Below, piece after piece: positions 1-64,000 of a stretch of 64,000 nt of DNA. Source of the stretch: Paramecium tetraurelia (Eukaryota; Ciliophora; Oligohymenophorea; Peniculida; Parameciidae); assembly GCF_000165425.1 (NCBI RefSeq), contig NW_001799009.1, forward strand, positions 3,005 through 67,004. The letters run 5' to 3'. The position numbers were made by a program, and so were the translations under genes. The notes below the pieces were generated by a model, which did no database searches, was not told the origin of the DNA, and saw only the letters and a list, made by a program, of their open reading frames with translations. Position 1 is the first letter of the stretch; every line of letters starts with the position of its first letter.

Positions 1-1857
1 CTATTAGTTGGAGTAGATGCTAATTTGCTAGGTTAGGAAAAGGTTGACACATTCTCAGGAATACGAATTTGTCTTGTTGAGTTTGATGATCTGGCCATCA
101 CATTGGCTTCTGACCCTTCAGTTCTTATAGGTTATTCTTCAAACTAATCCTAAATCTGTTTCCTATGTGAATTCTGAATAGCAATTCTATGCAAGTCAAT
201 GTGCTTCTCTGATTCTGTTTTTTGTAATTATGTTGTCGGGATATCTAATCATCATTTTGAATAAATTACCAGATATATCCCTGGATCCTAATCTGTTTCA
301 TTTACAACTGTATTAACTAAATTTGGAAGCACCAACTACAGAAGGAGCTTTCATTTCGATTTTGGCAAATGAATTATTGGACACACATGAGATTGATTCA
401 ATTGAATTTAAATTTCCTGTAAAGGCTGGTTATCTCTATTCTAAATTCAGATCGATAGATCCCATTCTGACATTATTCTTGTAAAACTAATTATAATCAT
501 TCAAATTTTGTTAATAATTCTCTTATTTAACTTATTGTTCTTTTGCCAATTCCTTAAAATATGGATGTCTCAAACACTGTAATAATTTTTTAAATTTTAC
601 TTCACTTGAATTCAATCTGTCTTGGGGCTTTTTCAACAACATAGCTCTTATTAAATCTTAAAGTTGTATTGGCGCAGATTTAAATAAAGAATCTTCAAAA
701 TCGATGAAACAATCTTTGTTGGCCTTCAAGATGGCTTTTTAATCTTTACCTGAAAATGGTTAATCACCAGTCTAAAATAAATAAATAATTTACAATTAGT
801 AAGTACAAGATGATTCCAGCACTAAAAACATCACATTTTTCATCATAGATTTAATGTCCATCGATATATTCCAAGATTTCTGGAGCAACAAACCCAGGAG
901 TACCACATCTTTTAAATAAAATATTATTATCCTGTAATAATGCTGCCAATCCAAAATCTGCTAATACAATATCGTGATTGTTTTCATAAGATTTCAGTAG
1001 TAGATTTTCAGGTTTAAGATCTCTGTGAGCTATATTGAATTGATGCATGTGATTCAGTGCTGATAATAGGTTAAAGGCTAGTCTCTACAAGGTTTCAGCA
1101 GGTAAAAATCCTAAATAATTTTGATGTAACAATATACCTGTTTCTCTCACTCTTTAAAGTAGTTCACCTCCGGCCACAATATCAACTACGAAATAAACAG
1201 AGTTAGCTGTTTCATGTACTTCATGTAATCTTACAATATTTGAGTGGTTTAATCTTCTCATTACTTTCATTTCATTCAAGAGGCTTTCAATACCTTTGTG
1301 CTATTGCATCATAAAAGACTTGCTAAATGCCTTGACAGCATATTAAATATTGCTATCTTTTCTGGTGGCAAGATAAACTTTTGCAAAACTCCCCTTTCCA
1401 ATTAATTTAGAAACCATATAAGCCTCATGAAAATTCTCTAATAAACAAGCTTTTCTGAGGTGGATTTTCCATTGATCATAACAAGACTTGTCAGATAGAA
1501 AAATCTCTAAGGTTTTTGTTTGGTATTATAATCTGAACCCATACTACTGCTCATCAGAATTTAATTGCACTAGATGATCAGCTCCTGGTTCTATGTAAGT
1601 CAAATGAGTCGTAATGAGAGGTGCACATTTCAATTTGTCTAAAGTGACTTTATAAATGTATTCTAATCCAAGTACAATCAAGACTTATTTGACACTAACT
1701 TTTCCTGCAGTCAAAAATTCTTATTCAACTAAAAATGTTTAGGACTTAATATTCAATGAAATAAGTTACATCCAATACAGACTTATCACATGTTTACCAA
1801 AATTTATTCCTGGTTTTTCCAAAATCAAAGATAGAAATTACTTTTTATTCAGTCATT
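1..1857 (-). CDS. PH-like domain protein kinase (3' end cut by window)
   Basis: Serine/threonine kinase read on the minus strand with TAA/TAG as Gln. The first ~110 residues look like a PH-type fold (EYIYKVTLDKLK, then QWKIHLRKACLLE just before the kinase). The catalytic domain follows: glycine loop GKGSFAKVYLA, ATP lysine in YAVKAF, catalytic loop HRDLKPEN, DFG in LADFGLAALL, activation segment GTPGFVAPEI, and a C-lobe ending HPYFKELA. All catalytic residues are present. Two introns are clear: 1111-1137 (27 nt) and 772-793 (22 nt), both GTA...TAG. A low-complexity tail (RSSNSTRQIRIPENVS) runs off position 1. The subfamily looks CAMK-like, by inference. The exact start (1857 or 1771) is uncertain, because the first 80 bases need a splice I could not settle. 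Confidence 0.85.
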
Positions 1858-2997
1858 AATCTATACTACTGACACAAAAATAATAATTTATTAAATAAGT
1901 TTTAATTCTCAACATCTTTGAAACATTTCATTTTTATCAAATTTATTTATTTACAGAATCTTAACTAAGAATTATCATCCATTAATTAATTAAACACTTG
2001 CTTTCTAGTTTATCATTTATTTATATGTCCTTCTCCATTATGACTTGATCATGAATTAAATCAAACATAATTCTGCTCTATTATAGTCAAGCTATATATA
2101 TGTAGAACTAAGCAATGAAATATACAAAAATTTGAATAGTAATTATGTATATATTAACTGCTAAATTCTGATCTTTGGTTAACTCAATATTTTATATTTG
2201 TCAATAGGATTTGAAAATATTAGGTATATTTTGTATAAAGAAGTAAGATTTTTAATTATTTATTCAAAAATTATAAAACCAAAATAAAATTTAGATGACC
2301 CTAAAATTCTATATCTTAATAAAACCAAGATAAAATCTTTTAGTTATCATAAATTTTATCATAGTACAATTCTAATTTCTCAAGATGTTTTGCAGGTTCT
2401 TTGTATTTACAAACACCTTGATTTCATTATACTCTTTCCATAAATTGTGCTTGATTCTCCTAATGCACTTTTCTCCTTCTCTTCTGAGATTTTGAAACTT
2501 AAATCAATCATAATTTTTAAATGTATATTTCCTCAATTTAATTTTACATTGCTTCTGAGTTCTTAGTTATTCAATCTTTCATTTATCAATATTGACTTAT
2601 GAAAGATATTGGTATTAGAGAGAGAATCAATAATTAATTCCCTTTTATAAATTTTTATAATCTAATCTAAATTTTCTTTACAAAAACAAACCTAATAACC
2701 TCCTTAATTACTCTACTTAATTAACCGAGCTTAAAATCAAAAGAAACTGCGAAGTCTATAAGATTATAAAATTATCCGTTTGAAAAAATACTATCTGTTA
2801 TTTGGGTTTCTTATAAATATTAACAATTCAATGTATATATATATAAAATTACATCAATCAAAATTGCAAATATTTCCCATTATATAATTATCCATTAAAC
2901 ATAACTTGACTTGATATTTGATACAAATTTAACACAATTTGGAATCTAACATATAATTTTTGAGGATTGAATAGAAACATTTTTAAATTTTTATATA
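1858..2997. other. AT-rich intergenic region
   Basis: No convincing gene. One minus-strand stretch (about 2344-2490) reads plausibly (GVCKYKEPAKHLEKLELYY), but an in-frame TGA interrupts it and no clean intron removes that stop. It could be a decayed gene or chance. The remainder is poly-A/T with scattered stops on both strands. Confidence 0.4.
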
Positions 2998-3668
2998 TCA
3001 TCGTTTTATATCATCATTAGCAATCTTAGATTAAATTGATTTCTTTCCAGCAACTAAACTATTTTGCTTTTAAGGATCGAATTTCTAATGATGAGATCGG
3101 CATTAACTCGCAGATCTAGATTTGATGAGATCAGACATTTTTTTAAATATTTATTTCATTTTCTTCTAATCTGAATCTGACATAATCACTTTATTGTCAT
3201 CGATAAACTATTAATATAGTCTGTGCTCTTTATTAGTCCAATGACCTAAAGAATAAAAGTCTAAGATGTACCTTTCTTAAAATTTTTGCTTTTTTTAGAT
3301 TTTTTCTTTTTCTTTTTGTTCAAAATTATTATAGTTTCTGGCTTTTTGGAAAGGGGAGATTATTGATTGTCAACAATAGAGGGCGTATCGATTTGTTCAT
3401 TTTATAAGGATCCGTGTAAGGTTTCGGAGCACTTTTCGGTAATTGATGTCTTTTTGATTATGTTTTGCTGGTAGTGAATCTAAGGCTATTGAAAGCAGTT
3501 GTTTATTCTGTGAAATTCAGAGAAATAGCTGGGGGTGATGTTTACATATTGATAATACGGGTTAAACCATGGAAATGAATATGAAGGTTGACAAAAGTTG
3601 AAAGAACCTAAGGAATGACAGTATTTTGTACTTTATGAGTCCTAAGGAATATAAGCAAAAGGTAACAT
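2998..3668 (-). CDS. Single-SANT (Myb, SHAQKYF-like) protein
   Basis: About 214 residues. The N-terminal half is rich in Pro, Ser, Tyr and Asn. A lysine run (NKKKKKKSKK) precedes one SANT/Myb repeat: GHWTNKEHRLYQQFI, a short spacer, then SASQCRSHHQKF, which parallels the TPTQVRSHAQKYF third helix of plant and protist one-repeat Myb proteins. This predicts a nuclear DNA-binding protein. One 26-nt intron (3246-3271, GTACAT...TTTAG) lies just before the Gly-His-Trp that opens the repeat. The start ATG at 3668 is the first in a frame open for the whole length, and the TGA is at 2998-3000. The targets are unknown. A second SANT gene lies at 48487-49709 but is not closely similar. Confidence 0.8.
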
Positions 3669-4745
3669 TTTGAAGATGTTGAGTTGTAAATAAAAAATAA
3701 TTATTGTCTTTAAGGATTCATCATCAGGTTTAATTTAGGATCTACATTATATTAATGATAAATAGTGCGAAAAAGAGTATTAATTTAGGAATTCACAATG
3801 ATAACAATAATATACATTATTATTGATATAGTATTTTACAATCATCCTCCTTCTACTCATTGTATCTTTCTTAACAATTTCTGTTCAAGTATTCAATCAT
3901 ATTTGAAAGTACAGACGTTGTTCAATTTTAATCATTTTTAAACATGCCATCTCATTACAAGGATTTGAAACTATCTATATTCTATAAAAATTTCTTATTG
4001 TTTTTTATATTTAATTGAATATTTTTATCTACTATTTTTTTTTTAATTGAATTTATTATTGGTTTTTCAATTAATTAGTTTGTTTACTTAATTGATGAAT
4101 GAATAGCCTTTAGAATTTTTAATAAATTTAGTTAATTTTATTTTGTTTGTCTTACACATTTTTCTTGTAGACTACTTTTCCACGTTATCATTATTCTTTA
4201 AATCAAAATATATTTTGAAAATCGTTCGAGATATGCTAGGCCTAATAAAAGAAATATTTGAATCTAATTAATATTATAATGCTTTATGATACATTAAAAT
4301 TTATCTTGATACACAATATGATTTTATTTATTGCAGAAAAATGATATATAATTCAAAATCAATTCATTCATGAAAATATATTTAAATGTTATTAAAACCG
4401 TTCATATTACGAAATTGTACCTAACTAATTAACTTATATACGAAAAGCATTTATTAAAACAGAATATAAGTACATAAAAGCATATATGTAATTAAAGAAT
4501 AAATTTTTGTCACGTGTTATTGTAACTATTAAACCATTTTAATTGAGTTGAATATATTGCTATTCTAACTCATAATGAAAAAGATCAATTTCATATTTAC
4601 AAACCTAACCTTATTTCAATTCCGAGATTGATTTGGATAAATTAATTAATATTTTTTTTGAGGAATAAAGTTTTAACTAAATTTAACTACTTAGATATAA
4701 AATTAATATAAATTGTATATTTTTATCTGCTTATATGATAATATC
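3669..4745. other. AT-rich intergenic region
   Basis: About 1.1 kb between the start of the SANT gene and the stop of the vWA gene. It is very AT-rich, with no reading frame I would defend on either strand, and presumably holds the SANT gene promoter and the vWA gene 3' end. Confidence 0.5.
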
Positions 4746-7700
4746 TCATACTATGATTTATCTCGTTTAGTTTCTCCAAGCCTCTCCTATTTATGAAGGT
4801 TCCATCTAATCTTACAATTTTCCAAATGAGCAGTTTTTATTAAAGAAATCGGTAATATTAATCATTGTCTTTTATTATTTATCAAGACAGCAAGCAATTA
4901 AATCTATTTTCATTCTCTAAGCTTGTGGTAAATTTGCAAACTGGTTTAATGCCTAGGTTGGATATGAATCTCCTCCGTCTGTATAAAAGAATATGACATG
5001 TCTAAATTTATTTAAATATGTTACTTATTGAATTATTCGAAGTTTTTTACAGCCGCAATTTTTTGATAAGCTAATTAGAAGGCGCTTTAAAAACTAGTAC
5101 CTCCTCCATTGCATACAACTGCGTTTTTTATGGTTTGCATATTTATAGTTTGAGAGTCTACAACACATCTTGCATTATCATTGAAGATAATGATTGTCAC
5201 TCTGATATTCTGATTATCTTTTGCAGATGATAAAGATGAGATTAATCCATTTTAGGCTTGATTAAATCTATCTCCTGACATAGAACCAGAATCATCTAAT
5301 AAGATGATATAATGAAAAGATGGTTATTAGGCTGCCTAAATTTCAACTTAATTTTCCACAAACTTAAATTCTTTCCCTTCCCTGCTAAATCTATATTGGC
5401 AAAATTCTTTGCCATTATTTTTCCAAAATGTAGTAAATTTCTCTTTAGTTTGTTCATTAATATTGTCATCAAAAGCCCAATCTTAGTAAATTTCTTTTAG
5501 TTAGCTCATGTTATTTGTTGACTCTTAATTAAATTCCTTAACTAGATAGTGCTATTTTATCTCTTCACATTAATACAAGGAAGGCATATTATTAATAAGA
5601 ATGCCAGCCATAACTCTTAAAAGATGACCATTCCTACAACGATGACTATGACCATCCACATTATCTTAATCACATTTTCTCTTGCAAGTTGGACAACATT
5701 ATCTACATCCAATCAAATTCGATCTTATTTTTTGAATCTACAACTCAAATAACTCAATTTCAATTCTCAGATTCTAAATGCTTTTAATTTATTCTTGAAT
5801 TGTATTGATGAATCCTGAGATGAAATCTGATAGAAGGTAAATTTTTTGATATTTTTGATCTGATAATTCTTTACTGATTTTACAGGTATCATCTGGATTT
5901 GAAAAAATGTTCTTAAACTTATCTTGTATATTATTCAATTATCCTTGAGCTAAAGTGCCTCTCAAATATCCCATCATTATTTGATATAACATCTTTGGTG
6001 CATCCTCTGGGTTATCTAATTAGATGAAAAATTCAATTGCCTAAGAATTTATTGTGACTTTTTCTGATAGGTTTTGTAACTTCTAATGCAATAGGTTTAA
6101 ATAGCTCATCTAGGTTTCCTGTAATTTCTAATTATATTATTTTGCAAATTGCTCTCTTATTTTATTTGTTCTTTCATTTACTTCATTCGCAATTAAATTT
6201 ACAGGATTGTTTATGTAATGTAAAGTTTAATCAAAACTATATTATTTCTGGTTTTTATTAAATAATTTGTTGTCAAGTTCATCAATTAAAGAACAACTTT
6301 ACATTTTAGGATCTTTTACAGATTAATTCAATTCTTAGCGAGCATCTATTTAAAATTTAACTGAATTTTGCCTAATTGATTAATTAATAATTTCATTAGC
6401 AATGATTTTTAGTTTAAAAATGATTACTAGCTTGAATCTTTTTTTATATCAACCAAATACTTATCAAATATCTCTTTTTCAATACACTTAGGTTTTATTC
6501 TTATTTTTTGTATTCTAAATATTTTTAATAACATTAAATCCTCCAAATTACAAATATTGCAAAGTTATACAATAATCCTTATCCAATATCTCCTAAAATG
6601 GCTCCATATTTAAAAAAGCATTAATTTAATTCATCAATCTTAATTTCTAGATTATCCATGATAATTTGGATAGAGGTTGCATCCAGTGTATGTTTGTTCA
6701 TATATTCTTAGAACACTATATCGTAGATCTAAGCATAAATATTTTTCCACTCACTCTTAAAATTCACTATCTCATAGAAAAATCCATAATCTAAATCATT
6801 ATTACAATAGTTCTTGAATTTACTATTGCTAACTTTTTCATTGAAAATAATTTTTTCTGAATGATAAAAATTTGATTCTCCTTGAATTCCTTAATATACT
6901 TTTTATATTCATATAGTTTAATAACTTGTTTTTGGGGACTCAAGTTTAATCCAACTAAAAAATTGAATTCGTGAGAAACATTTAAATGGTTTTCATAGTA
7001 GGAATTATCCTGATAAGCTAAATAGTCCAATAAAGTTTTTTCTTTTTTTACAAGAACTAAATTTTCAACCTCATCCAATTTTTGAGTATCAAAGCTATAG
7101 CCAAAAATTTTAAAAAACTGCTAAAATTATAAAATTGCTTGTGTTTTGTCTTTGTTCTCACAAAATTTTAATAAATCCTTATTTTCTTTAGTGTTAAGGA
7201 ATTTATCTAAATCTGTTTTTGAGATGTATTCTAATTCCACATCTAAATTAGTAATTTTGCTATATTAGGAAATCGAAATATTATTGGTGAAATTCTTTAT
7301 TTGAAGATTGATATCTTTAAATTATTCAGAGTATATTTTTTTTTATGTGTCTTACAATGGTTTTTGATTTATTTCCTATTTAGCTGTTTTATCAGTAAAT
7401 ACTAAGTCAAACACATTCTCTTAAACCAAATTCTTAGATGTTATTTCAAAGTATTAATCAAAATCATCTTCTTTAGAAGGCTCCTTTTTAACCAGATTAT
7501 TTAAAAACTACTCTTTAGACTCCTAATTTCCTGATTTATGAATATATTTTTTGGTTTTATTTTAAATTTTTAGTAATTCTATATTACAATTCTTATTAAA
7601 TTATACTTCTTATTTTTCTTTCAGATTAATTTCATTTTCACTCCAAAATTCATCAAATTTTTCTTTAAACTTATCGACATCTTCTTAATTCGTTGTTTAT

Positions 7701-7984
7701 ATATATTAGTCTAATCTTAAATACACTAAGAAATTATCTTACTTTTAAAATTAAATCTGATGGTTCGGATTATTTTCTTAAATTAAGGCCAAATACTGTG
7801 GGAATTTCTCATCTAAGTGTTTGATTACAATCTCCTTATCATCATTATTCTGCTTATCATAAAATTAGTTTATGATCTCTTTTGATTCCATTAGATTGAT
7901 ATGATTAGTATTTATTTTCTAAATCACTTCTTCTAATTATTTAATTGTATTGCTTTATGTTCTAAGCTCATTGGTTTATTACAT
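4746..7984 (-). CDS. Large protein with C-terminal vWA domain
   Basis: About 1,070 residues. The N-terminal two thirds is Lys/Glu/Asn-rich and partly coiled coil, without a recognised domain. Near residue 750 is a Cys/His-rich segment (CRQCCPTCKRKCD...HRCRNGHLLRVMAG) that could bind zinc. The C-terminus is a von Willebrand A domain: MIDAS LLDDSGSMSGDR, a central GGGTSFQSAF (second MIDAS Thr) and FYTDGGDSYPT. A 23-nt intron (GTAACA...TTTAG, near 5005-5030) sits inside the vWA domain, and removing it joins the FFYTDGG strand. vWA domains bind protein ligands through a metal ion, so a scaffold or ubiquitin-related role is possible but is inference. The start ATG at 7984 follows an upstream in-frame TGA. 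The Cys-rich plus vWA pairing recalls large ciliate proteins of unknown function. Confidence 0.8.
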
Positions 7985-9037
7985 AGGGTATTTTTAATCT
8001 AGTATCTCGAATTTAATATTGCTTTTGCTTTTATCTGTAAATAGTTTTTAAATTATATATTATACAATAATCAATAATCAAGGGACTTAATAGAAATATT
8101 TCTATCAAAGTATAATTAGAGGACTGTAGTAGAATGAATTTAATCTAGAAGAATGAAGAAAGAATAGTGATGCTTTATTTGGATTATAGTACATCACTCC
8201 TTAACAAATGTTCTATGAATCATTATTAACTAGGATTATCACTTAGTATGAATAATTACTGCCTCAGCATAGAAGACTAGACCAAGTTATTTATAATTTG
8301 ATTTATATTAAATTTAGAAATAGATGAAAATGAATTATTTTGATGTTAATGTAGTTATAAGTTTTAACCCTATTATTATCAGATGCAGATGATGTTTGAT
8401 TTACTGGAGTGAGATCAGAATATTCAATTTATTATAGATAATTGGTCGAAATTTTAATTAAAGTTATAATACTTATAAAATCGATTACAATTTAATAATA
8501 GAAAAGAGGAGATGAAATAGAATTTTTGTATAAAGATATATAAAATATATACTTTTAATCTCAATAATTGAGTTGATTTAATTACTTTAATGAATATTAT
8601 GCTTGAATGGAATTGTATTTTGTTATTTAGAGATATAATCTGTTCCTTAATTTAAATGGATATTACTAATCTAAATGATTTTAATTAGATTTGCATTCAT
8701 TATTCTGATTGAGTCTCTCTTTAATTATATAAATTAAATTAACTGTTAATCTAATTTATTGATTATTAAAGAAGTAGATAAATTATTACAATAACAATGC
8801 GATTAGATTAAAATGAAATATCGATATGAGATGCCGTCTATTCAGAAGGAGACACTTTATAATATTTTTTAAATCTTCTATCACAATAGTATTTATTAGT
8901 GCATTTAAATAATTGTTATTTTGTCATAATATAAATAAATACACGTCATAATTAAATCAGGTACGTACGAATATTACAACAATATTGTGCCTTTGTATAC
9001 CTGAGATATTGTATTTAAAATACATATATAATAAATA
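7985..9037. other. AT-rich intergenic region with one weak short frame
   Basis: About 1 kb between divergent genes. A 56-codon plus-strand frame at 8134-8301 begins MNLIQKNEERIVMLYLD and ends at TGA. It has no recognisable family and could be chance or a relic. Nothing else is supportable. Confidence 0.35.
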
Positions 9038-10296
9038 ATGAACTCAAGAAACACACACCTTACAGAATATACAATCAAAGAAATCATCTCTGAGAAATTC
9101 ACTTCTTGGAAATAGATCAACCCTTCACAAATCAGCATCTCTAGATTGACAGGGTTGACAAATATCACCTACAAAGCCCAGGCTATGATTGACACTACAC
9201 CTTAAACAATATTGTTTAGAGAGTAATGAGTGTTATCATTTAAAATTAGATTTGGTAATGCGGAAGGCTTCGTGGATTCACAATAAGAAAGAATAATTTT
9301 TAAATCAATATCTGATATGGATCTTGGACCTTAGTAATTGGAATGTGGTGACAGGTGGAGAATGGAAGAATATGTTAAGGATGGAGTACATCCAAACAAT
9401 TAAAAGATGGCTGATGCTAATTTTTAATTTAAGTCTATGGCAGTTTTATAGAAATTCCATTAGATGGAGATTCCGATATCAAATGATGGTTCATCATTGA
9501 TTTTAAAGAAGACAATCTCTGAGGAAATGAAAGAAAATGTTATTAAGAAGATTGAAAAACGACATTTGTATACAGATGTAGAACTTAAATAGTTGGAATG
9601 CTTGGAAAGATTTATAACTAATGAAGAAGAGTTTAATTATTTAAACGAAATGACACAGAAAGAGAATCACGAAGAGGTATTTTTATTAACAATAATTTTT
9701 AGTTAAAGTTCTGCCATAATGATCTGAATCAATTAAACATTTTTAACACATCTAACAAGGATAAGGAAATCATCTTCATAGATTATGAATATTGTTCATA
9801 TAATTATCCCTCTTATGATATTGCCAATTTCCTAAATGAATCTGCAATCAATTACTAACATGAAGAAGCCCCTTACTATGTTCTTGAGGAGGACAATTTC
9901 AATAGTGCTCCCATTTAGGCACATTTCCTTGCATTAAGTTATATACTCAATAAGGAATGCACTTAAATGGAAATAGATTAGATCTATAAGTTGATCAATG
10001 AATAAACCAATAAAAATAAGGATGAATTAAAAACCTTTATTGGATTAGTTAAATAAATTCTTGAATAAAGATTAAGCGAATAGGAAATTGTGGATTTATT
10101 CAAAGCAATCTCTTATTTGAAAAGGAGAATAAGAAGATTTTAAATAATATCCAATTTGAATTGGGTCTGGTGGAGCATTCTTTTGGCTTATGAAAAGAAT
10201 TCTCTTAGTTTTGAATATATCGATTATGGTTTTTTGAGATTCAAAATGCTTGAGAAACTCTTGGAATTAGAAAAAGCAAGAAAAAGTACTAATTGA
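9038..10296 (+). CDS. Choline/ethanolamine kinase
   Basis: About 400 residues, a normal length for the family. It phosphorylates choline or ethanolamine with ATP, the first step of the Kennedy pathway to phosphatidylcholine or phosphatidylethanolamine, in the cytosol. Seen directly: N-terminal TILFREFGNAEGFVDSQQE (ATP-binding strand region), catalytic loop FCHNDLNQLNIF (His-Asn-Asp, with Asn four residues on), metal-binding segment FIDYEYCSYNYPSYDIANF, and a C-terminal NLNWVWWSILLA matching the conserved Trp-rich helix. Two short introns were resolved, 9223-9249 (27 nt) and 9677-9702 (26 nt), both GTA...TAG. Choline and ethanolamine preference cannot be told apart by eye. The start at 9038 opens the frame and the TGA is at 10294. 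Confidence 0.93.
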
Positions 10297-10546
10297 TTTT
10301 TAATTTTTGTAAATATTTGTTTTGTAGAGTCTTATTTATAAATTTTATTCAATAGTATTATATAAAATGTAATCAATAGAGAAAGAAGAAGTAAAATTAT
10401 AAATTTCTAAATGAGATTCCTTACTTTAAATTTTGTTAGAAACTGGGTGGTGTTAAAATGAAAGATATTTACATTTCACCCACTAAGGCTGCAACATTTC
10501 TCCATTTAATAAATAACGTAAGTGTCTCATTTGATTATCAATAGAA

Positions 10547-11797
10547 ATGCCCAAAATAAACAGCAATTCAATTCGCATAAAGGAGGATTTGCAAATGGGA
10601 CACGACAATCAAAATGGATGGCCCTAGTACATGTCGTATTTTGAAACCAAAAGATAACAAGGAGGTAATGCCAGTATATAACTACTTTAGAAAAGGATTA
10701 ATGGATGGTAGAATATTGGCTTGGAGATGTATTATGACAATAAGACAACTATTGCTGATAAAAATTAATTGGAGTTAGATTTAGATAACGACGCAATTTA
10801 AAAATAAATTGAAAAGAATGAAATGAAACTAAAGAATGATTTTAAAAACAAAATTGCTCATTTGTAATAGTTCTACAAAGATCTTAATCAGAAGTATTGT
10901 TTTAAGTCAAGCGATCCTGATTTCAAAAACAAAATTAGTAAAGCCAAACTCGATTTACTAAATAGTAGGAGTTAATCAATCAAATATTTCAAAACCAAAG
11001 GAATGAAGTACATAGAAATTTATAATGAATCAAATAAAAAGAGTACTAATAATAATACAACTGAGGGTCTACTCAAACGAATGCGTGTATTCAATTAACT
11101 AAAAACAGATTAATATAGAGTAAAGGAGAAATCGATGGCAGATATTTATAAATAAAAGAAAGAAAATCAAAGTCCAACTCACAAAGAACTGCAACATGAT
11201 ATTAACATCTATGATAATATGGAATTATAGAGTGAATAGATGCTGAAGATCATTGACCAAAGCAATGAGTTTTCAATGAAACTTAGAAGGAATGACTTGA
11301 AACCAGTAGTATCATAAAAGGCTTTAGTGTTTGCTGATGATTTTAATCGAGCCAAATATTTATTCAATTTGACTAAACAGAATCAGATATAAAAGATGTT
11401 TGAAATACCTGAAGTGCCATAACTCGTGATTCCTTAGAGTAGTCAATCAATACGATTGAAAAAGAATCTATCATCTCCAACTAGTTTGGATGAGTAATTC
11501 GATAATTGTCTAACTTAATATGCTCGTGAAGTTCTGGAATATTAACAAGAATTTTAAGAAAAAGAGATCTCAACTGATAATATTGAGAAACTGCTGCAAG
11601 GGAAAGAGATTTTGAGATGCAGTCAAATGAGAAAGGTATCTAGGACATATCATTCTCCTCAGCCTAGTGTTCGATTAGATTCTAGTCGACAGTTGAGACA
11701 ATAGCAGTTATCTTCTAGAGATAGGGAATCTACAAAAGCTGGGAATTCCATTCATCAAAAATCAAGAACATATGCTGTTAGTCCGTTTTGTAAATGA
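10547..11797 (+). CDS. Hypothetical basic, partly coiled-coil protein
   Basis: A single intron-less frame of 416 residues. It opens MPKINSNSIRIKEDLQMGHD and continues with Lys/Glu/Gln-rich helical segments (LELDLDNDAIQKQIEKNE). The Ser/Arg/Gln-rich tail (SSRDRESTKAGNSIHQKSR) ends VSPFCK and TGA. There is no signal peptide, membrane segment or known domain. It sits 250 bp after the choline kinase and 101 bp before the next gene, all on the same strand, though ciliate genes are normally transcribed singly. The unbroken frame and coding-like composition support a real gene; the function is unknown. Confidence 0.75.
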
Positions 11798-11898
11798 TTT
11801 TATTATTTTTATATATTCACTTATGGAGCAATACTAATTATTTTAATGATTATTTAGCAATATCTACTTTTGCTTGACGGTACTTATGAAATAATATA

Positions 11899-14462
11899 AT
11901 GTAATAAAGGGCTCGTTCGTTAATTGCTAGATAATATTACAAAAATAAATATGGTCCATAATTGATAGAGGATGACAATGTTTTGGATGTTCAGATAGGA
12001 GATGATAATACGTAATTTGAATATTTACTATACAACTAGATTACAAGCTAGATAAGGGTTGGTAATCACAATAAATTCAGACGATGATGAACCTAAACAT
12101 AAACATTCCATCTCCAACTTTTCAGAGACTGTTGTTAAAAAATAGGAATGTGCATTGTAAAAATTTGAAGATCGAAACAGTACTTCACAATTGCAACTCA
12201 CTTTACAATAACAATTATAAACCTAAACTGACATCTTCAAATAGCAATAAAATTATGGTACCAGTTCCCTTGACAGTATGTCACAATTGTAAAAATCACT
12301 TTCATAGATTAAAATCTAATAACCTCAACCACCTTCAAATGTGAGTAATTTAAAATAACCTCAATAAGTTAAATAACAATAATAGGTTAGACAGCCTATT
12401 ACTAAAGGCATTGGAGATTAGAATCAAAAAAATAATGAGAAGTAAAAGCAAAGAGTCATATCAATTCCTGATCAGATTTAAACTAAAATGAATATAGAAT
12501 CTGATGAAGAGGAAGTACAGATGAATAAGATACCCAGAAAACAAGTTAGGCCAAATGATGATGAGACTCTGCCCTAAATTCATTTCAAAAAGAAACCAGA
12601 CTTTTTTACATAATTGAAATAGAAGGTATTAGTCCTATTTATAATTTGACAGATCACACAACCGTTAAATGAAAATACAGCTTTGTAGATCTAATATAAA
12701 TATAAGCAAAGAGATGAACAATCTCCAGAAAATGAAAAACCTCAAAATGTTGCACCTGTCTCTTATTAAGATTTTATTGCCATGAAGAATAGAGAGATCA
12801 ATGCTGCAAAATAAAGAAAGCAAGATGAGGAATATCGAAAGTAGTTGTTACAATAAAAGAAACAAGAAAAAGTAGCACCTGATAAAATAAGAGAAGGGGA
12901 GACTTTGCAATAATATCAATAGAGAATGATAGAGTATTTGCACAAATAGAATAAATACAAGAATAAGAAGAAGTACAAGAGAGGCACTGATTTGGATAAT
13001 AAAAAAACAGCTGAAGAAAAACAAAAGATTAGCGAATTGATGAAGATGATTGATCCCAATTTTTAATAAGACGATATTGATGAAAAACCATTCAAGCCTG
13101 ATCTATTAAATTATGATGTCTTACTTAAGAATGGTTTAATCTTGAAATAAGCATTTGTAAAACCACCAGAACCTGACATCAATCCCATGCTCAATGTTTA
13201 CAAAAGAGGCAGATATGCAACTGAATTCATTTTTAGTGGTGGAATAGATATGGATGATGGTCCTTATGGATAATAATCAAAAAAGAAATCTAAGAAATTG
13301 CCATTCCCAAAACATAGATTAAGTTTATCTCCTTGGGAATACTATGGCGTGGGACCTGAGGAATATTTTGCTACCAGAAATCCTAATTTTGAATTCAAGT
13401 AGAAATACGTTCCTGTTAAGGATTATTATAATGAAATGCCAAGACCTAAGCAAAATCCTAAATACTTTAGTTATGATGTAGATTAATTATTGGCTAAACG
13501 GTACTAATCTATCCATCTAGAATATTAATATTAAACTTCTTTTATTGGTTATAAATAAAGACATTGGACACCTGCCTCTCATTTGAAAGCTGTTTGTCCT
13601 AATTTAGTATAAGAGTATGAGAAATACGAAAGAGATAGGTTGTTTTGTTATATTGTTTGTGCTAAGGTATCTAAATATTAACTCATTGAAACTGTTGGCA
13701 TCTTGACTTCAAAATACACCAAAAACAAAATAGAGAATTTGGTTATGACTTATTGGAAGGGTGATTCTAAAGGAGAGAAAAAAACTATATCGAATTTAGA
13801 GAGGCAGGTGCCGTAGGAGTAAATTCAACAAATAGATGAAATGGAGATGTTCCAAGAGGATGATGATGAAGAAAAGGATAAGAAGAAAAGAACAAGTAAA
13901 GAGCAAAGACATTTAGAAGATGAATGGGATCCCACAAAAGATGGAAGCAACAGAAAGAGGAAAAAGGAACAAATTAAGAAAAGAAAAGTTTTCAAGAATA
14001 GCAGAGGAATTAAAATTAAAACAATAAATTTAACCAGAAAAAAATTAGAAACCGAAAAAGAACGATGCAGAAGGAGATCAAATGGAAGAAGAAAATTAAG
14101 CAAAAGATGAAAATTAGCCATCTTAATCAAAAAAGGTATTAAAAAAGTAAAAGAGAACGAAGAAAAAGAAACAAGAATAATCTAAGTAAGTTGTAGAATA
14201 AGAAGCAAATCAATTTGAATAGTAATTCTAATAAGAATAACGAAATGACAATGAAGCAAGGTCAAAAGAAGATAGTGAGGAATAAGTATTTTAAGACAAT
14301 GAAGATTTAGTTTTCAAAGCCAAAATGATCGAATTCAATTAAAAGAGATTCAACTTCACTGGAACTGATGTTGATTTGTAAGAGAGCATGAAATTGGTTT
14401 TTCCAAACAATTAGCAATAAAAATTGGATTCAGAGAGATATAAATAATTTATATAGAAATGA
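11899..14462 (+). CDS. Hypothetical large charged protein (apparent frameshift)
   Basis: About 835 residues after removal of introns 12012-12039 (28 nt) and 12626-12652 (27 nt, CAG acceptor). The N-terminus is Gln-rich and disordered; a charged coiled coil follows (MKNREINAAKQRKQDEEYRK). A compact conserved-looking core contains KRGRYATEFIFSGGIDMDD, LSLSPWEYYGVGPEEYFATR and RDRLFCYIVCAKVSKYQL. The tail is Lys/Gln-rich. I do not recognise the family; the core is too ordered to be a mere linker. Around 13975-13995 the frame must shift by one base (an extra A in AAAAGAAAAG) to reach the downstream frame (SRIAEELKLKQQIQPEKNQ) that ends at TGA 14460-14462. Without the shift the protein would stop at 14108. 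A nuclear role is only a guess from its charge. Confidence 0.7.
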
Positions 14463-14491
14463 ATTATCTAATTATCAAATTCAATTTAAAA

Positions 14492-16044
14492 TCATATATG
14501 AATCAATTTCCTAGTCCTGTCTATTGGTTACAATGTTAATTTAGACCAAGCTTCACTTTGATCTGCATTTTCATCGATCAAAGTCAACAATTCTTCTCTT
14601 TTTAATAATTTACACTAAATCAAATTCTAATGATTTACATCTAAATTAACTATGCAATGCCACATCAATTTAGCATACTTATTTCTCATCTATGGATCTG
14701 CTTCCCTCCCCAAACTCTCAATTTTGATTGTAATTTTCTTTGCTTATTCTTCTTCCTATCCCTAACAATTAAACTAATTCTAACATATTCAGACAAACTT
14801 TTCTTCTTAATGGTTAATCTGGTATTTCATTTTTCTTTTAGGTTTTTTTCTAATTTACTACATCCTACTTAACTAGTTTAGGTTATTCATTAACAATCTT
14901 CTTTTCCTCTATTTTTGCCTCTTCATTTGAGACTTATTCCTTTTTCTGTTGATTAGGTGGATTGTTAATAGTATTATTGTTATTACTATTTTACACAGAG
15001 ACATTTTCAGGAATTTAAGTGTTGCATTCAACAGTCTATGCTTTTTATTCAGTTTTATCAATCTTTCTTTACCTTTTGGTTTATTCAGTGGATGATTTTT
15101 ATTGTGGCGCTTACTAAACTGGTGCTTTCTTTTCTATACATGAGATTGATTAAGTACCTCTACTCTGATTAGTGCAAACTTCTGATAGGCTTTAAATAAT
15201 AGTTGCAGAATTGAAAAACTGATTCAATAGAGAATTCTTTAATTTGCTAATTAAATCATGCAATCTTGTTATTTATTAATGAATATCCCTTTAAAAAAAG
15301 TGATCGGGATTTTATTCGCTTTGATGTTTCAATATTAAATAGACAGCATTAAGAATGGAACCTTTCCTTTCGGATAAGACTTCTGTGATAGTACTATTTT
15401 GAGTCACTTGTGCTTCGATAGTATCGAGGATTGGTGTCAATTTCTATTTGATTTAATCGTAATTCAATTGAGCTGCTATCAATAGTAATAATAAATCTTA
15501 GAATTCTCGGTCTAGATATTGTTTTTTCTATTGCATCTAAGGAGTTTCTTACAATGGAGATTTTTAGGTATTCTCATTAAAATTATACATACATCTTTGT
15601 TAGGAGTCTCCGGTTTTTTGGGTTATTTTCGCAAATTTCGTTTATTCATGGTGCCTTTCTTTTTGTCCTCTTATTCAACGTGCTTTATTTTTTTTTCTAA
15701 TGATGAAAGAACTATACTTTAGAGTTTTTAAGCGGTTTAAATTGCTTCCTTCAATTTTTTATTCTTCTTCACTTTTTCATTGAATTCTTCAAATTTTTCT
15801 TAAAAATCATACAGATTATCACTCATCAATATGGAGCTATATATATTGTGAATGTACCCTTACTGTGAATCATCACCAATGAAATTAATGGCATACTAAT
15901 TTCCATCGAATACTTGGGTAATCTTAATAAGATAAATAAATATTACAATTCCAGGCCACCATGGATCTAAATATATTTATTATAATATTTACGTCCTTTT
16001 GTTCTAGCCCAGACTATTTGTTTCTTCTTGAGACTTGACTTCAT
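14492..16044 (-). CDS. PWWP-domain protein
   Basis: The N-terminus reads MKSSLKKKQIVWARTKG, then, after a 26-nt intron (GTAAAT...TTTAG), HPWWPGI: the VWA-K-x(2)-PWWPG signature of a PWWP domain, followed by YAINFIGDDSQQGYI as the aromatic-cage strands. PWWP domains read methylated histone H3 lysine 36 and DNA, so a chromatin role is expected. The middle is Lys/Ser-rich. The C-terminal ~110 residues (EYVRISLIVRDRKKNK, then after a 26-nt intron MRNKYAKLMWHCIVNLD and LLKREELLTLIDENADQSEAW) form a helical region reminiscent of TFIIS N-domain or LEDGF-type interaction modules, by inference only. Start ATG 16044 and TGA 14492-14494. It lies tail to tail with the upstream gene at 29 bp. Confidence 0.8.
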
Positions 16045-16095
16045 ATTATTAATAAAATATTAAAATATATATATATTTATTGTTATTATTATCAA

Positions 16096-17429
16096 TCAAT
16101 GCAACAGTCCATGTTTCAATTCCTTTTGATTCATTCTAAACTGCATGCCTCCAACATTCAAATTGATTTTACAACGTCCATTGACGCTAATCGCTGGGTA
16201 CAATTCCAGATTCTCTCCCATACTCAAAACCAAGGCCTTCCTGGTCTCCTCAATCTCCTTATTCTTATTATTCAAGTCTATAAAATAATTAATTCAATGT
16301 GATCACCAATATCAATTTCACTATCTGCATCCTCCTTCTTTTTCTCCTTCTCCATGTCCTCCTAACTCTTGCCCTCACTTGGTGGTGGAGGATTCAAGAA
16401 TTTCCCATTGTCAACTCAACCACACTCTCCCATCCTTCTATCTAATACCAATTCCTATTGTTTCCCCATAGACAGCTTGAAACTTATGATGTTGATGTAA
16501 ATTGTTCCCCTAAAACACTTGGCCTGTCAATGAATGGAATCCTACACTGGTCTAGGTACGACCCAAAGAAAACTGCTTCTGATACTCCTTAGATGAACAA
16601 AACCCTATTATGATGTCACAGTTTCTTGGATTGTCTTCTATCTCAATCTCAAAATAGGATGTGGCGTCTCTTGCCATTGGCTTGTCTGCTCTTATGGTTA
16701 ATGTTTCCCCAGGCTTGCACAGGAAGGTCAACTCGATGTACTATCCGTAATAATCTGAAGTTCGCTGCTTCTTATATACTTTCTTTTTGCTGTTACTTCA
16801 CGAGATCATCATTGGGTTCCTCCTTATTCTCATACAGTTTCCAGAATCGAAATTTGTTTCGTTGAGCAAACCCAATCCTCTCCCTCGGAATTCCACTCTC
16901 TGGTCTCTAAGAATATTCCTAATACACCCTATATTATCGATATTTTAAGTAGCCAAAAACCAGGCCAGCTATCCCTACCAAACTGCCTACTATTATTCCA
17001 GTGATCAACAACCAATGAGATCCAGATGATGCAGAATTTTCAGCCTCCAAATGGGTTATGTGATTTAAAAATTTATTTTACATAAAATATATATAATTGT
17101 AATTAATAATAATTTAAACTATAATTATTGATCCTAACCACCATTTTATTTAATCTGATCTTAAGGCTATCAAATATGCAAGATTAGCAATTCGCTAATC
17201 TACTAACCTAAAACACCAAGATGATGATGATGATTGACATTATTTCCAGTAAATGCCCTAACAAAACACAGTTCATTTAGTCAAGCAATACATTCGTATA
17301 AGCATTCACTACCTATTCCATATTATATTTAAAAGTCTTTTAGGGTAAATTCTTACTAATCGAAAGATTCTTCTCAATCGTGGAAATGGTATGTTCAACA
17401 ACTCTTTTTTGAATATCAAATGATATCAT
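16096..17429 (-). CDS. Membrane-anchored SPRY-domain protein
   Basis: Exon 1 (MISFDIQKRVVEHTIS...) joins across a 34-nt intron (17258-17291) to GIYWKQCQSSSSSWCFRL. A hydrophobic patch follows, then a clear single transmembrane helix (HWLLITGIIVGSLVGIAGLV) and a SPRY/B30.2 fold: SYFEIEIEDNPRNCDIIIGF, SLGRTQTSVGFHSLTGQVF, YGETIGIGIRQKDGRVWL, DNGKFLNPP, and a final YPAISVNGRCKINLN. Further introns: a 25-nt one (CAG acceptor) before NYYGQYIELTF and a 29-nt one before DLNNKNKEIEETRK. After VWLS the frame needs removal of one base (about 16415) to reach DNGKFLNPP. SPRY domains are protein-binding modules. Pieces of this gene recur at both ends of the second arm of the inverted duplication (41036-41117 and 46247-46330). 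Confidence 0.8.
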
Positions 17430-17626
17430 ATAGTTGGTAACCGAAAGTGTAAATAATTTGACGTAAAAAATATAGGTATTTTATAAGAGAAAAGAAAATT
17501 ATTTTTTATGGCAAAAATGAGATCAATATAATATATAAAATCCAGTTCAATTTATGACTATTACAAAAATCATGATTCCTAATTATTTAAAAATAAATAA
17601 ATTAATTATATAAATACATCGAGATT

Positions 17627-17836
17627 ATGTAGTTCAAATCAGACTCATTTGATAGTGAATTAACGGAGTATCTCCAAATAGAACAGGAATTTGAAATTAA
17701 ATAGTTGTTTAAACAACTGAAAGTTTAAAATTAATAGTTGCCGAATAAAAAGTCTAAAAAAATTAAGAAGTTGAAACTAAACATTCAAACGAATTCAATT
17801 ATGTAAAGAAGAAATGTAAACGTACAATAAATTTGA
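17627..17836 (+). CDS. Small conserved 69-aa protein, copy A
   Basis: Frame MQFKSDSFDSELTEYLQIEQ... to QRRNVNVQQI then TGA: 69 residues, acidic at the start, lysine-rich in the middle (NKKSKKIKKLKLN), no membrane segment. A second copy (45847-46056, minus strand) has the same length with four base differences, three of them synonymous in the ciliate code (Leu, Leu, Gln) and one Lys to Arg. The flanks also match closely, but they contain indels whereas the frame does not. The family is unknown. The amphipathic, charged composition suggests a small cytosolic or DNA/RNA-associated peptide, by inference only. Confidence 0.55.
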
Positions 17837-19340
17837 TATAATTTGTATATAAACTTCTCTATTCTATTTATTAGTGATATCAGTATGATTTTATTATTCC
17901 TCTCCCCCTCTTAATTGTTACTTGATTTCCTTATCATTACTAATAGATAAGCAAAATTATTTGTTTCTATTGAAAGCTGAATAAATTTATCGATTGTTGT
18001 TCATTTAAATTAACTCAATCATTATATATATATTATGATTCCTGATTAGATGAATTAGTGATTCAAAATATATATATCTTAGTGGAATTTATAGTTATAA
18101 CTAGACAGCTTGCTTCTACATTTTGAAATATTGTTGTATATTTAATTCAATTACAGTTTTATTTTAGACATAATTCGTATAATCCAACAATATAATATAA
18201 ACGCATTTTAAAAAGTCTATTTATAATATAAACTTCATATATTTCTCTTTTTTATTTCATAACAACTAATAATAAGCTAGAAATGTAAAGTAAAATGTTC
18301 TAAATATCTAATGAAGAATAGGAAATACTCCTATTTCTTGATTTTAAAAATGAATAATTAAATGAGAAATAATTTTACTGGACAATTTATTTTTTTTGTT
18401 GTTATTCACTTCAATTCTTATTTTTATGTTCCCTTATTGTAACTATGAAGCCTTTTATAAGAGAATAACTCTTTCTCTTAATAAGATTTGTACATTATCT
18501 ATATGTACTTGAGAGCACTATTTTATTTATTTAGAAATCAATATATTTTAATTTACAGTATTATGTTTAATATAAAATATTTGAGTATAAAGATTTTGGC
18601 AAGTTATAGTATATGAAATCAAAAGCAAATGATAATTATTATATTTAAAAAGAATTTAAATGAATAAGAAATAAATTTGTAAAGAAAAACAAGTCAATTT
18701 TGGAATTAAATGAGGAATACTAATTGTAGATCGAACTTTATTTAATAATATATTTTTAAAGAAATAATATATGTTCAAAAAAAAGCAGTAAGCAAATTTA
18801 ATTAGAAAAATACTTGTTAAGTTGTGCCAAATAAAAGGATATAATCGAATTGACTTCTCAATTTGATCTCTAATAAGAAAAAGAAAACTTGTTATAGGGA
18901 AATCTTATGTAGATATATGAAATGAGAGTAATTTGCAAATTTACGAACTACAGAGTTTATATGTATATTAAAATGATTACATTTTATATAAACAGAAATA
19001 CTTAGCAGAAAGGAAAACTACTTCATAAATGAATAGCTCATTAGATAAGTTATTATCAAATCTTAATTCCACTTTTAATGAGTAATATTCTTGTTAGAAA
19101 TAATTATTTACCATTTATATTAAATGTCTCACAAGAAATCAAAATAATTCCATTATATTCTAATAAAGTTGAAGGCTATTTTTAAATATTAACACTCCAC
19201 TCTCTCTATTTAATAGATGGCTCTTCAATAAATTACCTAACTCAATTTATTGATATAGAAAAACATTAAAAATGAATTTAATTAGGTATTATTGTATATC
19301 AATATTATAAATGTATATAATGAATGGAAAAACCTTCAAC
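17837..19340. other. Intergenic spacer of arm A
   Basis: About 1.5 kb between the small gene and the OSCA-like gene. It is alignable with arm B (nearly identical to about 18.56 kb, then diverged), but the differences include indels that are not multiples of three, so it behaves as noncoding. Long TGA-free frames on the minus strand are not preserved between the copies. Confidence 0.5.
18143..18170. other. 28-nt TA-flanked insertion in arm A (IES-like)
   Basis: Arm A has an insertion between GTATATT and TAATTCG that arm B lacks (B reads GTATATTAATTCG). It starts TAATTCAATTACAG and ends TTTTAGACA before a second TA, so it is 28 nt bounded by TA, plus one extra T nearby. Short internal eliminated sequences of Paramecium are TA-bounded and peak near this size, but its ends match the TAYAGYNR consensus only partly. 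An ordinary indel is the alternative. Confidence 0.35.
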
Positions 19341-21605
19341 TCAGATTGTTTCTACTTGCAAAGGCTAAATTCTGGCAGTTGAAACGGATTTCTAATTAAT
19401 CTAATTTTACCATACTTATTAAAATTCCTTTTCAAGTTCTCTCAACAATTTCACCTTGAGAGCATCGTAAAATTTTGCTTACCTTGAAAATTTATGCAAG
19501 TGCAATCCCTCAATTAATTATTATTCGTCTACTTCCTAATCTTCGTTAAGCCAAAGCGTTTCATCTATGAGTGGATTATATTTTGAGTATGAGCTGTTAT
19601 GCTCAAGGCTCCTCATTAAGGTTCCATTCGTTGAATCTTATTTTGCCTCCTTTTTAAAAAACCAACTTGTCAATAAAAATAATGCTATCAACAGAAACGA
19701 AAGAAAAATTGAAGTATATAATTAGTATCGAGTATAAATAGAAACTTTCAATACAGCATGAATAATTTGACTTGAACATATTTAAAGCATAATAGAAAAA
19801 TATATATAAAGTTTAAACATGCGAAATTCTAATTTTAAATCTTTTCTAACTCCATAATTTATAAGCTAATACTTATCGATCCAGTAGATAATCATTAATT
19901 CTATGAGAGTAATAGGATAACATATGGGAAATATATACCCATAATAGAAGCATAAATGAATTAAAATATTTGTCTAAGTGTTTTTTACATTGAAATTCAT
20001 TTTTTTTTAAACTTTTTAGTTAGCTTAAAATTATGTTAAATTTGAATTTGTATTTAAATATTTGTAATATGTAATTTGGATTAATTGCCAAGCATATTTA
20101 TAGTCTATTATACTCAATATAATAGGAATGAGAGCATTATTCAATATTGTGCTAATAACATCCTCGCTAAATCCACCAGCACACCAAATTGGTGATTTTC
20201 TTTCTTTTACATCCTGCTAATTAATACTATTGATAGGAGCAATTATATAATAAGTCAAATTTAGAGTTAATTAAAGAAATTCTGATAAAATTAAAAGAAG
20301 GTTATTATAAAAAATTTCTTACATCTCTTTGTGAAAACTTAAATGAAAGTGAAACATAATTTTTATGGTAATAAAAGAAATAGCTGCCACAGATAAGCTA
20401 ATTAGTGAATTAATATTTGATTGATATCCACTTTTTCCTGAATTTGCTTAAATATATTCATTTTTTGTTTATATAATTTTTAAAAATGGAATCCATAATG
20501 CGCTGGCTATTAAAAATTTGAGAAAAGCCTTTTTCAGATTTATTTATCGGAATTATTTTTTTGTTTTCCAATTAACATCTGAAGGCCTTGGACATTCAGT
20601 TATTGAACAATTTCTCCTGATTTTGTTTTTAAATTTAATGGCCTAATTCTTAAATTAATGACAAGAGGATTTTTACTTCATTAGAGAGAGTTAGAAAAAC
20701 TCTACCAGTAAATTGCAAAAATAATTCTCGATTTTGCAGAACAAAAATCTAATCAACAGTTGTTCTTAGAACATCTTTCAAAGAGCTAAAATAATAAATT
20801 GAAAAATCAACATATCACTATTTTAAGCAAGAATTTCCCTTATTTTAACTTTTAATTAGTTTTCTAAATGCTCTTAATCATAAATTAAACAACAATCAAT
20901 AATGTTAAACTACACTCCTTCCCCTTCTAATTACTGGTTTACAAAATAATTCATTATTTGTTTTTTGCTAGATTCGCTTGGAAAAAATAAAATCTCCATA
21001 GAGCAGGATTTTATTGCTGATTCATCATCTATTTCGTGATCTAAATTATGATAATCATATTCAGAATATGATAGATATCGAATGAAGGCTAATTGGATAA
21101 AAATAGAGACCAAGTATAAACTGTCCAAAAGGTTATCCTGAAAACTTATCATAAGACTGCATATTACTAGTCAGAATCCATCCTATTTAAAATTGATAAA
21201 TAATTGTTAAGAGTTTTTTTACAGGTTTCATTGTTCATGCATGAATATCCTTTTTAGTTCTAGATCAAATTGTATATTCCAGCAACAATACTATTAATAG
21301 TCATTAAAATTACAAATTTATAGTTAGAAGGATAAATTAAATTTGTATCATCAAAAAGTATTTGTAGGCGGTACCATGTGCAATAAATATATCTATATCA
21401 GTTGAGAGGGGGTAATTTATAGTTTAAATGGGTTAATTGCAACAAGGACATCTTTTTGAATTTCTTAGAATTTCTTTATGAATAATTTAAGCTTTCTATT
21501 TGTAAATAATTTGTAATTTACTCGATGATTCTCTGCGAATTCGAAGTTTGGTGGTGATCTTAACAAATTTACTTACTCATTAAATTCTAATCCATTTGTA
21601 TCCAT
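19341..21605 (-). CDS. OSCA/CSC1/TMEM63-like membrane protein, copy A
   Basis: About 700 residues, multi-pass. The N-terminus MDTNGLEFNE leads to CPCC (Cys cluster), a first membrane segment (FILLTIN), a cytosolic region with an RRM-like strand (MEILFFPSESSKKQ), VLQNRELFLQFTG, and a conserved CPRPSD before the C-terminal helices (YGYIFPICYPITLIELMIIYWIDKY). This layout (TM, large cytosolic loop, TM cluster) and the Y-x(4)-P-I-x(2)-P core match the protist CSC1/OSCA-like channels, which in other eukaryotes are mechano- or osmo-gated cation channels. Introns of 22-34 nt occur at positions equivalent to those of copy B (for example 26 nt after NHR, 34 nt before EAIKFKN). The C-terminus (KVKLLRELEKEF...VETI) is intact here but frameshifted in copy B. 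Confidence 0.6.
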
Positions 21606-22156
21606 TTTTATAATTAAATATTTTAAGTAAATAAAAAGTAGAGAAATAAATATATTCTATTCTACTAAATGAAAAGTTTAAGAACATTAATTTAAGATTC
21701 AAGAAAATTGATCCAAACTTATAATGCATCACCTTATAAAGATTTTGGCTCAATATCATATAAAAGCTTGAAAAAAAAAAAGGAAATGATAATTTTACAA
21801 TTGTGATAAATCTTCATCATTTAATAAATAGTATAAATAATTAACATCTTGAATTATTGATATTTGGATTACATTTAGAAATGGCGCATCAATTTTGGAA
21901 GAATTTGAACTTATTTTAATTCTTGAAATCAAACTTAATTAAGATTTATAAGAAATTAGAGAGATTAATTATTTTGATTAAAATTCGATTTTTAGAAATA
22001 TAACATTTCGCTATAGAAGTAAGTTTGTTAATTCCTTGATCTACCCAATAAATTGATAAAAAGGCAATGGAGTTCCTAAATTGGTGATTTCAGGTGTCGG
22101 CAATCTGGTTTCTAGGAGTTGAGGAAAGCCTTAAAAAATTGAGTTAAGTTATAACT

Positions 22157-22810
22157 TCATTTTAGATAAAATTTAAATACTTAAAAAAGATCTCCTCCGA
22201 TATTCCCCCAAATTGTCTTATGATTTGTATATGATAGATTTCCAATTATATTTGCAAATCCAACCGTGTATAATGTCATAATTAATAGTAATAATAATAA
22301 TAATACAATATTTAATCTGGCATAATGGGATTGCAATTTCATCATTATTTTTATTGAAATTTAAAACTATTTATTTAAAATCTTTTATCCTTTTTTCAGA
22401 TCCTCTAATTATCCTTTCAAAACATTTAATTCTTTTTCATAATCTATCTTCTCCAATTTCTTTTTTATCTATAAAACCCGTTTTTTTTCTCTATTGTTCT
22501 CTCGAATTGTAGGATGGGAAAAATAGGCTTTTAGATTTTCTTTTGATTTTATTTTGAATCCATATTTATTGAGTTACCTCATTAGACTTTGGTAATTATT
22601 GTGTTTGAAGTTGGAAGTCAGCAATTGTTTCTTAAATTCTTCAACATTCCAAATAACAAACCTATGTTCATCCCATCCTATAATCTAATAATTTTTAGGA
22701 TTCTAATTTATACATGTAAATCATACATCAAGTATTTCATATAAATGCTTCAAAAATTTTTATCTTTGCTTCTCTCCATTAGTTTCGAATCCCTTCTGAA
22801 GTTCCTTCAT
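22157..22810 (-). CDS. HSF-like DNA-binding protein with C-terminal hydrophobic segment
   Basis: 209 residues after a 24-nt intron (GTATGA...ATTAG). The winged-helix HSF DNA-binding domain is plain: FLKHLYEIL, RFVIWNVEEFKKQLL, NFKHNNYQSLMRQLNKYGFK and AYFSHPTIRENN, equivalent to the family's F-x-KLY, FKHxNxxSFVRQLNxYGF and FxHPxF motifs. A coiled coil follows (VLQIKKKLEKIDYEKELNVL), the HSF trimerisation region. Unusually, the frame then enters a strongly hydrophobic run (NIVLLLLLLLIMTLYTVGF) and a short tail ending GGDLFQVFKFYLK. Most of the run is encoded by a TTA repeat that in arm B is a perfect 29-nt intron. The protein may therefore be membrane-tethered, or the run may still be spliced in some way not visible here. 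A complete second HSF is at 52367-53084. Confidence 0.75.
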
Positions 22811-25351
22811 CAATTAGTAAATTATTTTAGGTATAGGAATTTTTTATTACAATCAATAGATAATATAAATATGTTTAAAAATCAAGATTATGGATCTAAC
22901 AATTATTAGAATAATTCTCATTATTTTAATAAAGTGCAATTCATGTATGATTTAACGAATAATTGCTGATTTGCAATCAATACTAAAATTAGTAATCCTT
23001 CTTTAATAATTCTGATTTCCTAGCTATTTACTAATGTATATTTGTCAAATTCTAATTATAAAATTCTTTTAATAAATAGTTTAAGATATTCTGATATTCT
23101 TAAGTCCCTATGTTATTCATTAGGATTGAATATATGATTATATCGATTCTTCTTTTGAAAACTTTGAATATTCTAAAATATTTTAGGTAGCATCGTCCTA
23201 TTTCTTCGAGCTGTTTGGTTGAAAATCTAATGAATTTACATACTTTTCTTTCTAAAGAATTATGTAGCCATTTATTGTATCCTACACTAAGTAAATAATA
23301 TTAGATTTAAAATAGATTTAGACTTAATCAAAAAGACCTGTTGGAACATCCAGTTGTCTAAAATAAATATTTGATCACTTAAGTCAAGTTGAATTTATCA
23401 CTCTATGGTTATATTGAAAATTCTATAATTTCATATTTTATTTTCTAAATTCTAAAATCTCAAAATCATTTTCATGCTGACCCTTACCTCAATATATTAA
23501 ATTGTTATAAAATTGGGTTTCCTTCTTAATTAATCAATTTCTAAATGATATTTCAAAATATAAGAGAAATCCACATATATATGCTTTATCTATCTTAACA
23601 TAATATTCAAAAGTAACCAAAACCAAAAGTTGTAATATTTTTAATATGATTTAAAAAATAGAATAGTGTATATTTAAACCCAGTTGATATCTTTCTACAT
23701 ATTTTATGTGTGGCTTTTATTCTTCTAGCACAAGTTGAACTATTAAAGGTATTTGGATTCTGAGGGGGTTTTTGAAAGTAAAATGGATATGACTGAACTT
23801 TTAGAATTGATTTAGTTGATTTACTTGGGAAGGTTCAAAAAACACTATATAATTATGTAAATGAGTATTATTAATCATTCTTTGTTGCTACTACTATGAA
23901 TTGTTTCTAGATTGAGTCGCTTCTAACATTTTTAAGGATTAGAAAATTGATGAAAGTTTTCAACTTGCTTAATAAAGCTAAATAGTAGAAAAACTGAATC
24001 TCAGGTAACCTGATTATTATTTGAAAATACACCTGAACTAAGAGAGGTATGATAAGACCTGTTATTTACGATATTTGATTTAATAATAATACACACACAT
24101 TTAGTCATTATTTCTTGGGTTTTCTCCAGAAATTAGAAATTCAAAGTTGTTCTTCATCCGTCTCTTCATCTATCATATCCAACTAGGATTTAGTTGAGGC
24201 TTTGATATTATGAAAATGTTTTTATTTCAAACAAGAGAGGAGGAATTTCGATAGATCTTCAAGTTAAATACTATCATCAGCAGTGATTTCAAGTTTGAGA
24301 ATTTAACCTTTTAAATATAGCTTCTCTTCCTTTGTTATTAGTTGCAGCTCAAAAAGCCCTTACAAAGTTTAAAAGCATTATTTATAAAAGGTCACGTTGA
24401 TTAATTACATGATTGCAATTTAATTTTCAATTTATATATTAAATTAAAACTAGAAATTATTACGCCCATATTAGAGCGTTAAATTTGAGTAAATAAACGG
24501 GTTCAAATGAATAAAACGATAACATTGATAATCGTAAATTAACCTCTCATAAATTCACTCAATATTAAATATTGATAAAAATGAAATCCACCATTATTAA
24601 AATTAAAACATTTAACAGAAGTGCTTTATTTAATTATCAAGTATGAATATAATTATATTTTCTACAATATTGAGTCTGAATATTTGGATTTTGAATTTCA
24701 ATTCTTCTCCAAAATATATCAATTAATATACAATTTTTATATATATTACAATGTATTAATAATCTTAAACTTTTATTTACAATTTAATAGTTGGGATACT
24801 TATTAAAAATGATGGTGTATCAATCAATCTAAATTTATTCTTAGTAGTTGTACTATTAAGAGTAATAAACTGGTACAATAATAATAAAACTATATGTAAA
24901 TATTAAGAATAATTATATTTATCTTAATATATTTTGTAAATATTGATTTAAAAATTGAAGTTGTAATGTATCTTTTGAGATCGATACTTATTGTTGATCA
25001 GCATCTGATCACATCAGACATCAAGGGTGAATAATAAAAGTTGACATTTAGATACTCCTATCTTTTGATTTTGTTCTTGTAGAATTATGTATGAATCTCA
25101 ATATAATGATATTTAGAACTCTGTAAGCAGAACTTGAGACTTTTATTTTTGAAACTTAAATATTATAATATATACTAACATAGATTGTAATAAATCATAA
25201 AATTAGTTGATTTCTTTGATAGAGGATATTGAGAGGTCAATATTAGTGAAAACCTCGATTTTATTATTTATATTTGTTATTTTAATGGAGTGCTTATAAA
25301 GAAGTTAATTAAATGGGTTTGATTGATTGAATATTAAATTTATCAAATTAT
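22811..25351. other. Gene-poor region with decayed-looking frames
   Basis: About 2.5 kb without a confident gene. On the minus strand 22918-23340 two overlapping frames both look coding (one contains QIHQIFNQTARRNRTMLPKI, another LDVPTGLFDQVQIYFKSN), so neither can be chosen. A better fragment lies at 24151-24400 (listed separately). The rest, including 24.4-25.3 kb, is very AT-rich and shows nothing. Confidence 0.4.
24151..24400 (-). pseudogene. C-terminal gene fragment, unknown family
   Basis: Minus-strand frame reading FQTLQGLFELQLITKEEKLY, then KLEITADDSIQLEDLSKFL and an acidic end QLDMIDEETDEEQL followed by TGA. The regular helix pattern and acidic tail look like real protein, but no start codon, promoter-proximal exon or known domain could be connected, so this is probably a relic or the last exon of a gene broken upstream. 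The family is not recognised. Confidence 0.35.
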
Positions 25352-26913
25352 ATGAGAAAGAAATTCACTTTGCAGTTTTCGCATCCGACAATAGAACAGG
25401 CTTATTAAAAAGATAGGTTATTGAAATATTTGTGGATGAAGAAAATACTGGCAATATTAATCCTGTTGTTTTCGATAGTAGGGTTGATTAGTTCCTTATT
25501 TTATGAAAAATAAGAGATTATGTATTGGGAGGTAGGTTTCACAAGTTACAGCATAATTTTGATAATCATCTCTTTCAAGGGATCTCCAGAAAAAGTGAAG
25601 GCTATATTTCAATTTACAAACATACTCTTGTGTATTCTCTAGGTACGAGCTAATTATTACTCAACTCCTCAGTGTATTTACTTGAGTGGATAAAACATTA
25701 TGATTTTCAATATGATAATGTTCTACTTTTCAAGTATCTAGGAAGCACCTATTTAATTAATTTTCTTTCTCGTTTCAAGATGTGTGATAACTGGATTAGT
25801 GAATGAGATGTTTATGGGACAAGATCTGATATCAATAATATTGACAACACTTTGTATACTAATTTTTATATATCATAATGATTAAATTCAAAGAGAGCAT
25901 TTCCTATTGCAATTCTCGGATAAATAATGGGGTATTAATATTATTTAATTACAGAATAAACTTTGCCAATAATTATTTAAAGTCCGTTCGTCATGTTTAC
26001 ATTCGATGAAGAAAGATTGAACTTTAATTTGAAAATTGCCAATGATATGTCTGAAATATGTTGGGATAGTGAAAAAGCACCCTCTGAAAATTTAAGATAC
26101 TTTCTGAGATCCTTCAAAATGGGAAACGACAATTTAGAATAATATCTCGTCACGAGAAGCAGGACTTGCAGCGATTATAAGAAGATTTATTAATTCCAAT
26201 TAAGAATTCAAAGAAATGAATAAATCTACGGAACCAAGAAATTCGTTATTAGATTTTCAGATTTCTACTTGCGAGAACAAGTGTTCCTGATCGTCTTTGA
26301 TCAACACGAGCAACAAATAAGAGTCTTGGAGAAAGTCAAGACCGCTTTAATCTAGGGTATCAATTAACACTAAAATTTAACAATCAATTTCTTGTAAAAA
26401 CAATAGCAATTACTCTAAAATCTGATTGTATCTAGTAATTCCATCAGCACTATTTATAAAATGAAGATTCATTGCATGTATTTCATAGGAAAATATACTC
26501 AATGCAATAGTTTTTAGGAAATCGAACAATAAATAATATAAATTAATCTTACTGATATGATCAAAGGATTGATACACATTTATTGTATGGCGTATAAAAC
26601 CATATAAATTGAGTTTTCAAGTAGCACCTTTGAGGATGTATATGTTTTTAGTAATGAACAACTTTTGAATATATTTTTAGTCATCATATTTTAGACACTT
26701 GTTCGGATATGTTAAAATGGTAAAACAGTGTTCATCCACATTAATGAGGCAGATAAATAATAAGATTTGGAACTGATTAAGATTAGTGTGCTGTTTAATA
26801 AGTCAGAGGAACTCAAATAGAAATTAGTATATAACTAACTATTCTACAAATTACAAGTAAGATTAAGTCCAAAGGTGGATATTCTATCTCATGATAATGG
26901 TAATCATCTATGA
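25352..26913 (+). CDS. Membrane histidine-kinase-like protein 1 (degenerate)
   Basis: About 510 residues with a 23-nt intron (GTATTA...TACAG) near 25931. The N-terminal signature KFTLQFSHPTIEQAYQ is shared with the three related genes. At least four membrane helices follow (ILAILILLFSIVGLISSLF and others), then a PAS-like strand (FVMFTFDEERLNFNLK), and FLIVFDQHEQQIRVLEKVK leading to INQHQNLTINFLQKQ where a histidine kinase would have its phospho-acceptor helix. A weak ATPase-like region (SNEQLLNIFLVIIFQTL, then GKTVFIHINEAD) follows without the canonical N, G1 or G2 boxes, and the protein stops early. Known histidine kinases have His-Glu or His-Asp at the acceptor; here it is His-Gln. It may sense signals but lack kinase activity (inference). 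Confidence 0.55.
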
Positions 26914-26934
26914 ATATTGACTAGCATGCCATTT

Positions 26935-28165
26935 TGAAATTTATAAGGATTTAAATTTGTTGAATGCAATCCGAATGTTGGAGGAAGATATATCCTGACT
27001 CGATCCTTGGCTATTTAATTTATGTTTACTCAATCTTTATAGACAAGAAATAAATATTAATATCATAATCATCTAAATTTATTGCCAAACAAGACCTTGT
27101 CCAGTCTTGTAACAGATCATCTACTGCAGACAGTTTTCCTCTGACTCAAGACTAACAACAAATCTTTATCTTATTTATTTGAATTTAATTTAGAAATGCT
27201 TTATGACCAACCATTACTAAATGTTATTTCAGTTAAAGTTAATTTGAATAATTTTGCCTATTCTTGAACCAGGAGTGAGCGTAATTATCAAAGATATTTG
27301 CCCTTTCTTTTGGGTGATTAACAAATATCAGACTCAAAAGATTTATCAATTCTTTAGAGATTGATTTTTTTGATAAACCTTAATTATATTAAATGATATT
27401 TCTATAGGTTTCAGAAGGAATAGTTCCATCGAAAGGGAGTCTCCCAAAACTAGTCCATATATTATGCATCCAACTGCCCAGACATCTTAAGAGGGTGAGA
27501 CGCCTCTAAATAAAGAGGAGAACTTTAGGGGCCAGATAAGATAGCGTATCTACAACACTTCTGTTGATATTTAGTGTCCAGTATAGGTTGAAATACCGAA
27601 GTCAATAATTTAAATCTAATTTTAAATATTAAAAACTATTTCTTTAGAAGAAGGAGATGTTTAGCATGATATTTTCTAACTTCAAATCATAATGGGCAAT
27701 ATTATTTTCATGACAATAAGCTATTGCATCAACTATCTATTTCGAATGTAGTTTAGCATCTCCTTCAGGTAGTTTTGCGATGATAACATATACTTTATTA
27801 TATACAATTAGCATAGTTGAGGAGTAATCCACCTTTCAAGTATTCCATAATCATTTCAATCTCAATTTGATTCTATGTTACATAACTTTAATGTAATTTA
27901 ACAATGTTTTTAGGATCAAATGCTTTCATAATTAATTATTCTTATGGAACTCCATCCATTTCCCACCCTGACCATGATTATTAATTAATTATTTTAAAGG
28001 CTGTTAATTCCTTTGTGACTTTATGCCTTCCAAGTAATACTATCCCTTGGCCTCTTTCTCCTATTTTATTGATGATATACCCAAAAATTATAGCTTACAC
28101 TTTCACTCTAATTTAACTTACTTTATCACATCACCTTCAGATAATATTTGGTTTAATATCTTCAT
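26935..28165 (-). pseudogene. Decayed serine/threonine protein kinase
   Basis: Kinase motifs are recognisable but lie in different frames. The glycine loop IGERGQGIVLLG has lost its second Gly (Arg instead), the Lys is in TAFKII, the catalytic loop reads HYDLKLENIM (the Arg of HRD replaced by Tyr), and DFGIST is in another frame. SYLAPKVL replaces APE, then DVWAVGCIIYGL, then LPFDGTIPSETY and ISKELINLLSLIF. At least four frame changes are needed and no short introns explain them. It overlaps nothing functional and ends near the stop of the histidine-kinase-like gene on the other strand. It is most similar in layout to ciliate CAMK/ULK-like kinases. It is probably a dead copy. Confidence 0.7.
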
Positions 28166-28485
28166 TACTCAAGTTCTACATAAAGTTTAGTATCGTTTTT
28201 GATGTTTATATACAATTTTAGGAATGCTCATCTATTTAATTATTCATATCAAAAATTCAATATTTTCTGCATCTTGTTTTAATTTCCTATTTATGGAATT
28301 ATAAAATCAGTCTTTCTCTTAAATCAGGAAATTAGTAAGTCTGTCTAATTAATTTTGTTTCGGTCCTCTTTCTGTATCTTAGCGAGTCAGTTAAGTGTAT
28401 GAGGTTTTGTAATACTGAAATTAATTTATTATATTATATTTTATGATATTCAGATGAAATGTTTATTAAAATTTTATAATTATAA

Positions 28486-30094
28486 TCAATTATATTCTTG
28501 AAATTTATTTAATGACTTCAATTATGACACATCTTTATACAACTAAATTTTGATGCCATTATCACTCAATCTAATTTCAGATTCTGGAGAATGCAATTTT
28601 AGATACAGTCTGATAACCAGATTTTTGTTTAAATTTTCCAATAGAATATAAGAATTTAGACAAATAATTTGAACAAATAAAATTTCTGATTTGGTATGCA
28701 AAAGTATTCTTGTTTTAGAACTCTAATCTCTTGTTGTCTTTCTTAATGACATTTATAACAATTGAATTATAAAATCCTAAGACATATCTTTGTAATGAAC
28801 TACATCAAACCTACTATCAGTGCAATCAAATTATATGTTGATACCAGAATAGGCTTTTTCAAAAAGTGATATTATGGCTAGAAAAACATTTTTAAAATCA
28901 ATATTGACGGTTTCAAAGTATTTGTTTGCTTATGAAAATGAATTTGATATTTTATATTTTCCTGAAAAATACAAATGATGAAGTTTTAATTAATAGAGCA
29001 ATTGAACCCGAGATGACTCATTCTATAAACTCATGTTTATTAATGATGCCTGCTTTTTTAGGAAATTATGCACTAGTTATTGATGTTACCCAATCAAATT
29101 AATTAGGTTATCTTTTGTAGATTCTATATATAAGGCTTTCTATTTTGATTGCTCTAAAACAATCAAGAAGGTGTCATCCAAATGATATAATTCAGCCAAG
29201 AGGATGTTGGTTTCTTCAAAATCAACTGAATCATATTGATTTGGTCTGAGTGTAAATTGATTTAGATCAAAAAACTTGGATTGCTTTTCTATTCTGTTCA
29301 AAATGAATTATTCGATTGACACTTCAGATATGTGTTGGAGTCTAAAAAATTATTTAAAATTGTCCTCTTGGGAGAGTTCTTAATTACAATATGGAAATCT
29401 GTCTATCTTGCTAGAGTTCTTGTATTTAAAACTCATTCTATTGTGATCAAATGAAAAGAGAACAAAGGGATCACTTATCACTGAAGGCAATAATTAATCT
29501 AGATAAAAATTATATAATTAGTATACGCCAATCGTTTCCTTGATTGTTACTCAAAAACAGCAATCTTCTTTGTTTGTCAATTGTGGATATTATGGATATA
29601 AAACAAAGCGGACATAAAATTGATAATACAACTGAACAAGTATCAGTTTATGTATCAAAGAGCCCTGCTATAAGTAATTTGAAAGTAGTTTAAAAAAAAA
29701 TGTTGATTACTGCCAATTTATAATCTATAATTAAAAGTATAGTTGTATGTGCAATGGCTAGGTTGGTGCCAAGAATAAATTAATTAGTCCCTTATTAATC
29801 ATTAATTTAGAGCAAAATAAGCATATTATTTATAAAGGCCATACAGAATATGGCACCAGAGGAACAGAATTTTAGAATTAAAACATACATCAGTATCAAA
29901 ATGGACAAAATTGATGATGTGATTAATATACCTACAACATTTTCTTAGCGAGCAAAACTTATTAATCTGATTAGTGTTATGATAAAAGATAAGAAAGCTA
30001 TCTTCCTAAAGGTATCATAGCAATATTACTCCTTTTCCTTTTGATATAGACTTTCTAAATGTTGCTATCTAAAAGTTTGTGTAAATTTATTCAT
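28486..30094 (-). CDS. Membrane histidine-kinase-like protein 2 (degenerate)
   Basis: About 525 residues. The N-terminus KFTQTFRQQHLESLYQ matches the family signature, followed by several helices (IAFLSFIITLIRLI, GILITSSILSILILMYVL, SVVLSILCPLCFISI). After a 28-nt intron (GTATAC...TCTAG, near 29500-29530) comes LPSVISDPFVLFSFDHNRMS, aligned with the PAS-like part of protein 1, then TFLIVLEQSKQKALY and IGQHQQLVHNFLKKQ (acceptor-helix position, again His-Gln). The C-terminal part (YKDMSQDFIIQLLQM and IRLYLKLHSPESEIRLSDNGIKI) aligns with the poorly conserved ATPase region of protein 1. Start ATG 30094 and TGA 28486-28488. It is probably a sensor-like protein of uncertain catalytic activity. Confidence 0.55.
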
Positions 30095-30145
30095 TGTTTT
30101 ATTAATATCATAATTACATTCATAATGAAATAATAATATAATTAA

Positions 30146-30292
30146 ATGATCAATTCAAATATTCTAATGGATGAGTCTAAATAATAATAGTCAGAGTTGC
30201 CATTTTAAATTTAATCCTCACAGTCCTCTTACAGACAATGCCCTCGAAAAGTATTCTCAATAGAAAAGTTTTCTGCAGAAAGCTATAGGTGA
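30146..30292 (+). CDS. Small 48-aa hypothetical protein
   Basis: A short intact frame, MINSNILMDESKQQQSELPF through SIEKFSAESYR, ending in TGA. It is Ser/Gln-rich with no domain. It lies between the divergent start of the histidine-kinase-like gene (30094) and SF-assemblin (30392). The coding-like composition is the only evidence; it could also be an upstream frame in the SF-assemblin leader. Confidence 0.35.
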
Positions 30293-30391
30293 AGTTAATC
30301 AAAAAATCTGCGAATCTTTGTTAGGATTAATAAAATTAATTCTCATTTAGAAATAAATAAAATTAAATATATTAAAATAAATAATATCTAA

Positions 30392-31237
30392 ATGTCCAGA
30401 GTCAAACAATCTTTATGTAAATTTGTATTTTTGAGTCTCTAGATGCACAACAATCACCAAGTACAGGGAGAATTCAGAAGATTTCAGAGAAGCTTTCTAC
30501 CATCCAGATAGGAGTGGAGAATGAAAGATTTTAGAAATTGGAATAGGCAGAATAACGTATTTAGTAGGCTGAGGATGCATTCAATGAGTTTCAGGAGTAA
30601 ATCTTTACCAGGCTTAATGGATTGCGGGATTAGGTATGTTATCTATGAAATTGATTAACAGTTGGGTAAATTATAGAAGCAAGTGGAGGATGATAAATAG
30701 GCCAAAGAATAAGCCATAGAAGCCAAGAATAGAGACGTTTTGGCTTTGACAAAGAAGTTTGAGAATGCTATAGAGAATGAGCAGCAAACTAAGAAGGAAG
30801 GAGAGGCAAAGATTCTTAGATTGACAGAGGACAAATCAGCCTTGCTTAGAACAGAGGTCTAGAAGGAGACTGCCTAAAGAATAGATGCCATAGAGGGAAT
30901 TCATTAAGGATTACAAAATGATTTGCCAAAGATTCAAGAGGCCATTCGAGAGGAAGCCAATGAAAGGGATGAGTCTGATTAAAATGTAAGGAGTATTGTA
31001 ATGTAGGTAATGAAATCGATCACAGATGAGTTGGTAAAATTGAGTAATTTGATCAACGTAGAGAAGAGAAATAGAGATGAAAGTGAGTAGTCAATATTTG
31101 AAATGCTTAAGGATATCGTGAATAGAGTGAAGGTAGAATTGGATCAAGAGAAAAGAACGAGAGAGTAATCAGAGGAACATTTGCTTAGTTTATTGGAAGA
31201 CACCTGTAATAAATTAAGCATTGCAGCAAATTTATGA
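30392..31237 (+). CDS. SF-assemblin-like protein
   Basis: About 263 residues after introns 30417-30442 (26 nt) and 30634-30661 (28 nt, CAG acceptor). A short Ser-rich head (QQSPSTGRIQKISEKLSTIQ) is followed by an almost uninterrupted coiled coil of about 230 residues with the usual SF-assemblin segments: VENERFQKLEQAEQRIQQAE, ENAIENEQQTKKEGEAKILR, RIDAIEGIHQGLQNDLPKI and EKRTREQSEEHLLSLLEDTC. SF-assemblins build the striated rootlets (striated microtubule-associated fibres) at basal bodies; ciliates carry several paralogues. The length and head-plus-rod layout match the family. The TGA follows SIAANL. The gene sits 54 bp before CFAP298, on the same strand. Confidence 0.9.
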
Positions 31238-31290
31238 AAAATTTATATTCATATAAGACATTAAGGTTTGATATCAATATATATATATAT

Positions 31291-32305
31291 ATGGTTTTAA
31301 TTCACTACAAGAAAACAGAGTTGAATCAGTTCTTATATGAATGTGCTGCTAATACCCCAACTGATTAAGTCATAAAGGACCTAGTAGAGAGTAATAAAAC
31401 ATGAATATCATTTAGTAAATAACATGAGAATTATTCTTGATCGTTTAGCATGTGCCATGGAGGATTTGGCCACTCATGGTAAATATACCAATACAATTCA
31501 TTAAATAGGACCCTTGAAACCTGAGGACACAAGAGGATTATCTGAATAATCCCTAATTGATGCAGCAATCGAAACTATGGCACCTGAGAAAAAGCCTTGG
31601 GCAGTTACTCCTTAATAATTATTGCCTGGTCAAAGATTGAATCCTGATAAGACAGCTTATCGTACTGGAGTGATCCAGACAGAAGAATTGTCTAAGATGG
31701 TCATCGAGAATTGTACCAAAGTCAAACAAGCAATTTCAAAAAACTTAGTTGACTTAAAATAATGTCTGACTACAAAGATCGTCTAAGAACAACTAGATTT
31801 GTTGAGGGGCTGTATGATGATTTGTTATCCTGGATACCATGGATTGCCACCTTGGGAACCATCCAGAGAGATCTTGGAGGGTCAGTTTGACACTTAAGCC
31901 ACATTTACAGAATAATATGATTTTTTGGATGAGAAAAACACATCCTTATGGTGGGCTGGGAAAGAGTTATTGAGAGGCAAATTGTTGTCTGATTTCATTG
32001 GGAAGAATGATAAGACCAAAATTGTAATTGCCACTCATTATATTTAATTAGATTGTGAGATTATAAAAGACAGGGGCTGGAGCTCCAGTTAGAGAACCTG
32101 CAGTGGATGCTGAAACCTAAAAGAAAATGATGGCATTCTATTATAAGAAATAATAAGAGTAGAAGGTATTTCTGGTTTTATAAGTGTTTAGGAATTAGAA
32201 GCAGAGAATGAGGATCAATATCTAAACTCTTAATGGGCCAATCCTAAATAACTGAAATAGCAGTTGATGGGAGCTAGTGATTAAATTTCATGGAAGCCTA
32301 AGTGA
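31291..32305 (+). CDS. CFAP298: CFAP298 (C21orf59) orthologue
   Basis: About 310 residues, family length. Motifs in order: MVLIHYKKTELNQFLYE start, LACAMEDLATHG, DLLRGCMMICYPGYHGLPPW (family LRGAxMIVYPxxLPPxxP), TSLWWAAGKELLRGK-like WW helix, LSDFIGKNDKTKIIV, TGAGAPVREPAVDAETQKKM, and the C-terminal NEDQYLNSQWANPKQLK and ISWKPK. Three introns: 31391-31415 (25 nt), 32024-32051 (28 nt) and 32166-32191 (26 nt). CFAP298 is required for assembly of outer dynein arms and ciliary motility in other eukaryotes and acts as a cytoplasmic preassembly factor. All conserved blocks are present, so a functional gene is expected. Confidence 0.93.
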
Positions 32306-32356
32306 TCTTCACGTTGTGTAATAAGATAAAAATTAATTAATTAATTATTATTGTAA

Positions 32357-33060
32357 ATGAAAAGAAAGACCTTATTGTTGGAAGCTGATATTATTCAACA
32401 GATCAAAAGTGCCTTCAATCTCAACCAAATTGAAATCACCGAACTCCTGACTCAAGCTAAACGCTATGATCCCAAGGGCACGGGATATGTGAGTAAAACA
32501 GAGGTGGATGATATTATGAGAGGCATGAAACTTATTTAACAATATAGATCTTAAATTGCTTAATAATGAAAAGATGATTGCTAAATTCAAAGAGGAACTT
32601 AAACAACAGGATGCAAAAATGCTAGATCTTAAATAAATATGTGATATCTATTGCAAATTGAAAAACTATTAATAATAATTGGAAGACGAAGAGACTATCA
32701 CATAAGAATACAGTATTGTTATTTAAGTCATCCTAATCTAGTTGATGCTTTTGTGGCTTTGGGAGGCAATCCAGACAGAACTGGTGTTGTTTAAAAATAG
32801 ACCATTTTTGATATTGTTCAAAGTGAGTTCGAACTTAAGATTGATTTGGAGTCTTTTCTAGGAGATTTCCAAGGGAATCAATTGGAATTTGAAGATTTTT
32901 GTCAATTATTTGAGAATGCTGGTGAAGATGCTAAGTCTTTCATTACTGTATAATTAATTTAAACACATTTTAGAGCTTTTCCCAGGCCAAACGCAATAAC
33001 AATTCTGATTTTACAGTCAGATTTAAAGATTTTGAAAAATGGGAAAAGACTGCTATGTGA
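32357..33060 (+). CDS. EF-hand-like (calmodulin-fold) protein
   Basis: About 215 residues. The N-terminus MKRKTLLLEADIIQQIKSAF leads to an EF-like helix-loop (AKRYDPKGTGYVSKTEVDDI), then a charged helix (KMIAKFKEELKQQDAK) and a second EF-like pair (AFVALGGNPDRTGVVQKQT, then LDLESFL-like region and LEFEDFCQLFENA). The loops keep some but not all calcium ligands. Introns 32713-32741 (29 nt) and 32948-32973 (26 nt). One base near 32533 (the A run in ATGAAACTT) must be dropped to join the first and second parts. The layout (two EF pairs with a long linker) resembles flagellar EF-hand proteins; an exact orthologue is not identified. It lies 51 bp after CFAP298. Confidence 0.65.
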
Positions 33061-33103
33061 TTATTGCATTTTAGACTGTGTTTTAATTACAATTATTATT
33101 TTA

Positions 33104-33529
33104 ATGATTAATGTGTTTAATAAGATTAAGCTGATCATCTTAGAATTTCTATCTAAACACAACATTATTCTGAAACAAACTGAATCTGTTGCTCTGGATA
33201 ATTAGATATCAATTGTCACCAAATTGGATTACTAATTTATGACTCCAAAAAAGAAAAATATGAACTAACAATTTACTTCGATCTCCATTTCCAAAAGTGA
33301 GTATGTGTCAAGTTAGGAAATGTTTTCAAAGATCGAGGAGAGTTCCAAAAAGTCAATTGAAGAAAACTACACCAACAATCTGATGAGTATGACAAGTAGT
33401 GAATTAAAACTTCAATTTGGTGCCGCTGTTCAATTCATCCTAAATCAAAAATGCAAAAACAATTAGTTAAACTTCGTAAGTATTCATCCAATCATATTTT
33501 CAATTGTCAATAATTTCTTTGCAAACTGA
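33104..33529 (+). CDS. Hypothetical 141-aa protein
   Basis: Intact frame from MINVFNKIKLIILEFLSK through SEYVSSQEMFSKIEESSKKS and ELKLQFGAAVQFILNQ to SIVNNFFAN and TGA. It is Ser/Lys-rich with a hydrophobic N-terminal helix, perhaps a signal anchor, though its Lys-containing core makes a cytosolic helix just as likely. No known domain. It starts 43 bp after the EF-hand-like gene, so it could be a separate small gene or an alternative 3' part of a transcript. Confidence 0.5.
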
Positions 33530-34140
33530 CCAAACACACATATGATTCAAAAATATGAATGATCCATCCCATTATTTTTCTATCAAAAAAATACTATTCA
33601 CCATTTTATATTTTAAAATATACAATAATATCTACAACACCCTTTAAGAATTCAAATATTTTCGAGTCTTCTTTATTTTTATTGTGTGAAAAAAGTTTTA
33701 AAATCTATTTCGATATCTCATACCTATATCTTGGATAGTCTTACTTAAATTTGATATACTTTCTAATCAGTGTTTGTATATGACCCTAACAAGTTGATTT
33801 TATCTTCAAATTCACATCATCTATATAAGATGACTTGATCATTACAAAAGGGATTTATTGTTATTATTGTATAATCATTATGATCTCATTTTATGTTTCT
33901 ATGGTATTATTTTATTTGATTATCATTGAAAATACCCTTGTAGACATGAATAATATCGAATATCTAAGTTTACAAACAATTTAATTATTTGAGCTTTAAA
34001 AAGGATTTATTAGATTGCAGTAATCCCACTCTTTACTTTTTAGGGTGTTTTATAAGGCAGATTATGATAATGTCTATTATCGAATTAATTTTACTATTGG
34101 GTTTAATCAAAATAAATATTAAACTAATTACCATTAGAAT
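33530..34140. other. AT-rich intergenic region
   Basis: About 600 bp with no supportable gene. It contains the 3' end of the small gene upstream and presumably the promoter of the coiled-coil gene that starts at 34141. Confidence 0.5.
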
Positions 34141-35524
34141 ATGAATGAAATGGAAGCAAATAGGAGATCTAATTTTTTTGCTGCTAGTGGAAAAAGGGTT
34201 GTCCAAGAATAATAAGAACAAGTAAATTATTTAATTCAAGCAGATGGCGATTAGAGAAGATTAAAAATATAAGTTATAATAATATAATGATGATTAAAAA
34301 TTAGAAAGACAAGAGCCAGTTCCTTTTTATTTGTAAAGAAATGATCGGCCATAAAAAATAACAGCTGCAGAAAGAAAAGAAATAATTCGAAACATTGAAT
34401 TAGAAGCGAACAGAAATTCTGATGGGGGGATATTTGCAAAAGTGTATAAACAAAAGGATGCAAAAGATTAATAGTAATAGACATAAAAGCAATAATTCAT
34501 TGATGAAATATAAAAGTAAATAGAAGAAAAGAAAAGGAGGAAAGAGGAGGAAAGGTAAAAACAAATCGAAGAGGATAGAAAGTATGAAGAGAAATTAAAA
34601 AAAGAAAGAGAAAAAATAAGTTAAAATTAGAATAAGGAAGATGACAAGAAACTCATAATTAAAACGATTAAAAATAAACATCTTAGACAATAATAGGATG
34701 ATTCAAAGTTCATTTTCAACGAATTCGAAGATCACTAGATTAATTTAACTAATAATAATATAGTTCCTAATTATCTCAAAGAAGTTGATGATAAATATGA
34801 TTAAGAACTTAAACATAAGGTAAATCCTCACACTCCTTTAACGAAATTATAATCTTAAAGAACTTTGCAAGATTAAAATCTAATAAATATTACATATAAC
34901 CCTCCCAATACAGCTGGTCAAAACCAAAATAGCACGTCATTTAGAAATAATTCATAACATTAATATAATTAACAATTAAATTAGTATGAAATATCTTAAA
35001 TGTAATCACAATAATAATAGGTATTTCAATAATAATCCTATCTTGATTCCTACTAATAGTCTAACTATCAATATTAACCAATCTAATATAGATCTGTTAT
35101 GCCATAAATAATTTAGTAGATTTAATAGGAGCAATAGGAATTATTAGAGATAAATAAATTTAAAAGCAGAGAATAAGAATAAGGAATAGAAAAATTGAAA
35201 GAAGAAATTGAATTTTAATCTAATAAATGGAATGAAGAGTTGAAAAGGCTAAGGGGAGAGGTTTAAATAAATACTGAAAAAAAAAATAGAGCATTTTATG
35301 AATTATACAATCTAAAGGATGAGTTGAAAAAACAATAATTATTTGAGGAGGCTAATTTGAAATTGGTGAAATAATAGGTTGCAAATAGGAGACCTGATAG
35401 TTTAGCTAGTTCTGAAAAGAAATTAATCACAGAAAGCGATTACAAAAAGAGTTCACACTAAAGTAGACAACTATCTAATATAGAAGATAATTTATTTCTT
35501 GAAACTTTTGTTGATTAAATATGA
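34141..35524 (+). CDS. Coiled-coil protein, possibly CCDC66/CSPP1-like
   Basis: About 453 residues with one 22-nt intron (34222-34243, GTAAAT...AGCAG). The N-terminus is MNEMEANRRSNFFAASG, then RNDRPQKITAAERKEII and a strongly charged helix with FIDEIQKQIEEKKRRKEEER, the type of Glu/Lys/Arg-rich repeat found in CCDC66 and CSPP1 microtubule-associated proteins. The middle is Gln/Asn-rich and disordered (QQQVFQQQSYLDSYQQSNYQ). The C-terminal third is again coiled coil (KLKEEIEFQSNKWNEELKRL). A ciliary or basal-body microtubule role is plausible by analogy; this is a similarity of style rather than a proven homology. TGA 35522-35524. Confidence 0.65.
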
Positions 35525-35886
35525 TACTGAATCATATATTAACTAATTTATATTAATTATAAACAATTCAAGATTTTTAAGTTAGTAATTCTACAGTATT
35601 TTTCGTTATTATAATTAGAAAAACTAGGTGAATATTCATTATGTGAAGTTAATCAGAGATAATTATTAAATTTGTTGAGTGGATTGCATCAACTCACATT
35701 TTGAATACTTTTCTTGGAAATAATTCAAATTATAATCTCTTTTTAGAATTAATAATACATGATAATCTATATTTAAAAAATGCAATTGATACACTACGCT
35801 TACCCATAAATAAGTTTCATTTCTTTCTCTCCATTTGATGTGATGTAAAATTATAAGAACTTAAGATGTAATTAAATTAATATATT
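35525..35886. other. AT-rich intergenic spacer
   Basis: About 360 bp between the coiled-coil gene and the 79-aa gene. Nothing supportable on either strand; both flanking genes are on the plus strand. Confidence 0.5.
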
Positions 35887-36126
35887 ATGAATTAAAATAA
35901 ATGTTAATCTGATTCTGGAGGGACTAAAACTAAAGTCCCTGAGGAAGATCATTTTCTACTTGTTATGAACTAAGTCTTGGAAAGACACAAGTCAATTGCA
36001 GCTAAAAACAATGAAAGTTAACTACTTCAAAATGCTCTTAAGGCTTTATAATAAGAATTAAATGAAGCAGAATCTAAGAATCCTGGATCTGCTAAGTAAA
36101 TACTAGATTCCATTTTCAATAATTGA
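35887..36126 (+). CDS. Small 79-aa hypothetical protein
   Basis: Intact 79-residue frame, MNQNKCQSDSGGTKTKVPEE, an amphipathic helix (FLLVMNQVLERHKSIAAKN), then LLQNALKALQQELNEAESKN and IFNN before the TGA. Mostly helical and charged, with no membrane segment and no recognised family. Start and stop are clear, and its composition is much less AT-driven than the flanking sequence, which supports it as a real small gene. Confidence 0.6.
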
Positions 36127-36932
36127 TTATTAGAATATTAAATATCAGAATCACTCTACTTTTTGGAATTTACACCATAATGTTCTTAAACTTTTTTTTA
36201 CATCTTTAGTATATGTAATCAATTTCAAGAATAGTATATGCTGATCGAGAATTTCAGATTAAAACTTCTATAATTTATGACCGATTATAGACCTAGAGAT
36301 AGTTGACATGAGTCAATGTACATTTCTTTTGTAATTGAAAAACTACCATTTGTATTCTTTTTAAGTAGCATTACCTCTCTTCATTTACTTTCATTTCAAT
36401 AATTTATTTTTGCAGTTGCCATCTAATATTCGTATTATGGTAATTTGCATTATATTATCATAATTAAGTTTCTTTGTAAATCACCTTATTCTCTTTATAC
36501 ATTGTTTCATAATAAACTTCATAATGACTTTAAAGTATAAATTTACACCTGAATTATATAAATATATTTATTAATCATCTACTCTATAAGATTAATCTAA
36601 CAGTAGATTTGTTCACTAAATAGAAATTTTGAATTATATGATTCTGATAATCTAATTTCAATCATGAGGTTGCTCACTTCTGCATTTAACAATAACAGCA
36701 GTTCTTACCAAACCTTAATAACCCAGATAATATATGATTTCTTTTAACTTGTTCTCTCTTTATAATTAAAATTAGTATTATTTTTCTCTTCTTCATTTTG
36801 CCCTGTGAACCATATTATTTTCTTCGTTAACATAATTTGTTCTCCTCTCCTTTTGTTCTGTCAAACGTATAATTCAACTCCCATTCAAAATCGATTGTTT
36901 AATATATTATTTAATAAGATAGACACAAGGCC
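36127..36932. other. AT-rich intergenic region
   Basis: No gene seen. There is a pyrimidine-rich stretch around 36780-36870 and scattered short frames that overlap nothing recognisable. Confidence 0.45.
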
Positions 36933-36940
36933 AAAAAAAA
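36933..36940 (-). terminator. Pol III T-run after tRNA-Thr
   Basis: The plus-strand A run here is an oligo-T on the minus strand immediately after the tRNA-Thr 3' end, the usual RNA polymerase III stop signal. Confidence 0.7.
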
Positions 36941-37013
36941 AGCCAATTGGGGGAATCGAACCCCCGACCCTTTGCTTACGAGGCAAATGCTCTAACCACT
37001 GAGCTAAACCGGC
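36941..37013 (-). tRNA. tRNA-Thr(CGT)
   Basis: Folds as a cloverleaf on the minus strand: acceptor GCCGGTT paired with AATTGGC (two G-U pairs), D arm with TAGCTCAGTGGTTAGAGC (A box), anticodon stem around loop CTCGTAA giving anticodon CGT (reads ACG, Thr), and T arm GGTTCGATTCC (B box). No intron. The discriminator base is T on the minus strand. It is followed by an oligo-T stop signal. Confidence 0.9.
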
Positions 37014-37046
37014 ATCGTTAAATACTACATTTATTTATTATATAAA

Positions 37047-37633
37047 TCACAATTCATCGTGCATCTTCTTCACATATTAAATAAATTTATGCTCAAATTG
37101 CATAGCTGCAAAATTCAACTGAGTCTCACTGATTGGCTTATAAGTACTTACTCCATTCTCCAAAAGATCAATAAATCTCTCTTATTCACCTTCGTAATCT
37201 TCTGCTACGAAAGCTATTTTCAAAGTAGTCCCTAATGAATCATCCATATACTCGCTTACCTTTCTTTACTTCAGGTTTTACAGTCAAAACAACACTCTTA
37301 TATTAATCTTCATTGATTATGATTTAAGGAACAAAGTTCTAGAGACTTAATCCGACTGCATTTCCATTCATTCCAAATTACAAAAAGAAATCAGTCTCAG
37401 GAAATAATTCCTTCAAATCTATTACATTAGTATTCAGCTTTACTTTTGGCCTTAGATCTTTCATGATAGATCACAAATTAATTATATTTCTCTGAATAAC
37501 ACAAAACTCCATCGAATTCTTTGTAATATCCATCCAATACAGTAGCTACTTAAACCTTCACTTTCTGTAATCCTGCTTCCTTTTAATCGCAATAGCCAAA
37601 AATGAATAATGCAAACAACACTATTAAACTCAT
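37047..37633 (-). CDS. Small secreted-type protein (apparent frameshift)
   Basis: Starts MSLIVLFALFIFGYCD, a clean signal peptide, so the product is likely secreted or lumenal. It continues KVKVQVATVLDGYYKEFDGV, then, after dropping one base near 37465 (GAAAGATC), LRPKVKLNTNVIDLKELF and FGMNGNAVGLSLQNFVPQI. A 28-nt intron (GTAAGC...ATTAG) precedes TTLKIAFVAEDYEGEQERF and the C-terminus FIQYVKKMHDEL with TGA at 37047-37049. No known domain; regular beta-strand spacing suggests a small globular fold. It lies 33 bp from the tRNA gene. Confidence 0.65.
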
Positions 37634-38171
37634 TTTTATTAATCAAATTTTTCCATTAAATTTATTCTTAAATATTATTATCTCTACACGTAAGCATGAT
37701 TCCAATTTCTTGATTTAATTTAATTTTTTCATTATTCCCACCCCAGAACTCTGAAGTTCAACTGATTAATATATTAATTAGCCTGTTTGATCCAGTATTC
37801 AAAAAAGAATAAATAAAGAAAATAGATAAATTTAATCAACTTTTATATTATTTCCACTCATTAAATTTTATAATATTTTAATTTAATTGGAGTATCAACA
37901 TTCCTTAGAATGTGTATATCATTTTTTAATAAAGTATTAAACTTCTTCCATAAATTTTATATCTAATAGTATTATTATTTGTAAGGAGAAACCAAAAAAG
38001 AAAAGATATGCAATATATATCCTAGATAATCAGAAATTTTAATTTTGCCTTGAAGAAATTGTTAAAAAAATAAATTCAGTAAGATTATAAAATTATTATT
38101 TATGTTTAACAGAGTTGTTATAAAAAATTTAGATTATTCCTTATAAACTTAATTAGATGCAGGAACTCAAA
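37634..38171. other. AT-rich intergenic region
   Basis: About 540 bp with no supportable gene, between the start of the secreted-protein gene and the stop of the histidine-kinase-like gene. Confidence 0.5.
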
Positions 38172-39721
38172 TCATATCAAAAGATATTCTATAATATCAT
38201 ATGTCATAAATATTAATTTATAATCAAATTAATTAGTCTATCTATTTTTTATTTTTCCCAGAAAACGGTATATACGGGTTTATTTCAAAAGACATTTCAA
38301 TTGCTAGAATATTGAATTATAATTACCATATTTAGTTACTTAGGTTAAAATTACAAATCTACTGAGAGATTCTTAATGAAGTTCAAAAAATGAAAGAACA
38401 ACAGAAGAATTAAAATGCCCACTAACCACTAACTAAATCGTATCTTCGTCTAATTTAGAGTACCTAAATTTAATCATATAGGTATTTGTATTAGAAAATA
38501 TCTTAAACAATACTAAACTAAAAATATCTGAATTTGTTTTCAAGTTTATTGTGTTTTTTATATTGATCTATACCATTAAGTCTGGAAAATATTTGGCTTG
38601 CTTTGAAATTATATGACAAAGATTAATTTCTTATACTGTTTATTCCCAGCTATTTTATAAGTTATGATATATTTCGATTAACCGAATCCGTTTCATAAAC
38701 GTAATATAATGTTATTTTTATTTTAGTTTTTTCTTCAAACTCTTTAATAATTAAACAAAGTATTAAAAAAAAACTGGGCTTTCTATTGTTGAGGATGTAT
38801 TTTATATCCTTAATTTGGGTTTATGAAAAATTAATAAAATAGTTGGCTAGTTTGCGAAAAAGATCGAAAACTCTAATTTTATTAATTCCCTTTATTATTT
38901 AACCATGATTTCTTTTTTAAAAAGATCAATTCTGTCTTATTGATGTTGTTTCATCTAATCGTATAGGTAGTTGTTGAGTGATTTCTTTTAGTGCTGAGCT
39001 TCTTTTAAAAAATTTTGAATATCTTCCTTATCTTTAAAGCCATTTGAGAAGTTGTGTGCCATAAAATACTCGAACTAAAATGAACTCTCATTGAAGTTTA
39101 ACATGATATATGATTACTTATGAATCAACTACTCTAATATTCTTTCCCATTATCTATCTTTCTAAATTAACATAAATTGTGCTCTTATTGCCTCATTGTA
39201 TTTGTACACAAAAAACATTTGACAAATAGATATGAAAACAAGCTTCCTATGGGGTATAAGGTCAAGGATTTAGTTTAATTCAATATGAAAATAATTCTGA
39301 TAATCGTAATTGATATTGTCTGAAATAATGCTTCTGGAAATTCAGTTCCTATAGTTATGAGAAAACAAGCTCCCATTTAGTTTAAACCTTTCAAATGTGA
39401 AGTCGCTGCATCACTGTCTTCATCATATAGATAAAAAAAAATTGTCAATATATGATTTGAAAGCACTGATAGGATTCTCAAACTGATATAGTGTTTGTTT
39501 AAAAAAATGTCCACAAAAATTATGAATAACAGCATTATTAGGTTTTGATAAAATCGCATTAACTCACCATTAAGCACATAGGTTAAGCATCTGAAAAAAA
39601 AAATAATCATGTAACCTTTTGCAAGCAGATTAAAATGAGTAATTCTAATGTGCTACAGAGATTGAGACTAATAAAGGGCTTCCACTTTTTTGTCGTAGAA
39701 GAACAAAGTAAATTTATTCAT
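38172..39721 (-). CDS. Membrane histidine-kinase-like protein 3 (frameshift)
   Basis: Family N-terminus KFTLFFYDKKVEALYQ, then hydrophobic helices (NLIMLLFIIFVDIFL, LSVLSNHILTIFFYLY, ACFLITIGTEFPEALF, SITIIRIIFIL). After a one-base shift in a T6 run near 39195 the frame continues YKYNEAIRAQFMLIQK, SYIMLNFNESSFQFEYFM (the PAS-like strand of proteins 1 and 2), a long helix, and a C-terminus with MVQINIKNTINLKT and DTIQLVVSGHF where the ATPase strands should be. I see no clear His-Gln acceptor here. TGA 38172-38174. It is probably decaying: besides the frameshift, its ATPase motifs are poorer than those of the other copies. Confidence 0.5.
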
Positions 39722-39784
39722 CTTAATAAAAAATATAGAAATTTTCAATTTTGATACCTTAATCAGTTAATAAAGAGTAAAGAA

Positions 39785-40929
39785 ATGATTAAGATAAATG
39801 AATTGTTGAACAACAATATGATTAATTATAACACGTGTTTGGAAATTCTTAAGAATTTCAGAACAGAAATGGTATTAAAGACCCAGACTGAAATAAAATT
39901 AAACCTCTTTTTAATTGTCAAATTTTAATATTTCCAGATTACTCAAAATTATGACTTACTTAATTAACTTGAATTTTACATATGCAAAATAATAGCAATA
40001 TTCAGAATTGTTTTTAAATCCAAAAATACACCATCAACTTCTCATAATAACAGATCTGAGCAAACAGGAATTGTATAACCCATTTGATAAATTATGACAA
40101 ATGATATTAAAATTCAAATATATAAAAATATGGATGTTTCAACAATCTTAGATAAAAATAGGAGTATTTAATTATTTTGTTTTTTAGATTTGAGCCATAG
40201 ATTTGATTTACTTTCGATTGATGAGATAGTGATCTTATTTTTACTATTAAGACTGATCTTTCTTTGACTTCTGATACTCTTAAGAATATGCATCTGAAAT
40301 GATACTTTTTTGAGTTATCTTTAAGCAACTTGATTTTATTTTTCATCTAGATATCTGAATCTTGTTTCCCATGTTATGATTAACTTATGAAATGTTATAT
40401 TAATATCAGAGCTAGACTGGTATATAGCGAAGCATTATTCTGTGCCAATCCTTTTTGCTCTCAAATCTTGAATTTTAAATATCGCCTTCTTGAGAATTTT
40501 ATGAGTATAAAATTGAATTATTTATTCAAATAACTAATGGCAATTTTGTATGAAGACAGGTAAACCTTTGAAGAAGATAGAGTGAAAGGATAAAAACTGT
40601 GAGTTATGTTATAATTTACCTTTGGCGAATCTTTCTTCTATTCGATTCAATCATAGTCAAATTATTATGGTAATGCCAAATCTAATTCTAAGTTATTTTA
40701 TTATGGCAATTTTTATGAATTAGTGAAAGAAGGATAGGGTTATGAGTTCTAATCATCCAATTAGCTGTCTTTCAGAATCTCTTAGATTATCATAAAGATT
40801 ATTGAATTTTTATTTAAGTAGAAGATCAAAGAATAGCATATCTTAGTTTTGTGCAGCATCAAATAATTCAATTTTAAATTTGTTGATGATTTTGATAATT
40901 TTGATAATTTTGAGGATTATATTTTATGA
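39785..40929 (+). pseudogene. Remnant, possibly of a histidine-kinase-like gene
   Basis: Three coding-like plus-strand pieces with stops between them: 39785-40087 (MIKINELLNNNMINYNTCLE), about 40096-40275 (MDVSTILDKNRSIQLFCFLD) and 40606-40929 (MLQFTFGESFFYSIQSQSNY to DDFDNFDNFEDYIL). Order and composition resemble the C-terminal half of the neighbouring histidine-kinase-like proteins, and the last piece (QGYEFQSSNQLSFRISQ) sits where a G2-like box and the final strands would lie. The third piece alone could be a 107-aa gene. It contains a GATAATTTT repeat (about 40888-40914). Confidence 0.35.
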
Positions 40930-41035
40930 ATATGGATGATTAGAATCTATTTGAGGGTGAATGGAATGGATAATCCTTAGAGTTTTTGGGTAATTTATTA
41001 AAAATATAGGTACAATGTTGTATAGTGATATACTA

Positions 41036-41117
41036 GCCTAAAATAGCACGAATATGATAGATATTATTTCCACTAAATGCCCTAACCAAAAATAATTGAT
41101 TGAGTCAAGCAATACTA
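41036..41117 (-). pseudogene. Fragment of the SPRY gene (intron 1 and exon 2 start)
   Basis: The minus strand carries a 34-nt intron-like stretch (41082-41115, GTATTG...GTTAG) of the same length and ends as intron 1 of the SPRY gene, followed by GIQWKQYLSYSCYFRLV, which matches GIYWKQCQSSSSSWCFRLV there. The match fades beyond that point and no SPRY domain follows. Its orientation is the same as the SPRY gene at 16-17 kb, opposite to the adjoining arm B. Confidence 0.7.
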
Positions 41118-41467
41118 TTCAAGAGAACAATAGAGAAAAAAAACAGGTTTTATAGATAAAATAGAAATTGGAGAAGATAGATTATGAAAAAGAAATAAAT
41201 TATTTGAAAGGATAATTAGATGACCTGAAAAAGATAAAAGATTTTAAATACATAGTTTTAACTTTCAATAAAAATAATGATGAAATTTCAATCCCATTAT
41301 GCCAGATTGAATATGGTATTATTATTATTATTACTATTAATTAGTTGACATTATACACGGTTGGATTTGCAAATATATTTGGAAATCTATTATATACAAA
41401 TCATAAGACAATTTGGGGGAATATCGGAGGAGATCTTTTTTAAGTATTTAAATTTTATCTAAAATGA
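41118..41467 (+). pseudogene. Truncated HSF-like gene of arm B
   Basis: Matches the coiled coil and C-terminus of the HSF-like gene of arm A (REKKQVLQIKQKLEKIDYEK, then LTLYTVGFANIFGNLLYTN and GNIGGDLFQVFKFYLK) but lacks the whole DNA-binding domain; homology starts abruptly at about 41118. It also has a frame change in the A run near 41240 relative to arm A. In this copy the TTA repeat forms a perfect 29-nt intron (GTATTA...ATTAG). Confidence 0.75.
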
Positions 41468-42016
41468 AGTTATAACTTAACTCAATTTTTTAAGGCTTTC
41501 CTCAACTCCTAGAAACCAGATTGCCGACACCTGAAATCACCAATTTAGGAACTCCATTGCCTTTTTATCAATTTATTGGGTAGATCAAGGAATTTACAAA
41601 CTTACTTCTATAGTGAAATGTTATATTTCTAAAAATCAAATTTTAATCAAAATAATTAATCTTCCTAATTTCTTATAAATCTTAATTAAGTTTGATTTCA
41701 AGAATTAAAACAAGTTCAAATTCTTCCAAAAATTAATAATCATAATCCAAATATTAATAATTCAAGAAGTTTGATTATTTATACTATTTATTTAATGATT
41801 AATTAGCATTACTATATTATAATTATTCTTTTAATTACCATTTCGTTTTTTTTTAGCCTTTTATTCAAATGAAAAAATCTCTCTAATGATTTTTCCATTC
41901 ATCCTAAATTTTAATCCTTCTTAATTAATTTATACTATTACTTTTAACTGAGTAGAATAGAAAATATCGATTTTCATATTTTAATATTTACAAACAGAAA
42001 TATTTATTAATAAAAA

Positions 42017-44143
42017 ATGGATACTAATAAATCAGAATTCATTGACGAAGAAAATTTGTTAAAAGCACCCCCAAATTTCTTATTAGCTGAGAAACATTGC
42101 GTAAATAAATATTATTTACAAACAGAAAGCTTAAATCATTCATTAAGAAGTGATAAGTAACTCATAAAGATGTCCTTGTTGCAATTTACATGTTGAAACT
42201 ATAAAGTATTCCCTCTTAACAGATATAAATACTTTTGTTTAGGAGGGTACCGCATACAAATACCTTTTGTTTATAAAAAATGTATTTATTCTTCTTAGTA
42301 TAAATTTGTAACTCTCTAATAATTATTAATAGTATTGTATTTGGAATATATAATTTTATTTAGAACTTAAAAGGAGATTCATGCATTATGAATGAAACTT
42401 GCAAATAGAATTTGAACAATTATTTATCAATTTTAAATAGGATGGATTCTTACTTGTAATTTAAGATTTTATGATAGTTTTGAAGATAATATTTTGGATA
42501 TTTTATATTTGACTTCCACTGCTATACAATTAGCCTTCCTAAGATATATATCATATTCTAAAGATGATGATTATAATATAGATAGAGAACTTGATAGCGA
42601 GTTTACAATATCAAAATGCTCGTTAAAGATCAAAAATTTGCCTAGTAATTGCAACTAAAAAGAAGGTTTGAGTCTATTTGTAAATAATTTATACAAAAGT
42701 GACAATGATCCATTAAACATTATTGATTCTTGTTTAATTTATGATGAAGAATATTTAGAAAATTAATTAAAATTTAAAATTAAAGAAATTCTAACTCAAA
42801 ATAATGATAGGTTTGTTTTCAATTTATTATTATTAGCTCATTGAGAGATGTTATAGAGAGAACTGTTGATTTGAATTATGTTTTGCAAAATCGAGAATTT
42901 TTTTTGAAATATGCTGATAGAGGATTTATAACTTTTGCTAGTGAAGTAATAATAATTTTATCATTTTTAGAGAGAGGCTATCAAATTTAAGGATTTACTA
43001 AATAGAAAAAGTGTGATTGATTGTCCAAGGCCTTCTGATGAAAAATGGATTACTAAGAAATAAAAGGTTAATTTAATACTTGAAACTATCCTATTTATAA
43101 TAGAATGGGTTTGCTTTTATCTAATCTACTTATTCTAAAATATAAAAGATGAATATACTGAAACAAATTCTGGATATTAATTAAATAGTAAAACACTTTT
43201 GAGCTTTTCTATGCCTATTTTGTAAAAGATTAGTATTACCTTACAATAAAGAACATATTAAAAAGTACTTTAATATAGTTAATTTACTCAATTGCCTTAA
43301 TATTATTTTGAAATTTTTTAATTGCTCATAAGTTCATTCAATGTTGTCGCATTTCCTCTTTTAATTTTTGAATAACGAGGCTAATAAGAAAGTAAATTAA
43401 AATTTTGGGGTGATGGCGGTTTCAATGAAGATATTATTTTTATCATAGTGATTAGTTCAATTTCATTTATGGGATTAAGTATAATAGATTAAGAATATGC
43501 TTGGAAACTATTAAAAACTTTTTATTACAAATATTTAAATCGAAATTCAACTTTAACATAATTTGAAGCTAACTAATTAATCTAAAGAAAATTGGACTTT
43601 AATGCTAAATATATTGGATTACTTCATTTAATTTTTTCATGCTCCTATTATGGGTATATTTATCCCATCTGCTACCCTATAACTCTCATAGCTCTATTTA
43701 TTATCTTTTGGTAAGAAAAATACTAACTTATTAATTATGGAGTTTAGGAGGAATTCAAATTCAAAAAAGACTCATTAAAATTGCCTATATTACTTCTCTT
43801 TATTTTTTAAGTTTCATCTCCTCAATTAATTCATAATGTATTTAAAATATCACCAACTACTCGCCCATTTTTTTATATATTCCTTTTTTTGATTTTTTTA
43901 CTCATTTACTTGTTTTTTTTTTCTGATTTGATTTTTATCAATTAATCTTCAGATTATCAAACGGCCGAAGCCTTAATGAAAAGCCTTGAGCATAACGATT
44001 TATACTCAAAATACAATCCTATAATAAATGAAACTCTTTGGCCTAACAAAGAGTATGAAAAAGTATGGAAATAATAAAATTTTAGGGATTACATTAACAT
44101 AAATTTTCAAGATAAGAGCGATATTACAACACTCTCAAGGTGA
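42017..44143 (+). CDS. OSCA/CSC1/TMEM63-like membrane protein, copy B
   Basis: Same layout as copy A: MDTNKSEFIDEENLLKAPP, Cys cluster CPCC, cytosolic RRM-like strand (SLKIKNLPSNCNQKEG), VLQNREFFLKYADRGFITFA, CPRPSDEKW, then helices including LILETILFIIEWVCFYLIYL, KYIGLLHLIFSCSYYGYIYP and CYPITLIALFIIFW. Introns of 22-26 nt remove stops (for example GTAAAT...AACAG after KHC and GTTTGT...ATTAG before SLRDVIER). The final ~40 codons are out of frame by one base (near 44065) relative to copy A, so the protein ends SDITTLSR, whereas the other frame still encodes KVKLLRELENEF and ends at about 44265. Probable ion channel family; copy B may be a recent mutant. Confidence 0.6.
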
Positions 44144-45846
44144 AATTGTTGAGAGAGCTTGAAAACGAATTTTAATAGGTAACGTAAAATTAGATTAATT
44201 AGAACTCCATTAAAAAAGTCAGCATATAACCTATTTAAGGTGAATAAATGGTAGTAGAAGAATGAAGATCTTAAAATTCATATATATTATAATATAAATT
44301 ATTTTTCTAAATCCAATTATTTGTATTATATTTCTAATTTTAAATATAAAATATCATAGAACACTATTACAGTATACAAATCTATTAGGAGCACTTGAAT
44401 ATGCCATATTAGATAACTTAAATTCTATCAAATATTAATTTAGATACAAAAAAAGAAATAGAATCCATGAGATTAAGATGATTTTGAAGAAATACTATCT
44501 AATTGATCACATTACAACAATAATAGGCAATACCAAATTGAAAAATATAAACATCCAAATAATTTATAGCTATCAAAATATAGGAGTACAATTCAAATGT
44601 TAAAAAGAATTATTTTTATTTTTCGCTCAAGTTGGTTAATATTTATTCTAGTAGTTCCTTATTTATTCTAAGATAACTCGAACAAAATTTTAATCATACT
44701 AAGGTTTTTATATAGATTTCAATTTATTTTCTTAATTCTTCTGAATTATACTCAGAAATAGTTTGCTTTAGGGTTCAAACTCAGGTTTTCTAAAATTACT
44801 TCTCCTTTCATATGATCTACTTGATATTTTTTAAGAATAATTAATAATTTGCTATTTAAGACTATTTTCTTAACTTATTACAAGTTTTTAAAGATTACCC
44901 TTCTCTTCTTTCTTACCTTATTATATTAAATGTGGATTTCTCAATTCCAAATATCAGTTATATTTAATTTCACAAAATATTCTAATTTTATTAGATCTAC
45001 TTATTGCTTTTGAATTTAAACTATTCTACTAAAAAAATACTTGTCTCACTCATCATAACTTTCAATCAACATTCATTTTTAATTCTATTATTATCTTTAT
45101 CAAATATCATTTGCTTTTGATTTCATATACTATAGCTTGCCAAAATCTTTATAATAAACATAATACTGTAAATTAGAATATATTGATTTCTAAATATATA
45201 AAATAGTGCTCTCAAGTACATATAGATAATGTACAAATCTTATTTAGAGAAAGACTTATTCTCTTATAAAAGGCTTCATAGTTACAAATAAGGGAACATA
45301 AAAACAAGAATTTAAGTGAATAACAACAAAAAAAATAAATTGTCCAGTAAAATTATTTCTCATTTAATTATTCATTTTCAAAATCAAGAAATAGGAGTAT
45401 TTCCTATTCTTTATTAGATATTTAGAACATTTTACTTTACATTTCTAGCTTATTATTAGTTGTTATGAAATAAAAAAGAGAAATATATGTAAATAGACTT
45501 TTTAAATGCGTTTATATTATATTGTTGGATTATACGAATTAATATACAACAATATTTCAAAATGTAGAAGAAAGCTGTCTAGTTATAACTATAAATTCCA
45601 CTAAGATATACATATTTTGAATCACTAATTCATCTAATCAGGAATCATAATATATATATAATGGTTGAGTTAATTTAAATGAACAACAATCGATAAATTT
45701 ATTCAGCTTTCAATAGAAAAAAATAATTTTGCTTATCTATTAGTAATGATAAGGAATTCAAGTAACAATTAAGAAGAGGAGAGGAATAATAAAATCATAC
45801 TGATATCACTAATAAATAGAATAGAGAAGTTTATATACAAATTATA
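44144..45846. other. Intergenic spacer of arm B
   Basis: Equivalent to the 17.8-19.3 kb spacer of arm A: diverged up to about 45.1 kb, nearly identical after that. A TGA-free plus frame of about 840 nt occurs here but is not kept in arm A (1-nt and 12-nt indels), so it is treated as noncoding. Confidence 0.5.
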
Positions 45847-46056
45847 TCAAATTTATTGTACGTTTACATTTCTTCTTTACATAATTGAATTCGTTTGAAT
45901 GTTTAGTCTCAACTTCTTAATTTTTTTAGACTTTTTATTCGGCAACTACTAATTTTAAACTTTCAATTGTTTAAACAACTATTTAATTTCAAATTCCTGT
46001 TCTATTTGAAGATACTCCGTTAATTCACTATCAAATGAGTCTGATTTGAACTACAT
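45847..46056 (-). CDS. Small conserved 69-aa protein, copy B
   Basis: Same 69-residue frame as copy A (MQFKSDSFDSELTEYLQIEQ start, QRRNVNVQQI end). The four base differences leave three codons synonymous and change one Lys to Arg in KKLKLN. It is on the strand opposite to the OSCA-like gene, as in arm A. No domain recognised. Confidence 0.55.
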
Positions 46057-46246
46057 AATCTCGATGTATTTATATAATTAATTTATTTATTTTTAAATAA
46101 TTAGGAATCATGATTTTTGTAATAGTCATAAATTGACTGGATTTTATATATTATATTGAATTCTTATTTACAATAAAATAATTTTCTTTCCACTTAAAAT
46201 ATTTGTTTTTAACATCAAATCGTTTACACTTTCAATTACCATCTAT

Positions 46247-46330
46247 ATGATCCCATTCGATATTCAAAAAGAGTGTTTTAAACGTACCATTTCCTCGATT
46301 GAGAAAAATTTCTCTTTTTTGCAAGAATTT
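46247..46330 (+). pseudogene. Fragment of SPRY gene exon 1
   Basis: Reads MIPFDIQKECFKRTISSIEK, aligned with the SPRY gene start MISFDIQKRVVEHTISTIEK, then diverges within about ten codons. Nothing of exon 2 follows here; that piece is at 41036-41117. Confidence 0.7.
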
Positions 46331-46671
46331 TACCTTTAAATACTATTAAATGTAAAATGGAAAAGGTAGCGATATCTGATTTTCTATTTTTTTTAGCCTT
46401 AATATAAATGTACAACTAATTTTGCAGATATCTTTACACACTTTTAACTAACTCTTTTATTAGATCTTTGTGACGGAATCCAAATCTGCAGTTTTACAGA
46501 GGATAGTAAACTAGATTTTATTAAACTCAATTTCATTTAAATTTAAAATATGAAATAATAAAGGGTCTGTTAAAGGAAGCCTGATTGTAATAAAATGTTT
46601 TTTGTATATGAATTAGTGATATAATTCTAGTTAATTAATAATAAAATCTGTTAAAAATATAGTTGTTAATA
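46331..46671. other. AT-rich intergenic region
   Basis: Between the broken end of arm B and the PLK4-like gene. Checked for the missing HSF DNA-binding half on the minus strand and not found. It probably holds the PLK4-like promoter. Confidence 0.5.
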
Positions 46672-48456
46672 ATGAAATCAGACTCTTTGGCAGTAAGTGT
46701 ATTAATTTTTGATTAGGAAGAATTACCAAATCAAGAACCCGATAGGTCGCGGAGCTGGTAGTTTTGTGTGTAAAATTGTCAACCGTCTAAGTAAAGTAGA
46801 GATGGCTGCCAAGATCATTCAAAAAACATCATCAAATGCGCAAAAAATATAAAATGAAGTTGCAATACATTTAGAATTGCATCATAAGAATGTAGTACAT
46901 CTAGCAGACATCTTCGAAGATGCTGATAACAGTTATCTTATTATGGAATTGTGTGATTCGGATATTTATTAGCTGATTAAAAAGGAACAATTCTCTGAAT
47001 AATAAATACGATATTATGGCAGGTAATTGGCAGAAGGCTTACAATATTTACATTCTCACAATATAATCCACAGAGATATCAAATTGGGTAACTTATTAAT
47101 CCAGAATGATATTCTAAAAATTGCTGATTTTGGATTGGCTGTAAAATTAAACAATGACGAAGAAGAGAGAAGCACTCTATGTGGAACTCCCAATTATATC
47201 AGTCCTGAAATCATAAATCAATAACCATATGGTAAAAAGGTTGATCTTTGGAGTATGGGATGTTGTTTATATGCAATGGCAACAGGTCATGGGCCCTTTG
47301 AAGAGAAAAATGCTCCATTGGGGGAGGTGTTGAGAAGAGTCAAAGTTGGCGATTTTGATTTACCCACCAATTTCTCAGAAGCGTTCAAAGATTTGATTAT
47401 TAATTTATTGAATTTGGATGCTGATTAGAGATATTCCATTGAAAAGATCATCAAACATCCTTTTTTTATTGAACCCATTCCTCCAAGGATTCAAAGTAGG
47501 AATCAATCGAGTTCTTAGATCAAGTAACTTCTTGATTTAAGTCCTTTTGTAAAGCATTAACACAGATCTACTTGTTCAATGATTGGATTAGAGAAATAGT
47601 AAATAGTAGCATCATTCCTATAGAAACAATAATAATTAGGTGGTAAGAAATTGTTATTTGGCAATACTACAAATTGTAAAGGTGTATTGAAACAAAATTA
47701 TCATCTTGAGAATGTTCCTCGATTTTTCTTGCCTTAAGAATCTCATTCTAACAATACTAGTTGCAATCATCACAATAAGGAAAATATACACAAAGATAAT
47801 TGCAATAAAGAAAACATCAGAGACAATAGTGTCAAATTGACAAAATAAAATTCATCAACCATCAATATATACAATGAATCTCCCATTAAATTAGAAGATC
47901 TAAAATCATGTAGATTATAAACAAAAAATGGATTATTGCAAATACATGGAGATGGCAGATTTGAAATGGATGTTTGCAATAAGGATTTAAACTTTATAAT
48001 CTAAACTAATGGATAAGAAGTAATAATCTCATTAATCTTTAGATTCTGGTTCAGAAGAAAGGGCAAAAACCAAAACAATATCGATTAAATGAATTACCAT
48101 AAAAACTGTAGAAATTCTATACTTATTCAAAATAAGTATGCAATGCTATCAGAGAAAGAAATTAAAAACACAAAATTAACAATGAACATGGGAACTTTGC
48201 TCTTAAGAATACAAAATTGGGGTAATGTTTTGAAGGATACATTGCCTAGTCAAAAATAAAAGTATAATTCTATTTTAATGATTAGATTCAATACATTTTG
48301 AATTCAGATACAATAAAATTGTAATTGCAAAATGGAACTTTAAAATCTATCAATATTAATGAATTTTAATAGTTATCTACTTAGGCTAGAATGGATCCTA
48401 ATGAGGTTTATTCAATAAAAATAGCTCTCAAGTATTTACCTTAATGTTAATAATGA
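46672..48456 (+). CDS. Polo-like kinase 4 (SAK/PLK4)-like
   Basis: About 580 residues. N-terminal kinase: loop [12 protein letters not shown], Lys in [64 protein letters not shown] (identical to the PLK4 activation segment), [14 protein letters not shown] and HPFF. A Ser/Asn-rich linker follows, then after a 23-nt intron (48020-48042) a globular C-terminus ([43 protein letters not shown]) consistent with polo-box folds. PLK4 is the master trigger of centriole and basal-body duplication. The 24-nt intron 46693-46716 after a seven-codon exon leaves the frame off by one, so the true start or a 1-nt error there needs checking. A family member is expected in a cell with thousands of basal bodies. 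Confidence 0.8.
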
Positions 48457-48486
48457 TTTATTAGTTAATATTTATTTTTATAATAT

Positions 48487-49709
48487 TCACCAACCATAAG
48501 TGGCTTTCATCTTGTCCTTCTAATCCTTGAAGTTCTGTTTTCTTGACTCGTAGCCTTCCTGTTTCAGAGCAGCTTAATAATTAAGAGAATCGATGTGATT
48601 CTTCTCTCTTTTCAATTAATTCACATCTGTGGGAACCTTCAAGAAAGCTTCTTACTTTTATTTCATCTTCTCTCTTTCCATCTCCCAATACTTCTCATTT
48701 GTACCATGCAAATTCATGATTTAAGCATTATCTTCGCCCACTTCATAAGAGACCTTCACAATTCCTTTTTCATTTATAGTTTTTTAATCTTGCATATAGA
48801 TGTCATCCTAATCAAACTCTTAAATCAAAGCCTGCTCCTCCTTTGTTAATTTTTTAATAGCTGTATTACTTAAAATTTCTGCTTCCTTAAAATTTATACC
48901 AGGAGGCATTGGAGGTAGACGCTTTTTCACAAATGTAGTACGTTACTACTCTACTTTGTTCTTTGGTTATGGCAATAAAAGATGTAGTTTGCCATTCTTG
49001 ATCTCCTGTTGTTGAATTGGAATTTGTTCATTGCCATCGGATTCAGATTGCTGATCTACATTGACCGCAATTTCCTCGTTTGTCTTGATTTTCTTTGACA
49101 GTTTGTTAAGATGATCGAGGGTGATCACTTTGTTTAGAGGTTTCTTCGGTTCTGGAGCAGAATCAGAGTTACTTTCAGAATCATAATCGACTAACTTTTA
49201 AATCATAACAATTATTCAACTATATATTCAACTAACATACGAGCATTCGATAGTAAGGTAGTACGTGAGGTTATCTATGTAATTAGGTCATCCTTCTCAG
49301 CATTTAGAATATTGCTCACTTTCTTCTATTGCTCACACAATGTTTCTAATTATTCTTACGGAACACTTAAATGCTTATAATTTCTAATTCTAAAATAGTA
49401 ATACTATCCTAATAATTCCCATCTAAAACGCAAATGCTTATAATATCGATTCTTCACCATAGCCAACGTTTTTCCAGGAAAATGTCTATGAATCTTTTAG
49501 AATTTAGGTCCATTATTCAACACTAACTACAGAATCAACCGATCTTCCTCCTCAGTGAACTTTAGTCCAGATTTTTTACTATTTGATCCCTCAATCCCCC
49601 TTCTCTTCTTTCTGTGATAGTCATACTCATTTTTCTTCTTCTATTTTCTAGATATTCCCAGTTTATTGGCTTAATCATTCTAAGATGATCTATCCTCATT
49701 GCTATCCAT
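48487..49709 (-). CDS. SANT/Myb-domain protein with long acidic tail
   Basis: MDSNEDRSSQNDQANKLG start, a basic stretch (HRKKRRGIEGSNSKKSG), then one SANT/Myb repeat: FTEEEDRLILQLVLNNGPKF, QKIHRHFPGKTLAMVKNRYY and KHLRFRWELLG. A second helical region (EQLETLCEQQKKVSNILNAE) and a Glu/Asp-rich tail (VDYDSESNSDSAPEPKK, RTTFVKKRLPPMPPG) end KMKATYGW. It is probably a nuclear DNA- or histone-binding protein. Near 49210-49250 the frame needs a splice I cannot resolve cleanly (candidate GTATGTTAG...), so the joint between the two halves is provisional. Convergent with the PLK4-like gene (30 bp between stops). Confidence 0.75.
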
Positions 49710-50508
49710 TCTACTAACAAATACACTATTATTATTAATTATCAATTAATATTTGATACACATAAGGTTTTATTTAAATAACTTATAATGTGCAAAATGG
49801 CATTGATTCAACAAAATCTTCTCACTTATTCATATATCTATGATCAGGAAATTGTGTCCAAATAACTTTTAATTTTCTAATCAAAATTGAAATACTCATA
49901 AAGTTTTTGACACTTTTTCACATTCTTTCCTTATTATTTCCATAACTAAAACAAATAATAATCAATAGATTAAATTATTAAAATAAATCTATTTTAATTT
50001 TTTATTTAGACCCCCTGAATAACATAAGTATATTGGCTTGTTTTAGGAATTATCTCAAATAACCATTAATTAAAGTTATAATTATTTATGAGAAAACAAA
50101 TACTCTTTAAAAACTTTGAAGAATAATAATGAATGCTCATTCAATAATTATTATAAATTAGGTGATTACTTTTGTTTGTTAATAAATAAGAATTTAGTAA
50201 TCTTATTTAGTAAAATATCTTATATAAAACAATTTATGATTGTACCTAATACAACAATAAATTGTTTACTTTTAATGCAAATCTAAGTGATATGATATTT
50301 CCTTATAACCTATTTGATCTAAAATAGATAAAAAAGTAAATAAATTCATTAATTAATAGTTTCATGAATAAAGGGTATTTTTGTTTATGCTATTTAGTTT
50401 GTAAATTCAAATTACCTTAATTTACTTCATTCTGTAATTACATTACATGCATATATTTATGGATTTCTAAGTCTTTTATTTTTTAGATAATATTATTATT
50501 GTATTTTA
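49710..50508. other. AT-rich intergenic region
   Basis: About 800 bp between divergent starts (49709 minus, 50509 plus). Nothing beyond AT-rich sequence; presumably promoter DNA for both genes. Confidence 0.5.
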
Positions 50509-52008
50509 ATGAATAAATTAAAAAATAATGTTATTAGAAGCATCCCGAATCTACATCAAGAAATGAAGTTAGAGCAAAGTAAAATACTAAGTGCAATCAA
50601 ACCTAATGAATTGCAAGAACCAAAAACAGCAAAATACATGGAATTGGATTTAAAGAATAAAATTAATTTTTCAATCAGAGAGAATATTACAAGTTTAAGT
50701 TCAGAAAGATAGTAACCAAAAAAAATAAAGAAAATTGATGGAAAAGTGGCAACAATCGTAGAATTAATCAAATAAGACTTACTTCCAATGTTGAATATTC
50801 AGAATGATCGAATTGAGAAATTAGAAAGAAGAATTAGGACTAAGAATGAATCAGAGGGTGATTCTGATTTACGGAAATCGTCATTGATTTCAGATAAAAA
50901 ATCTAATTCAGTTGTTGAAAACGAAGTCTAGAATTTATCCGTTAGTGTAGATGAAATTAAAAAAAATTTATCACATTTAGATAATTTTGTTAAATATCAA
51001 TTCATAAAACGTAAATGCTAGGGTTCAGAAGTGTAAAATGACACTAAAAATAAAAGTGCTATATCTCAAATATAAGCTAAACTTAATACAGAAATTATTT
51101 AATAAAAAATTGAGACTCAATAGACTACTAAATAAATCTAAGAATACATCACAGTGTAATTGTAAGAAATAAAAGAATGGATCAATAAAATATCAATTGA
51201 ATAATAAAAGGAAATAGAGGTCAAATTAAATTTGATGGAAACTCAATTTTATCAGTTTCTTTATCAACCATTTGAGGTTTTGAGATAAATCCAAACAAAT
51301 TAAAGCGATGTTTAGAGTAAAATAAAGGAATTCGAGTCTATTATTAATTCTAATATATTCTAGAGCTAAATTTAAAATTCTTAAGAATTTGCGAATTGTT
51401 GTAAAGAAAATCATAATAATAAGAGGATTATTAAAATAAATTGTGGGCATTTCTACCACGAGGAATGTTTATAAACACAAATGGAAGAGGATTTAAAAGA
51501 GTAAAGAATTATATGTTGCAAAAGAATGTCATAATTAGATTAAGTTAAATAAAATCCATTAAATAAGAGTCTCAAAGGAAATGCAGGATCAAATTTACAA
51601 AGAGTAGATAAAATAGTGACTGAGATCATCGAAACTAGATATAATATAATGTTAGAAATGTGGATTTTTGTGCATTAACGATTAATCTTGCCAAGTTCAA
51701 GAAACTAATTGCGTATAATGTACTTGATGATTTAGAATAGTCATGATGAATCTATTTCAAAACAACTTTATATTATTTATATTAAAATCCTCTAAATAGA
51801 AGAGTAAAAGAAAAAGCAAAATCACATCTAATTATAATAAACAAATTCCAATTTATCATGTTATAGAATGTTACTTCAAGCTTATTTTTTTCATTCCTTA
51901 TAAACTAATAATTAGTTTGAGATATATAACCTCCTCATAGATTATCATCTATGTAATATATTTTTTGAATATTTTATAAATAATTTAAATATTTTTGATC
52001 ATATCTGA
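50509..52008 (+). CDS. Coiled-coil protein with RING-like zinc knuckle
   Basis: One intron-less frame of 499 residues. The N-terminal half is Lys/Glu/Asn-rich helix (RIEKLERRIRTKNESEGDSD, VDEIKKNLSHLDNFVKYQF), then more coiled coil (TQQTTKQIQEYITVQLQEIK). Around residue 300: ANCCKENHNNKRIIKINCGH, FYHEECLQTQ and RIICCKRM, a C-C...C-x-H-x(2)-H-x(2)-C...C-C arrangement typical of RING-H2 fingers but with short spacing, so an E3 ligase activity is possible though unproven. The tail (QTNSNLSCYRMLLQAYFF) is hydrophobic and ends FDHI. A tripartite-motif-like order (coil then RING) is inverted compared with TRIM proteins. The family is not recognised. Confidence 0.65.
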
Positions 52009-52366
52009 CTCCATCCATAATATTTTAAATGTAAATACCTGTTTTACTTCTATCTTTCTAATAATATTCATAATGTACAAAGTTGTTATATGGAATTTGT
52101 TGCAAATTTATTAAAAGTTAATTGTTTTAATGTCCATTTTATGTTGTTCGTAAAGACTTGATCAAACCATAATATCGAAAATGATAGTAAGTTCCGTTCC
52201 AAATAAAATTTCAAAATATTATGGATCTAAGGAATTATGCAACCATTCTAGAATAACATTTAAATTATGTGCAATGTGAAAAATTTTATAGAATAATGAA
52301 TGAATTAATCTGTGGTTTTTTATCGAAATCCTAAATTTATTATATTTAATTGAATATTATTAGAAA
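52009..52366. other. AT-rich intergenic spacer
   Basis: About 360 bp between two plus-strand genes. No frame worth reporting; presumably the HSF promoter. Confidence 0.5.
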
Positions 52367-53084
52367 ATGGGAAATTAGAAAAAATTCTTATAAAAACTTT
52401 TTAGTATTCTTGAAGTACTTGCTAGTATAATTATAGTCAAAAGAACATGAAGACTGTATATAATGGAGTTAAGATGGGAATTCGCTTGTAGTTATTTCTG
52501 CAGAATTATTTGAGGAGAAGGTAATGCCTTGCTATTTCAATTCTACTAAAATTTCTACTTTTTATAGATAATTGAGTCAGTATGGATTTAAAGTAAAATA
52601 AAATGAGATGAGATAAAAGTAATTTTATCATTCTAATTTTTAATAAGGAAATTTGTAATTTTATAATATTTATTCTTGTAGTGAAAATTTATTAAGAATA
52701 GAAAGAAGGAAGAAGATACAGGCACAACTAGATCACAATAAATGTATAAGCGAAGAGAATAAGCAGTTGAATAATTAATTAAAGGTCCTTCAGAAATAGC
52801 AATTAGCGATCTAGGCTCAATTGAATATTCACACGTAGATTTACATGAGATTTTGCAATTAGATGAAATATGTTTTTGATGTATCAATCGAAATATTTTA
52901 GTATTTGAAATAGGATGAAGATTGTGAGGAGGATTACAAGAAATTTTTTGACTCAGTTATATCTGTGTTTAAGGGATTCAATCACGACATCGCCTAAAAT
53001 ATATTTGAAGAACTGAAGCACATAGGAGGTCCATTGAGCCCTTAATTATCACCACTTCTCTTTCCTTATTTAAGGTTGAATTGA
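52367..53084 (+). CDS. Heat-shock transcription factor (HSF) family
   Basis: About 222 residues. HSF DNA-binding domain: FLQKLFSILE, then after a 22-nt intron (52415-52436) CIQWSQDGNSLVV, FEEKVMPCYFNSTKISTFYR, QLSQYGFKVKQNEMRQKQF and FYHSNFQQGNFENLL, matching the IxW, LPxFFKHxNxxSFVRQLNxYGF and FxHxxFxRG patterns. A second intron (52655-52681, 27 nt) lies inside the wing region, and the coiled coil IQAQLDHNKCISEENKQLN follows (trimerisation). The C-terminus (EELKHIGGPLSPQLSPLLFP) is short, with no membrane segment. It predicts a trimeric nuclear factor binding nGAAn repeats. It differs clearly from the HSF at 22157-22810. It ends 138 bp before a tRNA gene. Confidence 0.85.
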
Positions 53085-53221
53085 ATTATTGTCTTCTTTT
53101 AAATTGTATAATAAATAGTAAAATTCAACAATTAAAAAATTCATCAAAATTATATATTGGAGTATTTTGAGGGTTTAATCCTACCACTTATGTAGCATGA
53201 TGAATCAGAAATATTAACGTT

Positions 53222-53294
53222 GCCCATGTGGCGCAATTGGTAGCGCGACAGCCTTCTAAGCTGTAGGCTGCAGGTTCAATCCCTGCCATGGGTG
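53222..53294 (+). tRNA. tRNA-Arg(TCT)
   Basis: Cloverleaf: acceptor GCCCATG with CATGGGT (one G-U at the end), D arm GGCGCAATTGGTAGCGC, anticodon stem around loop CTTCTAA giving TCT (reads AGA, the main Arg codon of this AT-rich genome), variable region, and T arm GGTTCAATCC. No intron. Confidence 0.9.
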
Positions 53295-53296
53295 AT

Positions 53297-53311
53297 TCTT
53301 TTTTATTTTTT
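53297..53311 (+). terminator. Pol III T-runs after tRNA-Arg
   Basis: Two runs of T within 15 bases directly after the tRNA, the standard RNA polymerase III stop. Confidence 0.7.
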
Positions 53312-53350
53312 AATTAATTGTAAATTTAAATTTATATTCAATTAAATTAA

Positions 53351-54298
53351 TCAATTGGTACATGATTCTAATTTGGCAAGGATTTGGGATGGATGATCAA
53401 CTTTGAGTGTCTTCATAATTTTGAGGATGAGATCAGGATCGTTAAACTGGTTCTATTTAATTTTTTCAATGATTTTAAGTATGTAAATCATGCAGGCTTC
53501 ACTTTTCATGTTTTCATCTAAGTCTAATAATCGTTTGGCTATTTTAATGAATTATTGAATATCTTATAATAGGATGAAGGTTTAGTTCATTTTGAACATC
53601 AAATTGTCACTTGAGTCTATTTTAAATAGGGATTTGATAGTTTAGATGTCGTTATTGGAAGTGTTTTGGAGTGATTTAATGGCATCAATAATTTGGGAAT
53701 CAGTTGATTATTTCAATGATAAGGTTTATTCTAATTGATTTTTGAAGTTCAAGAAACAGTCGACATATTTGGAATCGAATTTCCATTTTTGAATGATGGG
53801 GAATACTTATTCCAAATTGTATTGTTCTTCGTTTTAATCATAAATAATTTCACAGATTTGTCTACAGAATGATTCCAAATGAGCAACACCCAACATGACA
53901 GTCTTGATTTTTTCTGCTGTTGTCAACAATTATTCCATGGAATTGACTGAAAATATTTCCATCAACTTATTGATGTCTCTGTCATCATGTTCGAAAGTAC
54001 CAGTTTTCATTGTTTTATTGATTGTTTAGATGAAATTAAATGATTCTTGTAATTCTTGTTTGGTTTCTTGATACAATTCTTTGAGTTGATTGAGTTGGTC
54101 AGTGAGAAAGGTATTGTTGTCAATCAATCGTTGATTCTCCTTTTTGATCCTATTCAATTCTTAGACTAGCAATTGATTTTCATTGATTAATGATTAATAG
54201 GTTGAGTTCTCTTTCATCTGATATTCTTGATTCTATTTCTTTAATTGATTGTATTCATTAAGGAATTTGGACAATAGCTCTGTGTTGTCTGTTGACAT
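53351..54298 (-). CDS. Coiled-coil protein, 315 aa
   Basis: An intron-less frame. MSTDNTELLSKFLNEYNQLK opens a strong coiled coil with heptads (LINENQLLVQELNRIKKENQ, LTDQLNQLKELYQETKQELQ). The second half is helical without heptads: VMLGVAHLESFCRQICEIIY, VFPIIQKWKFDSKYVDCFL and KIMKTLKVDHPSQILAKLE. No known domain. The layout (coil plus helical globule) resembles vesicle-tethering or basal-body linker proteins, but that is only style. Many C/A third positions compared with the neighbours make this one of the less AT-driven genes here. Confidence 0.75.
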
Positions 54299-54406
54299 TC
54301 TTTATTCAAATTTAAATTTAATTACATTAATTTATTTCAAATACTTTTATGCTTCAAATACATTGATTGAATCGTATAGATAATAAAGTTATAAATTAGT
54401 GAATAC

Positions 54407-55183
54407 TCATTTCTAGAATTTAGTCTTCAATCTTTAATACTTTTATGGATCTATGCTTGTACTGTGATTTCTCAGTTTGCGTAGTTATTCACTCGTAAAT
54501 TCAAATGAGACTCGTTTACTAGTAGGTCTCATCAAGGGACTGTTGAGACTCTGCATGCTCTATCTACTGCCAATTCTGATGACTTCAAAAGAACTTGATT
54601 TCAAAATACCCTTCTGAGTAGAAGCAGAACTACCTTTTTGAGAATTTAAACCATCGTTATTTGCAAGCATCCTCGATATTCTTTGTGGATGTGGAAATGG
54701 GAAGCTAGTCAGATCGTTGTGATCATTCACAATTTATGTTACATAAATTTATCTCTTTGGTTTACGAGATGATATTAAATTTGTTTAAAGTGCTTGTGTA
54801 TTTTGGTGTTATCTGCTTCGAGGGTGCTTATCAATAGAGTTACGGGAGTTCTGTCTCCTCCTAGAATTGGCCAAATGGATTTAGGTCTATTAGATTATAT
54901 CTAGGGTTTAGTCGATTTTTTATCCACTTTGAGTGTGCATGTTCTGAGTGGATACTTGATTAGTGGACTTAAACCCACACGATTAAACACAGAAATCATC
55001 CTTGCATCCCAGAACATCTTTGAACTTGCACATCAATGTATTAATGCCATTCATTCTCTTGTTTACTGAAGTACCTTTATCATCCAATTCATGATGAAAA
55101 TTCGGAGTCAAGTACTTAAACTCAATAACCTTGATGGCTTCGTCTGAGTTGATTGAGTCTTCTGAATCAAATTCTTAATTCAT
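54407..55183 (-). CDS. Hypothetical Ser/Arg-rich protein, 258 aa
   Basis: An intron-less frame starting MNQEFDSEDSINSDEAIKVI, with FKYLTPNFHHELDDKG, a Cys-bearing stretch (LMCKFKDVLGCKDDFC), then a basic Ser/Arg/Gln region (SRRRQNSRNSIDKHPRSRQH) with possible phosphorylation sites (SSSFEVIRIGSRQSMQSLNS, MRPTSKRVSFEF). It ends KTKFQK and TGA 54407-54409. Mostly disordered with no known domain. KRVSF is also a PP1-docking RVxF motif (seen in the sequence; the function is inference). Confidence 0.7.
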
Positions 55184-55424
55184 TTTATTTATTGTCAGAT
55201 TATGATTTTTGCATTGGTCTCTAACTAATTAGATCACTCTTTAGGGGGTCCTAATGATTGAATTTATAATTTAATACCCCACTCATTAAGATTACCAAAA
55301 TAGTAGTGAACCTAATTAAACCAAAATGAAATCAAATAAATAAGAAATCATTAATATTTCGTGGAATCTTGAAATTGACAAATGATGTTATTTCAATCAA
55401 TCAATAAATTTAATTAAATTATAT
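55184..55424. other. AT-rich spacer
   Basis: About 240 bp between two minus-strand genes; nothing else seen. Confidence 0.5.
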
Positions 55425-57239
55425 TCAAAACTAATAGGTGCACACACTGCAAAGTTTTAGATTTTCATTATTTTCATCATTGTACCTTCTGAATTTTATG
55501 GTTTCCATACTCTTTTGGAATGGAGCCTCTCTTAACATCAATCTGAACGGTTGTATTTTCTAAGTTTTTTATGGATAATTGAGTAAATGCTTCATACTCC
55601 TAATTCCATCAACTAGTCTTTTGAAATACAATTTCTAGAGCACCTAATACCCTTTATTGACTTATTTGTGTTCTCTCTATTTAACATACTTCACTAGTTT
55701 TAAACCCTGAAAAGCCAAATTCATCAATCTCTTTTTTTGTTGGCGTTACCTTTTTTACTTATTTAGTTCCAAGACTCTTTTCATGGCATAAAATAAACTG
55801 GATAAATAGACAACTTGAGGGTAGTCCAAAAACCTAGTATTTTCTTATTCTAAGTTATTGATTCTACCAAAAAACCTTTTCATTCTTCTCCCGAATATCT
55901 TTTCTAATGCAACACTTAAAGCCTAAGCTTTTCTCTACCTTAAGATCTCACATTTGACATCAGAGTATATCCGAGTGGTTGTCTTCTGTTCTTCCAGAGG
56001 TTAAATTACATCTTCCCTTGGGGACACTTCAGGTTTCTAAGGTTTTAAATTTAATTTTTAGGGGACTGGTTCTTCTGATACTTTCTGTTTCTTACGTAGA
56101 GTTCTCACACTCTAAGGGACACTTTGGATAGCAGTTTGTTTTAGATAGGCAACTTGAGAGACCAAGTTTTTGAGTTCAGTTAACTTCAATATGGCTATTT
56201 ATAGGATGGATTGTATGTATTCTTGTCTAAAGGGAAAGACTGGGAAGTATTGGAAGAACAACTCCTTTTCATAATCTGGGATTGCCCTTTATTTTCTATA
56301 AGTATTGGAGATGACTTCTTAACATTTGATTTTATCTTTAAGAAATGTTGGTACTGTCTGAATTATTTTTTGGGGTTGTTCTTGAGGAATGAGATCATCG
56401 TCTTTGGGGTAGAGATCAGAGGAAATGTGCAATTAGGGTTTCTGTATATTCAGAAACACTTTATAATAATTAGTTTTATCTCCATCGTTTAATCTGATCA
56501 AGTAATCAATGAAGGCAGCATAATGATTGGAAGATTAGAGTTTGATAACATCTTGGAATGTTTCATAGTGTATTTTCTTCATTTCTTTGGTTTGAGCTTA
56601 ATCAAGTTCTTAATTATATTGGAGTGATTGAAGTAATTTGGACAAATTCTAGAGAGTGGACGAACCGAGGAATGACAGCATTCTATCGATGAATTGCCAA
56701 TCGATTTGTAATAAGAGGTCATTGGAGACTGTCTTTAATTATGACCTTTGATCAAGCTCTTTGGTTGCATTCCTTAAGGATAATACTTTTTATATGTTTA
56801 ACATCTAGTTGTTAAGTTAATATATCCATGGAATTAGCCATCTAGATACGACTTCCGCTTGAATTCTTTGTGATTTAACTATTCTCATGTCGACTGCCAT
56901 TCCATCAAGTCTCTTGAGTTGGCGAAATAGGTGATAACACACATCATGATAATCATAAACGGTGAAGGGATTTGAGTGGATTGACAAGTATTGGAGATTC
57001 CTATTGACTTTCTTAAGTTCATTGATATCAACCATTTGATTGTTTGAGAGTGACAAGCTCTTTAACTATTTGAATTATTCAATGCCGTCCAAATTGGATA
57101 TGTTATTGTGACTAATGTGGAGATGCTATAAATTCAGAAAAGGGGAGTTTTGAACCAATTTTCCTATTCTGGTAATTTATTTCGAGGAAAGATTTAAGCT
57201 TTTATTGAACTGACTTGGTAGCAGTTAACATAATTCCAT
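55425..57239 (-). CDS. Leucine-rich-repeat protein (LRR, helical tail)
   Basis: An intron-less frame of 604 residues. The N-terminal ~120 residues are LRRs of the SDS22 type (LNLSSKQITRIGKLV, LQHLHISHNNISNLDGIEQF, LKSLSLSNNQMVDINELKK, LQYLSIHSNPFT) closed by an LRR-cap-like segment (VCYHLFRQLKRLDGMAV). The remaining two thirds is helical and partly coiled, with a basic region near residues 385-430 (QSVRTLRKKQKVSEEP) and an IQ-like helix (ALEKIFGRRMKRFFGRI). SDS22-type LRR plus long helices is the plan of many ciliary proteins (LRRC/CFAP class), so an axonemal or basal-body role is likely but not shown. It starts head to head, 37 bp from the next gene. Confidence 0.8.
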
Positions 57240-57276
57240 ATTAATTAAATATTTATACGAATTATCTGTAATTAAG
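57240..57276. promoter_or_regulatory. 37-bp divergent intergenic region
   Basis: The only DNA between the start codons of the LRR gene (minus) and the IQ/ankyrin gene (plus). Both promoters must lie here or inside the coding sequence; pure A/T apart from a few bases. Confidence 0.6.
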
Positions 57277-59786
57277 ATGATTAAGCAGACTATGAATTTT
57301 TCATTAAAATAAAGGAGAACTCAATCCTTGGAACCCGTACTTGATGAGGAAGTGTTTGGAGAACTGAAGAATGAGCAAGACTTTGAGATGAGATTGCAAT
57401 AACTGAATGAGATCCAACAAATTCATTAAATGACTCAGAGTTCTGGGATATCAATGTCATCGGGTCGGAGCAAGCCGGCTAAACATTAGATGGTGGAGAG
57501 TTATGCCCATTTGATTTAAGAGATGGTTCACAATAAGGAATTACAGTAATTCTGCCACTAATTTGGATTCTCAATACAGGAATTGGAACAATATAGTTCG
57601 ATTGAGGAGAGACAGAATTTCGTAGTCGTAGCGATGTGCAAACACATAAAGGAATAGATGCAGAGTATGAGTTTAATTAAATAGGTTTTATGACTAAGGT
57701 TGAATTGAGAATGCATTAATACAGAGTTGATGAATGGAATGAATTGCAAAAGATGAACAAGCAGAACATTAATATATTCGAGTGGTTGAATGTGAAATCC
57801 AAATATGAACATCTACGTAAGAAATTGCAATATGCTCTGATTGACAGCATAACTGCTACTCAAACTAAACAATAATAGGAGAAGAGAAATAGAACATTCA
57901 GCCAATCCAATATTTCCTAGATTAGCAGGGCCAGTACAGCATGTGCTACAAGCAGTCGAAAAAGACTGTCCTCAATTCAAGAAGAGGTAACAGTCAACCC
58001 AAAGATACAGTTGGTATCTGAATACAAGGATTTTAAGGCATAATGGAATGAGGATTTAGAGAAATAGTATAGATTGAAAGGCAAGTCACATAAGGTGCTC
58101 GGATTGTATCCTGTCATCTAGAAGGCTATCTTAGACAATGTCGGGTAGAGTGTTTGGAATCAGTAGAGAGACAGATTGCTCACTAAATACACTGAAGGAG
58201 GGTGTTTAACAGAAGAGGAAGTCAAATTCATTGCCACCACATCCTAATTATTGAATAGTTGTACAGATAAGGAGTTTCTATAGAAGATTATCACGCATCT
58301 GGATAAAAATATCATAGATGAAATTGAATTCAACATAGCTGAATGTATATTGGCAACCTATACAAATATATCGAATGATGTTAAATCTATTCGGTAGGTG
58401 TGGCTTAAAAAGATTAGTGCAAATCTAGAATAGTAAGTCAAGGATACTCATTACAGCGTGATGAAGAAGATGCAATTGCAAAAGAGTTAAAAAGCACTCG
58501 AGAAAGTTAAAATGAAGATGGTTACTATCTTCAGAGACTTATAGAAAAGGCACTTGATGAAATTACAACGAGAATTAGACAAGGATCATTATATTTAATA
58601 ATAGAAGGGAGTCAATAAAGTAATTCTGAAGTTCAAAGATAAACTAATGAAAAGAGTCAAAAAATATAGAAATGAAAAGAACATTGGAATTGCCAATAAT
58701 TTCATTAACAGAAACATTCCCAGATAAGGGTCTCTGTTGTTTAAAATCAATAAAGAAATGAAATCTACAGAATTTGTTTAACGTTTGTTTCATCCACCCT
58801 CAAAATTGATTGTTAAGAATCCTCTGCCTGGCTCTCAAACTGATAGAGCTGTTAAGGAAGAAAAGAAATATAAACTCAGATCTACTAGTACTATAAGATA
58901 AACTGATTTTAAAAGGTATCTTAGTGGAGGTCCCTAAACAGAACGATAGTTTGTTTCTAAATCTTTGGCTGATCAAAATCAATAAAGAATTAGTGGCCAC
59001 AAGAATCCTCATGAATGGATTACCAGTGAAGTCGAAGTCATGGCTATCAACAAAATCAAAGCAGCTATTAGGGCTTATCTCTAAAGAAAAAAATACTAGA
59101 AATAGAAACAATTAAAATAAGAGCAGGAAGAATCAAAAAAGAATTTATTGGCATCTCTTGCCAAGAAGAATCCAGAGAGAATCAAAAGAATTGAACTAGA
59201 AGTCATCAATGTGATTAAAAGTTTAGCTCTAAATAAATAAAAGAGTTAATCTACTATGTATTCATCCAAATAAAGAATACAATCAGATATGAAATTGAAA
59301 ACTAGAAAATTGTTCTAAGCTGCCAAAAAGAAATGTCTAAACATTGCTATCTAATCAGGTTTCATGTATACACTTGAAGATGCTAATCAGAAGGATGAAT
59401 TTGGCAGAACTCCACTATCATACGCTGCTGAAAATGGAGATGAAGCCATTTGCAATTATCTATTAAAAATTGGAGCCAATGTCAATATTCCCAGTTTAGA
59501 TGGAATGACTCCCATGCATTTTGTTTTTAAGAGCAATTCAGTTTCTCTTATTATGAGATTTATTCATTTAGGGGGCAATTTGAATAAGTTGAATAACGAT
59601 GGGTTAACGCCAGTAGCCTTTTGCAACCAGGAAACACTAAAGAAGTTAAATCTAACTCAAATGATCTCCTCTTCTCATAAACAAGGATCATTTGATAATC
59701 ACTCGATCTTGAATAAGAAATACCCTCAACAGTCAGAAATAATAGAAGCACTAGAATTTTCAGGCAATTTCAGTAAATTCTAATGA
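57277..59786 (+). CDS. IQ-motif and ankyrin-repeat protein
   Basis: About 835 residues. The N-terminal helical region (EVFGELKNEQDFEMRLQQLN; MVESYAHLIQEMVHNKELQQ) reaches LIKQV, then needs one extra T (T4 run near 57675) to continue FMTKVELRMHQYRVDEWNEL. A long coiled/helical middle follows (KKMQLQKSQKALEKVKMKM), then an IQ motif for calmodulin (AINKIKAAIRAYLQRKKYQ, near residue 590) and, C-terminally, ankyrin repeats (GRTPLSYAAENGDEAICNYL, LKIGANVNIPSLDGMTPMHF, GGNLNKLNNDGLTPVAF). Stop TGA 59784-59786. Start 57277 or 57292. IQ plus ankyrin proteins of this size occur in cilia of other eukaryotes; here it shares a divergent promoter with the LRR gene, which hints at joint expression. Confidence 0.8.
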
Positions 59787-60211
59787 AAATTAATTTTATA
59801 TACTATTCAATTTATATTATGACAGTATTTAAGTCATCTAACTATTTGGAATTGGATTTTAAACTGATATCGAATCCCCAAAAAGATGTATTAAATTCTT
59901 AGCCTATTAGTAATTTGCCGTTACAGATACCTATAAAAATTGTTCCCTTTAAATGGTAATCACTTTATCTTATATCAAGGAGCTCCTCCTAGATATATGA
60001 TAAAGTATCTATAAAATACCCATAGAAAAAGTAGATAATTTTATCTAATTTGAAATTGTCTATTTTTTATAAAATTTTCAGCTTTTTGAATGAGTTAAAT
60101 TTGAAAATTACAAAGAGCACTTCTTATGATTTAATTTACATTCAACAAGAAAAAAGATATTAAATCTAGATCTATATTATTTATAGTTTTTATATAAACA
60201 TCAATTTTCTT
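59787..60211. other. AT-rich spacer between convergent genes
   Basis: About 420 bp separating two convergent stops; nothing seen except A/T-rich sequence. Confidence 0.5.
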
Positions 60212-61388
60212 TCACATAAGTTATATATTTAAGGAATTATATGTATTATTCTTCCATTTAATTATAAACCCTTTACCGAGATTATCAGCTATTTACACTC
60301 CGTATTTACTTTCCCATTTAATTTATTATTCATTTTTTAAAGAACCTTTTTTGCCTTTAACTTACAGAAAAAACCCAGATAGTTAAGGAGAACTACATTG
60401 ATAGGCGACAAAATCACTGTTTTCATTAATTATTAGGATAAACTTACCAACTAGTATCATCTATTCAACGCATTTTAAGGCCATCCTTTCCAAGGTTGTA
60501 ACATCATTAGCCTTATTTTCTACTTTTTATTGAAAAACTTGGGTATTCATATTTTGGAAAGGTACTGTGTTGTTATTTGGTGGATTTCCAAATGGATTCA
60601 TAAATGGTTATGCTTTTGGGGGTTATTAGTTATTTTGAATTTCGAAGTTGGAAGCAGGAAAGCCTGCATTTTCTGGTATTTTAACTTTATTATTATTAAT
60701 TAGGTTTTAAGGCTTAGTCTATAATGAAAAAATTGGGAATTAAAATTTTTAATTCTATAGACCAGAGGGTTATAGAGTTCCTTAATTGGCTAGTGGTCGA
60801 GGAGGGTTTTATGGGAATGGAAATTGAGGAAAGAATTTCTTTTATTGTAACTAAACTTATGGCACTTGTCCAGTTGTAGTAAAGTGGATTATCAATTGAG
60901 GATCCTTATCTTAGGGATTAACTAGTTTGCACATCTGCAACTGTATCATTGATGCCAAGATTTTAGTTTGTTCAAAGTCTGTCACTATAATAGATTGTGG
61001 CATTTATACTATTATATCCTTCTATTTGGCTTCTTCCAATACCTAGACATCACAGTTGTATTACTTCTTCGAATGATAAGTCCGAGTTTAATATCACTCC
61101 CATATTCAATTCAATTCCATCCTATTTAAACCAGCAAGTCACTTTGGGAAAATAGGACTAGTCGTAAACTCTCTTTGCGTAAATAATGTTTCTCAAACTT
61201 GCTTAGCAAAGGCTTAATGATGAGTCAATCTCTTAATTACATTCTTTGTCTAAAAAAAGTTGAACATCGTAATTCAGGTATTCAGCACACTTGGCTAGCA
61301 AGTCTTTGAAGTGTTGGAATGCCAAGGTTATTTAGAATGATTTAATCTACTCTGGAGGTAGTGTCTAAACTGTAATGCAATTAAACAT
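60212..61388 (-). CDS. Hypothetical Gln/Pro-rich protein
   Basis: About 391 residues. A folded N-terminal part (MFNCITVQTLPPEQIKSFQI, FQHFKDLLAKCAEYLNYDV, VTCWFKQDGIELNMGVIL) reaches SDLS. Dropping one T near 61110 gives YHSKKQYNCDVQVLEEAK and IVTDFEQTKILASMIQLQM, then FTTTGQVPQ. A long Pro/Gln/Asn-rich segment (FPQFPFPQNPPRPLANQ, MNPFGNPPNNN) and a short C-terminal domain (LERMALKCVEQMILV; VKGKKGSLKNEQQIKWE) end at TGA 60212-60214. The alternating strands of the N-terminal half recall a clamp or beta-sandwich, but I cannot name the family. The frame change could instead be a 31-nt non-TAG intron. Confidence 0.6.
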
Positions 61389-61754
61389 AAATTAATAGAA
61401 TTTGGGTTATAATTTATTATATTATATTCCTATTCTTTTGGAATCTTACTTAGGATGAATACCATTTAGTTATCTCAAGTATACGAGTATTTAATAAAAT
61501 GATATTTTACTACTTGGATTAATTAATCGAGAGAGTGACAACGGACATTCTAATGATTGACTAATACGTAAATCTGTATATATTCCTATGTGTTTACAAT
61601 ATGAATAAGTTTTTGGATAGGAAATTGATTTCAGTAATTTATTGCATTTTAAAATAAATCTTTATAAAATAATCAACTTCCATTGGCATGACAATTTTAA
61701 TGGGATAGCAATGAAATGAAAAATACCAATTATTTAACTTGTAATAATAAATTT
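61389..61754. other. AT-rich divergent intergenic region
   Basis: About 365 bp between divergent starts; nothing beyond A/T-rich sequence. Confidence 0.5.
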
Positions 61755-63631
61755 ATGAATTTGATTACATTGAAATTTAAAGATTAAATCCTTGAAAAAT
61801 AATATTAGGAACTCAAAACAAAATCCATTCGTAAACCAATTTACTTTGGGATCTACTCGTTTTGTTTTTGTCTCAATGCTTTTAAAATTACAAGGGATTT
61901 AATCTTGCAAGAGTCATAGCAACTACTATACATAAATTACGTATTTTTGGCATTTATGGTGCTGTCGATAATCTTGATAGTCCAAAATTAGAACTTCGTA
62001 AAATAGGCTCTAGTGATATCGAATCTAGTATCTGGACTGCTTCAAATGAACTTTAATGAATAGTAAACCCAGAAACAAGAATACTACTCTTTCGGAAGTA
62101 GTTTTGCATAATTGCAGGCAGCGTCGTATTTCGTATCAGATTTTTTGGATGGAATACTTTAAGTTGGGGGTCATTTGATTATGAAAGTCACGATTACATC
62201 AATGTCAACTCATAAAATTGATGCACTATGCTCTAGCTTTGCTATAACAGGTTCTGTATTTATTCTCGTTACAATTTACATTTGTGATTGCAGTTCAAGA
62301 AAGTAATTTCTCTCAACAGTGTGCGAAGACATATGGGATCAATAATTGCCGCATCTTATATAAAAACCATTCATTAAGCTCAGCTACTCGAATACCATAA
62401 TAAACATTTTGCAAAGTAGTCTCATTGAGGCATTCCCCAGTTTCACAAACGAATTATGCAATGGATGTAATGGAAGATAATTTTTAAGAGATTGTTAGAT
62501 TGACAAAATTGCATTGTCACAACGCATTCTTAAACCAAGTGATATTCTAAATAAGACCGTCCAGGCAAATTACAAATGTCACAGGTTCAATTTGAGAGTG
62601 TGTAAGTATGGTGTGGAGAACATGAATTTATTAGTAATTTTGGAGAAAATTATTACAACCACTCAAACCAAAGTGTTCCCAACTGAAATCAGAAAGGATC
62701 TCAGTAGGCAGATAAGAATCAACCATCAAGACTGCTTGCGTTTCTTTAATTGGGGCTTGTTTTCCCTTGTCCTTCTTAACAATCACGAAATAAAGCAAAT
62801 TAAATTGTTCCTTATGATTAAAAGACTCAATAAGTGTTATCGCAATTATTTGCTACCAATTTAACTTTTTACAAAATAGAATGAACTTCAACTTAATACG
62901 TATGCCAACCTATTGCGGATATATCTTATTCAATTATACCACATTTTGATTGAACTCTATTCCAAGTCCTATCGAACCAGAATTTAAGTTAGAGAATGCG
63001 ATGAATATATTGAAATGCATATTTTGATAAATTCAAGTATGTTTCATACTCTCTATGAAAACAATGTGTTTATTTAAAATATAGAGAGAGTAATCCTTTA
63101 TGAACCCATATCAAATGATTTAAGAATACGATTAAGTAAGCAGTTATCTTTTAAATGATTATTATTGGTTGTGTAATGAAATTTATTTCAAAACGAATTT
63201 ATTTCGATTGTTCTGTAAATATCTACCCTGATTTAATTCTTGCTATAATTAATTTTTATTCTTATCTCTATGCCCAAACCCTCAGCAATTAGCAGGCAAA
63301 CAATTTAAGGGAAAAGAGTGAGATAAAAAAAGAGTCTCAATATGGATTTTTAACAATTAAATTTGTAGATTAATTTGAAAAGATATAATTTCAGCCTAAA
63401 ATTGGACTTCTCAATTTCACTATCAACGATTCATTTTATATGAGTTCTTTCATTTATTACTAATTGTGTATCTCTATTGCAAGTTAATATAGATGTAATA
63501 ATATGATTAAGAATTCAATGGATCCAAAATATTATAATCAAATTAGGTGTATATTTAAATCTTTATTTCATAGAATATATTAAAGTCTAAAATTCAGGTG
63601 GATTATAATTGAATTGTTATATTCCTAGTGA
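61755..63631 (+). CDS. Membrane histidine-kinase-like protein 4
   Basis: About 615 residues. The family N-terminus NLITLKFKDQILEKQYQELK is followed by helices (IYFGIYSFCFCLNAF, LYINYVFLAFMVLSIILIV, SSFAITGSVFILVTIYI). Then come KPFIKLSYSNTIINILQS (PAS-like), VENMNLLVILEKIITTTQTK, and IRINHQDCLRFFNWGLFSLV at the phospho-acceptor position (His-Gln again). The first frame stops at TGA 63156-63158, but adding one T in the T4 run before it continues MIIIGCVMKFISKRIYFDC, YGFLTIKFVDQFEKIQF and IGLLNFTINDSF (ATPase strands), and after a 27-nt intron (GTGTAT...CATAG) SLKFRWIIIELLYSQ and TGA 63629. This is the best-preserved copy in the C-terminal part. Confidence 0.55.
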
Positions 63632-63754
63632 ATTTAGTATCCTGAGATTTTAGATATATTAAATTGTAATTTAAATATAAGTTAAGTGAGATACTAAAAT
63701 ACTACTGTTAGCAATAATCATACGTAACAAACTAATTTATAGTCGATAAATAAG

Positions 63755-64000
63755 ATGGATTATGAAATTCTTAATTTAAACAATTTAGATTCATTTAGGA
63801 AAATAAATAAATTAGAAATTTGCAAAATATTGAGACTGCATTGGAGAACTACATTTTATTAAATTCTTAATTGCATATTGATATATTGGATGTCAACTCT
63901 ACCATAAATTATGCATATTAGCATAATATCCTAATAAGTGCTTATTAAATTAAAAAATCCTGAACTCTATCCTTTCTTATATATTTTCTTCATTCAATGA
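63755..64000 (+). CDS. Small hypothetical protein at right edge
   Basis: 81-residue frame MDYEILNLNNLDSFRKINKL, then LRLHWRTTFYQILNCILIYW and a final FLYIFFIQ, with TGA at the last three bases. A hydrophobic middle suggests a membrane helix. It may instead be a first exon, because no family is recognised and the window ends here. Confidence 0.35.

Follow-up and report, generated by a model that had tools for sequence, protein, structure and literature searches.

An inverted multi-gene insertion with mosaic arm identity on a Paramecium contig

The inverted arms of mammalian Y palindromes are kept similar by arm-to-arm gene conversion. In Paramecium, published summaries describe conversion between the paralogues left by whole-genome duplication (WGD) as common (PMC10195154) and as widespread, with recombination within chromosomes little known (PMC11334263); conversion between ohnologues is noted in a further report (PMC3464196). 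Going by titles and the starts of abstracts, we found no arm-to-arm conversion like that proposed below in the Paramecium and ciliate conversion literature. In the Paramecium aurelia group, recent duplications of single genes are summarized as very rare, with a median of 28 per genome, and gene copying after the WGD as commoner for genes without a remaining WGD partner (PMC10195154). Templated insertions, MMBIR and the capture of fragments at double-strand breaks are outlined in PMC2621351 and PMC11724301.

The locus described here involves known processes and offers a well-preserved case of them in a group whose reported duplications are very rare. Unlike the arms of mammalian Y palindromes, its two inverted arms (A and B) appear homogenized at their ends only, are separated by a spacer of ∼18.6 kb, and include parts of one arm that are probably non-functional. 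The proposed conversion resembles that summarized for Paramecium WGD paralogues in that overwritten paralogues look younger than their true age (PMC10195154, PMC11334263, PMC3464196), but its partners would be two arms that share a contig and arose through a later inverted duplication, and its two tracts leave out the gene in the middle (gene M). Like the recent duplications outlined for the aurelia group (PMC10195154), gene M was apparently copied after the WGD and has no counterpart that we could find in the paralogous contig C7, but the copy is a multi-gene insertion and not a single-gene duplication of the kind surveyed there. Templated insertions as outlined in PMC2621351 and PMC11724301 share with this locus a complex rearrangement, inserted copies and short microhomology, whereas the yeast insertions summarized in PMC11724301 are mostly 5–34 bp long and inverted, and the present one measures 5.35 kb, holds complete predicted genes and was kept for a long time.

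The window we analyzed, a stretch of 64,000 nucleotides (C56, positions 3005–67004), belongs to the one genome searched (69.07 Mb, 231 contigs), and gene models throughout are our own codon-model predictions. No ORF of at least 80 aa was found in the two arm regions under translation table 11, and ORFs of up to 541 aa were found there under table 6 (TAA/TAG read as glutamine). C7 is a collinear copy of the locus (nucleotide identity mostly 70%–86%), and C198 and C89 are more distant copies (mostly 66%–79% in the longer matches). The table 6 code, introns of 22–28 nt (in gene M) and paralogous contigs of two ages are aurelia-group traits; together they are consistent with, if not proof of, a Paramecium aurelia-group macronuclear genome. 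By sequence comparison, C7 is the WGD paralogue of the window locus. At the Rfam gathering threshold, a tRNA was the sole match in positions 16000–47000 of the window.

A BLAST search of the window against itself, with low-complexity filtering and E ≤ 1e-10, returned three repeat pairs. Two are inverted, 17306–18665 with 46372–45071 (89.8%) and 19334–22511 with 44260–41113 (75.4%), and the third, 17198–17295 with 41028–41120, is direct (78.8%, E 2.7e-14). Arm A (17306–22511, plus strand) holds the SPRY/gene X intergenic region, gene X (plus), gene M (minus) and an HSF gene (minus) up to the break. A left source fragment of arm B (17198–17291, plus) lies upstream of the predicted SPRY coding sequence. 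Arm B is a 5351-bp insertion (41022–46372, no single strand) without counterpart at C7 62001/62015. It comprises a copy of 17198–17291 in direct orientation (41028–41115, plus; BLAST extends the match to 17295/41120) and a flipped copy of 17306–22511 (41113–46372, minus), delimited by self-BLAST, the C7 comparison and the arm alignment. In genome searches of which the best candidates were scored, the matches listed for 18000–18640 were arms A and B only, and those listed for the HSF region 21870–22720 were the arms, C7 (77%) and a weak 64-bp match on C91. The order SPRY, gene X, HSF is common to arm A and C7, and judging by gene order arm A is the ancestral place and arm B the copy. This is an insertional segmental duplication, with the source kept, a copy at a new site and an empty site in C7.

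Both flanks of arm B are collinear with C7 (window 40746–41021 with C7 61736–62001, and 46373–49817 with C7 62015–65438), where 13 bp stand in place of the arm; the spacer (22–41 kb) has the same orientation in C7 as in the window. The empty site falls within the second exon of a predicted gene of 376 codons, gene Y, which is predicted intact in C7 (61017–62175) and broken in the window. Its 5′ piece, on the start-codon side (46373–46536, minus), has two frame changes, and its alignment extends into arm B as far as 46343. Its 3′ piece, a putative pseudogene (40198–41021, minus; aligned from 41015), has seven frame changes and two stops over 297 residues. Since the site is empty in C7 gene Y and Y lies in two pieces here, arm B is an insertion into Y, which on the C7 comparison is what broke this predicted gene after the WGD. 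In the expected intervals of C198 and C89, gene Y gave no usable match (scores 51–65), so that these older WGD copies are uninformative on the empty site. Gene Y as the target of arm B had gone unnoticed in the preliminary description of this DNA.

The predicted SPRY coding sequence next to arm A (16096–17083, minus, 299 aa; Pfam and codon model) is itself unbroken, with a Pfam match at E 2.3e-6 and 28.2 bits against a cut-off of 26.3. C7 is 83% identical up to 17159 and aligns weakly beyond that until gene X; alignment scores of the SPRY-side pieces beyond 17159 are 43 and 19 between arm A and C7 versus 91 and 200 between the arms. Gene X is a 69-aa ORF (17627–17836, plus), open and nearly identical in both arms, with homologous sequence in A, B, C7, C198 and C89; the codon log-odds, which separate short coding and non-coding ORFs poorly, gave it −0.5. 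The HSF gene of arm A (21756–22810, minus; predicted 334 aa, open; Pfam and codon model) was confirmed by a match to Pfam HSF_DNA-bind (E 2.3e-14, 22705–22484). The HSF of arm B starts at the equivalent of 22511, with only about the last nine residues of that match. This 3′ half (41113–41731, plus), almost without the DNA-binding domain, carries two indels found in neither arm A nor C7, a 2-nt deletion and a 2-nt insertion, and is probably dead.

Arm B has three junctions. At the left edge, the target GTTGT (to 41021) is followed by six unassigned bases and then by arm A sequence from 17198 onward. At the internal junction, 17291 joins HSF 22511, with TAC (41113–41115) common to both, and at the right edge 17306 joins the target TATC (46373). 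Microhomology, judged by eye at junctions that have diverged since, is short and amounts to 3 bp at one junction and 0–2 bp at the other two. The two source pieces are only 14 bp apart (end 17291, start 17306), so one has been flipped relative to the other. Much of this geometry had been anticipated in the preliminary description. Its inverted match between the arms is borne out by self-BLAST (17306–22511 versus 41113–46372), its choice of arm A as the original by the C7 gene order, and its relative flip of one part of the copy by the 14-bp gap; the junction that it placed near 41117 lies where SPRY-side sequence ends (41115) and HSF sequence begins (41113) across the common TAC, and the other SPRY-side end is at 46372, on the far side of arm B as it had claimed. 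The latter end had been called SPRY exon 1. Its placement on that side stands, but the coding assignment is doubtful: the predicted SPRY coding sequence starts at 17083 and strong C7 similarity ends at 17159, and the stretch may be part of the SPRY/gene X intergenic region.

Two comparisons bear on the age of the duplication. The SPRY-side pieces, which lie outside the high-identity tracts, score higher between the arms (91 and 200) than either arm scores against C7 (43 and 19 for A, 24 and 21 for B), which suggests that B derived from A after the WGD. Across all 12 window–C7 gene rows, pS is 0.511–0.753, in every case above the 0.431 of gene M between the arms; one of these rows is a paralogue and not a WGD partner (25352–26998 versus C7 46619, 28% identity), and its C7 model also serves a second row; the C7 model 27798 likewise occurs in two others, and for four of the 16 genes predicted in the window there is no row. 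On these values the duplication appears to postdate the WGD, in agreement with the empty site.

The identity between the arms is mosaic. A two-state segmentation of the arm alignment with preset rates gave 75.2% for 17306–17522, 97.5% for 17523–18634, 64.9% for 18635–21883 and 96.1% for 21893–22511. Tract 1 (17523–18634; arm B 46159–45105) differs at 27 of 1060 columns, with a gap run counted as one, and contains gene X and DNA downstream from it, mostly without an assigned gene. Tract 2 (21893–22511; arm B 41731–41113) has 24 differences in 619 columns and covers the HSF 3′ half. The two divergences show no significant difference (Fisher p 0.14). Over 300, 600 and 1000 columns, the fewest differences were 4, 12 and 24, compared with shuffle means of 54, 122 and 216, and none of 2000 shuffles reached the lowest counts at any of the three window sizes, the shuffle being uniform and uneven constraint lying outside its model. 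Between the tracts, 18640–19320 did not align between the arms beyond chance (score 40, reached by 16 of 200 shuffles), yet the adjoining tract 1 sequence, likewise mostly lacking an assigned gene, is 97.5% identical. These are the sharp identity steps of ectopic gene conversion, beyond chance under the uniform shuffle. Constraint explains the tracts poorly, since near-identity extends to where C7 does not align, and different ages within one arm pair point to later replacement, of which conversion at both arm ends, sparing M, looks like the simplest form. This mosaic, the main oddity of the locus, does not figure in the preliminary description.

We infer that conversion ran from A to B, because HSF is open in A and both tract 2 indels are found only in B, with C7 agreeing with A. 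Substitutions are nearly even in direction. With C7 as reference, tract 2 has seven A-derived, nine B-derived and six that are neither, the C7-covered part of tract 1 has two of each derived kind, and slightly wider stretches give 7/13/6 and 10/10/5 (A/B/neither), the polarity being approximate near the B insertion at 22278, where the C7 alignment is difficult.

Gene M lies between the tracts. Its arm A copy (19341–21605, minus) is predicted at 712 aa with five short introns, and the arm B copy (42017–44265, plus) has the same five introns and no internal stop; M_B would have 700 aa if a 23-nt GT-AG stretch (44063–44085) is spliced and 667 aa with a changed C-terminus if it is not. Five apparent frame changes in M_A and at like positions in M_B are explained by the shared GT-AG introns. 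The copies are 52.1% identical in amino acids (dS 0.64, dN/dS 0.53), with 24 of 79 fourfold sites different. M_B has at most one frame lesion (near 44063) versus ∼21 expected at the gene Y rate (Poisson P ∼1e-8, counting every Y frame change, some of which could be short introns). This lesion count suggests that M_B is under constraint. The pairwise dN/dS could also arise if one copy were constrained and the other free.

A counterpart of gene M was looked for in C7 and not found. Among the matches listed, the closest other M gene is on C169 (43.9% and dS 1.06 to M_A, 41.0% and dS 1.01 to M_B). As this distance is about that of WGD pairs (dS 1.0–1.1), the C169 gene could be a WGD-age relative at a moved place, and M may have a partner after all. 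Among five aligned M family members, Pfam gave PHM7_cyt for two (best E 1.2e-11), RRM_1 for two and Anoctamin for one (best 9.2e-6); in single searches at E ≤ 1, M_A matched none of these families and M_B matched RRM_1 only (0.047), and no PDB chain matched M_A alone or the five-member profile at E ≤ 1. Gene M may, on this faint likeness, encode a membrane protein distantly like the CSC1/OSCA (PHM7) family. A plain OSCA label, suggested by a motif, has weak backing from these Pfam matches.

The history that we consider fairly probable, judged like its rivals on one genome, is a single repair event into gene Y after the WGD from two adjoining fragments, followed by conversion of the arm ends that spared M. 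The insertion with its empty site, its origin after the WGD and the identity mosaic are demonstrated, and the single event, the way it was repaired and the A-to-B direction are inferred. A double-strand break inside Y, after the recent WGD, would have been repaired with two adjoining DNA fragments copied from 18–24 kb upstream, 17198–17291 joined directly and 17306–22511 joined flipped. The target would have lost some 13 bp and the source break 14 bp, with ∼3 bp of microhomology used at one junction. Gene Y would have been destroyed and then decayed, arm B having carried in copies of gene X and gene M and an HSF piece that lacks its head. The two copies of M would then have diverged while staying open. 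Roughly 10 times more recently, by a rough divergence ratio, homologous repair with arm A as template would have overwritten the ends of arm B in tracts of 1.1 and 0.6 kb, sparing M between them. What has lasted, it seems, is the gain of a second M and a second X and the loss of Y.

On parsimony, we clearly prefer one event, whether by fragment joining or by template switching, to two steps, because it calls for neither a deletion of the HSF head nor an inversion break that coincides with the insertion edge. The preliminary description had proposed a direct copy, a later inversion with a break at 17291/17306 and deletion of the HSF remainder. Its copy and its relative flip hold, and the SPRY-side ends, 14 bp apart in arm A and at opposite ends of arm B, are what an inversion would give; but the right inversion break must meet the insertion edge (46372/46373), where ∼13 bp of target were lost, an exact additional HSF deletion is needed, and C7 has no intermediate. 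With one repair needing neither the separate inversion nor the deletion, we regard this two-step history as unlikely. MMBIR-like template switching, starting where a fork collapsed in Y, is one form of the single event, so that its likelihood overlaps that of the preferred history and the likelihoods given here do not sum to one. Synthesis would run forward through 17198–17291, change strands at TAC, landing at 22511, proceed back to 17306 and return. The 3-bp microhomology at 41113–41115 and a copy made with the source kept fit this path, but under it nothing explains why the second stretch ended 14 bp short of the point where the first had, and the other junctions have, by eye, little or no microhomology; we consider it unlikely as well. 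Insertion of a circular intermediate was rejected, as it would place the SPRY-side piece inverted and the piece is direct, and so was a flip caused by crossing over between the arms, the spacer having the same orientation as in C7.

The similar divergence of the two high-identity blocks (27/1060 and 24/619, Fisher p 0.14) would also suit a recent (∼3%) duplication of arm B in which a diverged paralogue later took the place of M in one arm. That is highly improbable, given that 17306–17522 (75%) and 17198–17295 (79%), outside both the blocks and M, have diverged too, that gene Y had time to decay, and that the closest other M among the matches listed, on C169, is at 44% and 41% versus 52% between the arms. 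Near-identical inverted tracts of 0.6–1.1 kb can mislead assembly, and the preliminary description had named reads revealing a chimera as the result that would undo its account. Checked from the sequence in place of reads, the collinearity of both arm B flanks with C7, the decay of Y on both sides of the arm and tract differences of 2.5%–3.9%, short of complete identity, all speak against a chimera, which is scarcely credible.

Under the preferred history, several genes that differ in WGD status were copied jointly, in a single event that can be dated roughly. Gene M, for which no counterpart was found in C7, is open in both arms, although the C169 relative may be a partner of it; HSF, which has a C7 partner, came over stripped of its DNA-binding domain; and Y, also partnered, was the target and was lost. 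The gene X pair would look recent only through conversion, and an arm-end conversion that makes X seem a recent duplicate is a warning for Ks-based counts. It is also conceivable, if quite unlikely, that the arms still recombine with each other, that they have done so repeatedly and left the tracts as traces, and that the 18.6-kb spacer is turned around in the process. In that case both orientations of the spacer may coexist in the polyploid macronucleus, and selection would remove conversions that erase the diverged M.

Matches to window 36933–49694 run inverted, relative to both the window and the contig with its collinear whole-genome-duplication (WGD) paralogue (C7), in each of the two more distant copies from the same genome (C198, 57.9–64.5 kb; C89, 42.1–49.4 kb). 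Because the orientation is reversed in both, the two WGD branches differ by an inversion. We also noted an inverted match of C198 53.7–54.9 kb to window 34151–35352, outside the order of the 36933–49694 matches.

The spacer between arms A and B carries a minus-strand tRNA gene (36941–37013; Rfam, 71.2 bits), a stretch with nucleotide matches in C7, C198, and C89, as well as two convergent, distant paralogues (25352–26998 and 28486–30094). The former shares 28% amino acid identity with the C7 partner of the latter.

We compared window 17900–21900 in arm A, the copy in the ancestral place, with C7 36660–39530. Between gene X (a 69-aa ORF) and the HSF gene, arm A has a putative membrane-protein gene (gene M), whereas C7 has a predicted 377-aa gene (37363–38563) and a second HSF-like stretch. 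Neither C7, C198, nor C89 was among the matches that searches with gene M listed, so the gene's entry into arm A's locus may postdate the WGD. In the gene M copy of arm B, a frame-breaking length change coincides with a 23-nt GT–AG stretch (44063–44085), and the frame is kept if this stretch is spliced. Judging from the sequence, it is possibly a former piece of exon that is now an intron.

Slightly upstream of gene X lies a 25-bp block, AAATCCAGTTCAATTTATGACTATT (17538–17562). It shows almost no change across all five copies (arms A and B, C7, C198, and C89) and, judged by eye, is better conserved than the gene X ORF.
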